From Corynebacterium yudongzhengii (GTDB taxonomy: Bacteria > Actinomycetota > Actinomycetes > Mycobacteriales > Mycobacteriaceae), in NCBI RefSeq assembly GCF_003065405.1, contig NZ_CP026947.1, positions 1,426,001-1,490,000 of the forward strand: DNA of 64,000 bases, read 5' to 3'. The notes beneath the pieces are model-generated. The model did no database searches. It was not told the origin of the DNA and was given only the letters and a program-made list of their open reading frames with translations. The position numbers and the translations under genes are program-made. Every line of letters starts with the position of its first letter. Position 1 is the stretch's first letter. This document shows positions 1 through 64,000 of this stretch, one piece after another.

Positions 1-1
1 G

Positions 2-1261
2 GTGGTCACGCTTTTGACCTGGCTGGGTGCGCTCGCCGGCATCGGGGTTACGACCCGCCAGATCGCGGCGACCGACTTCCCCGTCGACATGGCGATCTAC
101 CGCGAAGGCGTGCGCGCCTTCATGTCGGGCGGCGAGATGTACGACGTACCCATGTACGCCGGCGATCTCGCGCTGCCTTTCATCTACCCACCGTTCGGGG
201 CGCTCGTCCTCGTACCGCTGACGGCACCGCCGGGACTTACCGACGTCGCCGCCGCCGGCATCATGATCGGCCTTTCTAACCTCTTGGTCCTGGCCTGCCT
301 GTGGGTGGTGCTCCACGCGATCGCCGGTGAGCTGAAGAAGCCCATCATCCGCATGGTCGCCATGGTGGTATGGCCGGCGATGCTCTTGATCGAGCCGGTG
401 GATCTCAACAACGGTTTCGCGCAGATCAACATCGTGCTCATGGCGCTCGTGGTCTTCGACCTCGTGCCGCGCAAGCCATCGTGGTTGCCGCAGGGCACGT
501 TGATCGGCATCGCGGCGGCGATCAAACTCACGCCTTTAGTCTTCGGGCTGTACTGGCTGGTGCGCCGGGACTGGCGCTCGATCCTCACCGCGGCGATCTC
601 CGCGATCGTGTGCACGCTCCTAGCAGCGATCTGGCGTTTCGACGCCACCGTTCAGTTCTACTTCTCCACCCTCGCCGGCATGGGGACGACCAGCGAGTTT
701 GGCGTGGACACCACCTATCAGTCCAACTCCTCCCTCAAGGGCATGCTCATGCGCTTCGCCCCCGACGGCGAGTGGCTGGATGCCAACGGCACGCTCATCA
801 ACGTGTTGTGGCTTATGCTCGCACTCGTCACCGTCGTGGCCGGCGGCTGGCTGATGTACCAGCTCATCCAGCGTGGGCTCCACGTCGACGCGGTGCTCGT
901 CAACGCCGTGGTGATGCTTCTGATCTCCCCCGTCTCCTGGTCGCACCACTGGGTGTGGCTGGCGCTGATCATCCCGGTCTTCGCCTGGCGATCCACCACC
1001 ATCTTCGGCTACCGAGGTTTCCTCGGCGGCCTGCTCGTGGTCTGGTCGTTGTTGATCTTCACCGTGCCGCCGAAGTGGTGGTTCGGAGACGCCATCGATC
1101 TTTGGGCCCTCGACTTCTTCCAACGCGTGCTGGTCTCTGACTTCGTCTGGCTCGGCGGGCTGCTGCTCGTCGCGGTGGCGCTGGGCATCCGGCGGGTCGA
1201 TCGCCCCGGCAAGGGCGATGAGCGCGAACTACTCGCTGACGGCCGCGTCGCCTCTCGGTAG
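2..1261 (+). CDS. GT87-family (DUF2029) polyprenol-phosphate-sugar membrane glycosyltransferase
   Basis: The 419-residue protein is almost entirely hydrophobic, with roughly nine to eleven membrane segments. An Asp-containing first extracytoplasmic loop (DFPVDMAIYREG, about residues 24-35) and a later SWSHHWVW patch (about residue 310) recall the GT87/PimE/AftC-like mannosyl- and arabinosyltransferases of actinobacterial cell envelopes. Such enzymes use a lipid-linked sugar donor on the outer face of the membrane to extend lipomannan or arabinan. The GTG start lies at the window edge, so a longer N-terminus cannot be excluded. The length fits the family. The sugar and acceptor cannot be read from sequence. 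The gene is followed by a 900-bp repeat-rich gap. Confidence 0.75.
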   Translation: MVTLLTWLGALAGIGVTTRQIAATDFPVDMAIYREGVRAFMSGGEMYDVPMYAGDLALPFIYPPFGALVLVPLTAPPGLTDVAAAGIMIGLSNLLVLACLWVVLHAIAGELKKPIIRMVAMVVWPAMLLIEPVDLNNGFAQINIVLMALVVFDLVPRKPSWLPQGTLIGIAAAIKLTPLVFGLYWLVRRDWRSILTAAISAIVCTLLAAIWRFDATVQFYFSTLAGMGTTSEFGVDTTYQSNSSLKGMLMRFAPDGEWLDANGTLINVLWLMLALVTVVAGGWLMYQLIQRGLHVDAVLVNAVVMLLISPVSWSHHWVWLALIIPVFAWRSTTIFGYRGFLGGLLVVWSLLIFTVPPKWWFGDAIDLWALDFFQRVLVSDFVWLGGLLLVAVALGIRRVDRPGKGDERELLADGRVASR

Positions 1262-1391
1262 GGGTTTCGGTTTGGGGTCTGAGTCGGTTGCGGCGCTGGG
1301 GGCGGATTCGGTTTGACGGCCTGAGCGTTTCTGCAGGTCAGGACGTGGGGACAGGCCGGGCAGTAAGCAGGCTGTGGCCGAAGCTCATGCA

Positions 1392-1496
1392 GCGCTAACG
1401 CTGGTCAAAAGGAGGGGCACCTAAAGGAGTACTGGTTTCGACCTCGCGAGAGCCCTTTCTATGAGGGTGAATTCGACCAGCGCTAACGCGCTATGG
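1392..1496 (+). repeat. Dispersed palindromic repeat, copy A
   Basis: Imperfect palindrome that starts GCGCTAACGCTGGTC and ends GACCAGCGCTAACGCG. It contains CTAAAGGAGTACTGG, a central TTTCGACC and CCCTTTCTATGAGGGTG. The left GGTCGAAA is GGTCAAAA here. The right flank (GCGCTATGGGC...) is also shared with copy C, so this copy belongs to the subtype without the TTAAAC tail. Confidence 0.85.
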
Positions 1497-1621
1497 GCGC
1501 TTGGGCGGCGGCGCGTGCGGGAAGCGTGCGGTGGGCATCTCGCCAGCCCCGTTCGCCTCAGCAGCCTCGCCAGCCCCAGCCGGTCCCGCCGAGGCGGCTC
1601 GAACCGGCAGCCCGTCCGATG

Positions 1622-1763
1622 CAACGCTAACGCTGGTCGAAAGGAGGAACACCTAAAGGAGCGCTAGTTTCGACCTCGCGAGAGCCCTTTCTATGAGGGT
1701 GAATTCGACCAGGCGTCTGGTTAAAGGCGTTAAACAACGTTTAGGTTTCTGTTGTGACGGATG
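1622..1763 (+). repeat. Dispersed palindromic repeat, copy B, with TTAAAC-type tail
   Basis: Same core as copy A (GGTCGAAAGGAGG, CTAAAGGAGCG, TTTCGACC, CCCTTTCTATGAGGGTG, TTCGACCAGG). It is followed by a tail with CTGGTTAAA, CGTTTAGGTTTCTG and TGTGACGGATG. The same tail follows copies D, F and G. About 70 bp of further conserved spacer then leads into copy C. Confidence 0.85.
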
Positions 1764-1832
1764 GGACTAGTGTGTGGATTGGGGTGGCACTTTTGGGAGC
1801 CTGCGGGCTTTCGGCTGGCCTGCGTGTGTGTT

Positions 1833-1938
1833 GCGCTAGCGCTGGTCGAAAGGAAGCACCCCTAAAGGAGTACTGGTTTCGACCGCGTGGAACTCCTTTC
1901 TATGGGGGTGATTTCGACCAGCGATAACGCGCTATGGG
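1833..1938 (+). repeat. Dispersed palindromic repeat, copy C
   Basis: Begins GCGCTAGCGCTGGTCGAAAG and ends TTTCGACCAGCGATAACGC plus GCTATGGG. The two halves pair as one long stem: AAGGAGT with ACTCCTT inside, CACCCC with GGGGGTG further out, and CGCTGGTCGAAA with TTTCGACCAGCG at the base. It is the second member of the B-C pair. Confidence 0.87.
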
Positions 1939-2104
1939 TATTTGACCGGGGTGCGTGCGAGTGGCGTACGTACGGTGCCCCACCAGTCCCGTTCGCCTCG
2001 GCGACCTCGTTTGCCCCACCAGTTTCGCTGGGAGGCTCGCACAGCCTGCCCCAGCCAACACACAGACCCTGCGAACGCACCGCCTCACATCACCCGCCCC
2101 GCCG

Positions 2105-2122
2105 ACTATGCGCTCGCATAGT
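2105..2122. repeat. Perfect 8-bp inverted repeat beside the doxX terminator
   Basis: ACTATGCG, two bases, CGCATAGT. It lies immediately past the U-run of the doxX terminator and may extend the 3' structure. No other role is visible. Confidence 0.45.
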
Positions 2123-2162
2123 AAAAGAGGAGCCCGTCAAACCCGAAGACGGACCCCTCTTA
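2123..2162 (-). terminator. Intrinsic terminator of the doxX gene
   Basis: Read on the minus strand, AAGAGGGGTCCGTC pairs with GACGGGCTCCTCTT around a nine-base loop (two G-U pairs), and a run of four T follows. It starts 18 bases after the DoxX stop codon. Confidence 0.75.
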
Positions 2163-2179
2163 AACAACCGCAAATGCGT

Positions 2180-3082
2180 CTAAGCGAACGGGTTGATACC
2201 CGTGCCGAACCACCACAGCAGCGCGAGTCCGGCGATGGCAACGACGATGAAGATCCAGGAGCTCGCCAGCGGCCGGCGCGCCCAGCTGCGTTCGAAGTCC
2301 AGGGAGTAGTAGCCCGGGCCCGTGAACTGCAGGGCGAGCGAAAGCCCGAACAGGACCACCGACAGCCAGACGGTCTCAGGCCAGGAGAAGACGTCGATAC
2401 CCGCGCCGGAGCCCGCCAGCTCATGCAGGGCGACGAAGCCGGTGACGACCGTCGCGACGGCGGCTGCAACCGGAGTGAGCAGGCCGAAGAGCAGGAAGAC
2501 GCCAGCGGCGAGCTGCATCGTCGGTACGGCGATCGAGAGCACCTCGGCAAGCGGGTAACCGGTGAATTCCTCGCGCAGGCCGGTCATGTTGGTGCTGGTG
2601 CCCAGCGAGAAGAATGTCCCGAGCGATTCCAGGATCAGCCATCCGCCCAGCAGCACGCGGGCGATGAGCAGGCCGAAGTCGATGGTGCCGCGGCGGGAGT
2701 CCTGCTCTTCGGCAACTGGGGCGACGGGTTCGGAGGCATAGTCGGTCTCGCCGAAGTAGCCCTCCTCGTTCACGCCGCTGGCGGCGGGGGCGACGACGGT
2801 GGCGTCGTCGGCAGGCGAGGCGAAGTCCTCGTCGCGGTAGGTCGAGCGGGAGCCGACGGCCGGGGCCTGGCCGGTCTCGCCTGCATCAGCGGCCCTAAAG
2901 GCGGTGGTGGCGTTCGTGTCCCGGGCGCTCGGATCGATCTGCTGGGGAGCGGTGCGGCCCGCACGCTCATAGAGCGAGGGACGGCGGGTCTCCTCCCCCG
3001 TATCGTCGGTCGCGGGTTCGTAGGTGGGCACGTCGAGGTCGTTGTCGTGGGCCCGATCGGGGCGGGGCATCTTGTCGCTCAT
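2180..3082 (-). CDS. DoxX-family membrane protein with long acidic N-terminal region
   Basis: The 300-residue protein has a charged, probably disordered cytoplasmic N-terminal half (residues 1 to about 130, rich in D, E, A, T and R). Four hydrophobic segments follow (starting near GTIDFGLLIARVLLG, then about 185, 220 and 275) and match the DoxX/SURF4-like four-helix fold. DoxX proteins are linked in actinobacteria to membrane redox and thiol homeostasis, but their biochemical role is poorly defined. The long N-terminal extension is common in corynebacterial DoxX proteins. The gene is followed by its own terminator, and the upstream HNH gene runs in the same direction with a 75-bp gap. The family call is firm. 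The function is not. Confidence 0.8.
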   Translation of the reverse strand: MSDKMPRPDRAHDNDLDVPTYEPATDDTGEETRRPSLYERAGRTAPQQIDPSARDTNATTAFRAADAGETGQAPAVGSRSTYRDEDFASPADDATVVAPAASGVNEEGYFGETDYASEPVAPVAEEQDSRRGTIDFGLLIARVLLGGWLILESLGTFFSLGTSTNMTGLREEFTGYPLAEVLSIAVPTMQLAAGVFLLFGLLTPVAAAVATVVTGFVALHELAGSGAGIDVFSWPETVWLSVVLFGLSLALQFTGPGYYSLDFERSWARRPLASSWIFIVVAIAGLALLWWFGTGINPFA

Positions 3083-3157
3083 AGCCTAGAGAATATGTGA
3101 CCCCACCTGGAATAGTTACGAGGTCGGCCGGCGTGCCGGATGCTGGTCGTGAGTCTT

Positions 3158-3871
3158 TCAGCACCTGCCGAGCTCTCGATCGAGCGCTTCCGCCTCGGCC
3201 GCGGTGACCCAGAGCTCGTAGCGGTGCTTGACCTCAATCTGGCGTTGGGCGTAGGTGCAGCGGTAGTTCTTGTTCGGCGGCAGCCAGGTCGCCGCGTCGC
3301 CGGCACCCTTCTGGCGGTTGACTGAGGTGCCCACTGCCTGCAGGTTCAGTGGGTCGTTGGCGAAGTCGCGGCGCTCGGTCTCGTCGAGCTGCTGGGCGCC
3401 TTTGGCCCACGCATCGCCAAGGGCGACGACGTGGTCGATCTCCACGTCCCCGCCGCCGCGGGCGAACTCGATCTCTTCTGCGGTGTAGGGGTCATACAGC
3501 ACGCCTTCTTCAACCAGGCAGCCGAAGGTGCCGTCGCGGATGACGGGATCTTTAAGGTCGCGGCGCAAAATGTCGTTGCGGGTATCGCAGCCGTTGCGCC
3601 CGTATTCGACGCCGACGTCGTCACTCCAGGCCTGGCCGAACTCCTCGCGCTCGTAGCCGGTCATGGGCGCACGTCCCTTGACCTCGAGTTCCGCGAGCAG
3701 CCGGTAGTGCTCACCTGGATCTTCCTCCTCGCCGCCGTCTTCGACCTCGGCGATGGTGGTGGCGGGGATGGGAGTGACGGCGCCGTCGCCAAGCGGGGTT
3801 TCATCGGCAACCAGCGTGCCGACGACAATAACCCCCACCAACGCCACCACGGACCAGAGCGTTCTTTTCAT
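3158..3871 (-). CDS. Exported HNH-family (DUF1524) nuclease
   Basis: The 237-residue protein starts with a short basic end and a hydrophobic stretch (MKRTLWSVVALVGVIVVGT), a likely signal peptide or anchor. The C-terminal half carries the DUF1524/HNH-like core: EIDHVVALGDAW with the metal-activating His, a downstream NDPLNLQAVGTSVNRQKG segment supplying Asn residues, and NYRCTYAQRQIEVKHRY. Actinobacteria commonly encode one or more such secreted nucleases, thought to degrade extracellular DNA. Cys residues (GNGCDTRN, CLVEE, YRC, GRC) could form disulfides outside the cell. It is transcribed away from the glutathionyl-hydroquinone-reductase-like gene. The nuclease family is well supported. The biological target is inferred. 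Confidence 0.83.
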   Translation of the reverse strand: MKRTLWSVVALVGVIVVGTLVADETPLGDGAVTPIPATTIAEVEDGGEEEDPGEHYRLLAELEVKGRAPMTGYEREEFGQAWSDDVGVEYGRNGCDTRNDILRRDLKDPVIRDGTFGCLVEEGVLYDPYTAEEIEFARGGGDVEIDHVVALGDAWAKGAQQLDETERRDFANDPLNLQAVGTSVNRQKGAGDAATWLPPNKNYRCTYAQRQIEVKHRYELWVTAAEAEALDRELGRC

Positions 3872-3957
3872 ATCCTGCTCAGGCTAGCAAGGCGTTGACA
3901 CGGACGAGGCTTCACCCTAGTGTTGTTGACACATCATCATTAGGAGGAGTGCAGATC

Positions 3958-5037
<1,080 letters not shown>

Positions 5038-5142
5038 CGAACGTCACGCCGACGTCTGATGTCTAGGCCGACATCGTTCCTGGTAAGAGGCCTATACCAA
5101 AATTCACTTAATCGAGGTGTTAATTCCATAGGCAGCATAGAT

Positions 5143-5148
5143 TACAAT
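5143..5148 (+). promoter_or_regulatory. Probable -10 element of the marR gene (TACAAT)
   Basis: TACAAT lies nine bases before the ATG at 5157, in an A/T-rich stretch standing out from the GC-rich surroundings. The spacing would give a leaderless or nearly leaderless mRNA, common in corynebacteria. No convincing -35 is visible. Confidence 0.4.
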
Positions 5149-5156
5149 CGCGTGCC

Positions 5157-5680
5157 ATGAATGCAGAACCTCGTTGGCTTAACCCCGAGCAGGCGCAGAC
5201 CTGGCTCGCGCTGTGGTCCGTCTTCGAATGGCTTCCTACCAGGTTGGAAGCGCAGCTGAAGCGGGATAGCGGAATCAATCTGCACGACTACTACGCCCTC
5301 GCGCAGATCTCAATGGCGCCCGAGAAAACCCTGACGATGACTAAGCTCGCCGCCTCCTGCGACATGTCCCCCCCTCGCGGCTCTCGCACATAGTGTCGCG
5401 TTTGGAAAACCGCGGCTGGGTACGCCGGCAGCCCTCCGAGGACGACCGACGCACCAACATCGCCAGCCTCACCGACGAGGGCCGGAAGTTCCTCCAAGAG
5501 GCCGCTCCCGGGCACGTCGAGCGGGTCCTCGAGCTCGTCTTCGACGGCCTTTCGGCGGAAGAGAACCTTCAGCTCGGCACGCTATTAGGAAAGATCCTGT
5601 CCCATCTCGATCCGCCGGCGCTGCCGCGCGTGACCTCGGCGGACGAGCGAGAGGACGAAGACGCAGAAGAAGAAGACTAA
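5157..5680 (+). pseudogene. MarR-family regulator, frameshifted at a C7 tract
   Basis: The first frame encodes the MarR N-terminus up to SCDMSP and then runs into TAG at 5391. The second frame resumes with LSHIVSRLENRGWVRRQPSEDD, the recognition helix and wing typical of MarR proteins, and continues to 5680. The break is at a run of seven C (5368-5374). Five C would give the expected family sequence DMSPSRLSHIVSRLE. If repaired, the protein is about 174 residues with a winged-helix domain and an acidic tail. It converges on the aldo/keto reductase with a 4-bp overlap. Sequencing error, phase variation and real loss are all possible. Confidence 0.8.
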
Positions 5681-6738
5681 CGCAGCCGCGAATTCGTCGC
5701 GCCTGCCCACTGGTTGATGCCGCCGTCGTGGGCGATGTCATCGATGGCTGCCAGCTCGTCGTCGCTGAAGGTGAGGTTATCCAGCGCGGAGAGGTTGGCG
5801 GTGAGCTGGTCGACGGACGAGGCGCCGATGACGGTGGAGGTGACGCGCTCGTCGCGAAGCACCCACGCCAGCGCCATCTGGGCGAGCGTCTGGCCGCGCT
5901 GGGCGGCCAGCTCGTTGAGGCGGCGGGCCATGTCGAGGTTGTCGTCGCTTAAGAAATCCTCGTCCAGCTTTCCCTCGCCAGCGCGGGAGCTAGCCGGCAC
6001 GCCATCGAGGTAACGATCGGTCAGCAGCCCCTGCGCCAGTGGCGAAAACGCGATCACGCCGAGTCCATGGGCGGCGGTTTCCTCGAGCAGTGAACGCCCG
6101 TCTTCGCCCGGGTTTTCAATCCAGCGGTTCAGAATTGAATAGCTCGGCTGGTGCACCAGCAGTGGGACGCCTTCTTCCGCCATGATCCGGGCGGCTTTGG
6201 CCGTCAGTTCCGGGCCATACGAGGAGATGCCGACATACAAGGCCTTGCCGCAGCGCACGATATCGCGCAGGGCGTGCATCGTCTCCTCCAACGGGGTGTC
6301 CGGATCCGGACGGTGGTGGTAGAAGATATCGACATAATCCACACCCAGGCGCTCCAGCGACTGATCCAGCGAGCTCATCAGATACTTGCGCGAGCCGCCA
6401 AAACCATAAGGGCCGTCCCACATGTACCAGCCGGCTTTCGACGACAGCACCATCTCGTCGCGGTGATGGCGGAAATCCTGACGCAGGATGCGCCCGAAAT
6501 TCTCCTCCGCCGACCCGGGCGGCGGGCCGTAGTTGTTCGCGAGATCGAAGTGGGTCACTCCCCTATCGAAGGCGGCGCGGATGATCTCGCGCTGGGTGGA
6601 TACCGGCCGGTCGTCGCCGAAGTTGTGCCACAGACCCAAAGAGATCGGCGGAAGCACGAGACCGCTACGACCACACGGGCGAAACTGGGCGTGGTCGTAG
6701 CGGTCGGAGGCAGGCAGATAAGGCTCGAACATGCTCAT
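5677..6738 (-). CDS. Aldo/keto reductase (YghZ/Gpr-like)
   Basis: The 353-residue protein has the AKR barrel with catalytic D65 and Y70 (HFDLANNYG), K101 (LSSKAGW) and H141/H142 (DIFYHHRPDPDT), and a C-terminal cofactor region with TSTVIGASSVDQL. The N-terminal sequence LPASDRY and the overall pattern match the E. coli YghZ/Gpr group, NADPH-dependent reductases active on L-glyceraldehyde 3-phosphate and methylglyoxal. It therefore probably detoxifies reactive aldehydes in the cytoplasm. It converges on and slightly overlaps the broken marR gene. The exact substrate is uncertain. Confidence 0.87.
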   Translation of the reverse strand: MSMFEPYLPASDRYDHAQFRPCGRSGLVLPPISLGLWHNFGDDRPVSTQREIIRAAFDRGVTHFDLANNYGPPPGSAEENFGRILRQDFRHHRDEMVLSSKAGWYMWDGPYGFGGSRKYLMSSLDQSLERLGVDYVDIFYHHRPDPDTPLEETMHALRDIVRCGKALYVGISSYGPELTAKAARIMAEEGVPLLVHQPSYSILNRWIENPGEDGRSLLEETAAHGLGVIAFSPLAQGLLTDRYLDGVPASSRAGEGKLDEDFLSDDNLDMARRLNELAAQRGQTLAQMALAWVLRDERVTSTVIGASSVDQLTANLSALDNLTFSDDELAAIDDIAHDGGINQWAGATNSRLR

Positions 6739-6789
6739 GCGGCCATTGTGCGTCAGCCGCTGAAGCCTCTGCCACGATTAGATGCGAAA

Positions 6790-8085
6790 CTAGTCGTCCT
6801 GCTTGAGGTCGGGGCGCTGGTCGGCGTCGAAACGCGAGTTACCGCTGGAGTCGAGGTCGTGGGCGACCTCTTCCTGGACGGACGGCCAGAGTTCCTTGCC
6901 GTCGACGAGCGAGCCCTTGGCCAGCTCGCGGACCTCCTGCTCCTGCTGCTTGCTCAGGCCTTCGTCCGGGTCGAGGTCGAGCTCGGCGAGCTGGGCGAGC
7001 TTCTTGCGGCGCGAGATCTCGGAGCTGATGCGCTTGCGGTTGCGCAGCCAGGAGATGCCCAGGGCGATGAGCATCGCGATGCCGATGTAGCCGATGAGCG
7101 GATAGACCCAGCCGATAAGGTCGGTGAAGCCAGCGAAGGAGATGACGAAGCCGATGAGGGTGACCACGATGAAGATGACGCGGAAGCGGCCCTCGTGCCC
7201 GGCGGAGAGGCGACGACCCAGGGCGTAGAACATGCCGATGGCGGTGTTGTAGATCATCGCGTAGAGGATCAGCGAGACGATCACGCCGATGGCCGGGTGC
7301 ATGGAGTCGAAGACGGCGAGCAGCGGGAAGTCGTTGCCGTCGACCTCCGGCAGGTTGAAAAAGAGGATGAACGCCAGGATGGCCAGAAGGGCGGAGAACA
7401 TGAAGCCGCCGAGGAGTCCGCCGACGCCGGCCTCGCGCGGGTTGAAGTAGTTGCCGCCGATCACGAGGATCATGGACAGACCCAGCATGAGCGCCATCGC
7501 GGTGTAGTTGACGGCGGACAGGATCCAGTTGCCCAGCACGCCCTGCGCCTCGTTCTGCTCGAGGGCCAGCGGCTCGAGCACGGAAGTATCGCTCGGCATG
7601 TTCAGGATGGTGATGATGCCGGCGGCGATCACGGCGATGATGATCAGCGGGGTGATCGCGGAGATCACGTTGGTGACCTTATCGACGTCCAGGAAACCAG
7701 ACACGATGACGGCCACGACCATGATGAACGAGCCAAGCCAGGTGGGGGTGTCGAACTGCTGCTCTAGGTTGGAGCCGGCGCCGGCGAGCATCACGAAGCC
7801 GATGCAGAACAGGGTGAGCATCGTCGTGATGTCGAGGAAGCGCGAGACGATCGGGTGGGTGGCGTTACGAAACACCGTCGAGTGCTCGCCCGCTAAATAG
7901 TAGGAGCCAAGCTGGAAGAGCAGGCCGCCGGAGAGCGTCATGACGATGCCGGCGACGATCACACCGATCAGGCCCGAGTAGCCGAAAGCGATGAAGTACT
8001 GAATGACCTCCTGACCGGAGGCGAAGCCCGCACCGACCAAGAGGCCAACAAAGGCGAGGGCAATGGTAAGCGATTTTCTGACCAT
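6790..8085 (-). CDS. YkvI-family integral membrane transporter
   Basis: The 431-residue protein has about ten hydrophobic helices from the N-terminus (SLTIALAFVGLLVGAGFASGQE) to about residue 340, then an acidic, charged cytoplasmic tail of about 85 residues. The GAGFASGQE motif in the first helix is characteristic of YkvI-like proteins, which sit in the amino acid/polyamine/organocation-like transporter group. The substrate is unknown. The start at 8085 is preceded by GAAGGAGAC-like Shine-Dalgarno sequence. A structured leader and inverted repeats upstream (8117-8210) suggest regulated expression. It is likely transcribed alone. Confidence 0.78.
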   Translation of the reverse strand: MVRKSLTIALAFVGLLVGAGFASGQEVIQYFIAFGYSGLIGVIVAGIVMTLSGGLLFQLGSYYLAGEHSTVFRNATHPIVSRFLDITTMLTLFCIGFVMLAGAGSNLEQQFDTPTWLGSFIMVVAVIVSGFLDVDKVTNVISAITPLIIIAVIAAGIITILNMPSDTSVLEPLALEQNEAQGVLGNWILSAVNYTAMALMLGLSMILVIGGNYFNPREAGVGGLLGGFMFSALLAILAFILFFNLPEVDGNDFPLLAVFDSMHPAIGVIVSLILYAMIYNTAIGMFYALGRRLSAGHEGRFRVIFIVVTLIGFVISFAGFTDLIGWVYPLIGYIGIAMLIALGISWLRNRKRISSEISRRKKLAQLAELDLDPDEGLSKQQEQEVRELAKGSLVDGKELWPSVQEEVAHDLDSSGNSRFDADQRPDLKQDD

Positions 8086-8116
8086 TGAAGGAGACCGTCC
8101 TCTGAATCATGGAAGA

Positions 8117-8150
8117 CCGCCCTAGCCACGCCGAAAAACGTGGAGGGCGG
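8117..8150 (-). promoter_or_regulatory. Strong leader hairpin upstream of the YkvI-like gene
   Basis: CCGCCCT plus CCACG pairs with CGTGG plus AGGGCGG (twelve pairs with a 2-base bulge) around an A-rich loop. It lies 32-65 bases before the start codon and has no T-run after it, so it looks like a 5' leader structure rather than a terminator. It may be an attenuator or an RNA switch. Confidence 0.5.
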
Positions 8151-8163
8151 AATCAATAGGTAT

Positions 8164-8210
8164 TTACGGTTGAACTACCGTACCAGGCTAACAGCGTCTA
8201 TCAACCGTAA
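8164..8210. promoter_or_regulatory. Inverted repeats TTACGGTTGA / TCAACCGTAA with an extra half-site
   Basis: TTACGGTTGA at 8164-8173 and its exact reverse complement at 8201-8210 are separated by 27 bp. A third half-site, ACCGTA (8177-8182), can pair with the first arm instead. On the minus strand TTGATA followed 16 bp later by TACGGT resembles a promoter embedded in these arms, so an operator for a dimeric repressor is plausible. Confidence 0.45.
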
Positions 8211-8273
8211 TCACAGCGGTTCCCGGAGTTGCTTTCATCACCCCTGCGTAATTCATACAGCTAATACACAGGA

Positions 8274-8301
8274 AAGGGGCACTGGTTTCCCAGTACCCCT
8301 T
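8274..8301 (-). terminator. Hairpin downstream of gatB
   Basis: AAGGGG-ACTGG pairs with CCAGT-CCCCTT with one mismatch and a four-base loop (GAAA when read from the minus strand), about 35 bases after the gatB stop. The following T-run is weak, so it is a probable rather than certain terminator. Confidence 0.55.
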
Positions 8302-8335
8302 AATGATGGCTCCCATGTGTGGGCTGAAAGTGAAG

Positions 8336-9841
8336 TTAGTTCAACTTTTTAGCAATGAGCTGGTTGACCTGCTTCGGATCCGCCTTACCCTTCGTCGCCT
8401 TCATCACGGCGCCGACAATCGCCCCGGTGACCTTCTTGTTTCCGGCCCGGTACTTCTCGACGATATCCGGGTTCGCGGCCAGCGCCTCGTCGACGGCGGC
8501 CTCGATGGCGCCGTCGTCACGCACGACCTCGAGGCCCCGGTCGGCGACGACCTTATCGACGTCTCCCTCGCCCGCGAGCACTCCATCCACCGCCTGGCGG
8601 CCCATCTTCGTGGTCAGCTTGCCGTCGCGTACCAACTCGATGACGCGGGCGACCTGCGCCGGGGTGATCTCGAGGTCCGCCAGGTCGACCTCCTGCTCGT
8701 TGGCCTTGCCGGCCAGGTAGGACACCCACCAGGAGCGGGCCTCGTCGGCGGAGGCTCCGTGCTCGGTGGTCTCGATGATGAGATCGAGCGCTCCGGCATT
8801 GACCAGGTCACGCATCTCCTTATCGCCGATGCCCCACTCCTTTTGGATGCGGGCGCGGCGCAGCCACGGCATCTCCGGCAGGGTCTCGCGGATCTGCTCG
8901 ACCCACTCGGCCGGCGCGTGCACCGGGGGCAGGTCCGGGTCGTTGAAGTAGCGGTAATCCTCCGCGGTCTCCTTCGGACGGCCCTTGGAGGTCGATCCGT
9001 CCGCCTCCTGGTAGTGGCGGGTCTCCTGGACGATCTCGCCGCCCTCGCTCAGCACCGCGGCTTGGCGCTGCATCTCGAAGCGGATGGCCTGCTCGACCGA
9101 ACGCAGCGAGTTGATGTTCTTGGTCTCGGTGCGGGTGCCGAACTCCTTCTCGCCCACCGGACGCAGGGAGAGGTTGGCGTCGCAACGCATGGAGCCCTGA
9201 TCCATCCGGGCATCGGAGACCCCGAGCGCGGCGACGAGCTCGCGCAGCGCGCCGACATAGGCCTTGGCGACCTCCGGGGCACGCTCGCCGGCGCCCTCGA
9301 TCGGCTTGGTGACGATCTCAATGAGAGGCACGCCCGCGCGGTTGCAGTCCACCAGCGAGGCGGTGGCACCGTGGATGCGGCCCGAGGCGCCACCCAAGTG
9401 AGTGAGCTTGCCGGTATCTTCCTCCATGTGGGCGCGCTCGATCTCGACGCGCCACTCGGTGCCGTCCCCGAGGACGACGTCGAGGTAGCCGTCGTAGGCA
9501 ATGGGCTCGTCATACTGCGAGATCTGGTAGTTCTTCGGCTGGTCCGGGTAAAAGTAGTTCTTCCGGGCGAAGCGCGAAGACTCCGCGATCGAGCAATTCA
9601 AGGCGAGCCCGATCTTGATGGCGTATTCCACGCCCTTCTCGTTGACGACCGGCAGCGCACCGGGAAGGCCCAGCGAGACCGGATCGACGTTAGAGTTCGG
9701 CTCATCACCGAACGCGGCCGACGAGGAGGAAAACATCTTCGTGCCGGTGGACAGCTCGACGTGGACCTCCAAGCCCATCACTGGGTCGTATTTTTCGAGG
9801 ACCTCGTCAAAATCCATCAGATCATAGGTGGCTGCAGTCAT
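8336..9841 (-). CDS. gatB: Aspartyl/glutamyl-tRNA amidotransferase subunit B
   Basis: The 501-residue product matches GatB end to end: [12 protein letters not shown] near the N-terminus, [48 protein letters not shown], the [11 protein letters not shown] segment, and a C-terminal YqeY-like tail ending [12 protein letters not shown]. GatB binds misacylated Glu-tRNA(Gln)/Asp-tRNA(Asn) and uses ammonia from GatA to form the amide. The ATG at 9841 has GTAGGATG about eight bases upstream; a longer open frame to 10102 overlaps pfkA and is not needed. gatA and gatC lie 4-6 kb upstream on the same strand, split from gatB by pfkA and other genes. Confidence 0.97.
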
Positions 9842-9917
9842 GGCACACATCCTACCGCGCAGCCCGGGACGTGCGCGGCAGGGGCTCGTTCGGTGGCAGG
9901 GGTCTTTCGGCAGGGGC

Positions 9918-10949
9918 TTAGCCGAACATCCACTGGGCGAGCTCGTAGCGGTGCTGCGGCACTGTCTTAAGCTCGTCGACGGCATTGGCGAGATCGATGA
10001 GCTCGATCTCCTCACCGTGCAAGGCGACGCAGCTGCCGAACTTGCCCTCGTGTACAGCGCGGGCAGCATTCGCGCCGTAGCGGGTGGCGAGCACACGGTC
10101 ATAGGCCGTCGGGGTGCCGCCGCGCTGGATGTGGCCGAGCACCGTAGTGCGCACGTCCTGGCCGACGCGGCGCTTGATCTCGTCGCCGATGAGCTGGCCC
10201 ATGCCGACGAAGGTCTTGTGGCCGTACTGGTCGACCTCGCCCTCGTCGTAGTCGATGGTGCCCTCCTTCGGGGTCGCGCCCTCGGCGACGACGATGATGC
10301 CGTACTTCTCCCCCATCTGGAAACGGCGCTGCATGGCCTTGACGATCTCGTCGATGTCGAAGGGAACCTCCGGGATCACGGTGTAGTGCGCGCCACCGGC
10401 CATGCCCGCGTGCAGCGCGATCCAGCCGACGTGCCGGCCCATGACCTCAACGATCATCACTCGGTCATGCGACTCCGCGGTGGTGTGCAGACGGTCGATG
10501 GCGTCAGTAGCGACCGAGACGGCGGTGTCGAAGCCGAAGGTGTAGTCGGTGCCGTTGACGTCGTTGTCGATGGTCTTCGGGACGCCGACGACCGGGATGC
10601 CATTATCACTCAGCCACTTCGCACCCTTGAGGGTGCCCTCGCCGCCGATGGGGATCAGGGCGTCAATCCCGGCGTCCTCGAGGTTCGCCTTGATCTGGTC
10701 GAGGCCATTGCGGAACTTATCCGGGTGCAGGCGGCCGGTACCCAGAATAGTGCCGCCGCGCAGCAGGATACGGTCGATCTCCTCATCGTCGTACAGGTCG
10801 AGCCGGCGGTCCTCGAGCAGACCGACCCAGCCGTCCTGGTATCCGACGACCGTGGAGCCATACTCGGCGCTGGCGGTGCGGACAATGCTGCGGATGACGG
10901 CGTTCAGTCCGGGGCAGTCGCCTCCGGAGGTCAGGGTGGCAAGGCGCAT
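9918..10949 (-). CDS. pfkA: 6-phosphofructokinase
   Basis: The 343-residue PFK has the [12 protein letters not shown] loop (residues 9-20), the GGEGTLKGA nucleotide loop (about 103-111), the catalytic PKTIDND motif (about 124-130) and the substrate-binding MGRHVGW. It phosphorylates fructose 6-phosphate, the committed step of glycolysis. Glycine in GGEG points to ATP rather than pyrophosphate, while Lys in PKTIDND is shared with the PPi-type clade, so it belongs to the mixed actinobacterial group. It lies between gatA and gatB as in other corynebacteria. The MFS gene stops 6 bp upstream, so co-transcription is possible. Confidence 0.95.
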
Positions 10950-10954
10950 GTCAG

Positions 10955-12319
10955 TTACTCTAACGCGTTTGCTGCTTCTCGGCCGGGCATACCCGGCGAT
11001 CTAAACCATCCGGCGGCAATAAGCCCAGCAAAAACGACCCCGGCGAGCACGAACAGGGCGGGTGCGGCGCCGGCCGTCGCTAAGACCGCGCCGGTTATGG
11101 CGACGCCGACGACACCACCGAGCTGGCGGGAGGTGTTGTACACCCCGGAAGCGGCGCCCATGTCCGGGCCGGGGATGTCGCCGAGCACCGCCGCGGCGTT
11201 GGCGGCCCAGATGAAGGATTGGCCGAAACCGAGCCCGGTGACCGTGAGCACAATGAACCACAGCGGGGCATCGATATACATGCCGACGGCCATGCTGGTC
11301 AGGGCGATACCGAGGATCGTAAAGCCGATGAGGTGCATGGTTTTAGGTGGCACGCGATCAGACAGGATGCCGCAGATCGGTCCCATGACGAATCCGACCA
11401 CAGCCATCGGGGCGGCGAACCAGCCGGCCGCATCCGCACCGAGGCCACGTACGTCCTGCAGCCACGCCATGAGCGGAATCAGGGTGGACGAGGCGACTAC
11501 CCCCATCACGACGATGGTACCCACGCCGACGGAGAAGTTCCGCACGGAAAACAGCCGCAGCGGGATGAGCGCGCCCGGGCGACGCTGGCGCAAGAGAAAG
11601 GCGACGACGGCGGCGAGTCCGACGACACCGAGAAGGATCAGCGCGGGCGAATCGAGTCCCTCCTGGACGGCGGTGACGACAGCCGTAAGTCCCAGCAACG
11701 AGTAGAAGACGGACAGGGCGTCGATCGGCGTCTTATGCCGAATGCCGCGCGGGATCCACAGCGCCCCCAGGATGAGGGCGGCGATCCCCAGCGGCAGGTG
11801 CAGCCAGAAGATCGCGCGCCATCCACCGGAGGCGACGAGAATGCCGGCGAGCACCGGGCCGGTCAGCGCAGCCAGCGAGCCGACGACGCCCCAGGCACCG
11901 TAGGCGGCGCCACGTCGAGAGCGCGGGAAGACCTGGTTGATCACGGCCATGGTCTGCGGCATCAGCGCCGCCGCGCCCAAGCCCTGGATGAAGCGGCAGA
12001 CGATGAGCAGCGTGATGCCTGAAGCACTCGCCGAGGCCACCGCCCCGGCGGTGAACACCGCGATGCCGCCGAGGAACAATCGACGGTGGCCGAAACGATC
12101 GCCGAGGCGGCCAGAGACCACCAGCGGCACCACCACCGCGAGCAGATACGCCGAGGACACCCAGGCGGCAGTGGCGTAGCCTACGTCGAACTCGGCGGCG
12201 ATCGTCGGCAGCGCGACGGCGACAGTGGTCTGGTCCAGCAGGGACATGAAAAACCCGAGGCTGAGCGCCGCGAGCGCACGCCACGCTGCGGGGAGGTTGT
12301 GTTCGGTTTCTGCGGTCAT
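10955..12319 (-). CDS. MFS transporter, DHA2-like multidrug efflux family
   Basis: The 454-residue protein has 12 or more membrane helices and the MFS motifs [17 protein letters not shown] (motif A, about residues 72-87) and ALTGPVLAG (motif C-like, near 155). The opening [21 protein letters not shown] is the DHA2 signature with the conserved Asp in helix 1. These proteins are proton-driven exporters of drugs or metabolites in the cytoplasmic membrane. The substrate cannot be predicted. It is transcribed toward pfkA with 5 bp between them and divergently from the small protein gene at 12395. Confidence 0.88.
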
Positions 12320-12394
12320 CTCGATTCATCCTAGAGCGCTGAGCTGGTTCGAGCGGCAGGTATGGCAGGCCGGCTAAGCTCGAGGAATATGGCA

Positions 12395-12712
12395 ATGATC
12401 GACATCAAGAAACCTGAAAACGTCAACACCGCTGCCGTGACCGCCCTGGGTCTGGTCGGCGGATGGCTCACCGCCCGTGAGACCGGCATCCGCCCGCTCG
12501 GCGGGGCGGTCCTGGCCGCCGCCGGTCTTTGGGCAGGGCGGAGCTGGGCCAAGAAGACGGATGCTCTGACCACCGCCGGTTTGAGCGCGCTGTATGTCGG
12601 CGCGTTCGGCGCCTCCCACCCGCTGGCAAAGAAGATCGGCTCCTGGCCGGCAGTGCTGGCCGTGACTGCCGTGACGTCTGGGGCGGCCTGGGCGGTCTCG
12701 GACCGAGCGTAG
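12395..12712 (+). CDS. Small alanine-rich hypothetical membrane-associated protein
   Basis: The 105-residue product starts at ATG 12395, eight bases after GAGGA; upstream in-frame ATGs at 12362 and 12389 lack proper spacing. It is rich in Ala, Gly, Leu and Thr and shows about three short hydrophobic stretches (VTALGLVGGWLTA, GGAVLAAAGLWAG, AVLAVTAVTSGAAW), suggesting a small membrane protein. Similar short proteins occur near pfkA in corynebacteria as far as I recall. I cannot assign a function. It is followed by a repeat-filled gap. Confidence 0.65.
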   Translation: MIDIKKPENVNTAAVTALGLVGGWLTARETGIRPLGGAVLAAAGLWAGRSWAKKTDALTTAGLSALYVGAFGASHPLAKKIGSWPAVLAVTAVTSGAAWAVSDRA

Positions 12713-12769
12713 GGCTCTGCTGGGGTTTGGGCTTGGTTTGAGCTTGGTTTAGGTTTGTTGGGTTATAGT

Positions 12770-12900
12770 GCGCTAGCGCTGGTCGAAAGGAGCCACCCCT
12801 AAAGGCGTCCTGGTTTCGACCGCGTGAGACTCCTTTCTATGAGGGTCCTTTCGACCAGGCATCTGGTTAAACAGCGTTTAAGTTTCTGCTGTGACGGATG
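12770..12900 (+). repeat. Dispersed palindromic repeat, copy D, with TTAAAC-type tail
   Basis: GCGCTAGCGCTGGTCGAAAG, CCCCTAAAGGCGTCCTGG, TTTCGACC, GACTCCTTTCTATGAGGGTC and TTTCGACCAGG, followed by the tail CTGGTTAAACAGCGTTTAAG and TTTCTGCTGTGACGGATG. Then comes a spacer (GTGCGTGGATTGGGGTGGC...) almost identical to the one between copies B and C. Confidence 0.88.
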
Positions 12901-12969
12901 AGGTTAGTGCGTGGATTGGGGTGGCGCTCCTGGGTGCCGGAGGACCTTCGGTTAGCCCGCGTGCGTGTT

Positions 12970-13057
12970 GCGCTAGCGCTGGTCGAAAGGAGCCACCCCT
13001 AAAGGAGTCCTGGTTTCGACCGCGTGAGACTCCTTTCTATGAGGGTGCTTTCGACCA
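12970..13057 (+). repeat. Dispersed palindromic repeat, copy E, fused to a pseudogene end
   Basis: GCGCTAGCGCTGGTCGAAAG, CCCCTAAAGGAGTCCTGG, TTTCGACC, then GACTCCTTTCTATGAGGGTG and CTTTCGACCA. AAAGGAGTC and GACTCCTTT form a perfect 9-bp inner stem. Its right edge (TCGACCA, 13051-13057) runs straight into coding sequence of the truncated P-loop gene, with a shared GTGGTCGA at the junction. Confidence 0.88.
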
Positions 13058-13853
13058 CGACGATGTCGTTGTATGCGCCGAGCGTGTCGACCATGTAGAC
13101 GCTCAGCGCGCGGATGGCCTCGAAGTTGAGCTTGAAGGTGGTGGCGTAGCCGAAGTCGGTCAAGTCGATCGCCTCGGCCGCGCCGGCATCCAGGTAGTGC
13201 ATACGGTCCTTACCGGCGCGCATCAAGCCGTTGATCGCGCAGGACATGACGGTGGACTTGCCGGAGTTCATCAACGTGCCCAGCACCGCGATGACGCGCG
13301 GGCGCTGCCGCGGTGCGGAGAGCACCGGCAGGTTCGCGTACGGGGCGCAGGCGAGCAGGTTGACGATGCCGTTGTGATCGGCAAGTAGGCCGATGGGTTC
13401 AATCTCCGTGGGGCCGATGAGCTTGGCATGCATCTCGGTCGCCACGCCGGCTACTCCACCGGCGGCCACCAGGTGGCACGGACGCAGGTCCGCGGGCACC
13501 TGCGCCACGAACTGATCGGCGGCGTAGCGATCCCCGTAGGCGAGCGCCACCAGCTTCTCCGGCTACAGGATGGCCTTGCGGGAGGAGGGCGTCTCGACGC
13601 GCTTGTGGTTTTCGATGTGCGTGATCTTCGCGATGGCCACGTCGCCGACGCAGGAGTGGACTTCGGCACCCGCGATGAGGCGGAAGTCAGCCGGCGCGGC
13701 GGCCACCCTCTGTGAGACAAACCGGGTGGTGTAGGCGAACTGAATGGGCCCGGGCAGCGCGATCTCGCGGCGGGCGCCGGTCCAGGCCGCTTCGTTGGCG
13801 TCGAGGGCCGTGGTGGAGCGGACGGTGGTGCGGGGGCTGACCATGGCGGTCAT
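13056..13853 (-). pseudogene. Degraded P-loop NTPase-like protein (DUF1611-like architecture)
   Basis: Two open stretches lie in the same frame, separated by one TAG at 13563-13565: 13853 down to KRVETPSSRKAIL, then PEKLVALAYGDRYAADQFVAQ onward. The second part has a Walker A-like GTLMNSGKST. From memory of such proteins, a short block is expected between NGLMRAG and the downstream DAGA segment; here they are nearly adjacent, suggesting an internal deletion. The C-terminal end stops at DIVVVE, where palindromic repeat copy E begins, and the rest of the gene is absent. Related proteins of about 340 residues couple a P-loop with a DUF1611-like domain. Their function is unclear. At least two independent lesions make this a decayed gene. 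Confidence 0.75.
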
Positions 13854-13955
13854 GGTGGTGATCCTTTCGTCATCGCACGATCACCAGTATCGAACCGCCA
13901 GGCGAAACCTCCGTGAGGCTAGCGTGAAGCTTTCCTCATCGAACTAGCGCGCGAA

Positions 13956-15437
<1,482 letters not shown>

Positions 15438-15440
15438 TGC

Positions 15441-15743
15441 TTATTGACCGTCCTCTCCGAGAATCTGCGGGACCATGAAACGCTGATCCTCCACCGCCGG
15501 GGCCTGGTCGAGGGCCTGTTCGGCGGTGAGGGTGGGCACGACCTCGTCGCTACGCATGGCGGCGGGGATCGAGTGCGGGTGGCTCATCGGCTCCACGCCG
15601 TCGGTATCGACGTTCTGCACGGCCTTGACCGTGGCGACGATGTCGTCGATCTGCTCGGCGTAGTGGTCGAGCTCCTCCTCGCTCAAGGCGAGGCGGGAGA
15701 GCTTCGCGAGGTGCGCTACCTCGTCACGCGTGATCTCGGGCAC
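15441..15743 (-). CDS. gatC: Aspartyl/glutamyl-tRNA amidotransferase subunit C
   Basis: The 100-residue protein has the GatC pattern: EITRDEVAHLAKLSRLALSEEEL at the N-terminus, a helix ending DIVATVKAVQNVDTDGVEPM, and a C-terminal DEVVPTLTAEQALDQAPAVEDQRFMVPQIL tail that wraps GatA. It stabilises the GatA-GatB complex. It is the first gene of gatCA and is transcribed divergently from the ACT-domain gene. Confidence 0.96.
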   Translation of the reverse strand: MPEITRDEVAHLAKLSRLALSEEELDHYAEQIDDIVATVKAVQNVDTDGVEPMSHPHSIPAAMRSDEVVPTLTAEQALDQAPAVEDQRFMVPQILGEDGQ

Positions 15744-15837
15744 GATTACCTATCCTTCATGGCTTACAGTTGGTTACGTCCGACATGGTACTGCACTCAC
15801 CCCGCGCGCCGAGCGCCGCCTCGGGTGCCCCTGAGCA

Positions 15838-15866
15838 TTGAAAAACTGTGGTTCACCTCATACAGT
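15838..15866 (+). promoter_or_regulatory. Sigma-70-type promoter of the ACT-domain gene
   Basis: TTGAAA (15838-15843), a 17-bp spacer and TACAGT (15861-15866), 42 bases before the GTG start at 15908. Both boxes are close to the housekeeping consensus. The -10 lies inside a CATAC-T-GTATG palindrome. Confidence 0.6.
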
Positions 15867-15907
15867 ATGTGTGCTGAGAAGCTAACCTCACTCGCTGGAG
15901 TCATTTC

Positions 15908-16570
15908 GTGTCCTTTTTGATCCGAGTCCAACTTCCCGACGAACCGGGCGCACTCGGAGCCCTCGCGGAAGCCTTCGGTAGTGCTGACGCGAACATCCGG
16001 TCCGTCGACGTCGTCGAGGCCACCGACGGCTTCGTCATCGACGACATCGTGATCGAGCTGCCGCAGGGGCGGATGGCCGATGAGCTCATTACGGCCTCGA
16101 ATAGCGTCCCCGGCACCGAGGTCGATTCGATCCGGCCTTTTTCCGGGCGGGTGGATCGCCGCGGCCAGATCACCATGCTCGCCGATATCGCCCGCGCGGG
16201 TGGGAATCGCACGCGCGCCGTCGAGACCTTCGTGCCCGTGATGCCGCGCACCATGACCGCCTCGTGGGCGCTCGTGCTCGACACCGAAGGCGAGGTGCGC
16301 CGGCTGGCGGCCTCCGAGGCCGCGCCGGAAGAAGACGGTTCGGTGCCCGCTGACATCGAGATCGCGCACTCGCGCCCGCTCGATCCGGAGGGCAGCGATG
16401 CCTGGGTGCCCGAGTCGTGGACCGTGCTTGAGACCGCGCTGGCCGCCGCGCCGCTGGCCGATACCGGGCTGCTGCTGGTCATCGGGCGTCTCGGCGGGCC
16501 GGATTTCTTGGCCAGCGAGGTCTCGCACCTCGGCGAGGTGGCCACCATCATCGGCGCGCTGCTGGACTAG
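15908..16570 (+). CDS. ACT-domain amino-acid-binding protein
   Basis: The GTG start at 15908 follows GGAG by eight bases. Residues 1-75 form a clear ACT domain (FLIRVQLPDEPGALGALAEAFGSADANIRSVDVVE). The rest of the 220 residues has no motif I recognise, although the final section could be a degenerate GAF-like fold. Such stand-alone ACT proteins are thought to sense amino acids. The gene is conserved between gatC and ligA in corynebacteria as far as I recall. It converges on ligA with only 5 bp between the stops. Confidence 0.78.
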   Translation: MSFLIRVQLPDEPGALGALAEAFGSADANIRSVDVVEATDGFVIDDIVIELPQGRMADELITASNSVPGTEVDSIRPFSGRVDRRGQITMLADIARAGGNRTRAVETFVPVMPRTMTASWALVLDTEGEVRRLAASEAAPEEDGSVPADIEIAHSRPLDPEGSDAWVPESWTVLETALAAAPLADTGLLLVIGRLGGPDFLASEVSHLGEVATIIGALLD

Positions 16571-16575
16571 CCCAC

Positions 16576-18712
<2,137 letters not shown>

Positions 18713-18713
18713 C

Positions 18714-19181
18714 ATGGAATTGATAGAGCGGCTCAGCGCCATCGAAGAAAGGCTCGCGGCGTTGGAAACCAGCGCGCCGCCTCACCGGGACACTAGCGGC
18801 GATCTCTGGGTGCTCGACAACCTCGTCGATTCCGTCGGCTTCGCCGGCGATGTCCGCACCGGCGCCAGCCACGCGCAGTACCAGTGGCAGCGGGATACCA
18901 CCACGCTTCTCGGCGAAGACTGGGCCCCACACATCACCCGCCTCGCCGCCCTCGCCCACCCCATACGCGGCCACATCCTGCGCCGGCTCCTCGAGGGGGA
19001 CGCGACCGTCGGTGATCTCGTCGACGAGGAGATCGCCACCTCTACCGGCACCGCCTATCACCACCTCGACGCACTGCATGCCGGCGGTTGGGTATCCAAA
19101 GCCGCCGGCGGGCGCTGGCATGTGCGCGCTGCGCGCGTCGTTCCCTTGCTCACCATCATCTCCGCCACCGAGGATCACTGA
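18714..19181 (+). CDS. ArsR-family winged-helix transcriptional regulator
   Basis: From ATG 18714 the product is 155 residues. An N-terminal coiled segment (ELIERLSAIEERLAALE) is followed by a winged helix at about 85-140 (ALAHPIRGHILRRLLEG, VGDLVDEE, TAYHHLDALHAGGWV). No metal-binding cysteines are seen, so it probably senses something other than metals. The ATG overlaps the stop (TGATG) with the following serine hydrolase gene, so the two and the small membrane protein form one operon. The start sits directly after the dyad, suggesting a leaderless, autorepressed message. Confidence 0.82.
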   Translation: MELIERLSAIEERLAALETSAPPHRDTSGDLWVLDNLVDSVGFAGDVRTGASHAQYQWQRDTTTLLGEDWAPHITRLAALAHPIRGHILRRLLEGDATVGDLVDEEIATSTGTAYHHLDALHAGGWVSKAAGGRWHVRAARVVPLLTIISATEDH

Positions 19182-20163
19182 TGAGTAGCCGCCCCTTCGC
19201 TCTCATCGCCGCAGTCGTCGTCTAGCCGTCGCCGCCGCCACCGCGTGGGCCGGCCCCGACCGGATCACGCCCTCGAGCGAGCACACGGGTGATCCCGAGC
19301 TGGCGGCCCAGATCGCCGAGCACGCTAAAACCGGCAACCACCACATCGCCGCGTTCACCATCGCCGACGGGGAGACCACCTTCGCTGGGCTCGGCGCCGA
19401 CGAGCACGAAGAATTCGAGATCGGGTCGGTGACCAAAACCTTCACCGCGGGCATCCTCGCCGAGCGTGGCCTCGAAGACACCACCGTCGGGGAGATCATC
19501 GACGCCTCCGGCTCCAAGCTCGCAGACGTGAGCCTGCGCGAGTTGGCCGACCACACCTCCGGGCTTCCCCGCCTCGGCAATCCCGGGCTTCTCACCCAAT
19601 TCACCTCCGCAGTCACCGGCTCCAACCCCTATGCCGGCCCAACCCGCGAAGACGTCATCACCGACTCGCTCGAGGCCTCCCTGGAAGGCCGCGGAGAGCA
19701 CGCCTATTCCAACCTCGGGGTCGGCCTCTTGGAAGAGCTTCTCGCGATCGAGGCCGGCACCACCTACGAGGAGTTCCTCGACACCCACGTCCTCTCACCT
19801 CTGGGCATGGCCGATACCTACGTCATGACCGACGGCTCGGTCCCTCCTGACGCCCCGCGCGGTCTCCTTCCTGATGACGGGCACGCGCAACCCTGGGAGA
19901 TGGGCGGCTACAACGGTGCCGGGGCGATACGCACCACCGCCGCCGATATGGTCCTCTACGCCTCGGATCTTCTAGAAAAGGGTGTTCCCGATCTCACGTG
20001 GGTGGCCGAAGACGACGGCAGCTACGTACACGGCGGGGCCACCTTCGGGTTTTCCACCATGCTGGTCATCCACCCTAAAAACCGCCAGGCCGTCTTCGTC
20101 GTGGGAGATAGCCAACAAGAAGTCGAAACTATTACCGCTCACCTAGTTGAGGAGCTCGCATGA
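19181..20163 (+). pseudogene. Exported beta-lactamase-family serine hydrolase, frameshifted in the signal peptide
   Basis: Translation from ATG 19181 gives MSSRPFALIAAVVV and then TAG. If one base is restored near 19221, the frame continues LAVAAATAWAGPDRI, completing a signal peptide, and stays open to 20163 (about 327 residues). The mature part has the class C beta-lactamase/DD-peptidase motifs SVTK (SxxK nucleophile and base), YSN (HAYSNLGVG) and HGG (YVHGGATFG). No plausible start lies between 19222 and the SVTK codons, so the reading frame as given cannot make the enzyme. Family members are penicillin-binding-like hydrolases or esterases. It lies in the ArsR operon, and its stop overlaps the next ATG. 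Error or recent loss is undecided. Confidence 0.8.
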
Positions 20164-20453
20164 CCCCCTTCGTCTCCTGGGGCCTGATCATTTTCCTCGC
20201 CGTCATCATCGCCGTGGCCACCGTGCGCGTCTTACGCGGCACACTCACTTACGCGGCACACTCACCCGGCCGCGCCATCATCCTGGAAGCTGTGATTGGC
20301 ATCCTACCGCTGACCATCTACTTCGGGGTTTTGACGAGCATCCCCTGGAACATCGTCATCCCGGTGTTTATGTGGTGGATCATCGCAGCTCTTCTGGGTG
20401 TTTTCGCGGCGGCGGCCACCTACCGTCTCCTGCCGGTGCGCTCGTCCCACTAG
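20160..20453 (+). CDS. Small three-helix membrane protein of the ArsR operon
   Basis: The 97-residue protein has three hydrophobic helices (FVSWGLIIFLAVIIAVATVRV, AIILEAVIGILPLTIYFGVL, IVIPVFMWWIIAALLGVFAAAA). I recognise no family. The ATG overlaps the stop of the serine hydrolase gene (ATGA), and the upstream ArsR gene is likewise overlapping, so the three are translationally coupled. A role together with the exported hydrolase in envelope stress or antibiotic response is a guess from context. Confidence 0.65.
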   Translation: MTPFVSWGLIIFLAVIIAVATVRVLRGTLTYAAHSPGRAIILEAVIGILPLTIYFGVLTSIPWNIVIPVFMWWIIAALLGVFAAAATYRLLPVRSSH

Positions 20454-20463
20454 GGTGTAAGGT

Positions 20464-21150
20464 ATGACCGGTTTCAGCGGCTTCGACGCCTCGCGCATGC
20501 TCTCCTTCGACCTCGAGACCACGTCCCGCTTCCCGAAGGAGGCGCGCATCGTCACCTCTGCCCTGATCACCATCGACGGCTCACACGCCGACACCACCGA
20601 ATTACTCGCCGACCCGGGCGTCGAAATCCCCGAGCAGGCCCAGCAGGTCCACGGCATCACCACGGACTACGCCCGCGAGCACGGCCGCCCGCACGACGAG
20701 GTCTTAGAGCAGACCATCACCGCCATCGAGGATGCCTGGTCGCGCGGGCTCACCCTCATCGTGTTCAACGCGCCTTATGACCTCACGGTGCTGCACACGC
20801 TCTCCGGCGGGAAGTTCCAGGTGACCGGGCCGGTGTTCGATCCCTTTGTCGTCGACAAGGTCAAAGACCCCTACCGCAAGGCCTCGCGCAAGCTCACCAA
20901 CATCTGCGAGCACTACGGGGTGACCCTCGGCAACGCGCACGAGGCCTCGGCCGATGCGATGGCCGCCGCCCGCGTCGCGTGGAAGCAGGTCAACAAGGTC
21001 TTTCCGGATCTGAAGAAGATGGACAGCGACGAGCTGATGGAGTTCCAGGCCGTCGGCTACTACGAATCCCAGACCAACCTGCACAAGTGGCTGGCCTCGC
21101 GCGGCCGGGACACCAGCGACGTCAACTTCTCCTGGCCGATGCAGGGCTAG
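20464..21150 (+). CDS. DEDDh 3'-5' exonuclease, DNA polymerase III epsilon-like
   Basis: The 228-residue protein has the exonuclease motifs SFDLETTSRFP (Exo I, D and E), VFNAPYDLTVL (Exo II, D) and HEASADAMAAARV (Exo III, H and D). It is a stand-alone proofreading-type exonuclease rather than a fused polymerase domain and probably acts on DNA or RNA in repair or turnover. It follows the ArsR operon by 10 bp and overlaps the MetE-like gene at the 3' end by 4 bp on opposite strands. The nucleic-acid target is not determined. Confidence 0.87.
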   Translation: MTGFSGFDASRMLSFDLETTSRFPKEARIVTSALITIDGSHADTTELLADPGVEIPEQAQQVHGITTDYAREHGRPHDEVLEQTITAIEDAWSRGLTLIVFNAPYDLTVLHTLSGGKFQVTGPVFDPFVVDKVKDPYRKASRKLTNICEHYGVTLGNAHEASADAMAAARVAWKQVNKVFPDLKKMDSDELMEFQAVGYYESQTNLHKWLASRGRDTSDVNFSWPMQG

Positions 21151-22094
21151 AGGTCGCCGGCGTCGCGGGTGAGAATGCCCGCGAGTTCTTGCACACCGGC
21201 ATACGCCGCCGCCGGGTTACCCAGCCGGCCTGCGGGGTAGACGTCCATGTTGCTAAGCCGGGCCGGGTCCACCCCGAGCTCTTCGGCGAGGCGCGCTAGG
21301 CGGATGGCAACACCACGCGGATCCCCCGCCACCTCAGCCGCGGCAACCCCGAGGCCGACTGCTTTCTCAGCCAGCGCGGTGCCCAGCCCGTCGAGCTGCG
21401 CGGTGCCTGCAACGCGCGCCGTATCGACGAGCACCTGACACGGCGAGACCTCCCACAGCGGCACCTGGCCGGACTGGTTGAGCAGCACCTCCCCCCCGAC
21501 CTCATCGACGAGGCTTTGCAGTTCGTCGTGCAGGTCCTGCGGGTGGATCGCGCGGATGGTGTCGAAGTCGTTCGTGCCCGGCACCTTGCCGGCGGCAATG
21601 GCACTCAGCCAGGGCTCATCGAGCTGCACGACGACCTCGCTCACCGAGAAACGCCGCTGCAGTTCCTGCCGGGTGGTCACGATGCCGTCGATCAGCGCGG
21701 CCGCGAGATCCCTCAAGGCGCCGGGGTCGGTGAGGACGCGGTGGCCGTCGGCAAGCTCTAAGTCGCACGCCAAAGATAAAGGCCCGCTGAGCTGCATCTT
21801 CACCCTAGGGATGGGTGGCCAGAGCGCCTGGGCGAGGTCGAGATCGCGCGCGAGGTGATCGGCAATCCGCACGGTGGCCAGGCGGGGCTGGTTGAGAAGC
21901 ACCCAGCCGCGCGGGCCGCGATCGATGCTTAAGTGTCCGATCATCGCGGCGGTCATGGCGGTGCGATCGTAACCGAGTCCGCGCTCGGGCATGATCGGCA
22001 GGTGTGGCATCTCGCCGGTCTCGCTGACGATGATGTCCAGGGCCTCAGGGACATCTGCGCCGGGAAGGGTGCCCAGCCCGTACGCGCGTGCCAC
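21147..22094 (-). CDS. MetE C-terminal-domain-like protein
   Basis: The 315-residue protein resembles the C-terminal barrel of cobalamin-independent methionine synthase (VQLDEPWLSAIAAG, LPIMPERGLGYDRTAM near the N-terminus). Full MetE is about 750 residues. Two points argue against classical methionine synthase activity: the short length and the absence of the DCGLK-type zinc-ligand motif; only SPCQVLVDT is Cys-containing near that place. Such short proteins sit beside mnmA in corynebacteria and are often labelled methionine synthase II; the true substrate is unknown. It begins 2 bp after the mnmA stop, so both are in one transcript. Confidence 0.7.
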   Translation of the reverse strand: MARAYGLGTLPGADVPEALDIIVSETGEMPHLPIMPERGLGYDRTAMTAAMIGHLSIDRGPRGWVLLNQPRLATVRIADHLARDLDLAQALWPPIPRVKMQLSGPLSLACDLELADGHRVLTDPGALRDLAAALIDGIVTTRQELQRRFSVSEVVVQLDEPWLSAIAAGKVPGTNDFDTIRAIHPQDLHDELQSLVDEVGGEVLLNQSGQVPLWEVSPCQVLVDTARVAGTAQLDGLGTALAEKAVGLGVAAAEVAGDPRGVAIRLARLAEELGVDPARLSNMDVYPAGRLGNPAAAYAGVQELAGILTRDAGDL

Positions 22095-22096
22095 GG

Positions 22097-23182
22097 TTAC
22101 TCCGCGTAAGCGCCGGTGATCGTGCCGGAGCCGAGCACGATGTCACCGAGGCCGTCGTCGGTGGGTAGGTAGAGCACCGCCGCCTGCCCGCGCGCGACGC
22201 CGCTTAGGGGCTCGTGGAGGGTGAGGGTCATGGCGGTGTCGTCGATACGCGCCGTGCACTTTGCGACGGAGCCGTGCGCGCGCACCTGCACCTGGCACTC
22301 GAGCTCGCCGTGCATGGCGGGGTGGAGGCGCTTGAGCCGGTCGGCGGTGATCGTGGTGACCTTCAGTGCCTCACGGGGGCCGACGGTGACGGTGCCGGTG
22401 GTGGCGTCGATGTCGGTGACGTAGCGCGGCTTGCCGTCGGCGGCGGGTCTCTTGATGTCGAGGCCCTTGCGCTGGCCGATGGTGTAGTTGAACGCGCCGT
22501 CGTGTTCCTTGAGCTCGTTGCCTTCGGTATCGACGATCATGCCGGGGCGCATCCCGATGGAACGGCCCAGAAAGGCCTGGGTGTTGCCATCCGGGATGAA
22601 GCAGATGTCGTAGGAGTCGGGTTTGGAGGCCGTCGAGAAGCCATGGCGGGCGGCCTCGGCGCGAATCTCCGGCTTCTCCGTGTCACCGACCGGGAAGAGG
22701 CAGTGCTCGAGCTCACGGCGCTCAAGCACGCCGAGAACGTAGGACTGGTCCTTCTGGGCATCCGGGGAGCGGCGGAGGTGGCCGTCGTCGTCGATCGTGG
22801 CGTAGTGGCCGGTGACGACGGCATCGAATCCGAGCGCCAAGCCCCGATCGAGCAGCGCGGCGAACTTGATCTTCTCGTTGCAGCGCAGGCACGGGTTCGG
22901 GGTCTCGCCGATGGCGTAGGACTCGACGAAGTCGTCGATGACCTCCTCCTTGAAGCGATCGGAGAAGTCCCAGACGTAGAACGGGATGCCGAGCTTGTCG
23001 CACACACGGCGGGCGTCGGCGGAATCCTCCAGCGAGCAGCACCCGCGTGCCGATTCCCGTGTCTGCTGCGCATCCTGCGTCAGCGCGAGGTGCACGCCGA
23101 CGACCTCGTGGCCGGCCTCCACCGCGCGCGCCGCCGCCACCGACGAGTCGACCCCGCCGCTCATCGCTGCCAGTACCCGCAT
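22097..23182 (-). CDS. mnmA: tRNA-specific 2-thiouridylase
   Basis: The 361-residue MnmA has the PP-loop [13 protein letters not shown] (residues 6-18) and catalytic cysteines C101 (LRCNEKIKF) and C194 (DICFIPDGN) expected for ATP-dependent thiolation of U34 in tRNA(Lys/Glu/Gln). [11 protein letters not shown] and the C-terminal beta-barrel complete the fold. Sulfur comes as persulfide from a cysteine desulfurase, and one is encoded about 1.3 kb away on the same strand. The gene is divergent from the spermidine-synthase-like gene. Confidence 0.96.
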
Positions 23183-23279
23183 GAGCGCATGCTCCTTTCG
23201 TGCGTGTTCGTGTGTTTTCGCTGAACCAGCCTAGTGCGCTGGTCCAGCGAAAAGACAATCTCGGCTACCATATGCGGCC

Positions 23280-24113
23280 ATGGCACGGCGCACCTCTTAT
23301 CCCACCCCGGAGATCGGCACCTATGAGATTTCGACGGGCACCGCCGAGATCCTCGCCGACGACCTGCGCCCCGGCGGTTTCGTGCTGCATGTCAACGGGG
23401 TGCCCTCGTCCTATATCGTTCCCGGCGAGCCCGGGGAGATGGAGTTCGAATACCTGCAGTGGATGGGGCGGATGATCGGCGAGATCGTCGAGTACCACGT
23501 CCCGGCCGAACGTCTGCGGGTCACGCACCTCGGCGGGGCGGGGTGTTCGCTGGCCCGGTTCGTGGCGCATCACTGGCCGCAGGCGCGTAACTCGGTGGTC
23601 GAGGTGGACGCGAAGCTGGCGGAGCTCGTTCGGGAGCAGTTCGACATCCCGCGCTCGCCGACGGTGAAGATCCGCGTTGGCGAGGCACGCGCGGTCACGG
23701 ATTCCTTCCACCCGCACAGCCGGGATGTCATCGTGCGCGACGTCTTCTCCGGATCCACCACGCCGCACAGCTTGACGACGGTCGAGTTCTTCGCCTCCGC
23801 GCATGAGGCCTTGGCGCCGGGCGGGTGGTATCTGGCGAACTGCGGCACGCATGCGGACTTCGCTGAGGCCCGCGCGGAGATGGCTGGCATGCGCGAGGTG
23901 TTCGAGCACCTCGCGGTGATCGCTGATCCGCCGATGCTCAAAGGCCGGCGCTACGGGAACCTGGTGCTCATCGCCTCGGATACGCCGATCGAGATTTCAC
24001 CAGCGATGACGCGGGACCTCCTCGGCGGTGCGATGCCCGCGCACGTGAAGGGTGACGAGTGGTGTGACAACCGGATCGCCGGCGCGCCGCCGCGGCATGA
24101 TGAGGGTGTGTGA
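23280..24113 (+). CDS. Spermidine-synthase-like SAM-fold protein
   Basis: The 277-residue protein has the Rossmann methyltransferase core seen in polyamine aminopropyltransferases: VTHLGGAGCSLARFVAHHWP (SAM-binding loop, about 81-100), VVEVDAKLAELVREQFDI, and VIVRDVFSGSTTPHSLTT at the place of the catalytic Asp loop. These actinobacterial proteins replace the DSTDP loop by DVFSG and may not make spermidine. I would call it a spermidine-synthase-like protein without assigned substrate. It stands alone, and a repeat-filled gap follows. Confidence 0.78.
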   Translation: MARRTSYPTPEIGTYEISTGTAEILADDLRPGGFVLHVNGVPSSYIVPGEPGEMEFEYLQWMGRMIGEIVEYHVPAERLRVTHLGGAGCSLARFVAHHWPQARNSVVEVDAKLAELVREQFDIPRSPTVKIRVGEARAVTDSFHPHSRDVIVRDVFSGSTTPHSLTTVEFFASAHEALAPGGWYLANCGTHADFAEARAEMAGMREVFEHLAVIADPPMLKGRRYGNLVLIASDTPIEISPAMTRDLLGGAMPAHVKGDEWCDNRIAGAPPRHDEGV

Positions 24114-24160
24114 GGTGGTGTTTGCGATTTTGGTGGTTGTGTCACACCAGCCCCACCTTC

Positions 24161-24288
24161 CACAGCAGAAACTTGAACTCCGTTTAACCAGACGGCCGGT
24201 CGAAAGCACCCTCATAGAAAGGACTCTCGCGCGGTCGAAACCAGGACTCCTTAAGGGGGATCCCTTTCGACCAGCGCTAGCGCAACAC
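24161..24288 (-). repeat. Dispersed palindromic repeat, copy F, with tail
   Basis: Minus-strand copy: on the plus strand it reads tail CAGCAGAAACTTGAAC and CGTTTAACCAG, then GGTCGAAAGCACCCTCATAG, AAAGGACTCTCG, GGTCGAAACC, AGGACTCCTT, CCCTTTCGACCAGCGCTAGC. All core blocks are recognisable. Confidence 0.85.
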
Positions 24289-24359
24289 GCCCACGGGCTA
24301 ACCGACAGCCAGCAGACACCCGGGAACACCACCCCACCTCACACACCAACCCCGCCCGC

Positions 24360-24478
24360 CACAACAAAAACTTAAACGCCGTTTAACCAGACACCCGGTC
24401 GAAAGGACCCTCACAGAAAGGAGTCCCACGAAGTCGAAAGGACGCTTCCTTTCGACCGACTCCTTTCGACCAGCGCAA
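24360..24478 (-). repeat. Dispersed palindromic repeat, copy G, with tail and divergent core
   Basis: Minus-strand copy with tail CAACAAAAACTTAAACGCC and GTTTAACCAG, then GGTCGAAAGGACCCTCACAG, AAAGGAGTCC, GTCGAAAGGACG, CCTTTCGACCGACTCC, TTTCGACCAGCGC. It contains an extra GTCGAAAGG...CCTTTCGAC pair compared with the other copies, as if the inner arm had been duplicated. Confidence 0.82.
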
Positions 24479-24533
24479 AAGCAACACGCACACGGGCCAA
24501 CCCCACCAAACGCCAACCCCCAGAACAGAAAAC

Positions 24534-25652
24534 CTACCGCTGCCCGGCCAAACGCGCGCGCTGCACGACGTCCGCGATCTCCGCGCTGAAAGCAGAGACG
24601 TCCTCCTCCGTCGTCGTCGGCCCCAACGACAGCCGCAGGGACCCGATCCCCTCATCCAACGTGAGCCCCATCGCCTCCAGCGTCTCTGACCTCCGGCTGA
24701 CTCCGGAGTGGCAGGCTGAGCCGGTGGAGGCGGAAATGCCCAGGCTATCGAGCAGCATGATGAGCGAGTCGCCGTCGGCACCCGGGAAGGATACGTGCAG
24801 GTGGCTCGGCAGCACCGGCTCGCGGGAGTTGATCACCACGTCGTCGACCTGCCGGCAGATCTCGCTTTCGAGCCGGTCGCGCAGGCGCTGCACGCGGGTG
24901 TGTTCGGCCTCGCGCTCATCGTAGGCTTCCTGCAGCGCGGCGGCGGTGGCGGCCGCAGCGGCGACGTCGACCGTACCGGGCCGGATTCCGCGCTCCTGGC
25001 CGCCGCCGTGCAGAATCGCCGAAGGCGCCGGCGAGCGCCGCGCCAGCAGGAACCCGGTTCCGCGCGGGCCGCCGAACTTGTGGGCGGAGGCGGCGAGCGT
25101 CGTGATGCCGAGGGCGTGAAAGTCGATCTCCAGCTTGCCGACGGCCTGCACCGCATCCACATGCATCGGGCTCTTTGTCGCCGCCGCACGGGCGGCGATC
25201 TCCTCGATCGGCTGAATCGCGCCTGTCTCGTTGTTGGCCATCATGCAGGTCACGACGGCGGCCGGCGTATCCAGGGCAGAAAAGTCCACCACGTGCCCGG
25301 AGCGATCCACCCCAAGGTAGTCGACCTCCGCTTCTAAGGCGCGCACCGTTTCCGCCACCGCGGGATGCTCGAGCGGGCTGGTCACCACCCGCGAGCTCGA
25401 CGCTGCGGAAAAGAGCCCCTGGATAGCGAGGTTGTCGGCCTCCGTGCCGGAGGCGGTGAAAATCACCTCGATGGGATCGGCACCGAGCAGCGCGGCGATC
25501 TGTTCGCGGGCGTCGTCGAGCACGCTGCGCGCGCGACGCCCAGCAGCATACGCTGCGCCGGGGTTGAGCTTGTCGGCGTGCTTGACATACGCCTCGATGG
25601 CCACCGCGCGCATGGGCGAGGTGGCCGCGTGGTCGAAGTAGGTGGGCTGCAC
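24534..25652 (-). CDS. Cysteine desulfurase (NifS/IscS-like)
   Basis: The 372-residue PLP enzyme has the Schiff-base lysine K192 (ASAHKFGGPRGTGFL) and the sulfur-accepting C314 in TGSACHSGVSRRSE. The N-terminal YFDHAATSPMR and HPAVAETV segments fit class I IscS/NifS proteins. It removes sulfur from cysteine and passes persulfide to partners, very likely MnmA on the same strand at 22.1-23.2 kb, and possibly Fe-S assembly. It ends a run etfB-etfA-desulfurase; only 3 bp separate it from etfA. Confidence 0.93.
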   Translation of the reverse strand: MQPTYFDHAATSPMRAVAIEAYVKHADKLNPGAAYAAGRRARSVLDDAREQIAALLGADPIEVIFTASGTEADNLAIQGLFSAASSSRVVTSPLEHPAVAETVRALEAEVDYLGVDRSGHVVDFSALDTPAAVVTCMMANNETGAIQPIEEIAARAAATKSPMHVDAVQAVGKLEIDFHALGITTLAASAHKFGGPRGTGFLLARRSPAPSAILHGGGQERGIRPGTVDVAAAAATAAALQEAYDEREAEHTRVQRLRDRLESEICRQVDDVVINSREPVLPSHLHVSFPGADGDSLIMLLDSLGISASTGSACHSGVSRRSETLEAMGLTLDEGIGSLRLSLGPTTTEEDVSAFSAEIADVVQRARLAGQR

Positions 25653-25655
25653 CTT

Positions 25656-26609
25656 TTACTTCCGGGAGTTGATCTCGTTGGTCAGGGCCGGGACGATCTC
25701 GTGGAGATCACCCACGACACCCAAGTCGGCGATCTGGAAGAAGGGCTCATCGCCATCGGAGTTGATCACAACGATCGTGCCCGCCGTCTGCATACCGGAC
25801 AGGTGCTGGATCGCGCCCGAGATGCCGGCACCGATGTAGAGCTCCGGCGAGATCGTCTCGCCGGTCTGGCCGATCTGGGCGCTGGCGTCGTACCAGCCCT
25901 CGTCGACGGCGTCGCGGGTGGCGCCGACGGCGGCGTTGAGGCTATCGGCCAAAGGCTCGATGACCTCGTGGAAGCCCTCTTCCGAGCCCACGCCGCGCCC
26001 GCCAGCCACGACCGCCTTCGCAGACGCGAGAGCCGGGCGGTCGCCGGCCTCGGCCGGGGTGAAGTTGGTGACGGTGACGTCCTTGGCCGTGGCGGCCGGC
26101 AGCGGCATCGGGGCGATGGTGCCGGACGCGGGCGCGGGCTCCGCCTTCACGGAGCCCGGGCGCACGGTGTAGATCGGGCAGTTGCCGCCAACCACGGCGG
26201 TGGCATCGACCGTGCCGCCGAAGAGCAGGTGCTCGGCGGAGCGATCGGCGTTGATACGCACGACGTTGGCGAGCACACCGGAGGCCAGGCGCGCACCGAG
26301 GCGACCGGCGATCTCGTTGCCGGTGTTGGTGCCCGCGATGACGATCGGGGCCGGGTTGGCGGCACCGAGGCCGTGCAGGGCGTCGACCTCCGGGGTGATG
26401 AGGCGCTTGTCGTAGTCGTCGGCAGTGGCGTCGATGATCTGCTCGGCGCCTAGGGCCGCGAGCTCTGTGGCCAGGTCGTTGACGGTGCCCTCCGGGCCGA
26501 CAACGACGGCGGAGACCACGCCCAGCGGGCGGGCGGCGGTGATGAGCTCCGCGGTGACCTCCGAGAGCTGACCGCGGTCGTGCTCGACGAGAACGTAGAC
26601 GTGGGACAT
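25656..26609 (-). CDS. etfA: Electron transfer flavoprotein alpha subunit
   Basis: The 317-residue EtfA/FixB has the N-terminal HVYVLVEHDRGQLSEVT and the C-terminal FAD-binding domain with SPELYIGAGISGAIQHLSGMQ and GTIVVINSDGDEPFF. With EtfB it carries electrons from acyl-CoA and other dehydrogenases toward the quinone pool. It lies 30 bp downstream of etfB and directly upstream of the cysteine desulfurase. Confidence 0.95.
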   Translation of the reverse strand: MSHVYVLVEHDRGQLSEVTAELITAARPLGVVSAVVVGPEGTVNDLATELAALGAEQIIDATADDYDKRLITPEVDALHGLGAANPAPIVIAGTNTGNEIAGRLGARLASGVLANVVRINADRSAEHLLFGGTVDATAVVGGNCPIYTVRPGSVKAEPAPASGTIAPMPLPAATAKDVTVTNFTPAEAGDRPALASAKAVVAGGRGVGSEEGFHEVIEPLADSLNAAVGATRDAVDEGWYDASAQIGQTGETISPELYIGAGISGAIQHLSGMQTAGTIVVINSDGDEPFFQIADLGVVGDLHEIVPALTNEINSRK

Positions 26610-26639
26610 GTTCTAGAGTTTCCTTCCTAAACGTTCTTG

Positions 26640-27431
26640 TTAAATGAGGTCGCGGTCTGCGAGGTAGTCAGCGATGCGCTTCGCGGCGGCGGCCGGGTCG
26701 CCCGCGTCGAAGATCTCGCCGGCCTCGCGCGGCGGGCGCGCCGCGGAGGTGTTCACGCGGGTGGCGGACGCGTTGAGGCCGACCTGGCTGGGATCGACGC
26801 CAATGCCCGCGAGATCGTAGGTGGTGATCTCGTGCGCCTTGGCGGCCTTCATGCGCTTGAAGTTGGGATAGCGCGGATTGTCGGCCTTGTCGGTGACGGT
26901 GATGATCGCCGGCAGCTGGGCGGCGAGCTCCCAGGTGCCGCGCGCGTCACGACGGGTCGCCGTCGCGGTATCGCCCTCCACGGACAGGCCGGTGACCTCG
27001 GTGAGCGCAGGGATCTGACGGTATTCCGCGAGCAGGCCGGGCACCAGGCCGGTATCGCCGTCGGAGGAGGCGGCGCCCATGACGATGACGCGCACATCCT
27101 CGATCTGGTTGAGCAGGTTGTTCAGCGCCCAGGCGGTGGCGATCGCATCGGAGCCGGCGAGCGCGTCGTCGGTGAGGCGGACGGCGTCGTCGGCACCCAT
27201 GGCCAGGGCCTTGCGCAGGGCCTCATCCGCTGCGGCCGGCCCCATCGTGGCGGCGATGACGCTTAAGGACTCATCGGCCTCTTTGAGGCGCAGCGCCTGC
27301 TCGACGGCGTACTCGTTGACCTCGTCGATGACGTTGTCCACGCTTTCGCGGTCGAGGGTGTGATCGTCGGTCAAGGACTTGACCGACCACGTGTCGGGCA
27401 CATGCTTGACGAGCACCACAATGGCGGACAT
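26640..27431 (-). CDS. etfB: Electron transfer flavoprotein beta subunit
   Basis: From ATG 27431 the product is 263 residues, with IVVLVKHVPDT at the start, NEYAVEQALRLKE and the AMP-binding MGADDAVRLTDDALAGSDA / SSDGDTGLVPGLLAEY region. The open frame extends upstream to 27563, but that part is not family-like and GAAAGGTGC precedes 27431. EtfB pairs with EtfA in the cytoplasm. It is first in the etfBA-desulfurase operon; an A/T-rich 90-bp gap upstream should hold the promoter. Confidence 0.94.
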   Translation of the reverse strand: MSAIVVLVKHVPDTWSVKSLTDDHTLDRESVDNVIDEVNEYAVEQALRLKEADESLSVIAATMGPAAADEALRKALAMGADDAVRLTDDALAGSDAIATAWALNNLLNQIEDVRVIVMGAASSDGDTGLVPGLLAEYRQIPALTEVTGLSVEGDTATATRRDARGTWELAAQLPAIITVTDKADNPRYPNFKRMKAAKAHEITTYDLAGIGVDPSQVGLNASATRVNTSAARPPREAGEIFDAGDPAAAAKRIADYLADRDLI

Positions 27432-27523
27432 GCGTTCTGCACCTTTCGGGTTGCGAATAATTTGCTCACATTTTTGTGCGGTAATTCTACAGGGTACGAC
27501 AGTACTCCCCGACGAGGCCGTCG

Positions 27524-28633
27524 CTAAAGCCCGGCGCGCGCAGCGTGCTCCCGCGGCAAGCACACGAACGCCGTCGCCGAATCGCCGATACGGGCGATGA
27601 CCACCGCCCGCGGCTGATCGCCGGTGAGTTTGAGCTTCTTGCGCAAGCGGTCGGGATCGATATCCACGCCGCGCACCAAGATCTCCACGCTGCCCGCACG
27701 CTGGGCCTTCAACGCCGAGCGCAGCTTCTTCAGCGGGACGGCCTCCAGGATCTCGAAGCCCGAGTAGCCTTGCGGGATCCTGTCTCCGGTGAGGTAGGCG
27801 ATGTGTTCGTCAAGCATGTGCAGGCCTTCGCGATACGCGAAGTGGCGCACCAGCCCGGCGCGCACGATCGCCCCGTCCGGGTCGACGATATAGCGCCCCG
27901 GGGAACCGGCGCTGACGTCGTCGTCGAGAAGATCGGTGAGCCGGTCGCTAAAACCTGCCTGGTGGATCACCGCCTCGCGGCGCTCGTCGCCTTCGGCGAG
28001 ATCCGCGGTATAGAGGCAGGTTTCTTTCACTCCCCCGGCCACCGACGAGACGCTGACCAGCCCGTCCCACTGCGAGTAGTCGATGCCCGGCGCGCACTTG
28101 ATCGCCATGGGGTGTCCGCGCCAGGCGGTCACCAGCTCGTCGAGGGGCGGGATGGTCTCGCGGATGCGCCGGCCGCCCGCCCGCCGCGCGGGGTCGGCGA
28201 CCATGACGGAATCGCGGCTAACGGGGTGCAGGGCGTCGGCACGCACCAGCCAGCGTCCCGGCAGGTTGAGCGCGGCCATGCGCAGCCGGATGGGGTCGAG
28301 GTCGCTGCCGAGCCACTCGCCGTCGATGAAGCGGGCTTCGGTGCCGATAGAGCAGGTGACGTCGTGGACGAAGCGCCCCGCTAGACGACGGGCGCGCTCC
28401 CTCGCCACCGGCGCCGCGGTCGCCTGCTGGGCGGCGTCGTGGTCGGCGAACCAGCCGTCGGGAAGCTTGCCGCTAGCCCGGGCCTGTAAAAGCTCGATGA
28501 CCGCGCGGCCGTAGTCGCCATAGGCGGCGCGGGCCTTCTGCGCATCGGCGAGGGCGGACTTCTTGGTCAGGCCTAATTCGATGTCGATGTCTGTGTGCGC
28601 GAGGAAGTCGAGTTCTTTACTGCTAAAGGCCAT
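27524..28633 (-). CDS. THUMP-like-domain class I SAM-dependent methyltransferase
   Basis: The 369-residue product (ATG 28633) has a methyltransferase core with VHDVTCSIGTEARF (SAM loop), GSDLDPIRLRMAALN and VRADALHPV. The C-terminal region (SGFEILEAVPLKKLRSALK, VEILVRGVDIDPDRLRKKLKL) is the THUMP-like domain of actinobacterial and Bacteroidetes proteins. It is probably an RNA methyltransferase, but no NPPY-type catalytic motif is evident. It overlaps the NUDIX gene by 11 bp, so the two are coupled. Confidence 0.8.
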   Translation of the reverse strand: MAFSSKELDFLAHTDIDIELGLTKKSALADAQKARAAYGDYGRAVIELLQARASGKLPDGWFADHDAAQQATAAPVARERARRLAGRFVHDVTCSIGTEARFIDGEWLGSDLDPIRLRMAALNLPGRWLVRADALHPVSRDSVMVADPARRAGGRRIRETIPPLDELVTAWRGHPMAIKCAPGIDYSQWDGLVSVSSVAGGVKETCLYTADLAEGDERREAVIHQAGFSDRLTDLLDDDVSAGSPGRYIVDPDGAIVRAGLVRHFAYREGLHMLDEHIAYLTGDRIPQGYSGFEILEAVPLKKLRSALKAQRAGSVEILVRGVDIDPDRLRKKLKLTGDQPRAVVIARIGDSATAFVCLPREHAARAGL

Positions 28634-29480
28634 AGTGTCCTCCGACGCGGTCTTCAGGGATGCCGGCGAAGTACTCCTCGTAGCGGGGATCGTCGACGGG
28701 ATCGCCGATGATCGGGTTGAGGTCGGCGTCTTTGGTGGCGGCCATGACCTCGGCGACGGTGTCGAACTCGCAGAGCTCGGCCAGCTGCGCCCAGGTGGGC
28801 AGAACGAAGCGGACCAGGCCGTGGCGCCAGCCTTCCAAAAGCAGCGAGGGCGGAAACCAGTTGGCATCATCGGCCTCGCTGGTATCGCCATCCGGGTTCT
28901 GGCCCTCCGGTACGGCGGCGATGAAGGAAAAGGTGTCGAACCAGTTGCCCGACTCGGAGACACCCACCCAGCGCGCCCAGGGGCGCACGAGATCCGAGCG
29001 GACCTTCAGGGAGTGATCGCTGAGCACGTCGGTCAGGGCCTTGCGGTGGGTCGAGAGATTGTGGCGTTCGTCGTGCAGGTAGGAGGCATCAGAGACGACG
29101 GTGCCGTCATCGCCGACGGCCAAGAGCGTGCCAGTCTCCTCGTAGAGCTCGCGCACCGCGGCGAAGACGAGGGCGTGGGCCTTGTATTTGGTCACCCCCA
29201 TCGTGCGGGCGACCGAGACGACCGAAGGCCCGCTCCACAGATCGCCCGAGTCCCAGCTACGCGGCGGGAAGTCGCGGGGGTCGACCCCGCCGCCGGGAAA
29301 GACCGTCATGCCGGGGTAGTTCGACATGGTGTGCACGCGTTCCTGGACCCAGACCTCGAGGCCTTCCTCGCCGTCGCGGATGAGCAGGACCGTCGCCGCC
29401 AAGCGGCCGCCGTTGTAGCCGGATCGGTCCGAGGGGTCGATCCAATCCCCGGCGTCACTCGACAGCGCTCCCGAAGCCAT
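28623..29480 (-). CDS. NUDIX-family hydrolase
   Basis: The 285-residue protein has TVLLIRDGEEGLEVWVQER, SNYPGMTVFPGGGVDPRDF and, after a long insertion, AAVRELYEETGTLLAV, which is the REx2EExGT Nudix helix. The insertion between GGG and the REL helix is typical of the NUDT19/CoA-pyrophosphatase-like branch, so a CoA-ester or nucleotide-sugar substrate is possible. It lies between the ABC ATPase and the THUMP-like gene on one strand with short gaps. Confidence 0.82.
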   Translation of the reverse strand: MASGALSSDAGDWIDPSDRSGYNGGRLAATVLLIRDGEEGLEVWVQERVHTMSNYPGMTVFPGGGVDPRDFPPRSWDSGDLWSGPSVVSVARTMGVTKYKAHALVFAAVRELYEETGTLLAVGDDGTVVSDASYLHDERHNLSTHRKALTDVLSDHSLKVRSDLVRPWARWVGVSESGNWFDTFSFIAAVPEGQNPDGDTSEADDANWFPPSLLLEGWRHGLVRFVLPTWAQLAELCEFDTVAEVMAATKDADLNPIIGDPVDDPRYEEYFAGIPEDRVGGHYGL

Positions 29481-29491
29481 GCCCTCAAAGC

Positions 29492-30337
29492 CTACTTCCG
29501 GTGGGCGCCCCCGCGGCGGATACGGCGGGCGAAGTAGCGCTCCCCAACCTTTTCGACCGAAATCGGCTGGTGGAAGGCGCGGGAGATGTTCTCACTGGTC
29601 AGGACATCGTCGATGAGGCCTTGGGCGACGATCTGGCCTTCGTCGAGAAGCATGGCGTGGGTAAAGCCATAAGGGATCTCCTCAACGTGGTGGGTGATCA
29701 TGACCACCGCCGGCGCGTCCGGATTCAGCGCCAGATCGCCGAGGTAGGCCACGAGGTCCTCGCGCCCGCCTAAGTCCATGCCGGCGCCGGGCTCGTCGAG
29801 GATGAGCAGCTCCGGGTTGGTCATCATGGCGCGCGCTATGAGCACGCGCTTCTTCTCGCCCTCGCTCAAGGTGCCCCAGGTGCGATCGACGAGGTGGATC
29901 GCACCGACCTGCTCTAAGATCTCGACGGCCTGATCGCGGTCCATCTCATCGTATTCCTCGAGCCAGCGCCCGAGCACGGCATAACCGGCGGAGATCACCA
30001 GATCGCCCACCTGCTCGTTGGGAGGGATGCGGTTGCCCATCGCCGACGAGGAGATGCCGATCATGGCGCGCAGATCGCGCATGTCCGTACGCCCGATCTG
30101 CTCGCCGAGCAAGAACGCGATGCCGCGCGTGGGGAAAGCCTCGGCCGCGGCCATGCGCACCAGCGTGGTCTTGCCCGCGCCGTTGGGCCCGATGATGACC
30201 CAGCGCTCATCCAGCTCGACCTGCCAGTCGACCGGGCCGACCAGAGTGCGGCCATTGCGGATGAACTCGACCCCGCGGAAATCGATGAGATGATCGGGGT
30301 CCGGGGCGGGGATGTCTTCAGTCCTTGAGTCAGTCAC
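29492..30337 (-). CDS. ABC transporter ATP-binding protein without visible permease
   Basis: The 281-residue ATPase has Walker A GPNGAGKTT (about residues 51-59), the signature LSEGEKKRVLIARAMM and Walker B LLILDEPGAGMD with a switch His (VMITHHVEEIP). No membrane subunit is adjacent. The family (YlmA/ModF-like stand-alone ATPases) lacks a firm role. It begins the run ABC-NUDIX-THUMP-like and is divergent from glgE. Confidence 0.85.
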   Translation of the reverse strand: MTDSRTEDIPAPDPDHLIDFRGVEFIRNGRTLVGPVDWQVELDERWVIIGPNGAGKTTLVRMAAAEAFPTRGIAFLLGEQIGRTDMRDLRAMIGISSSAMGNRIPPNEQVGDLVISAGYAVLGRWLEEYDEMDRDQAVEILEQVGAIHLVDRTWGTLSEGEKKRVLIARAMMTNPELLILDEPGAGMDLGGREDLVAYLGDLALNPDAPAVVMITHHVEEIPYGFTHAMLLDEGQIVAQGLIDDVLTSENISRAFHQPISVEKVGERYFARRIRRGGAHRK

Positions 30338-30448
30338 ACCCCCATTGTGTCCGAAATTTCACTCCGCCGGTGCAAGTGACACAGCTGCGTTAATCTGGGC
30401 GCCAGATCCACCGTTCGTTTCTCTTCATCCAGAGTAAGGAAACACATC

Positions 30449-32452
30449 ATGATTGGTCGCCTTGGTATCGACGACGTCCGCCCGGTCGTCTCCGCCCGCA
30501 CCCTACCCTCGAAGGCCGTTGTCGGAGAGGTGGTCCCCGTGACCGCGCTCGTCTGGCGCGAGGGGCACGACGCCGTCGCGGCGACCCTCACCGTGCTGCG
30601 CCCCGACGGTGAGCACTCCCAGGCGCACGCCATGACCACCGACCCGGAGAACCAGGACCGCGTCCACGGCGTGTTCGTCCCCGACGAGGTGGGCACGTGG
30701 GCCTTCCGCGTCGACGCCTGGTCTGATGTCTTCGCCACCTGGCGCAACGCCGTGTACAAGAAGCGCGACGCCGGCCAGTCGGCGGCCGAGATGGACAACG
30801 ACCTGCAGCACGGCGCCACCCTGTTCGACCGCGCCGCCCAGCAGACCCCGGCGCCGCACGCGAGCTTGCTTGCCGACGCCGCCCGCGACCTCCGCAACGC
30901 CGAGCTCGAATTGGACCAGCGCCTCGAGGTGGGCTTGAGCGACGAGGTCACCGAGATCCTGCGCGACTACCCGCTGCGCGATCTCTTGACCCGCGGGCCC
31001 ATCCACGAGGTCAAGGTCGAGCGCACCAAGGCCGGCTTTAGCTCCTGGTACGAGCTCTTCCCGCGCTCCACTGGCGCGCCGGGCGAGCACGGCACCTTCG
31101 CCACCACCGCCGAGGCGCTCGAGCGTGTCGCCGAGATGGGCTTCGACACCGTCTACTTCCCGCCGATCCACCCCATCGGCGAGGTCAACCGCAAGGGGCG
31201 CAACAACACGCTCACCCCGGAGCCCGAGGACGTCGGCTCCCCCTGGGCCATCGGCTCGGCCGACGGGGGCCATGACGCGGTGCACCCGCAGCTCGGCACG
31301 CTGGAGGACTTCCGCACGCTGGTCAGCCGCGCCGAGGACCTAGGCCTCGAGGTGGCCCTCGATCTCGCCCTGCAGGCCGCCCCGGATCACCCCTGGGCGG
31401 CCGAGCACCCCGAATTCTTCACGGTGCTTGCCGACGGCACCATCGCCTACGCCGAGAACCCGCCGAAGAAGTACCAGGACATCTACCCCCTCAACTTCGA
31501 CAACGACCCGGCCGGCATCTACGCGGAGGTCTACCGCGTGGTCAAGCACTGGATCGACAACGGCGTGCGCACCTTCCGCGTGGACAACCCGCACACCAAG
31601 CCGACGAACTTCTGGGCGTGGTTGATCGAGAAGGTCCACGAAACAGACCCGGATGTCATCTTCTTGGCCGAGGCGTTTACCCGCCCGGCGCGCCTATTCG
31701 GGCTGGCGAAGGCCGGGTTCTCCCAGTCCTATACCTACTTCACTTGGAAGACCACGAAGGACGAGCTCATCGACTTCGGGGAGATGATCCGCGACCAGGC
31801 GGATATCTCGCGGCCGAACCTGTTCGTCAATACCCCGGACATCCTGCACGAGTCGCTGCAGACGGGCGGGCGCGCGATGTTCGCCATCCGCGCGGTGCTC
31901 GCCTCCACGCTCTCGCCGCTGTGGGGCGTGTACTCCGGCTACGAGCTCTACGAGCACGTCCCGGTCCGCCCGGGCAGCGAGGAATACCTGGATTCGGAGA
32001 AGTACCAGATCCGCCACCGCGATTTCGAAGGGGCGAATGCCTCCGGCGATTCCTTAGAGCCTTTCATCACGACGCTCAACCGCCTGCGCCGCGAGCAGCC
32101 CGCCCTCCAACAGCTGCGGACCTTGCACTTCCACCCGATCGACAACGACCGCATGCTCGCTTACTCGAAGGTCGACCCGCACACGGGCAACACCATCCTG
32201 GTGGTGGTCACCCTGGATCCGCACTATGCCCAGGAGGCCACGGTCCACCTCGACTTCGACGCGCTCGGCCGCGAGCCCGGCGAGGTCGGCGTCCACGATC
32301 TGATCACCGGCTCCGACTACACCTGGGGCGAGCACAACTTCGTGCGCTTGGAGCCGCGTGCCGACGTCGCCCACGTCTTCGTTTTGCCCGATGTCACCCC
32401 CGACAACCGCGAGCGCATCGCCTGGCGCCACGTCACCGACTACCGCGGGTAA
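30449..32452 (+). CDS. glgE: Alpha-1,4-glucan:maltose-1-phosphate maltosyltransferase
   Basis: The 667-residue GH13_3 enzyme has an N-terminal beta domain ([21 protein letters not shown]), the GlgE-typical [12 protein letters not shown] and [28 protein letters not shown], the nucleophile D379 ([12 protein letters not shown]) and general acid E408 (FLAEAFTRP). It extends alpha-1,4-glucan with maltose 1-phosphate made from trehalose or ADP-glucose. glgB follows 52 bp downstream, the usual pair for branched glucan synthesis. The start at 30449 has GTAAGGAAAC upstream. Confidence 0.96.
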
Positions 32453-32504
32453 TTTCCTCCCACTAACGCTATCCCAACCTGCTGAAACGAGTACCGTCGA
32501 AGAC

Positions 32505-34673
32505 ATGACAGTGATCGATCCGAACGACCGCAAGCGGCTGACCCAGTGCCGCCACCACGCACCCCACGACATCTACGGCTGGCACCGCACCGACAACGGT
32601 TCCGTCGTGCGCACCCGCCAGCTCGGGGCCGTGCGCGTGGAGCTGCTCATCCACAACACCTCCATCGAGATGACCCCCGTGGGTGACGATATCTTCGTCG
32701 CCGAACTCAGCGACACCTACGCCCCCGACTACCGCCTACGCGTCTTCTACCCGGCCTCGGAGAAGATCATCGCCGACCCTTATCGCTTCTTGCCGACGCT
32801 CAGCGACTTCGACCTCCATCTCATCGGCGAGGGCCGCCACGAGCGTCTGTGGGAGGTCTTAGGCGCCAACGTCCGCGAGTTCGACACCCCGCAGGGCACG
32901 GTGCACGGCACGTCTTTCGCCGTGTGGGCACCGAACGCCGAGGGCGTGGCCGTCGTCGGCGACTTCTGCGCCTGGAACCCGAACCAGTACCCGATGCGCT
33001 CGCTCGGATCTTCCGGGGTGTGGGAGATTTTCATCCCCGGCATCGGGGTGGGCACCGAATATAAGTACGCCATCCAAACCAAGGACGGCTACCGCCGCGA
33101 CAAGGCCGACCCGCTGGCCAAGGCCACCAAGGCCCCGCCCGAGACGGTCTCTGTGGTCTCGTCGACCTCCCTGTTCGAGTGGACCGACCAGGACTACCTG
33201 GAGAAGCGCTCGCAGAAGGATCAGACCAACGAGCCGATGAGCATCTACGAGGTGCATGTGGGCTCCTGGATGATCGGCAAGGGCTACCGCGAGCTCGCCA
33301 CCGATCTTGTCGACTACGTCGCCGAGCAGGGCTTCACCCACGTGGAGTTCCTGCCCGTCGCCGAGCACCCCTTCGGCGGTTCCTGGGGCTACCAGGTCAG
33401 TGGCTACTACGCGCCGTCGGCACGCTGGGGCAGCCCCGATGACTTCCGGGCGCTTGTCAACGCGTTTCACGAGCGCGGTATCGGCGTTATCGTCGACTGG
33501 GTTCCCGCACACTTCCCCAAGGACGACTGGGCGCTGGCGCGTTTCGACGGCACCGCCCTCTACGAACACCCCGACTGGCGCCGCGGCGAGCAGAAGGACT
33601 GGGGCACCTACGTCTTCAACTTCGGCCGCAACGAGGTGCGCAACTTCCTGGTTGCCAACGCCCTGTACTGGGTCGAGGAGTTCCACCTCGACGGCCTGCG
33701 CGTCGACGCCGTCGCCTCGATGCTCTACCTGGATTACTCGCGTAACGACGGCGAATGGCTCCCCAACGAATACGGCGGACGCGAAAACCTCGACGCCGTG
33801 CGCCTACTACAGGAATTCAACGCCACCGTGCACCGCGAGCACCCCGGCATCGTCACCGTGGCCGAGGAATCCACCGCCTGGCCCGGAGTGACCGCCATGA
33901 CCTCCGACGACGGCCTCGGGTTCACCCTCAAGTGGAACATGGGCTGGATGAACGACACCCTCGAGTACTTCAAGCTCGACCCCGTCCACCGCTCCTACCA
34001 CCACAACGAGATCACCTTCTCGCTGGTCTACGCGTTCTCCGAGAAGTACGTCCTCCCCTTTAGCCACGACGAGGTCGTCCACGGCAAGAACTCCCTGTGG
34101 GGCCGCATGCCCGGCGACGACTGGAACAAGGCCGCCGGCCTGCGTGCTCTGTATGGCTACATGTACTCGCACCCCGGCAAGAAGCTGCTGTTCATGGGCC
34201 AGGAGTTCGGCCAGACCGGCGAGTGGGACGAGGCGCACTCCGTCGATTGGTCCAACCTCGAAGGCTGGGGCGAGGAATACCACCGCGGCATCCAGCGCCT
34301 GGTGCACGACATGAACGCCATCTACACCACCCACCCGGCGCTCTACCGCCAGGACAACACCCCGGCCGGCTTCCAGTGGGTCAAGGGCGACGACTCCGAA
34401 CACAACGTATTGGCCTACATCCGCTGGTCCGACGACGGGCAGGCACTCCTCGCCGTGGTGAACCTCTCCGGTTCCTCCCACGAGGCCTACACCTTCGGTG
34501 TGCCCCTTAAGGACTGGGAGCTCGTCCTCAATAGCGACGCCGACATCTACGCCGGCGCCGGAAACGACCTGCCGCATCAGGTCCACGCCGAACGCCGCGA
34601 CTGGGACGGCCAGCAATACGCCCTGACCGTGCACATGCCAGCTAACAGCGTGCAGTGGTACCGGGCGGTGTAG
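32505..34673 (+). CDS. glgB: 1,4-alpha-glucan branching enzyme
   Basis: From ATG 32505 the product is 722 residues, with CBM48 (FAVWAPNAEGVAVVGDFCAWN) and a GH13_9 barrel. The nucleophile is D401 (LDGLRVDAVASMLY) and the acid E454 (VAEESTAWP); the LPFSHDEVVHGKNSL motif supplies the histidine and aspartate. It cuts and transfers alpha-1,4 chains to form alpha-1,6 branches in the glucan extended by GlgE. The frame is open to 32358, inside glgE, but the extra part is not family-like. A tandem repeat and a palindrome follow the gene. Confidence 0.96.
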   Translation: MTVIDPNDRKRLTQCRHHAPHDIYGWHRTDNGSVVRTRQLGAVRVELLIHNTSIEMTPVGDDIFVAELSDTYAPDYRLRVFYPASEKIIADPYRFLPTLSDFDLHLIGEGRHERLWEVLGANVREFDTPQGTVHGTSFAVWAPNAEGVAVVGDFCAWNPNQYPMRSLGSSGVWEIFIPGIGVGTEYKYAIQTKDGYRRDKADPLAKATKAPPETVSVVSSTSLFEWTDQDYLEKRSQKDQTNEPMSIYEVHVGSWMIGKGYRELATDLVDYVAEQGFTHVEFLPVAEHPFGGSWGYQVSGYYAPSARWGSPDDFRALVNAFHERGIGVIVDWVPAHFPKDDWALARFDGTALYEHPDWRRGEQKDWGTYVFNFGRNEVRNFLVANALYWVEEFHLDGLRVDAVASMLYLDYSRNDGEWLPNEYGGRENLDAVRLLQEFNATVHREHPGIVTVAEESTAWPGVTAMTSDDGLGFTLKWNMGWMNDTLEYFKLDPVHRSYHHNEITFSLVYAFSEKYVLPFSHDEVVHGKNSLWGRMPGDDWNKAAGLRALYGYMYSHPGKKLLFMGQEFGQTGEWDEAHSVDWSNLEGWGEEYHRGIQRLVHDMNAIYTTHPALYRQDNTPAGFQWVKGDDSEHNVLAYIRWSDDGQALLAVVNLSGSSHEAYTFGVPLKDWELVLNSDADIYAGAGNDLPHQVHAERRDWDGQQYALTVHMPANSVQWYRAV

Positions 34674-34687
34674 GTTCTTCGGTTGCC

Positions 34688-34726
34688 GGGCTCGGGTTTC
34701 GGGCTCGGGTTTCGGGCTCGGGTTTC
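34688..34726 (+). repeat. Three tandem 13-bp repeats after glgB
   Basis: GGGCTCGGGTTTC occurs three times in a row, 15 bases past the glgB stop. It may vary in copy number between strains. No coding role is seen. Confidence 0.8.
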
Positions 34727-34770
34727 CGGCGGATTTGGCCCGAATTCCATGCGACGATAACGTTTTCGCA

Positions 34771-34870
34771 CACCTGGTCGAAAGGAGTCACCCCTAAAGG
34801 AGTCCCGCGCGGTCGAAACCAGTACTCCTTTCTGAGCGACTGTTTTCGACCAGCGCTAACGCGGCATGCG
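34771..34870 (+). repeat. Dispersed palindromic repeat, copy H
   Basis: CTGGTCGAAAGGAGTCACCC, CCTAAAGGAGTCCCG, then GGTCGAAACCAGTACTCC, a degenerate right arm and TTTTCGACCAGCGCTAACGC with GGCATGCGGAAGG. The central block is inverted relative to copies A-E (GGTCGAAA instead of TTTCGACC). Confidence 0.85.
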
Positions 34871-34907
34871 GAAGGTTCCGGCCCGTTCCGCCGCAACAGC
34901 CAAAAAC

Positions 34908-35759
34908 CTAGTACAACGCCGAGGCAAACTTCGTGCGCGCCTGCTTCACGCGCGGATCAGAGTTGCCGAGCATCTCGAAGTACTCAATGAGGCGCTGCTT
35001 AATCTCTTCCTTCTCGTCGCCGGCGGTGGTCTTCATCAGCTCGATCAGATCATCGAAGGCCTTCTCCGCGTTGCCGGCCAGAAGGTCGCGGTCCGCGGTG
35101 GCGAACTCGGCACGCTGGTCGGAGTCCTGGCGCTTGAGCAGGACGACGGTGGCGCGCGCCTGGCGGATCTCGCGGCTGTCGTTATCGGCGAGCACCTCGT
35201 CGTAGATGTTCAAGGCGCGGTCGTAGTCGCGGGCGTTAAGAGCCTCCATGGCGGCCTCGAGCCGCGGGTCCTGACTCTCCTGCGCCGGCTGCTCCTCGGC
35301 GTCCGGAAGGCCCTGCAGCTTGCCGGCTACGGCCTGGGTGATCGCCTGCAGCCACTTGCGCAGGTTCTCCTTCGGCTGGGCGCCCTGGAAGTTGGTCAGC
35401 GGCTGCCCGCCGGCGAGTGCGATGACCGTCGGCAAGGCCTGCACGCCGAAGGCCTGGGCGATCTGCGGGGTGTTATCGGCGTCGACGTAGCCCACGACGA
35501 ACTCCCGCTGGCCGGCCGCCAGATCCTCGAGGTCGGTGCGTAGGGTGGCGGTGGCGTCGGCACGCTCGGAGCCTACGAGCACGATCACCGGAACCTGCAT
35601 CGAGCGGCGCAGCACCTCGGTCTCGAAGTTCTGCTGGGTGACGGTGAAGTACGTCGCCACCTCCGCCGAGGAGCCAGCACCAGCACCAGCAGCCGGGGCG
35701 CTCTTCTTCAGCTGGCCCAGATCTACAGCTCCACCGGAAAACTTATTCGGGTTGGTCAT
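34908..35759 (-). CDS. Thioredoxin-fold/TPR co-chaperone-like protein (CnoX/YbbN-like)
   Basis: The 283-residue protein has an N-terminal thioredoxin-like domain (FETEVLRRSMQVPVIVLVGSER, FVVGYVDADNTPQIAQAFGVQALPTVIALAGGQPL) in which the CxxC active site is absent. Tetratricopeptide-like helices follow (EAAMEALNARDYDRALNIYDEVL). This is the CnoX/YbbN architecture, a redox-linked holdase co-chaperone in E. coli. Without cysteines, this protein probably acts only in binding. The downstream gap holds palindrome H. The next gene upstream is 0-1 bp away, so they form an operon. Confidence 0.82.
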   Translation of the reverse strand: MTNPNKFSGGAVDLGQLKKSAPAAGAGAGSSAEVATYFTVTQQNFETEVLRRSMQVPVIVLVGSERADATATLRTDLEDLAAGQREFVVGYVDADNTPQIAQAFGVQALPTVIALAGGQPLTNFQGAQPKENLRKWLQAITQAVAGKLQGLPDAEEQPAQESQDPRLEAAMEALNARDYDRALNIYDEVLADNDSREIRQARATVVLLKRQDSDQRAEFATADRDLLAGNAEKAFDDLIELMKTTAGDEKEEIKQRLIEYFEMLGNSDPRVKQARTKFASALY

Positions 35760-36074
35760 CTACTGTTCCTTCTGCTTTTCGAGTGCGTGTTCCAAAGATT
35801 CCATCTTCTGGGTGAGCATGTTGGTACGCCCCGGCCGGATGTCGGCCTTCACCACGAGGGAGACCCGCGGGCTGACCTCCTCGACGGCCTGCGTGGCTCG
35901 CTTGATCACGTCGAAGACTTCATCCCACTCCCCTTCCAGCGTGGTGAACATCGCGGAGGTCTCGTTCGGCAGTCCGGAGGCGCGGACGACGGCGACGGCA
36001 CGCGCCACCGCCTCAGACATCTCCGCTGTCGACGACTCGGTGACGGTCGGAGCAACAGAAAATGCGACGATCAT
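35760..36074 (-). CDS. MTH1187/YkoF-family thiamine-binding protein
   Basis: From ATG 36074 the product is 104 residues: IVAFSVAPTV at the start, VARAVAVVRASGLPNETSAMFTTLEGEWDEVFDVIKRATQAV in the middle and RVSLVVKADIRPGR near the end, the pattern of the DUF77/thiamine-binding family. Members form small ferredoxin-like oligomers that bind thiamine or related ligands. The open frame extends upstream to 36302, but that part overlaps the CxxC gene in another frame. It lies directly upstream of the CnoX-like gene. Confidence 0.8.
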   Translation of the reverse strand: MIVAFSVAPTVTESSTAEMSEAVARAVAVVRASGLPNETSAMFTTLEGEWDEVFDVIKRATQAVEEVSPRVSLVVKADIRPGRTNMLTQKMESLEHALEKQKEQ

Positions 36075-36084
36075 GTCATCCAGG

Positions 36085-36339
36085 CTACCCGTGTCTCTCC
36101 CAGCAACGCCGGTGCCAGTGCCGCCGGTCGTCGGGACGCAACTCGTCCCAGGCCACCACGTGCGCGATGCCCGGCGGGATGTCCTGGTTACACCAGGGAC
36201 ACAGGTAGTACTTCGTCGCGCGGCTCGCGCCGATATGACGCCAGAGGTAGGTGCCGCGGCGCTGGGTGCCGTAGAAGGCGGCGCCGTCGGCAGGCAGGGC
36301 ACGCTGGGCCGAGCGGCGGCGGCGATTCTTCCGGGGCAT
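36085..36339 (-). CDS. Small basic CxxC/histidine protein
   Basis: The 84-residue protein (ATG 36339) is Arg-rich at the N-terminus (MPRKNRRRRSAQRALP) and carries YYLCPWCNQDIPPG and HVVAWD...HWHRRCWERH, a Cys-Cys-His-Cys pattern that may bind zinc, resembling a tiny HNH/zinc-ribbon protein. It follows nucS by 2 bp and is conserved next to it in actinobacteria as far as I recall. Its function is unknown; DNA or RNA binding with NucS is a guess. Confidence 0.7.
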   Translation of the reverse strand: MPRKNRRRRSAQRALPADGAAFYGTQRRGTYLWRHIGASRATKYYLCPWCNQDIPPGIAHVVAWDELRPDDRRHWHRRCWERHG

Positions 36340-36341
36340 GC

Positions 36342-37034
36342 CTAGAACAGGCGCAGTTCGTTGGTTTCGATGCCGCGCAGGTCGTCGTAGTCGAGGACGA
36401 CGCAGCGGATGCCGCGGTCCTCGGCGAGCGTGCGGGCCTGCGGTTTGATCTGCTGGGCGGCGAACACGCCGGTCACGGGCTTGAGCAGATCGTCGCGGTT
36501 GAGCAGCTCGAGATACCGGGTGAGCTGCTCCACGCCGTCGATGTTGCCCCGGCGCTTGACCTCGACGGCCACGGCCGCCCCGTCGGCGTCGCGGGCCAAG
36601 AGATCGACCGGCCCGATGGCGGTCGGGTACTCCCGGCGCACCAGCGAGTAGCCCTCGCCGAGGGTGGTGATGTGTTCGGCGAGCAACTCCTGCAGGTGGG
36701 ACTCGACGCCATCTTTGACGAGCCCGGGGTCCTCGCCGAGTTCGACCTCGATGTCGTGGCGAATCTCCGAGACGGTGATCCGCAGCTGCTCGCCTTTCGG
36801 GTTCTCGACGATCCAGAGCCGGTCGCCGGTGTCCTCGCCGTCCATGTCGGTGATCTCCGACTCGGTGAACGTACACGGCGGAGTCATCCAGTTCAGCGGT
36901 TTGTAGGCGCGGTCGTCGGCATGCACGGAAACCGAACCATCGGCCTTGATCATCAGCAGACGATCAGCCAGGGGCAGATGGGCCGACAGGCGGCCGACAT
37001 AATCGACAGAACAGCGGGCGATGACGAGACGCAT
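36342..37034 (-). CDS. nucS: Mismatch-specific endonuclease NucS/EndoMS
   Basis: The 230-residue NucS has an N-terminal DNA-binding domain ([21 protein letters not shown]) and a RecB-like nuclease core with D144 (GPVDLLARD), E158 and K160 (AVEVKRRG). It ends in LRLF, a short hydrophobic C-terminus of the sort reported to bind the sliding clamp. In actinobacteria lacking MutS/MutL it performs noncanonical mismatch repair by double-strand cleavage at mismatches. It is preceded by the DUF2550 gene (10-bp gap) in the same operon. Confidence 0.95.
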
Positions 37035-37044
37035 GCCGAATACC

Positions 37045-37506
37045 CTAGCGCTTCCGCTTCCGGGCCGCTTTCATCAGGAGGGACTTATGGTCGATGCGCT
37101 CCTTGCGCTCGGAGGGCGCGGACTCCACCCAGGAGACCACCGCCTTCGCCGACGCCGGGGCCATAGCCATCTCATAGCGATCCGACCCGCAGGCCAGCTC
37201 GATGATGATGTAGTGCGGGGCGAGGATCTCTGGGTCTTCGTCGTCCGCCCGGCGATGCCCGCGCAGCTCAGTGTGGGTGCGATGCAGCGCGAGGTCCGGG
37301 CGCGGAAGTAAAGACCGCAGTTTATGGAACTCCAGATAGTCGCCGTGATAGCTCATCACCCCGTGGCGGAAGTCCTCGGAGCTTTCCGACGGCAAACTGC
37401 GCACCAGCGCCGGCACCCCGTGGGAGCGCACGAAGAAGAAACGCCAACCAGCCAAGCAGACGGCAAGGACCACCACCACCGAGATGATCACCGTCACGAC
37501 CGTCAC
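37045..37506 (-). CDS. DUF2550 family single-pass membrane protein
   Basis: The GTG start at 37506 lies eight bases after AAAGGA, giving 153 residues. An N-terminal membrane helix ([23 protein letters not shown]) is followed by a soluble domain containing [12 protein letters not shown]...WRHGV-like [22 protein letters not shown], the DUF2550 hallmark. These proteins are always found after atpC in mycobacteria and corynebacteria, but their role is unknown. The longer frame to 37584 overlaps the hairpin after atpC and is unlikely. Confidence 0.82.
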
Positions 37507-37562
37507 GCTGAGTCCTTTCTTTCTGCTCTGAGGGTATTTAAACACCACTGCCCTATACAGCG

Positions 37563-37600
37563 CAACGGGCCCGACACCATACACAGTGTCGGGCCCGTTG
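37563..37600 (-). terminator. Strong palindrome after atpC
   Basis: CAACGGGCCCGACAC and GTGTCGGGCCCGTTG are perfect 15-bp arms around an 8-base loop, 20 bases past the atpC stop. No long T-run follows on the minus strand, so termination may be partial or Rho-assisted. Confidence 0.6.
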
Positions 37601-37619
37601 TCGGCGTGATCGGACGTGG

Positions 37620-37994
37620 CTACCGGGTCTCGCGGCTACGGCGCAGCGCCTTGAGATCACTCTCGGCGCGGGCCTTCTCCGCAGCGTCCTCGCTCTCGAG
37701 TCGGCGTGTGGAGGCCTCTTCGTCGATCTCGCTGGACCAGCTGGCGTTGTGTGCCAAGACGGTGACCTTGTCGGAGGTGACCGTCAGAAAGCCGTCCTGC
37801 ACGGCGGCGATGAGCTTGTCGCCGTCCACGGGATCGATGGTCACGATGCCGTTGCTGACCAACTGGCCCAGCAGCGGCTCGTGGCCGGGGAGCACGCCGA
37901 TCTCACCTTCGGTGGTCTGCGCGGTGACCATGGTGGCCTGACCAGACCAGAGCATGCGGTCAACCGAGACCATCTGCACGGTGAATTCAGCCAT
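37620..37994 (-). CDS. atpC: ATP synthase F1 epsilon subunit
   Basis: The 124-residue protein has the N-terminal beta-sandwich ([42 protein letters not shown]) and a short C-terminal helix region ([19 protein letters not shown]). It links the central stalk to the c-ring and can inhibit ATP hydrolysis. It is the last gene of the atp operon, 10 bp after atpD. Confidence 0.96.
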
Positions 37995-38004
37995 GGTGAA
38001 ACCC

Positions 38005-40433
<2,429 letters not shown>

Positions 40434-40490
40434 GGTTCACTGCCTCCCTTCTGTGTTGTCTAGACGGTGATGGATTCCGGCAGATACTGC

Positions 40491-42134
40491 CTAGTCGTCC
40501 TTCTTGGCCGTCTTACGGGAGACGGTGAGCTCGGTGTTCTTCACGTCTTGGGAATCCAGGGCGTCGTGCTCCTCGACGATGGACTTGCCCTCAGAGGTGC
40601 GGAAGCCCTGAGCGAAGTTCTCGTTCTCCTTAAGAAGCGCGTCCTTGGACTCGTCGGACAGCGGCTTGCCACCCTTGATCTGCTCGTAGACCTCCGGAAC
40701 GGTGCCGCGGAAATGCTCCTGCATCTCAAACTCGTAGCGACGGACGTCCTCGACGGGAACGTTATCGAAGGCGCCCTGGTCGGCCAGCCAGATCGAGACG
40801 ATCTGGAACTCGACGGGCTGCGGGGAGTTCTCCGGCTGCTTAAGCAGCTCGACCAGGCGGGAGCCACGATCCAGCTGTCGCTTGGAGACGGGGTCCAGAT
40901 CGGAGGCGAAGGTGGCGAACGCCTCGAGGTCGCGGTAGGCGGCCAGCGAGAGACGCAGGTTACCGGCGACCTTCTTCATGCCCTTGGTCTGGGCCGCGCC
41001 ACCGACGCGGGAGACGGAGACACCGACGTCGACAGCCGGGCGCACGCCCTGGTTGAAGAGGTCCGACTGGAGGAAGCACTGGCCGTCGGTAATCGAGATG
41101 ACGTTGGTCGGAATGAAGGCACCGACGTCGTTCGCCTTGGTCTCGATGATCGGCAGCGCGGTCAGAGAGCCGGCACCGAGCTCGTCGTTGAGCTTGGCGG
41201 CGCGCTCCAGCAGGCGGGAGTGCAGGTAGAAGACGTCACCCGGGTATGCCTCACGGCCCGGCGGGCGACGCAGCAGCAGCGAGATCGCGCGGTAGGCCTC
41301 GGCCTGCTTGGTCAGGTCGTCGTAAATGACCAGGACGTGCTTGCCCTGGTACATCCAGTGCTGGCCCAGGGCGGCACCGGAGAACGGTGCGAGCCACTTG
41401 AAGCCGGCGGAGTCGGAGGCCGGAGCCGCCACGATGGTGGTGTACTCCAGGGCGCCGTGCTCCTCCAGGGTGCGGCGCACGCTGGCGATGGTGGAGCCCT
41501 TCTGGCCGACGGCAACGTAGATGCAGCGGACCTGCTGCTCCGGGTCGCCGGTCTCCCAGTTGGCCTTCTGGTTGAGGATCGTATCCAGGCCGATGGTGGT
41601 CTTACCGGTCTTACGGTCACCGATGATCAGCTGACGCTGACCACGGCCGATCGGGGTCATCGCGTCAATGCCCTTGATGCCGGTCTGCATCGGCTCCTCG
41701 ACCGGCTGACGGTCGAGAACGCCCGCGGCCTGCAGCTCGAGGGCGCGCTCCTCCTCGGAGGAGATGTCGCCGAGGCCGTCGATGGCCTGGCCGAGCGGGT
41801 TGATGACGCGGCCGAGGAATTCCTCGCCCACGGGGATGGACAGGACCTCGCCCGTCCGCTTGACTTCCTGACCCTGGGTGATGGTCTCGAAGTTACCCAG
41901 GATCACGGTACCGATCGTGTCGGTCTCGAGGTTCTGTGCGACGCCGATGACGCCGTTGGGGAACTCGAGCAGCTCATTCGACATCACGGACGGCAGGCCC
42001 GAAACCTGGGCAATACCGTCTGCTGCCGAAATGACCACGCCGACCTCCTCACGGGAGGCCTCCGCGGAGTAGCTCGAGGTGTAGTTCGCTATCGCGCTAC
42101 GGATCTCATCGGAGGAGATCGTCAGCTCCGCCAT
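40491..42134 (-). CDS. atpA: ATP synthase F1 alpha subunit
   Basis: The 547-residue subunit starts [18 protein letters not shown] at 42134 and has the P-loop [13 protein letters not shown] and the [18 protein letters not shown] region. The C-terminus has an acidic/basic extension past 510 (SRKTAKKDD). It forms the noncatalytic nucleotide sites. A longer frame to 42167 adds 11 residues of no family match. It follows atpH with a gap of about 55 bp. Confidence 0.97.
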
Positions 42135-42188
42135 GTTCTTCCTGCTCTCGGTAGTATCTTCCAGCATTGATTGTATTGTTAGGGCCGC

Positions 42189-43013
42189 CTACGCTAGCGC
42201 GGCACGGAGACGCTCGATGTGGTTCCGGGTGGAACCGTCGATGATCTCGTCGCCGACGCGGACCACCACTCCACCGAGGAGGCTGGCGTCGACCTCGGTG
42301 TGAATGGACATGTCGCGACCGTAAATCTGTCCCAGCTTCTCGGCGAGGCTCGCCTGCTGGCCCTCATTCAGCTCCTCCGCGGCGACCACGTGGGCGACCG
42401 AGCGGTTGCGCAGCTGTGCTGCCTGCTCCGCGATGCCCGCGATGTCGTCGATGGGGTTCTTGTCGGGTCGGCCGATCACCTGCAGCGACAGCGCCTCGGT
42501 GAACATGGTGACCTTCCCGTAGAGCACGTTAGCCAGCAGGCCGCGCTTGGCGCTCGACTCTGCGGTGCGATCCGAGAGCAGCTGCGTGAGCTTGCCCTCG
42601 CGGTCCAGGAGCCGAGACAGCTGGAAGAGTTCCTCTTCCACCTGCTCCAGCTGGCCCTGGGCCTCCGCGCCGCGCAGAAGCGAGCGTCGACCGAGTTCAA
42701 CCAGGCCGTCACGGAACTCGCGGGTGGTCGACCACTGCTGGCGGGCAACCTCCTTGAGGACCGACAGGGTCGGTTCGGCGATCTTGCCGCCGTAGAGGCG
42801 CTCGACGATACCGGTGCGCTGTTCGGCCTCGACCGAAGGATCGGACACGGCGATGCGCAGGGTGCGATCATCATCCAGGGTGTCGACGACCTCGAACAGC
42901 TCGATACCGGTCTGAGCGGCGGTAGCCACCACGTTGCCGTCCTGGATGGTGTTATCCAGGTGCTCGGCGGCCTTGTTCAGTGCTTCGCGGCTTGCTGCGT
43001 GCATCTCGCTCAC
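42189..43013 (-). CDS. atpH: ATP synthase F1 delta subunit
   Basis: The 274-residue protein is longer than the 180-residue E. coli delta but usual for corynebacteria. An N-terminal extension with helices ([17 protein letters not shown]) precedes the OSCP-like domain ([23 protein letters not shown]...; [54 protein letters not shown]). It ties the b stalk to the top of F1. It overlaps atpF by 4 bp. Confidence 0.96.
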
Positions 43014-43579
43014 TTTCCGGCCGGGGTCACGGTGTCGAGACCGGACAGGAAGTTATCGATCGTGCCGGAGCGCTTAGTGCTGTCCGACAGCTCGGTACCG
43101 AGCAGACGCTCAGCCAGGTTGATCGAGTTCTGTCCCATCTCGGAACGAAGCTCGCCGACGACGCGATCGCGCGACGCCTGCAGCTGCTTCTCACCGTTTT
43201 CCACGATGCGCTTGGACTCGGCTTCGGCGTTAGCCCGCAGTTCAGCCTCGATCTCCTTGCCGCGCTCGCGCGCCTGCTCACGGATCTCGGCTGCCTCGGA
43301 ACGTGCCTCAGCGAGCTGTGCATTGTACTTCTCCAGAGCGGCCTTCGCCTCGGCCTGAGCGGCCTCTGCACGCTGAATGCCACCCTTGATCCGGTCCTCA
43401 CGCTCGGTCAGGACCTCCTGGAACTTCGGAAGGATGAACTTCCAGAAGATAAACAGGATGACCAGGAACGGAATGATGGACCAGACGATGTCGTAAGTCT
43501 TGGGCAGGAGAATGGAGTTGCCACCCTCGAGGGGCAGCTGCTCCGCCTCCTGCGCAAGCAGGTAAATGACGTTCGTCAT
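43010..43579 (-). CDS. atpF: ATP synthase Fo b subunit
   Basis: The 189-residue protein has one membrane helix ([25 protein letters not shown], about 29-52), followed by a long charged helix with heptad-like ILTERED...[27 protein letters not shown] and a C-terminal part contacting delta. It is the stator stalk. It follows atpE by 65 bp and overlaps atpH. Confidence 0.97.
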
Positions 43580-43644
43580 GTCTCTCCAGTCTGAAATAGA
43601 GGGTGTCTCTCAACGACCCTCAGGGTCAAAAGGTCCGCTCGTGG

Positions 43645-43938
<294 letters not shown>

Positions 43939-43976
43939 CTATTCAGTTAACCGCGAGGTTCGCGTTGACGGGCGCG

Positions 43977-44774
43977 TCAGTGTGAGTCCGCATGCAGCGA
44001 CAGTTCGATGTACACCGACACCAGCAGGGCGAAGATGTACGCCTGCAGGAAGATGATGATGCACTCATAGAGGGTGAACAGAATCGCGGCGATGGTCGTC
44101 ACACCCGCCATGGCGGTCCAGCCGTTCAGCTGCCAGAAGAAGAAGTTCGTGGCGGAGAACAGCAGAACCAGAATGATGTGGCCAGCCAGGAAGTTCGCCA
44201 TCAGACGAAGAGCCAGCGTGACCGGACGCAAGATGAACGTCGAGAAGATCTCGATCGGCACCACGAGGATGTGGAGCAGCGGAGGGAGATTAGGAATCAC
44301 GACGGAAGACTTCACGTACTTGCCGAATCCATAGCGCTTGGAGCCGGCGTAGATGAATGCGATGTAGCCGGCGACCGCCAGCACGATCGGCATACCGATA
44401 CGTGAGTTGGGCGAGATGTTCATGCCCGGAATGACAGCCGGGATGTTCATGAACAGCACGGTGAAGAAGATGGCGGCGATGATAGGCAGGAACCTACGCC
44501 CCTCCTTCTTGCCCAGGATGTCCTCCGCGATGTGCAGGCGGACGAAGTCGACCGCCATTTCCACGACGTTCTGCAGGCCCGAAGGGATCAGCTTCGGATT
44601 CCTAAAGGCCAGCATGAAAATGATGATGAGCACAGCCGCCATGACCAGGCGGATGAGCATCAATCGATCCAGCGCGAACCAGCCGTTCGCGAAATCCGCG
44701 AACAGCATGTCGCCGTAATATTCCCCGGGAAAAAATTCTGGGTCCAGTTCGGGCGGATGGAATTCGCCCCTCAT
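43977..44774 (-). CDS. atpB: ATP synthase Fo a subunit
   Basis: From ATG 44774 the product is 265 residues with five or six membrane helices. The essential arginine lies in RPVTLALRLMANFLAGHI, and the last helix has YIFALLVSVYIELSLHADSH. It forms the proton half-channels against the c-ring. It is the first gene of the operon atpBEFHAGDC; a 170-nt leader with a strong hairpin precedes it. A TTG alternative start at 44780 is possible but less likely. Confidence 0.97.
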   Translation of the reverse strand: MRGEFHPPELDPEFFPGEYYGDMLFADFANGWFALDRLMLIRLVMAAVLIIIFMLAFRNPKLIPSGLQNVVEMAVDFVRLHIAEDILGKKEGRRFLPIIAAIFFTVLFMNIPAVIPGMNISPNSRIGMPIVLAVAGYIAFIYAGSKRYGFGKYVKSSVVIPNLPPLLHILVVPIEIFSTFILRPVTLALRLMANFLAGHIILVLLFSATNFFFWQLNGWTAMAGVTTIAAILFTLYECIIIFLQAYIFALLVSVYIELSLHADSH

Positions 44775-45020
44775 GGCCAAAGTTGTAACGCTCAGCGTTC
44801 TCTCCCGTTCTTGGGCCGCGGGAGGTGCGGCGCCTCCCGCGGTGCGATGGACGTCTCAATACTCTCACTGCCGCCGCCGGGGATTCCTTCGCACATCAGC
44901 TCCGACGGAGACAGGGGAAAGCCACAACATGCACAGCTGCGGTTACCCGCACGAAATACTAGCAGTCTCTTGGAACCTTCGGTGTGCCCGGGTGAGCGTT
45001 TCCTTATTGTCTCCTAGAAA
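44775..45020 (-). promoter_or_regulatory. Upstream region and leader of the atp operon
   Basis: On the minus strand TGC-TAGTAT (extended -10, 44956-44961) stands in the most A/T-rich spot. A transcript from there would carry an untranslated leader of about 170 nt. In the leader CCGCGGGAGG (44816-44825) pairs perfectly with CCTCCCGCGG (44833-44842). No -35 box is clear. No gene is seen in this stretch. Confidence 0.45.
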
Positions 45021-45050
45021 AAGCCCCTTCCACCTGCGAAGAAGGGGCTT
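45021..45050 (-). terminator. Intrinsic terminator after the AtpI-like gene
   Basis: On the minus strand AAGCCCCTTC pairs with GAAGGGGCTT (ten pairs) around a ten-base loop, followed by a T-run (CTTTTTCTAGG). It separates the rho-to-atpI transcript from the atp operon. Confidence 0.82.
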
Positions 45051-45127
45051 GTTCAGAGAAAACACCAGGACGTTATCCGCGTCACATACCCCCGAAAGTG
45101 TAGGGAAAACTTAAGGAAACGTGCAGG

Positions 45128-45544
45128 TTAACCCACGAAAGTCACATTAGATGTGATGATTCCCCACACCTCCGTGGCAAGGACGACCACTAAAGCGATG
45201 ATGACTGTCGTAGCGAAGGCAGTGCGGTCGTAGAAGGTCATGCCGTCGATAAGCAAGAAGACGATGATAAACAGCACGATCTTCACCAACCATCCGCCCA
45301 GGATGACGGCCATGGCGGTCGTCGGTGAGGTATTGGCGGTCACGCGGACGCTCAGTGCGGTCAGTAGCACGAATCCCCCGCCGAGGCCGGCTCCCATGAG
45401 CACGCCCCAGATGCCGGGGAGATCGCGCAGATAGCCCCACACGGCCAAGGAGATCACGGTCATCACCACGAGCGCGATCGAGCCGAACTTCAGGGCGCGG
45501 TTGAGCGGGCGGGTGTGGTCACTGTAGGGCGTTTGATCACTCAC
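45128..45544 (-). CDS. AtpI-like membrane protein
   Basis: The 138-residue protein has four hydrophobic helices (FGSIALVVMTVISLAVWGY, IWGVLMGAGLGGGFVLLTAL, TAMAVILGGWLVKIVLFIIVFLLI, TTVIIALVVVLATEVWGIIT), as in the atpI/Fo subunit I family placed upstream of ATP synthase genes. AtpI assists c-ring assembly or Mg uptake in other bacteria. It ends the upstream operon and is cut off from atpB by a terminator, so it is probably co-expressed with wecA, not with the synthase. Confidence 0.7.
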   Translation of the reverse strand: MSDQTPYSDHTRPLNRALKFGSIALVVMTVISLAVWGYLRDLPGIWGVLMGAGLGGGFVLLTALSVRVTANTSPTTAMAVILGGWLVKIVLFIIVFLLIDGMTFYDRTAFATTVIIALVVVLATEVWGIITSNVTFVG

Positions 45545-45555
45545 GGGCGCTCAGC

Positions 45556-46695
45556 CTACCTCAGCCGCGCCCGGCGATCGCGCACCACCGGCACGACGGT
45601 GATGGCCGCTGCCCCCACCAATAGGACGATACTGACGACGACGGCGATGGGCGGCGGGACGATCGAGAAGCTCACCGCCCCGAAGGCGACGGCCGTCACC
45701 CAGCCGTAGAGCACGAGGACGGTGCGCCTATGCGTGTGCCCGATGGCCAGCAGGCGGTGATGGATGTGCATCCGATCGGCCGCAAAGGGGCTCTGGCCTT
45801 TGGAGACCCGCCGAATGACGGCGAGCACGAGGTCCAACACCGGCACGAACACGGCCGCAGCGACGACGATCAGGGGACTCATGAGGGCCACGATGTCCGC
45901 GGTGCCGTAGAGCGACATGTTGATCTTGCCGCTCGCCGAGGTCGCGCTGGCCGCCAGCAGCAGCCCGATGAGCATGGCACCGGAGTCGCCCATGAAGATC
46001 CGCGAGGGCTCGAAGTTATGCGGCAGGATGCCGGCGCAGATGCCCACTAAGCCGGCGGCGATGATCGCCGGCGGGTAGGCACTGACCGCCCCGCCTAGAT
46101 CGTGCAGGACCGTCAGCGAGAAGATGAGGATCGCCGCGCCGGCGATCAGCCCGAGGCCTGCGGCGAGTCCGTCGAGGCCGTCGACGAAGTTGACGGCGTT
46201 CATGAGCAACACCGCGAACACGGTGGTCACGGCCAGCGACCAGTACTGATCGAGCACCACCGTCGTGCCCTCGCCGAAAGGCAAGAAAACCAGCGTCCAG
46301 GACAGGCCCAAAAGGCTCATCAAGAGCGCGGCGCCGACTTGGCCGGCCAGCTTGGTGATGGCGTCGAGCTCGATTAAGTCATCGACCGCTCCGACGATCA
46401 CGATCGCCACGGCGGCCCACAGCACCGCGGTCATCTCCGGGGTCACTGGCATGAGCCCGCGGGTCAGCGCCGGCAGTTGGGACGCGAGCGCCACGGCGAC
46501 GAGGAAGCCGGAGAACATGGCCAGCCCGCCGAGACTCGGGGTGGGCTGGGTATGCACGTCGCGGGTGCGGATCTCGGCGACCTGGCCTGTGCGCACCGCC
46601 AGCGAGCGGATGCCGCCGGTGGTCAAAAACGTGATCGCCGCGGCAACCAGGATCACCAACCCGAGCTCGCGCAGCGGCAGTCCCACCGCATCCAT
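45556..46695 (-). CDS. wecA: Undecaprenyl/decaprenyl-phosphate N-acetylglucosamine-1-phosphate transferase
   Basis: The 379-residue membrane protein has about eleven helices and the conserved loops AVDDLIELDAITK (DD motif), NFVDGLDGLAAGLGL, FMGDSGAMLIG and DRMHIHHRLLAIG (HIHH motif) of the GT4 WecA/MraY family. It transfers GlcNAc-1-phosphate to a polyprenyl phosphate; in actinobacteria this starts the linker of arabinogalactan to peptidoglycan. It starts a few bases after tsaC, in one operon. Confidence 0.9.
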   Translation of the reverse strand: MDAVGLPLRELGLVILVAAAITFLTTGGIRSLAVRTGQVAEIRTRDVHTQPTPSLGGLAMFSGFLVAVALASQLPALTRGLMPVTPEMTAVLWAAVAIVIVGAVDDLIELDAITKLAGQVGAALLMSLLGLSWTLVFLPFGEGTTVVLDQYWSLAVTTVFAVLLMNAVNFVDGLDGLAAGLGLIAGAAILIFSLTVLHDLGGAVSAYPPAIIAAGLVGICAGILPHNFEPSRIFMGDSGAMLIGLLLAASATSASGKINMSLYGTADIVALMSPLIVVAAAVFVPVLDLVLAVIRRVSKGQSPFAADRMHIHHRLLAIGHTHRRTVLVLYGWVTAVAFGAVSFSIVPPPIAVVVSIVLLVGAAAITVVPVVRDRRARLR

Positions 46696-47346
46696 CTAGC
46701 GCACCACCTCTGGGTCAAGGCCCAGAACTTCACCAATGCGCTCGGCGCTGATCGCCCCCTCCCTCAGGATCTTGGGGGAAGCACCCGAGACGTCGACGAT
46801 CGTCGAGGGCTGACCAATCGTGGCCTCTCCCCCGTCGAGATACACGCTCACGGCGCGCCCGAGCTGCTCGCGGGCCTGTTGGGCGGTCACCGGCGGCGCG
46901 GAGCCGGAGATGTTCGCGCTCGAGACCGCCATCGGCCCGACCTCGCGCAGCAGCTCGATAGCCACCGGGTGCAGCGGCATGCGCAGCATGACGGTGCCGC
47001 GGGTATCGCCTAGGTTCCACGGCAGGCTCGGCGCCTCCGGCACGACGATGGACAGCCCGCCCGGCCAGAACGCCTCGACGAGCGTGCGGGTAATCTCCGA
47101 GTACTCGCGCACCAGCCCTTGGACGGTCTCCCAGGAGCCGACGAGCACCGGCACCGGCATGTCCGGGCCGCGCTGTTTCGTCGCGAGCAGCCGGGCGACC
47201 GCGTCGTTGTCGAAGGCGTCGCAGCCGAGCCCGTAGACCGTATCCGTTGGCGTGACGACGAGACGCCCCGCACGGACCGCGTCCACGGCCATCTTCAGGC
47301 CGAGTTCACGGTCGGCGGGCTCAGCGCAGGAGTAAATCTTGCTCAC
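46696..47346 (-). CDS. tsaC: L-threonylcarbamoyladenylate synthase (Sua5/YrdC family)
   Basis: The 216-residue protein has VRAGRLVVTPTDTVYGLGCDAFDNDAV and KQRGPDMPVPVLVG at the N-terminus and the MAVSSANISGSAPPVTAQQ motif, which binds ATP and threonine. The enzyme makes threonylcarbamoyl-AMP for the t6A modification of ANN-decoding tRNAs. It is of the short YrdC/TsaC form, with no Sua5 C-terminal domain. The gene lies 22 bp after prmC and directly before wecA. Confidence 0.92.
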   Translation of the reverse strand: MSKIYSCAEPADRELGLKMAVDAVRAGRLVVTPTDTVYGLGCDAFDNDAVARLLATKQRGPDMPVPVLVGSWETVQGLVREYSEITRTLVEAFWPGGLSIVVPEAPSLPWNLGDTRGTVMLRMPLHPVAIELLREVGPMAVSSANISGSAPPVTAQQAREQLGRAVSVYLDGGEATIGQPSTIVDVSGASPKILREGAISAERIGEVLGLDPEVVR

Positions 47347-47368
47347 GGCGAACGTACCGGTCCTTTCT

Positions 47369-48217
47369 CTATGACGACTCCCTGGCGGGCGTTGTCCGGT
47401 TGAGTTTACTCGCGGTGGCGAACCGCGGCCGACCTGCCAGGTCCTTCAGCGTGGCCACCTCGACGAAACCGTGCGCGGCAAGCACCTCACACACAGCGTG
47501 GGCGGTGGTCTCGTCGTGCTCGATGCCCACCAGCCCACCGGGCACCAACAGGCGCTCGATGAGCGGGACCATCCTGGGGATCACGCTCATGCCATCGGCC
47601 CCGGCGAACACAGCCTCGTGCGGATCCGCGTAGACCTCGGGCTCGAGATCGTCGGCCTGCGGCACGTAGGGCGGATTGCTCACCACGAGATCGACGCGCC
47701 CGTGATAGTCGCGCAGAATATCGGCGGTGACATCGCCTTCCAGCACGGTGACATCCGGCGCGTTCCGTCGCGCGAAGTCAAGGGCTGAGGCTTGCTTTTC
47801 GACGGCCACCACCCGCGCCCGCGGGACCAGCGAGGCGATATATTGCGCCATCGCCCCGCTGCCGGTGCACAGATCCATCACCACGGGCGAAGTCTTCGAA
47901 GACGCGCGCAGCTGGCGCACCGCCCAGTCGGCGAGCACTTCCGTCTCCGGGCGCGGGATGAACACCCCCGGCCCGACGGCGACATCGAGGTGACCGAAGG
48001 GGGCTTCGCCGAGGATGTGCTGCAGCGGCTCGCGCTGAGCACGCCGGCGGATGAGCTCGTCGAAACCCGCGGGCACCTCGCCGGCCTTACCCAGCGCTAG
48101 GTGGTGGGCGCCGGTGAGGTGGGCGGCGAGCAGCCGGGCGTCGACCTCGGGGGAGGCGACGCCGGCGTCGCGAAGCTTTTCGACGGCCGCGCCCAGCGCC
48201 TCACCGAGGGTGCGCAC
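47369..48217 (-). CDS. prmC: Peptide chain release factor N5-glutamine methyltransferase
   Basis: The 282-residue protein has the helical N-terminal domain ([33 protein letters not shown]), [12 protein letters not shown], the SAM loop [17 protein letters not shown] and the catalytic [12 protein letters not shown] (NPPY). It methylates the GGQ glutamine of release factors RF1 and RF2. It begins 3 bp after prfA, its substrate gene. Confidence 0.96.
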
Positions 48218-48220
48218 GGG

Positions 48221-49297
48221 CTAGGACTCCGCTTCGAGGCGCTCGGCGCGCTCGGCGGCCTGCAGAGCCTTGAGCAGGTCGTCCATGTTGCCGTCGAGCA
48301 CCTGGTCGAGGTTGTTGGCCTTGTAGTTGATGCGGTGATCGTTGATGCGGTTTTCCGGCCAGTTGTAGGTGCGGATGCGCTCGGAGCGATCCATGGTGCG
48401 CACCTGGGAGGCGCGGTCCTCGGCGGCCTCGGCCTCCGCGGCCTCGCGCTCTATCTGCTCTAAGCGCGCCTGCAGCACCTGCATGGCCCGCGCGCGGTTC
48501 TGGATCTGCGAGCGCTCCTTCTGACACGTGACGATCAATCCGGTCGGCAGGTGCGTGATGCGCACGGCCGAGTCGGTCGTGTTCACGCCCTGGCCGCCCT
48601 TGCCCGAGGAACGGTAGACATCGACGCGGATGTCCTTGTCGTCGATCTCGACGGCCTCGAGCTCGTCGGGCTCCGGGTAGACCAGCACGCCGGCGGCTGA
48701 GGTCTGGATGCGGCCCTGCGACTCGGTCACGGGCACGCGCTGGACGCGGTGGACGCCGCCTTCGAACTTGAACACGCTCCACGCGCCGTCGCGCGAGGGG
48801 GTCTTCGACTTGATGGAGACGGTGAGATCCTTCACGCCGCCGAGGTCGGACTCGGATTCGTCGAGCACGTCCCAGATGAAGCCGTGGCGCTCGACGTAGC
48901 GCTGGTACATGCGGGCGAGATCCCCGGCGAACAGGGCGGCTTCCTCGCCGCCGGCGCCGGCCTTGATCTCCATTATGATGTCGTCGCCGTCGTGCTCGTC
49001 GCGCGGGGCGAGCAGGTCGGCCAGCTTCTCCTCGAGCTCGACGACCTCTTTTTCGAGGCGTTCGGCCTCGTCGGCGAAGTCGTGGTCCTCATAGGCCATC
49101 TCGCGGGCGGCCTCGAGGTCCTCGCGGGCGGCGTTGAGCTGGTTGTTGACCTTGATGATCGGCTGCAGCTCCGCGTAGCGCTTCGAGAGCTTGCGGTATT
49201 GGTCCTGGTCGCCGGCGACCGAGGGATCCGCCATCTGGGCCTCGATGCCCTCGTATTCGGAGACGTAGTCGTCGACAAGTGAAACTTCCGAAGCCAT
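48221..49297 (-). CDS. prfA: Peptide chain release factor 1
   Basis: The 358-residue RF1 has the tRNA-mimicking GGQ loop ([20 protein letters not shown]) and the codon-recognition stretch around [18 protein letters not shown]. It reads UAA and UAG and triggers peptide release. The start codon overlaps the rho stop (TAATG), so prfA is coupled to rho. Confidence 0.97.
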
Positions 49298-50886
49298 TAC
49301 AGGTACTCCTCCACATCCTTATCCCCGGCCATCGGGGCGGAAGAGGCCACCTGCATGAGGAACTCGCCGTTGGACTTCGTCTTCTTCAGCTGCTTGATCA
49401 GCAGGTCGATGGCAGCCTGCGAATCCAGGGCCGCGAGGATGCGCCGCAGCTTGTGCATGATGCGGAACTCCTCGGTGGGCATGAGCAGCTCGTCCTTGCG
49501 GGTGCCCGAGGGGTTGACGTCGACAGCCGGGAAGACGCGGCGCTCGGCGATCTTGCGGTCGAGCTTGAGCTCCGCGTTGCCGGTGCCCTTGAACTCCTCG
49601 AAGATCACGGTGTCGCCGGCGGAGCCGGTCTCGACCATGGCGGTGGCCAGGATGGTCAGCGAGCCGCCGTCTTCGATGTTGCGCGCCGCACCCAGGAAAC
49701 GCTTCGGCGGGTACAGGGCGTTCGAGTCGACACCACCGGAGAGGATGCGGCCCGAGGCCGGCGAAGAGTTGTTGTAGGCGCGGCCCAGGCGGGTGATCGA
49801 GTCGAGCAGGACGACGACGTCCTTGCCCATCTCGACCAAACGCTTCGCGCGCTCGATGGCCAGCTCCGCGACGGCGGTGTGCTCTGACGGCGGGCGATCG
49901 AAGGTCGAGGCGATGACCTCGCCGCGCACGCTGCGCTGCATGTCGGTGACCTCTTCGGGGCGCTCGTCGACAAGCACGACCATGAGGTAGCACTCGGGGT
50001 TGTTCGTGGCGATCGCGTTCGCGATGTTCTGCAGAATCGTCGTCTTACCGGCCTTCGGCGGGGAGACGATCAGCGCGCGCTGGCCCTTACCGATCGGCAT
50101 GACCAGATCGATCACGCGCGTGGTCAGGATGTTCGGCTCCGTCTCGAGGCGCAGGCGCTTATTCGGGTACAGCGGGGTGAGCTTGTGGAACTCCGGGCGC
50201 TTCTTCGACTCCTCCGGGTGCAGGCCGTTGACGGTATCGACGCGGGCGAGCTGGTTGTACTTGCGGCGGTTGCGGCCGTTGCCGTGGGTGTGTCCGCCGC
50301 CGTTCATCTTCACCTGGCCGGTGATCGCGTCCCCGGAGCGCAGGCCGAAGCGCTTGATCAGGTTGTTGTTGACGAACACATCGGCCGGGGCAGAGCGGTA
50401 GCCGGTGGTGCGCACGAATGCCGCCGAGTTATCGATGACATCGAGGATGCCCGCGACGTCCTGCAGCTCGTCCGGCTGGTTGTTCTGGTTGTTGTGGCCC
50501 TGGTTGTTGTGGTTATCCCCGCCGCGGTTGCGGCGGTTACGACGGCCGCGTCGGCCCTTGCCGCGGTTGCCACCGTCGTCATCGTTGCGGTGGTGGTTAC
50601 GGTTGTCGTTGTTGCCGGAGTCGTCCTTCTGCTGATCTGAGTCCTGCTCGGGCTGCTTCTCCGAGCGCTGCTCCTTCTCGGGCGCCTTCTCCGGCGCGGC
50701 CTCTTCCTCGGCGGCGGCGCGGGCGGCGGCCTTCTTCGCCTTGGGAGGAACTTTTCCGGTCTCGATGGCGGTGATCAGCGCACTCTTGCGCAGTGCGGAT
50801 ACGCCCTTCAGTCCCTTTTCAGCCGCGATCTTGCGCAGCTCGGGCAGCTTCAGGGAGCTTAAATCCTGGGTGTCCGTATCGCTCAC
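49297..50886 (-). CDS. rho: Transcription termination factor Rho with Asn/Arg/Gly-rich insertion
   Basis: From GTG 50886, with AAAGGAC nearby, the product is 529 residues; the frame to 50991 adds a nonhomologous piece. An N-terminal SAP-like helix domain ([34 protein letters not shown]) is followed by a low-complexity region (about residues 50-150) full of D, N, R, G and H. The RNA-binding OSB fold ([27 protein letters not shown]) and a RecA-type ATPase ([40 protein letters not shown]) follow. Rho terminates transcription of untranslated RNA. Such insertions are typical of actinobacterial Rho. Confidence 0.97.
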
Positions 50887-51164
50887 GGAAGTCCTTTCGT
50901 TGCTTGACCGGGCCCGTTTATTCATACCGCGGATGATCGGGCAAAAGCCGGAAGCTTTTGGATAACTGTCAACTACCCACCCACCTGGCATCGGCCGTCA
51001 CCGCAACGCTGACGAACCGGCAGAAACCGGGACAACACGGGCAGGTATTAGATCGCGGGCCGCCGCGGCCAGCTCAGTCGCGGGGCTCACTTCAACGATC
51101 AGATCAAAAGTGTAGCGCACGTTCGTCATCGAAGGCGCACCCGGGGGCGGCTACAGTGGGTGGC
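50887..51164. other. Divergent promoter region between rho and the acyl-CoA synthetase
   Basis: This 278-bp stretch holds the rho leader on one side and the acyl-CoA synthetase upstream region on the other. I see no convincing hairpin, repeat or small gene in it. Confidence 0.5.
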
Positions 51165-52886
51165 ATGCTCTCGACCATGCAGGACATTCCCCTGTCGATC
51201 ACCCGCATCCTGGAATACGGGGCGAGCGTCCACGGCTCTACCAAGGTGACCACCTGGACCGGCCACGGCCCGGAGGAGACCACCTTCCACGACATCGCCG
51301 CCCGGTCTGCCGCCTTCGCCCACGCCCTGCAAGACGAGTTCGAGATCACCGGGGACGAGCGCGTCGGCACCCTGTTAGATAACTGCGCCGAGCACCTCGA
51401 AGTCATGTTCGCCGCCTGCTGCATGGACGCCGTGTTCACCCCGCTCAACCGGCAGCTCATGGCGGACCAGATCGAGCACATCATCAACCACTCGGAGATG
51501 GAGATCATCGTCTCCGATCCCGAGTACCTCGACCTTTTAGAAGAAGTCCTCGCCAAAGCCCCAAAGGTGCGGGCGGTGGCGCTCATCGGACAAGGCCCGA
51601 TGCCGACGGAAGTCTCCGGGCGGCGGGTTTATTCCTACGAGGCGCTTCTCGACGGTCGTTCCACCCGCTTCGCCTGGCCCACCCAATCCGAGCAGGCCGC
51701 GGCGGCAGTCTGCTACTCCACCGGCACCACCGGCGGCGCGCCGAAGGGCGTTGTCTACTCGCACCGCTCGACCTACCTGCAGGCGATGACCCTACGCACG
51801 ACGGACTCCCTGGCCGTCACCCACGGCGATTCTTTTCTCTGCGGGGTGCCCATCTACCACGTCTTAAGCTGGGGCGTTCCCTTCGCGGCGTTCATGTCGG
51901 GCACTCCCCTGGTGTTTCCGGGGCGTTTTGTCACCCCGGAGGACCTCGCCGAGATCGTCGCCGCCACCCACCCGCGGGTGGCCCACGGGGTGCCGAGCAT
52001 CTGGACCCAGCTCATGGTCCACTACCTGCATCACCCGCCGGAGCGGATGTCGCTGACCGAGATCTACGTCGGCGGCTCGCCGGCGTCGACGGCGCTGATG
52101 AAGATCTGGGAGGAGCGCTACGGCGTCGACATCATCCACGTCTGGGGGATGACGGAAACCTCGACCGTCGGCACCGTCGCCCGCCCGCCGTCCGGGGCCT
52201 CCGTCGAGGCGCGCCAGTTCTACCGCTCCTCGCAGGGCCGTTTTCTGCCCGCGCTGGAGTACCGGGTGGTCAACGACGGCGAGGTCGTGGCCACCACCGA
52301 CCGCAACCACGGCGAGATCCAGGTGCGCGGCAACCTGGTCACCGGCTCCTACCTCGAGGGCCCTCCAGGCATGTACTTCCGCGGCGAGCCGGTGACCGAC
52401 GGCTCCGAGAGCTTTACCGACGACGGCTGGTTGCGCACCGGCGACGTCGGCACCGTCACTGCCGACGGCTTCCTGCAGGTCTCCGACCGGGCCCGCGACA
52501 TCATCCGCTCCGGTGGCGAGTGGATCTACTCGGCGCAGCTGGAGAACATCATCATGGAGGCTGAGGCGGTGATCGAGTGCGCCGTCATCGGCATCCCCTC
52601 CGAGAAGTGGGGCGAGCGCCCGCTGGCCGTCACCGTCTTGCACGAGGGCTATCCCCCAACCGAGGAGACGGCCGAGGAGATCCGGCAGAGCGTACGCAAG
52701 CAGCTACCGAACTGGATGGTGCCAGAATACTGGACGTTCGTCGATCACATCGACAAGACCAGCGTAGATAAGTTCGACAAGAAGGATCTGCGCGAACACC
52801 GCGACGCCGGGAGATTCGACATCATCCGGCTGCTGGGCCCGGGCGAGCGCCGCACCCGCCGCGGCGGCCGTGAGCAGGTCGAATAA
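51165..52886 (+). CDS. AMP-binding acyl-CoA synthetase (fatty acid-CoA ligase-like)
   Basis: From ATG 51165 the product is 573 residues with the adenylate-forming core motifs YSTGTTGGAPKGVVYSHRS (P-loop A3), HVWGMTETSTVG (A5), DDGWLRTGDVGTV (A7) and KTSVDKFDKKDL with the catalytic lysine (A10). It activates an acid as acyl-AMP and transfers it to CoA. The general pattern fits medium/long-chain fatty acid-CoA ligases; chain length is not determinable. It is separated by 49 bp from moaA and is divergent from rho. Confidence 0.88.
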   Translation: MLSTMQDIPLSITRILEYGASVHGSTKVTTWTGHGPEETTFHDIAARSAAFAHALQDEFEITGDERVGTLLDNCAEHLEVMFAACCMDAVFTPLNRQLMADQIEHIINHSEMEIIVSDPEYLDLLEEVLAKAPKVRAVALIGQGPMPTEVSGRRVYSYEALLDGRSTRFAWPTQSEQAAAAVCYSTGTTGGAPKGVVYSHRSTYLQAMTLRTTDSLAVTHGDSFLCGVPIYHVLSWGVPFAAFMSGTPLVFPGRFVTPEDLAEIVAATHPRVAHGVPSIWTQLMVHYLHHPPERMSLTEIYVGGSPASTALMKIWEERYGVDIIHVWGMTETSTVGTVARPPSGASVEARQFYRSSQGRFLPALEYRVVNDGEVVATTDRNHGEIQVRGNLVTGSYLEGPPGMYFRGEPVTDGSESFTDDGWLRTGDVGTVTADGFLQVSDRARDIIRSGGEWIYSAQLENIIMEAEAVIECAVIGIPSEKWGERPLAVTVLHEGYPPTEETAEEIRQSVRKQLPNWMVPEYWTFVDHIDKTSVDKFDKKDLREHRDAGRFDIIRLLGPGERRTRRGGREQVE

Positions 52887-52935
52887 TTAACGAGCACTGT
52901 TGTTGTCAAAATACCGGGCTGCTTCGTAGGCTGGA

Positions 52936-54051
52936 ATGACAATGAGTAATACGACCATCCCCTTGACCCTGTCGCCCGTTCGCCCGCAGATCACGATCCC
53001 GGAGGATCTGCTGCGCCCGGCCGCCGACGGTTCCCGCACGCTGGCGGACACCTACGGTCGCGTCGCCCGCGACCTGCGCGTGAGCCTCACCGACCGCTGC
53101 AACCTGCGCTGCACCTACTGCATGCCCGCAGAAGGCCTCGACTGGTTGCCGAAGGACAAGGTGCTCACCGACGAGGAGATAACCCGGCTCATCACGCTCG
53201 GGGTGGAAAAGCTCGGCATCCGGCAGGTGCGTTTCACCGGCGGCGAGCCGCTGATGCGCCGCTCCCTGGAGAAGATCATCGCGCACACCAAGTCGCTGAA
53301 AACCGACGAGGGCCAAGCGCCGCAGACCGCGATCACCACCAACGGGCTGGGACTGGCCAAGCGCGCCCAGAAGCTGGCCGACGCCGGCCTAGACCGCGTG
53401 AACATCTCGCTGGATACGATCGACAAGAAGGCTTATGCGAAGCTCACCCGCCGCGATCGCCTCGATGATGTCATCGACGCCATCGAGACCTCGCTTGAAG
53501 TCGGCCTGCAGCCGGTGAAGATCAACGCGGTGATCATGCCGGGCTTCAACGACCAAGACATCGTCAAACTCGCCCGCTTCTGCCTTGAGAAGGGCACCCA
53601 GCTGCGTTTCATCGAGCAGATGCCGCTTGGCCCGCCGTCGCAGTGGGACCGCTCCGAGATGGTCACCGCCGAGGACATCCTTGACGAATTGCGCACGCAG
53701 TTCGAGCTCACGCCCGTCGATAAGCCCCGCGGTTCCTCCCCGGCCGCCCTGTGGAAAGCCGATGATGGCCACGGCCTGCGCGGCGAGATCGGCGTGATCG
53801 CCAGCGTCACCCACTCGTTCTGCGGTGACTGCGACCGCACCCGGCTCACGGCCGACGGCGCCATCCGCAACTGCCTGTTCGCCTCGGCCGACCAGGAGTT
53901 CTCCGTGCGCGATAAGCTGCGCGACGGTTCGAGCGACGACGAGATCGCCACCGTCTGGGCCGCCGCGATGTGGGCGAAGCTGCCTGGCCACGCCATCAAC
54001 GACCCCGGCTTCCTCCAGCCCGACCGCCCGATGGCGGCGATCGGTGGATAG
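52936..54051 (+). CDS. moaA: GTP 3',8-cyclase (molybdenum cofactor biosynthesis protein A)
   Basis: The 371-residue radical-SAM enzyme has the cluster cysteines C55, C59 and C62 (LTDRCNLRCTYCMP), the SAM GGEPL motif, and the second cluster cysteines in HSFCGDCDRTRLTADGAIRNCLF. It ends in Gly-Gly, needed for activity in the family. It converts GTP toward cyclic pyranopterin with MoaC. moeA begins 2 bp after the stop, so both belong to one operon. Confidence 0.97.
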   Translation: MTMSNTTIPLTLSPVRPQITIPEDLLRPAADGSRTLADTYGRVARDLRVSLTDRCNLRCTYCMPAEGLDWLPKDKVLTDEEITRLITLGVEKLGIRQVRFTGGEPLMRRSLEKIIAHTKSLKTDEGQAPQTAITTNGLGLAKRAQKLADAGLDRVNISLDTIDKKAYAKLTRRDRLDDVIDAIETSLEVGLQPVKINAVIMPGFNDQDIVKLARFCLEKGTQLRFIEQMPLGPPSQWDRSEMVTAEDILDELRTQFELTPVDKPRGSSPAALWKADDGHGLRGEIGVIASVTHSFCGDCDRTRLTADGAIRNCLFASADQEFSVRDKLRDGSSDDEIATVWAAAMWAKLPGHAINDPGFLQPDRPMAAIGG

Positions 54052-54052
54052 C

Positions 54053-55270
54053 ATGCCCGAGATACGCCCGATCGCAGGCCACCAGCGCTTCATCAGCGAG
54101 CTGGTCTCTCCCCTCGCCCCGGTAAGCTCCGCGCCGCGCACCGGGGTGGTCTTGGCCGCCCCCGCGATCACTGAGGTAGCTGTCCCGCCGTTTTCGAACT
54201 CGGCGATGGACGGCTTCTTGGTGCGCACCGAGGACCTCGCAGGCCTTCCCGAGCCCCCCGTCACCTTGCGTGTCGACGGCGACATCCCCGCCGGTTCCGG
54301 TCCCCGCACCGTGGCGCCGGGCACGGCGGTGCGGATCATGACCGGCGGGCCGACCGGCGAAGACCACGATGGCCTCAGGGTGGTGCCCGTCGAAAACACC
54401 GACATGACCCCCGGGCCGGGTGAGCTTCCGCGGGAGGTCACCATTTATGAGGAGCCGAAGAAGGCACATATCCGTCCGCGCGGCGATAACCTGCGCGCCG
54501 GCGACGAGGTGGCGGCCGCAGGCACCCTGATCGATGCCGGGGCGCTCGCCGCGTTAGTCTCCGCCGGCATCACCGAGATCTCCTATCACCCCGCGCCGGT
54601 TGTCGCCGTGATCTCTTCGGGCAACGAGCTCGTTGAGCCCGGTAGCGAGCTTTCCCCCGGCCTGCTCTATGACTCCAACAAGCCGATGGTCGCCGCCCTC
54701 GCGGAGGCCAACGGCGCCGGCGAGGTACACACCTTCCACGCCGGGGATACCGACGCCGAGTTCGAGGAGGTTCTGCATACGGCCACCCGCGTCGCGGATC
54801 TCGTGGTCACCACCGGCGGGGTCTCGAAGGGCGCGTATGACGTGGTGAAGGCCGTCGGCACCCGGCTGGGCGTCTGGTTCGGGCCGGTAGCCATGAAACC
54901 CGGCGGCCCGCAGGGCGCCGGCAGAGTCGACGGGGTGCCGCTGATCTGCCTGCCGGGAAACCCCGTGGCCGCCTACTGCGGTTTCCAGATGTTCGTGGTA
55001 CCCGCGCTGCTAAAGCTGGCGGGCACCGGTGATCGGCGCGGGCGTGTCGTCGTAAAGACCGACGGCCAGTTCCCGCCGGCGCGTCCCCACCAGGCGCTGC
55101 TGTGCCCCGTGCGCGTGGACTTCGCCGGGGATATCCGCGCCACCCCGTTTCACCGGCGTGCGACGGGGTCGCATCTGGTGGGATCGCTCTCCGGCACCAA
55201 TGGCCTCGCTGTGATTGAGCCAGGCAGCGGGCCGGAGGATCCCGTCGAGATCCTGCTTACCAACGCGTAG
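54053..55270 (+). CDS. moeA: Molybdopterin molybdenumtransferase
   Basis: From ATG 54053 the product is 405 residues with PPFSNSAMDGFLVRTEDLAG at the N-terminus, IMTGGPTGEDHDGL, the core VAVISSGNELVEPGSELSPGLLYDSNKPMV, VTTGGVSKGAYDVVKAVG and the C-terminal domain IV. It inserts molybdate into adenylated molybdopterin. It lies between moaA and moaC in a tight cluster. Confidence 0.95.
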   Translation: MPEIRPIAGHQRFISELVSPLAPVSSAPRTGVVLAAPAITEVAVPPFSNSAMDGFLVRTEDLAGLPEPPVTLRVDGDIPAGSGPRTVAPGTAVRIMTGGPTGEDHDGLRVVPVENTDMTPGPGELPREVTIYEEPKKAHIRPRGDNLRAGDEVAAAGTLIDAGALAALVSAGITEISYHPAPVVAVISSGNELVEPGSELSPGLLYDSNKPMVAALAEANGAGEVHTFHAGDTDAEFEEVLHTATRVADLVVTTGGVSKGAYDVVKAVGTRLGVWFGPVAMKPGGPQGAGRVDGVPLICLPGNPVAAYCGFQMFVVPALLKLAGTGDRRGRVVVKTDGQFPPARPHQALLCPVRVDFAGDIRATPFHRRATGSHLVGSLSGTNGLAVIEPGSGPEDPVEILLTNA

Positions 55271-55294
55271 ACAAGCTTGAAGAAAGAAGGCACC

Positions 55295-55774
55295 GTGCAG
55301 CTTCCCCACCTCAACGACGCCGGCCAGGCCTACATGGTCGATGTCACCGAGAAGAACCCGACCGTGCGCTCGGCGACCGCCGTCGGCGACGTCGCCTGCT
55401 CGCCGGAGATTATGACCGCGCTCAAAGACGGCACCGTCCCCAAAGGCGACGTGCTGGCCGTGGCCCGCGTGGCCGGGATCGCGGCGGCGAAGAAGGTGCC
55501 GGATCTTTTGCCGCTGGCCCACACCATCGGCGTCCACGGGGCGTCTGTGGAGCTAGAGCTTCACGACGACCACGTCGCCATCACCGCCACCGTCCGCACC
55601 GCCGATCGCACCGGCGTGGAGATGGAGGCGCTCACCGCCGTCAACGTCGCCGCGCTCGCGGTGATCGACATGGTCAAGGGCGTCGATCGCTCCGCGTATA
55701 TCCGCCGCGCCGGCATCACGGCGAAATCGGGCGGGCGTTCCGGCGACTGGTCGCGGGAGCTGCCGGATGCCTAG
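55295..55774 (+). CDS. moaC: Cyclic pyranopterin monophosphate synthase
   Basis: The GTG start at 55295 follows GAAAGAAGG, giving 159 residues. Motifs are HLNDAGQAYMVDVTEKNPTVRSATAVG, the active-site KVPDLLPLAHTIGVHG, RTADRTGVEMEALTAVNVAALAVIDMVKG and the basic RSAYIRRAGITAKSGGRSGDW. It acts after MoaA. A TTG start at 55277 is possible but lacks support. Its end overlaps mobA by 8 bp. Confidence 0.95.
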   Translation: MQLPHLNDAGQAYMVDVTEKNPTVRSATAVGDVACSPEIMTALKDGTVPKGDVLAVARVAGIAAAKKVPDLLPLAHTIGVHGASVELELHDDHVAITATVRTADRTGVEMEALTAVNVAALAVIDMVKGVDRSAYIRRAGITAKSGGRSGDWSRELPDA

Positions 55775-56363
55775 CCTCACCCCAGGCGTCGACGTCATCA
55801 TCCTCGCCGGCGGCCGCGGCTCGCGCATCGGCGGGCGCGACAAGGCGGCGGTGAAAGTCGATGGCAGTCGTCTCATTGACGTGCTTCTCGACGACCTTGC
55901 CACCCAACCCGGCCTTATGCAGGTCGCGGTGGTCACCGCCCGCGGCCTCGAGGTCCGTAAAGGGGTGCAGGTAGTCGCGGAGGATCCGCCGTTTTCGGGT
56001 CCCGTCGCCGCTATCGACGCCGGCGTGCGCGCCCTGCGCGCGGGCACACCGTCGGCGCGCACGGCCATTTTGGCCGTCGATGCGCCAGATTCAGCGCAGC
56101 TTATCGACGTCCTCGCCGCCGCCCTCACCGGTACCGCAGAGGCGGCGGTGGTGGTGGCCGGCGACGGCCGGCGCCAACCGTTGTGCGCGGTGTGGGATAC
56201 CGCCGCGCTGCACCGGGTACTAGAGAGCTTAGAGTCGGTGGAAAACCAGCCCGCGAGGGTGCTCTATAAGGAAGTAGCCGTCGCCGAGGTGAAAGGCGAC
56301 GGCTTAGAGCGCGACTATGACACTCTGGCAGAACTCGCTGACTACGGCGAGCTCGAGGACTAG
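55767..56363 (+). CDS. mobA: Molybdenum cofactor guanylyltransferase
   Basis: The 198-residue protein has the nucleotidyltransferase motif IILAGGRGSRIGGRDKAAVKVDG and AILAVDAPD, close to the MobA LAGGxxxRMGGxDK pattern, with QPLCAVWDTAALHRVLESL later on. It attaches GMP (or CMP in related MocA proteins) to molybdopterin. The start overlaps moaC by 8 bp. It is the last gene of the moaA-moeA-moaC-mobA operon. Confidence 0.88.
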   Translation: MPSLTPGVDVIILAGGRGSRIGGRDKAAVKVDGSRLIDVLLDDLATQPGLMQVAVVTARGLEVRKGVQVVAEDPPFSGPVAAIDAGVRALRAGTPSARTAILAVDAPDSAQLIDVLAAALTGTAEAAVVVAGDGRRQPLCAVWDTAALHRVLESLESVENQPARVLYKEVAVAEVKGDGLERDYDTLAELADYGELED

Positions 56364-56372
56364 GACTGGCTT

Positions 56373-56642
56373 TTACTGCTGTTCTTCGCGCTCCTCGCGC
56401 TCTTCGCGGATGAGGTCGCGCATGTAGCGGAACAGGTTCGACCAGCCACCCTTGAGCCAGGTGAAGTCCCCCTGCTCGGAGACCAGCAGAGCTTCGGTGC
56501 CCGGGGTGGAGCCGCGGCGGTGCGCGAGCTCGGTACGGATCTGTGCGACGTCCTGCTCGATCTCGGTGAGCATCAGCTCAAGGTCTTTGGTGCTGATGCG
56601 GGCCAGCGGGGTCTCGTTCGACTGCGGGTTGTTCGTGGTCAC
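56373..56642 (-). CDS. Small charged coiled-coil protein
   Basis: The 89-residue protein has a predicted helix with heptad-like spacing (LELMLTEIEQDVAQIRTELAHRR), then GTEALLVSEQGDFTWLKGGWSNLFRYMRDL and a strongly acidic-basic tail (IREEREEREEQQ). I recognise no domain. It converges on mobA with 9 bp between the stops and lies 40 bp downstream of the Na/Pi cotransporter, so it may be co-transcribed with it. Confidence 0.65.
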   Translation of the reverse strand: MTTNNPQSNETPLARISTKDLELMLTEIEQDVAQIRTELAHRRGSTPGTEALLVSEQGDFTWLKGGWSNLFRYMRDLIREEREEREEQQ

Positions 56643-56682
56643 TGTGATCTCCTGGTCACGTCGATGGGCGAAAGAGTGGTCT

Positions 56683-58014
56683 CTAGGTGAAGGCGACGAC
56701 GCCGACGACCAGCGCCGGGAGGGCGACCCAGAGGGTCAGCACCCATGCCGGGGCGACCCAGCGGCGGTCGGCGACGATGGCGCCCATGGCGTTGGCGGCC
56801 ATGACCGGCAGGTTCCGCAGGAACGGCAGGCCGTAGATGATGATGATTCCGTAGAGGTTGTACAGGGTGTGCACCAGCGCGATGGTCAGGGCGTCCAGGC
56901 CGCCGCCACCGGTCACGGCGAGCGCGGCGATGAGGCCGGTGGCGGTGGTACCCAGGTTGGCGCCCAGGGTGACCGGGTAGATGTCCTTGGTGCTCAAGGT
57001 GCCCGCGCCGGCGAAGGGCACCAGCGTGGAGGTGGTCACCGAGGAGGACTGGATGAGGACGGTGATGCCGGCGCCCACGCCCATGGAGACGATCGGGTTG
57101 CCGCCGACCGCCTTCTTCAGGTACTTGCGCGCCGCGCCGACCATGATGGCCTGCAGGATCTTGCCCAGCAGGTAGATGGCCACGAAGATCATGACCACGC
57201 CGAGGATGATCGACCCGACGCCGACGGCGATGTCGTTGCCCAGGAGGCCGGCCAGGCCCTCGGGGCCGATGAGGTCGGCGACGGGGTCTGTGATAGCGGA
57301 GATGAAGTCGGCGTCGTCCGGATCCGGCAGCACGGTGCCGTAGAGCTGGTCGGCGACCCACTTGGCCGAGCGCTGGATCGGCTGGAAGATCACCTCGACG
57401 GTGAAGAGGATGACCACTGCGAGCATGTTGTAGAAGTCATGCACCAGCGCCGCGGAGAAGGCGCGGCGGAACTCCTGGCGGTTACCTGCGAAGCCGAGGG
57501 AGGCCAGGGTGTTGGTCACGGTGGTGCCGATGTTCGCACCCATGATGACCGGCACCGCGGTTTCCACCGGCAGCGCCCCAGAGCCGACGGCGGCGACGGT
57601 GATCGCCGTCGTCGTCGACGAGGACTGCACCAAGACCGTGGCGAGGATACCGACGAATAAGCCCACGAACGGGTTGGTAGCGAATTCGAAGGCCGCCTCG
57701 GCGGTATCCTCACCGACCGCGGAGAAGCCGTCACCGATCACTCCGATGGCGACGATGAGGAAGTAGAGGGTAACGAAGGCGAGGATCCACAGCGCCCACT
57801 TCGGCATCGCTGCGAAAGGACCCTGCGAGTGCTGGGCCTCTTCCTCCATCGAGGTGTCCTCGCCGAGTTCTTCGGCGCTGGCCGGGGCGTTCTGGTGCGC
57901 GCCGCCGTCCTGGCTATCGTCCATCTTCGTCGCAGCGCTCGAGCCCGACGCGCGGGCGGCCTGCTCCTCGCCCGCCTGCTCCGGCGGGTTCGAACGGTCT
58001 TCAGGTCGAGTCAT
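56683..58014 (-). CDS. Na/Pi cotransporter family protein
   Basis: The 443-residue membrane protein has an acidic, disordered N-terminus (residues 1-65) and two repeat halves each with the QSSS motif: VLVQSSSTTTAITVAAVGSGALP (about 130) and VLIQSSSVTTSTLVPFAGAG (about 320). This is the NptA/PhoU-like sodium-dependent phosphate transporter family. The direction of phosphate transport is not known. It is divergent from modA. Confidence 0.88.
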   Translation of the reverse strand: MTRPEDRSNPPEQAGEEQAARASGSSAATKMDDSQDGGAHQNAPASAEELGEDTSMEEEAQHSQGPFAAMPKWALWILAFVTLYFLIVAIGVIGDGFSAVGEDTAEAAFEFATNPFVGLFVGILATVLVQSSSTTTAITVAAVGSGALPVETAVPVIMGANIGTTVTNTLASLGFAGNRQEFRRAFSAALVHDFYNMLAVVILFTVEVIFQPIQRSAKWVADQLYGTVLPDPDDADFISAITDPVADLIGPEGLAGLLGNDIAVGVGSIILGVVMIFVAIYLLGKILQAIMVGAARKYLKKAVGGNPIVSMGVGAGITVLIQSSSVTTSTLVPFAGAGTLSTKDIYPVTLGANLGTTATGLIAALAVTGGGGLDALTIALVHTLYNLYGIIIIYGLPFLRNLPVMAANAMGAIVADRRWVAPAWVLTLWVALPALVVGVVAFT

Positions 58015-58238
58015 TGGGGCCTTCCTGCCTCGTGGTTCTCTCGTGACATATACACAATCAACCCTGACGAAGACCAGTTACCTCGCAGGCAATGGACAGT
58101 AACCGAAGGGTGAACTCTTCGTGGTCAGGCAATGAATACTTCCGGAATCTTCTCCGAAAGCGGTGAGACCAGTCAAACTGTCCGCTACGCGGTGACAAAG
58201 GGCACTCCCCCGGCCACGCCTTTGTTACTCTCAGTTTC

Positions 58239-59000
58239 ATGAAACGCCGTGTCCTCGCCGCTGTCACCGCCCTACTCACCGGCGCCGGAGCGCTCACCGC
58301 CTGCGCCACGGGTGCAGACGAGAACCAACTGACCTTATTCGCCGCCTCCTCCACCCGCGTGCTCAACGAAGGCCTCGAAGAGCTCGCCGCCGACCACGAG
58401 CCGGCGGTCAACCTCGAGTTCAACAACGACGGCTCCAGCGGGCTGGTCAGCCAGCTGGCCGAGGGCGCCCCGGCCGATATCCTCATCACCGCCGATGAAG
58501 CCACGATGGAGACGGCGGTGGCGGACGGGACCGTCGGAAAGCCCCGGAAATTCGCCTATAACGAGCTGGTCATGGTCGTTCACCCGGATGCGGCCGGCGA
58601 GATCACCTCGATCACCGATGCCACCGCCGAGGGCGTCGATCTCATTCTCTGCGACGCGGAGGTGCCGTGCGGGCGCTTATCGGAGACCCTCGCGGAAGAA
58701 AATGACCTGGATTTCTCCCCCGTCTCGCTGGAGCACTCGGTAGGCGATGTGCTCGGCAAGGTCGTCGCGGGCGAGGCCGATGCCGGGTGGGTCTACCGCA
58801 CTGACGCGCACTCGGCGGGTGACGACGTCACCATCATCGACATCCCGCACGCCGAAGAACACCCCAACACGCTGTACGCGGCGGTCGTCGAGAATTCCCA
58901 GAACCCCGAGGCCGCCGAGAAGTTCCTGGATCTGCTGACCAGCGAGGAGGTCGCCGGTCTTTTGGAAGACGCCGGATTCCACCCCGCCGCCACCAACTAG
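58239..59000 (+). CDS. modA: Molybdate ABC transporter substrate-binding lipoprotein
   Basis: The 253-residue protein has a lipoprotein signal with C22 (GAGALTACATG) and the ModA core: LTLFAASSTRVLNEGLEEL, NNDGSSGLVSQLAEGAPADILITADEATMETAVADG, YNELVMVVHP and LILCDAEVPCGRL. It captures molybdate or tungstate outside the membrane for ModBC. No clear ribosome-binding site precedes the ATG, so a leaderless transcript is possible. The modBC fusion gene follows 11 bp downstream. Confidence 0.94.
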   Translation: MKRRVLAAVTALLTGAGALTACATGADENQLTLFAASSTRVLNEGLEELAADHEPAVNLEFNNDGSSGLVSQLAEGAPADILITADEATMETAVADGTVGKPRKFAYNELVMVVHPDAAGEITSITDATAEGVDLILCDAEVPCGRLSETLAEENDLDFSPVSLEHSVGDVLGKVVAGEADAGWVYRTDAHSAGDDVTIIDIPHAEEHPNTLYAAVVENSQNPEAAEKFLDLLTSEEVAGLLEDAGFHPAATN

Positions 59001-59011
59001 GATGAGCCTTT

Positions 59012-60907
59012 ATGGCTAACCCCCGCGAGCTGCGCCCCCGGCCTCCCCTGGTAATCGTGGTGCTCGGGGCATTGGCGGTCGCCTACCTCGTGCTGCCGAT
59101 TATGGCACTGGCGACCCGGGTGCCCTGGGGCCGCCTCGTCGAGATCCTCACTCGCCCCGAGGTCGCCGAGCTCATCGGGCTGACCCTTTCCGCCGCGGTG
59201 GCCAGCTCAGCGATCGTGGTGCTCATTGGCGTCCCGCTGGCTCTGGCCATCCAGTCGCTGCGCCGCGGGGCGCATATCGCGCGCCTGCTGGTGCTGCTGC
59301 CGCTGGCGATGCCGCCGGTCGTCGGCGGCCTGGCGCTCTCGGCGCTGATCGGCAACAACGGCATCCTGGCCGGTGCCCTCGACGTACTCAACCTCCAGTT
59401 CGCCTTCGCCTTCCCCGGCGTGGTGGCCGCCCACGTGTTCGTGGCCCTGCCTTTCGTGGTCGTCGCCGTCGACTCCGCCCTGCGCCAGATCGACTCCGAG
59501 GTCACCGCCTCGGCCGCCGGGATCGGCATGAGCCCCGCTGAGGTGTTGCGCAAGATCACGCTGCCGACGATCCGCCCCGCCATCGCCACCGGAGCGGGGC
59601 TGGCGTTTGCCCGCTCGCTGGGAGAGTTCGGCACCACTATCACTTTCGCCGGCTCCATGCCGGGTATCACCCGCACGATGTCGCTGGCCATCTACCTAGA
59701 GCGCGAAACCGACCGCGACGCCGCCTACGCGCTCTCCGCGGTGCTCATCGCCCTCGCGGTCATCGTCCTGGCGCTGGCCTTCGTGCCGACGCTGCTGCAC
59801 CGCTCCCCCACCCCGGTCGCGCGCACGCTCGCAGACATGGACACCGCGCGCCTGCGCACCCTGACGGTCCCGGAGGAACCCGCCGCGATCACCGCGCGTG
59901 CCGACGCCACCACCACCGCCTTTCCCGCCGGCAGCACCACCGCGGTGATCGGGCCCAACGGTTCCGGAAAATCGACGCTCAGCGGCATGATCGCCGGCCG
60001 GCTCACCGGCGCTGAGGTGAGCGTCGATGAGGTGCGCGTCGATACCCTGCCCGCCCACCGCCGCGGCATCGTGCTACTCACCCAGAACCCGGGGTTGCCG
60101 CGCGTCGGCACGGCCTTAGACATCCTCACCATGGTCACCCGGGATCAGCGGCGCAGCGACCAGCTTCTCGACGCCGCCGGCCTCCATCCGCTGCGCGACG
60201 TTCCCGTCGCCTCTCTCTCCGGCGGCCAGGCAGCGCAGGTCGCCTTGCTGCGGGCCCTGGCCTCGCGCCCGCGGGCTTTGATTCTCGACGAGCCGCTCGC
60301 CGCCATCGACGTGCACTCCTCTGCCCGCTGGAGAGCACTTTTGCGGGCGACCGCCGGTGATCGCACGACGGTGCTGGTCACCCACGACCTGCTGGATATA
60401 GCCGGGCTCTCCGATCGCATCGTCACCCTGGAGGCAGGGGTGCCGGTGGCCGCGGGGCCCACCCAAGAGATGCTCGAGGTCCCGCCGAATGACTTCGTCG
60501 CCGGGCTCGCCGGCATCAACCGGCTGGCGGGCACGGTGACGGCGGTGAATGCCGACACGGTCACGGTAGAGGCCTCCGGCGTGGAGCTCATCGGGCTCCC
60601 GACGGCGGGCTCGGCGCTCTCCGAAGGGGATTCTGTGGTCGCGACCGTGCTGCCAGAGGCCATCACGCTGCGCCTGGCTAGCGGGGGCGAAAAGGTGCCG
60701 ACGTCCGCGCGTAACCACTGGGTCGGCGAGGTCACGGATGTGCAGGCCGGCAGCGCGTCGGCGACGACGGTGGTAGTCGGCCTGGGTGAGCGTCTCGTGC
60801 GCGCGAGTGTGACCACCGCCGCGGTCGTCGAGCTCGGGCTCGCGCCGAAAAGCCGCGTCGAGCTGGTGACGAAGGCGCAGGCGATCACGATCCACCCGCG
60901 CCCCTAG
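59012..60907 (+). CDS. modBC: Fused molybdate ABC permease-ATPase (ModB-ModC)
   Basis: The 631-residue single frame has about six membrane helices (residues 15-260) with the ModB EAA-like loop ALRQIDSEVTASAAGIGMSPAEVLRKITLPTIRPAI. An ABC ATPase follows with Walker A GPNGSGKST (about 314), signature LSGGQAAQVALLRAL (about 402) and Walker B RALILDEPLAAIDVHSS. A C-terminal TOBE/Mop-like molybdate-binding domain begins near 510. ModB and ModC are usually separate; the fusion is also known in other actinobacteria. It imports molybdate using ATP with ModA, feeding the adjacent cofactor genes. It converges on thrB with 4 bp between the stops. Confidence 0.94.
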   Translation: MANPRELRPRPPLVIVVLGALAVAYLVLPIMALATRVPWGRLVEILTRPEVAELIGLTLSAAVASSAIVVLIGVPLALAIQSLRRGAHIARLLVLLPLAMPPVVGGLALSALIGNNGILAGALDVLNLQFAFAFPGVVAAHVFVALPFVVVAVDSALRQIDSEVTASAAGIGMSPAEVLRKITLPTIRPAIATGAGLAFARSLGEFGTTITFAGSMPGITRTMSLAIYLERETDRDAAYALSAVLIALAVIVLALAFVPTLLHRSPTPVARTLADMDTARLRTLTVPEEPAAITARADATTTAFPAGSTTAVIGPNGSGKSTLSGMIAGRLTGAEVSVDEVRVDTLPAHRRGIVLLTQNPGLPRVGTALDILTMVTRDQRRSDQLLDAAGLHPLRDVPVASLSGGQAAQVALLRALASRPRALILDEPLAAIDVHSSARWRALLRATAGDRTTVLVTHDLLDIAGLSDRIVTLEAGVPVAAGPTQEMLEVPPNDFVAGLAGINRLAGTVTAVNADTVTVEASGVELIGLPTAGSALSEGDSVVATVLPEAITLRLASGGEKVPTSARNHWVGEVTDVQAGSASATTVVVGLGERLVRASVTTAAVVELGLAPKSRVELVTKAQAITIHPRP

Positions 60908-60911
60908 CGCT

Positions 60912-61841
60912 TTAGGCCTGCCCGGAGGTGGCTTCGATCGGGCCGGCGACCTCCAGCTCGAGCACCCGCAGGCCATCGTCGCGGGCGGAGTCGAGGATGC
61001 GCTCTTCGACCGGCTCGGTGGACAAGACCATGATCGTCGGTCCGGCGCCGGAGAGGTAGGCGGCATAGCCGCGGTTGCGCAGGCGGTTGACCCACTCGGC
61101 GGTGACGGGAAGCACGTCGGCACGATAAGGCTGGTGCAGGCGATCGCGGGTACCTTCCGCCAACAAGTCGGGCCGGTGCTGGAGGGCCACGGTCATGACG
61201 GCCACGCGGGAGACGTTGAAGCGCGCGTCCTGGTGTGTGATCTGCTCCGGCAGCACCTTGCGCACCGCGTGGGTGGAGGCGTGGAAGTCCGGCACCAAGG
61301 CGGTGGCGTGGATATCCGGGTGGACGTCGATACCCGCGGCTTGGTAACGCGGCTCGCTTTTGCCGTCGACGGGCACGTCGGTCCAGCTCACCACAGCCGA
61401 TCCCAGAATCGAGGCGGCGGCATTATCGGGGTGTCCCTCGAAGGCACTGGCCAGCTGGACGAGCTGATCCGTGGTCAGCGGGTGATCCGCCAGCGCGTCG
61501 GCGGCGACGACGCCGGCAGCTGCCGCAGCTGCCGACGAGCCCAGCCCGCGAGACTGCGGGATCGTGTTGTGGCAGCGCACGCGCAGGCCTGGGGCCTCCA
61601 CGCCGCAGGCGGCCAGCCCGGAGTAGATGGCCCGGACGACGAGGTGGGAGCCGTCGCGGGGTAGATCTTCGGCCCCTTCGCCGAGGATTTCCACCTCGAG
61701 CCCGGAGCGGGTGACCTCGACTTCGACGGTGTCATAAATCGAAAGCGCCAGACCCAGCGTGTCAAAGCCCGGGCCGAGGTTCGCGGAGGAGCCGGGCACC
61801 CGCACGGTGACAAAGGTGCCGGGAACGAGTTCGATCGCCAT
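60912..61841 (-). CDS. thrB: Homoserine kinase
   Basis: The 309-residue GHMP kinase has the ATP loop [23 protein letters not shown], an N-terminal [25 protein letters not shown] and the C-terminal [15 protein letters not shown]. It phosphorylates homoserine for threonine synthesis. It lies 32 bp downstream of hom, the usual corynebacterial pair, and is probably controlled with it by the hom promoter. Confidence 0.97.
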
Positions 61842-61873
61842 GAAAGTGGGTTTCCGTTTCTAAACGTCGGGTT

Positions 61874-63214
61874 CTAGCCGTCGAGGCGGATGACACTGGT
61901 GATTTCCTGCACGTCGTCGAGCTCGGAGAGCTCCTTGACGATGTCCTGCAAATCCGATTCCCGCGCCTGGTGGGTGACCACGATCAGGCGGGCGTGCGAG
62001 TGGCGCTCCTGCTCCTCCTGGCGCACGGTGCGCAGGGAAATGCCCTTGCGGGAAAAGCGTGCGGAGAGATCCGCCAGCACGCCGGCGCGGTCCACGACGG
62101 ACATGTCGATGTGGTAGCGGGTGGGCACGTCCCCGAACGGGGTGAGCGGGAGCTCTGCGTAGGTGTTCTCGCCGGGGGCGCGACCACCGTGAACCTTGTT
62201 GCGGGCAGCGCCGACGAGGTCGCCGAGCACGGCGGACGCCGTCGGGGCGCCGCCGGCGCCGTTGCCGTAGAACATGAGGGAACCTGCTGCTTCTGCGTCG
62301 ACGTAGATGGCGTTGTAGGATTCGTTGACGCTCGCCAGCGGGTGGGCCTCCGGGATGAGCGTCGGGTGCACGCGGGCGGAGACGGACTCGTCGCCGACAG
62401 AGTCGGTGATGCGCTCACAGATCGCGAGCAGCTTGATGACATAGCCCGCCTTCTTCGCGGCCTCGATGTCGTCGGCGGTGATCTGCGTGATGCCCTCGCA
62501 GTGGACGTCGTCGAACTTCACGCGGGTGTGGAAGCCGAGCGACGCCATGATCGCGGCCTTCGAGGCGGCATCGTGGCCTTCGACGTCCGCGGTCGGATCG
62601 GCCTCCGCGTAGCCCAGGCGGGTGGCCTCGGCGAGGGCGTCGTCGTAGTCAGCGCCCGTGCTGGTCATGGCGTCCAGGATGTAGTTGGTGGTGCCGTTGA
62701 CGATGCCGAAGATGCGGTTGATCTGATCGCCAGCCAGGGAGCGGCGCAGCATGCCGACGACCGGGATGGCCGCCGCGACGGCCGCCTCAAAGTACAGGTC
62801 GACGCCGGCGGCGTCGGCGGCTTCGGCGAGTTCGTCCGCATGCGCGGCGACGAGGGCCTTGTTGGCGGTAACCACCGACTTGCCGGCGTTCAGCGCCGCG
62901 AGGACGAGCTCACGCGGGTAGTCGATACCACCGATGACCTCGACGACCACGTCGACATCATCGCGGGTGATCAGCGAGCGGGCGTCGTCGGTGAGCAGGT
63001 CACGGTCGACGCCGGGGCGCTCCTTCGAGAGATCCGAAACGGCCACTCCCTTGAGCTCCAGGGGGCCACCGATGCGGTGGGTGAAGTGCTCAGCATTTTC
63101 GGACATGAGACGAATCACGTCAGTACCCACAGTGCCCATACCGAGCACAGCGACGCCGACGGGCTCGCCGGTTCCCTTGCCCGGGTTGAAGCTGGACTGG
63201 TTGTTCGCCGTCAT
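61874..63214 (-). CDS. hom: Homoserine dehydrogenase
   Basis: From ATG 63214 (AAAGGAG about six bases upstream) the product is 446 residues. The NAD(P) loop is VAVLGMGTVGTDV. The catalytic and substrate region has NGTTNYILDAMTSTGADYDDALAEATRLGYAEADPTADVEGHDAASKAAIMASLGF. A C-terminal ACT domain (IDMSVVDRAGVLADLSARFSRKGISLRTVRQEE) mediates feedback inhibition by threonine. It reduces aspartate semialdehyde to homoserine, the branch point to threonine and methionine. It is first in the hom-thrB operon. Confidence 0.97.
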   Translation of the reverse strand: MTANNQSSFNPGKGTGEPVGVAVLGMGTVGTDVIRLMSENAEHFTHRIGGPLELKGVAVSDLSKERPGVDRDLLTDDARSLITRDDVDVVVEVIGGIDYPRELVLAALNAGKSVVTANKALVAAHADELAEAADAAGVDLYFEAAVAAAIPVVGMLRRSLAGDQINRIFGIVNGTTNYILDAMTSTGADYDDALAEATRLGYAEADPTADVEGHDAASKAAIMASLGFHTRVKFDDVHCEGITQITADDIEAAKKAGYVIKLLAICERITDSVGDESVSARVHPTLIPEAHPLASVNESYNAIYVDAEAAGSLMFYGNGAGGAPTASAVLGDLVGAARNKVHGGRAPGENTYAELPLTPFGDVPTRYHIDMSVVDRAGVLADLSARFSRKGISLRTVRQEEQERHSHARLIVVTHQARESDLQDIVKELSELDDVQEITSVIRLDG

Positions 63215-63288
63215 GAACACTCCTTTTGAGATCCGTTTCGGTTCTTATCGACTCGTTCCGGGACAGATCCCGGTCACCGGCACCAGTG

Positions 63289-63304
63289 TAGACAATGCTG
63301 TCTA
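63289..63304. promoter_or_regulatory. McbR-like operator upstream of hom
   Basis: TAGAC-AATGCT-GTCTA, 75 bp before the hom start. It is exactly the TAGAC-N6-GTCTA form described for McbR, the methionine and cysteine regulator of C. glutamicum, whose known targets include hom. On the minus strand it overlaps a plausible promoter (ATGACG, 17 bp, TACACT). Confidence 0.75.
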
Positions 63305-63400
63305 ACACGTCATTGTTCGGGGGCCCTCATTGCAGGGGGCTTTGGTTTGCTTGTTGCACTGTGGGGGCTGTGGGGCACGCGCCTCCGTTGGGGAGCATGG

Positions 63401-63478
63401 AGCACTAGCGCTGTCGCGCGGGTGGAAGGAGGAGTCCTTTCGGTACGGGCGCTTTCGACCAGCGTTAGCGCTGTATGG
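63401..63478 (+). repeat. Dispersed palindromic repeat, copy I, short form
   Basis: CACTAGCGCTGTCGCGC, GGAAGGAGGAGTCCTTTCGG, then GCTTTCGACCAGCGTTAGCG and CTGTATGGCGG. The inner loop segment is shortened and the left GGTCGAAA is degenerate, but the outer arms and right flank match other copies. Confidence 0.72.
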
Positions 63479-63588
63479 CGGGGACGTCTCAACCGTCGCG
63501 GGAGCCTCACAGAAGGGGCGGGTAGGGCGGATGGGGTGGATGGTGCGAATGGCCGGCGATACTGAGCTCCTACCCCTCCGGACCCTCG

Positions 63589-63655
63589 TGTTGCGCTAAC
63601 GCCGGTCGAAAGGACCCTCTACTAAACGAGTCCCACGGGGTCGAAAGGAAGAGTC
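63589..63655 (+). repeat. Dispersed palindromic repeat, copy J, left half only
   Basis: GTGTTGCGCTAACGCCGGTC followed by GAAAGGACCCTCTACTAAAC, GAGTCCCACG and GGTCGAAAGGAAGAGTC; the right arm is missing. It is a truncated copy. Confidence 0.72.
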
Positions 63656-63708
63656 TAGGGCGCAGTTGACCCCTGGCCCCTCTGTAGCGCTCGAACACAA
63701 ATGCTTGT

Positions 63709-63802
63709 AGGAAGAACTTTGAAGGACGCAAAATCAGGCCATTTTCTCGCACAAACCCTTGAGGGACGCGCCCTTCAAGCATCTTCCTTTAAGGGTTTGT
63801 GC
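63709..63802. repeat. Two interleaved inverted repeats
   Basis: GGAAGAACTTTGAAGGACGC matches the reverse complement of GCGCCCTTCAAGCATCTTCC at 16 of 20 positions, and GCACAAACCCTT is exactly complementary to AAGGGTTTGTGC. The arms alternate (first-a, second-a, first-b, second-b), so both cannot form without a pseudoknot. Confidence 0.6.
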
Positions 63803-63885
63803 AGCAGCAACGTCACCCCGCGCTGAAAAGCGGACCCACAGAACGTCAAACACCCTAACGACATGCGGCGGTAGCGCGCCCACAC

Positions 63886-64000
63886 GCCTGGTCGAAAGGA
63901 GGCGGTCGAAAAGAGGGTCGGTTTCGGAGTCCTTTCGACTTCGCAGGACTCCTTTCTGTCAGGGTGTTTTCGACCAGCGCTAGCGCCGCATGCCGGAACC
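63886..64000 (+). repeat. Dispersed palindromic repeat, copy K
   Basis: GCCTGGTCGAAAGGAGG, CGGTCGAAAAGAGGG, TCCTTTCGACTTCGCAGGAC, CTCCTTTCTGTCAGGGTG and TTTTCGACCAGCGCTAGCGC with GCATGCCGGAACC. It ends at the window edge, so it may extend further. Confidence 0.8.

Follow-up and report, generated by a model that had tools for sequence, protein, structure and literature searches.

The chromosome of Corynebacterium yudongzhengii carries many copies of an imperfect palindrome, and copies of the same palindrome bound a gene for a protein that combines an AbiEi-like domain with a PD-(D/E)XK nuclease domain. The association of such genes with palindromes is strong and recurs in Corynebacterium and in other actinobacterial genera. 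With moderate confidence, we regard the elements as REP/BIME-like non-autonomous dispersed palindromes whose likeliest driver is this nuclease, which is unrelated to RAYTs.

The window, the whole 64-kb stretch analysed (positions 1426001-1490000 of a genome that forms a single contig of 2,511,302 bp), contains 11 copies in a profile search. Eight of these are full-length, one (63888-63977) is divergent, and the two near 63.4-63.7 kb are partial or degenerate. No profile matches were found in shuffled and reversed sequence, and a covariance model recovers ten of the 11. A preliminary description of the window had listed eleven copies sharing common blocks, and both the copies and the blocks proved real in the profile search and alignment. 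It had also placed them in the four longer convergent gaps and upstream of hom, leaving five very short convergent gaps empty; the gene calls agree, with eight, three and no copies, respectively. Its wording that every long convergent gap is filled holds within the window but not in a wider genome sample, where elements occupy 24 of the 45 convergent gaps that have 60 bp or more of element-free sequence.

Copies 1 to 3, all on the plus strand, lie at 1401-1480 (core CTGGTCGAAA..TTTCGACCAG; 90.4 bits with the covariance model), 1633-1712 (93.6 bits) and 1842-1921 (102.2 bits) in the convergent gap 1262-2179; around the third of these, positions 1833-1932 fold at -49.4 kcal/mol (z -6.0). Copy 4 (12779-12858, plus strand, 103.7 bits) is in the convergent gap 12713-12998, and copy 5 (12979-13058, plus strand, 105 bits), 200 bp past it, extends into the called 3' end of a minus-strand ORF at 12999-13550. 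Convergence at 12.7-13.0 kb depends on a low-scoring 105-aa ORF (12395-12712) with no Pfam match. The convergent gap 24114-24533 holds copies 6 (24196-24274, 94.3 bits) and 7 (24395-24473, 69.8 bits, inner arm rearranged), both on the minus strand, as is copy 8 (34774-34853, 88.3 bits), the sole copy in the gap 34674-34907 between glgB and a thioredoxin/TPR gene, neighbours assigned by Pfam. The remaining three copies are upstream of the homoserine dehydrogenase gene hom (61874-63214, minus strand, Pfam), in a gap that is probably tandem. Copy 9 is partial (63414-63475, minus strand; genome 1489414-1489475), scoring 31.9 bits on one strand and 33.0 bits on the other with nhmmer and giving no covariance-model match at E 0.01; copy 10 is degenerate (63602-63698, minus strand, 31.5 bits), and copy 11 is the divergent one (plus strand, 57.7 bits).

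The elements extend far beyond the eleven copies of the window. A genome-wide search of the kind the preliminary description had called for, using the core covariance model, located at least 149 distinct places in the 2.51-Mb chromosome, a lower bound obtained by scoring the best 150 of 1611 candidates. Placement was assessed by profile search in the window together with 39 stretches of 20 kb at even spacing, about a third of the genome, which yielded 82 elements and none in shuffled or reversed sequence. Nine of the 82 were left out of the gap counts, eight at stretch ends and one overlapping a called gene. Elements occupied 24 of 117 convergent, 11 of 466 tandem and three of 117 divergent gaps (odds ratio 10.5, p 3.5e-11), counts that carry some error from a home-made gene caller. 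When the count was limited to gaps with 60 bp or more of element-free sequence, the tandem and divergent counts were 11/183 and 3/98, and the convergent excess was larger (Fisher odds ratio 21.8, p ~1e-14). The enrichment at convergent 3' ends for which the preliminary description had proposed a test is present in this third of the genome. Pairs and triplets of copies are a recurrent arrangement; 54 spacings fall below 450 bp, of which 26 are 207-212 bp and seven are 199-201 bp.

Matches to the element were rare in the other genomes searched. When the best 23 candidates per genome were scored under stricter filters, the core model matched two of 201 Corynebacterium genomes, the source genome and one other (G155) with two weak hits, and no match was found in 40 other genomes (24 Corynebacterium and 16 of the same order). 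Exact core patterns had no match among viral and named genomes, a set that may leave out the source genome itself. At the glgB locus (34.7 kb), where one element sits in the 234 bp between the convergent genes, the gene pair is also convergent in 19 of 25 Corynebacterium or related loci, with the closest named glgB relatives up to 75% identical. The tblastn ends at these 19 loci are at most 66 bp apart in nine, 93-174 bp apart in three and 0.4-2.6 kb apart in seven. By this measure the gap appears larger in the source genome than in many relatives, and insertion alone is one possible cause, against which the ten loci with ends 93 bp or more apart weigh.

The imperfect palindrome has the consensus CTGGTCGAAAGGAGnCACCCCTAAAGGAGTnCTGGTTTCGACCGCGCGAGACTCCTTTCTATGAGGGTGCTTTCGACCAG and a core of 80 nt. 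In an alignment of 39 sequences (A1: copies without insertions or duplicates, leaving out 24395-24473), the inner TTTCGACC block is invariant except for its last base in two copies, and paired positions hardly covary, one of 15 pairs showing a double compensatory change (RNAalifold). Because of this near-invariance and scant covariation, a DNA element or recent spread fits better than a selected RNA structure. Outer blocks (GCGCTANCGC and CATG) lengthen the inverted repeat in many copies. Of six sequences folded, two of which are the two strands of one copy, five had greater stability than shuffles (z -3.1 to -6.0), the exception being copy 1 with z -0.64. A bidirectional intrinsic terminator, one of the roles considered in the preliminary description, finds no support in the two gaps scanned for loops of 3-8 with a T run after them, which gave no terminator-like site against 0.7 expected by chance in each. 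At the gathering score no element matched Rfam, the sole match in the window being an atpB RNA elsewhere.

A search of the source genome for the RAYT/Y1 transposase domain (PF01797) was negative, while the same search was positive in five of 14 control genomes. The RAYT with matching ends that the preliminary description had proposed to look for was thus not found, but a different gene carrying the same palindromes at its ends was. Beyond the window, near 2.22 Mb, two pairs of elements surround a 326-aa ORF (genome 2222060-2223040). The arms are 378-bp inverted repeats, 96% complementary, with two element copies each. Two convergent ORFs border the module, their stop codons 23 and 25 bp away from it. 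Of the three roles first suggested for the palindromes (mobile element, terminator or RNA-stabilising hairpin, chromosome-organising site), a mobile REP/MITE-like one is the best supported, though not by way of a RAYT.

The 326-aa protein has an N-terminal AbiEi-like DNA-binding domain and a C-terminal PD-(D/E)XK nuclease domain of the Vsr/EDxHD type. It matches AbiEi profiles (PADLOC), DUF559 just above the cut-off and REase_MTES_1575 below it; used as a profile, it matches one solved endonuclease-like protein, 3hrl. Its AlphaFold2 model (mean pLDDT 89.1) shows an AbiEi antitoxin fold in residues 23-208 and, after it, the nuclease fold of I-Bth0305I and Vsr. With Foldseek alone, no match to this model fell under E 0.001; the probabilities it assigned to Rv2827c, I-Bth0305I and Vsr were 0.97-1.00. 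Fold and conserved acidic residues together place the protein in the Vsr/EDxHD PD-(D/E)XK group, and it is predicted to cut DNA.

Relatives of the nuclease gene are found in 166 of 242 Corynebacterium genomes (E <= 1e-10) and, across the class, in 180 of 345 genomes representing 84 of 127 genera (E <= 1e-20). Taking the best locus from each of the 30 best-matching Corynebacterium genomes, which is not a random draw, and counting hairpins scoring at least 13 within 400 bp of the gene, a hairpin lies beside 21 of 30 nuclease genes versus nine of 114 control genes from the glgB locus; at a stricter score of 16 the counts are 18/30 versus 3/114. One of the nine genes without a hairpin by this measure is the source genome's own, the elements of which are too imperfect to score. 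Thirteen of 20 further Corynebacterium genes have a hairpin, and six of the 20 are flanked by one and the same repeat. In other genera of the class, the best matches gave 19/29 versus 39/208 controls, and at score 16 10/29 versus 20/208. As genes at the glgB locus are tightly packed, the comparison was repeated with isolated controls, that is genes with free space on both sides. Among these, two of ten at the Corynebacterium loci had a hairpin (none at score 16), as did five of 43 in other genera (likewise five at score 16). The excess persists in Corynebacterium (p 0.009 at score 13, 0.0008 at score 16) and in other genera (p 3e-6 and 0.036), where at score 16 it is modest.

The same repeat flanks both sides of the gene in eight of 30 Corynebacterium and 20 of 28 other-genus cases versus two of 331 controls and none of 53 isolated controls. 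Two of the eight (L216, L220) are simple GC-rich repeats, and for Corynebacterium alone the difference from isolated controls (8/30 versus 0/10) is not significant (p 0.17). The flanking palindromes are not the same in different genomes. Of 12 other PF18741/PF04480 hits three adjoin palindromes, so the association seems to peak around the subfamily to which the source genome's own gene belongs. One of the three, a second gene of the source genome (L178), is followed by a different palindromic repeat, which has few copies in the sample.

Flanking palindromes are multicopy in many of the gene-bearing genomes. In Corynebacterium, 19 palindromes were joined and searched in 25 genomes, with flanking copies counted and the best 15 candidates per genome scored. 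The cognate palindrome was present at three or more places in 12 of the 20 gene-bearing genomes from which the palindromes came (G092 being counted with the palindrome of G088, and two of the three G170 places being adjacent) and at least at one or two places in the other eight (G088, G185, G075, G236, G137, G018, G061 and G019). Of five further genomes, G000 (the source genome), G006, G015 and G111 had no match and G012 had one. Similarly, 14 joined palindromes from other genera were searched in 17 genomes, with at most the best 27 candidates per genome scored and both strands counted. Thirteen of the 14 genomes of origin had at least 9-54 matches to any of the palindromes; the other, G287, had four, not above what the flanking pair yields on both strands, and G000, G213 and G275 had none. 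Palindrome similarity follows protein identity, but so do the outer flanks (26 versus 25 of 27 pairs at 60-70% identity). Shared location explains this similarity, and palindrome-protein coevolution cannot be told apart from it.

The elements resemble REP/BIME-RAYT systems in being high-copy extragenic palindromes with species-specific sequences that form clusters and prefer convergent or downstream positions, as those systems are described in two reports (PMC2817692; PMC3733652). RAYTs are flanked by two inverted REPs, which they are thought to spread, according to one (PMC2817692), and the other has REPs mostly in convergent and unidirectional gaps (PMC3733652). Copy numbers above about 100 per genome are likewise shared, and so is a gene between two inverted palindromes, here the 378-bp arms, although the flanked gene is not a RAYT. 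Unlike REPs, with 20-40 nt, the elements have an 80-nt core, and the source genome has no Y1/HUH match, the flanked gene instead encoding a PD-(D/E)XK nuclease with an AbiEi-like domain. Dispersed palindromes also include the CGTC-tagged REPs, which apparently go without a dedicated transposase according to the same report (PMC3733652), whereas a candidate partner gene exists here. ERIC (127 nt; 69-127 nt in Y. pestis) and YPAL (130-169 nt) are also stem-loop-forming, mostly intergenic repeats; the accessible text on them mentions no partner gene (PMC2267715), and Rfam gave no match to our elements. The modelled nuclease domain shares the fold of I-Bth0305I and Vsr but is fused to an AbiEi-like domain, and its gene is bounded by dispersed palindromes. 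The AbiEi-like part is akin to type IV antitoxins in fold and PADLOC profiles and differs from them in its fusion to a nuclease.

Under the explanation we favour, the nuclease probably mobilises the palindromes. The AbiEi-like domain would recognise the palindrome arms, the Vsr-like nuclease would nick or cut either the palindrome, in paired or extruded form, or its target, and through repair the palindrome would then be copied to new intergenic sites in a homing-like or REP-like manner. Build-up in convergent gaps would reflect tolerance there, with promoters and coding sequence spared. As the enzyme is unrelated to RAYTs, the chemistry would have to differ. There is about an even chance that these modules form an unrecognised, actinobacteria-wide class of selfish repeats, in which an AbiEi-like/Vsr-like nuclease gene is bounded by its own palindrome family, different in each gene lineage, and the nuclease copies these palindromes through the chromosome by cutting and repair rather than HUH transposition, the REP/RAYT layout having been reached independently. 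The layout alone is REP/RAYT-like; what would make the kind new is that the defining enzyme of REP/RAYT systems was not found and that the candidate partner comes from another enzyme superfamily. RAYTs are the one class of REP partner enzyme found in the surveyed portion of the literature, and no link between DUF559/AbiEi nucleases and palindromic repeats appeared in the titles and abstract openings surveyed outside subscription journals. If a second, unrelated nuclease partner exists, this parasitic layout evolved more than once, orphan palindromes gain a testable source, part of the intergenic sequence in some actinobacteria may be explained, and a widespread protein family gains a testable role.

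Alternatively, the palindromes could be hairpins selected by the host at convergent 3' ends, as bidirectional terminators or RNA-stabilising stem-loops, and spread by gene conversion with no dedicated enzyme. The bias to convergent gaps and the stability of five of the six folds are what such hairpins would give; however, the scan of two gaps (loops of 3-8 with a T run only) gave no terminator-like site, compensatory change is confined to the one pair in 15, the element is missing from 93 of 117 convergent gaps, and the association with nuclease genes is left unexplained; this account is unlikely. Still less probable is that the elements are MITEs of an ordinary DDE insertion sequence, present or former. 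Repeats of ~950 bp in the sample, ~83-84% identical to the copy in L086, have broken frames and look transposase-like by eye, and the arms of the elements are TIR-like. Against this, no target-site duplication of 2 bp or more was seen at the seven elements with CATG at both ends, few enough to make this a weak test; the sole module found with the same bounding palindromes carries the nuclease gene, and comparable modules with unrelated palindromes recur in other genera.

It is similarly improbable that the gene-flanking palindromes are operators or passengers of that gene and that the dispersed copies arose in another way and serve a different role, for example as binding sites of a nucleoid protein. 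AbiEi binds inverted repeats and autoregulates, according to one report (PMC3985639), and the inner TTTCGACC block is conserved in sequence more than its pairing covaries. Yet the repeat also lies downstream of many nuclease genes, and a separate candidate operator exists upstream: the motif CTGTGGAT/C (CTGTGGAY) or its complement occurs in the region from -300 to +60 around the start of 44 of 58 nuclease genes versus ten of 368 controls. Both orientations are present at 14 nuclease genes and no controls. The motif frequently forms an inverted pair, for example CTGTGGATAAC..GTTATCCACAG. The motif is a candidate for either a DnaA site, TTATCCACA and TTGTCCACA being what we take to be DnaA-box forms, or the AbiEi-like domain's own operator.

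Upstream of the nuclease genes, the AbiEi-like and PD-(D/E)XK gene relatives of Corynebacterium and other genera (L210-L269), the motif CTGTGGAY is conserved, being present at 44 of 58 genes versus 10 of 368 controls. Judged by its sequence, the motif resembles a DnaA box. At loci L246, L252, L253, L255, L257, L259, L264, and L268 of other genera, the modules of nuclease gene and flanking palindromes carry a common tag, close to ATGATCAYGTTCACC, at their outer ends; its copies are inverted relative to each other, an arrangement similar to that of transposon ends. In C. yudongzhengii, a tandem 104-bp palindromic array (CGTCGGTAGTTACTTGAAT..) lies 3' of the second DUF559 gene (L178), starting about a dozen bases past its stop codon.

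The sample of the C. yudongzhengii genome (39 evenly spaced 20-kb stretches plus the window) also holds other repeats. A second family, separate from the main palindromes, includes two perfect palindromes, ACTATGCCGCGGCATAGT and TTACGCACGTGCGTAA, and occupies about 37 bins of 150 bp (for example in L066, around 7685-8112). A third, with the pattern CACAAACCCTTGAAGGAAGAA..TTCTTCCTTCAAG..ATTTGTG, occupies about 23 such bins and occurs in the same gaps as the main palindromes, as in the L080 convergent gap starting at 6138; a spacer at 63.7-63.8 kb of the window is similar to it. Repeats of about 950 bp are found in L060, L063, L086, L092, and L097, with about 83-84% identity to the L086 copy taken as reference; their reading frames are broken and, by appearance, transposase-like. 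Within the window, an atpB leader RNA (RF02916) matches at 44782-44914 on the minus strand (116 bits).
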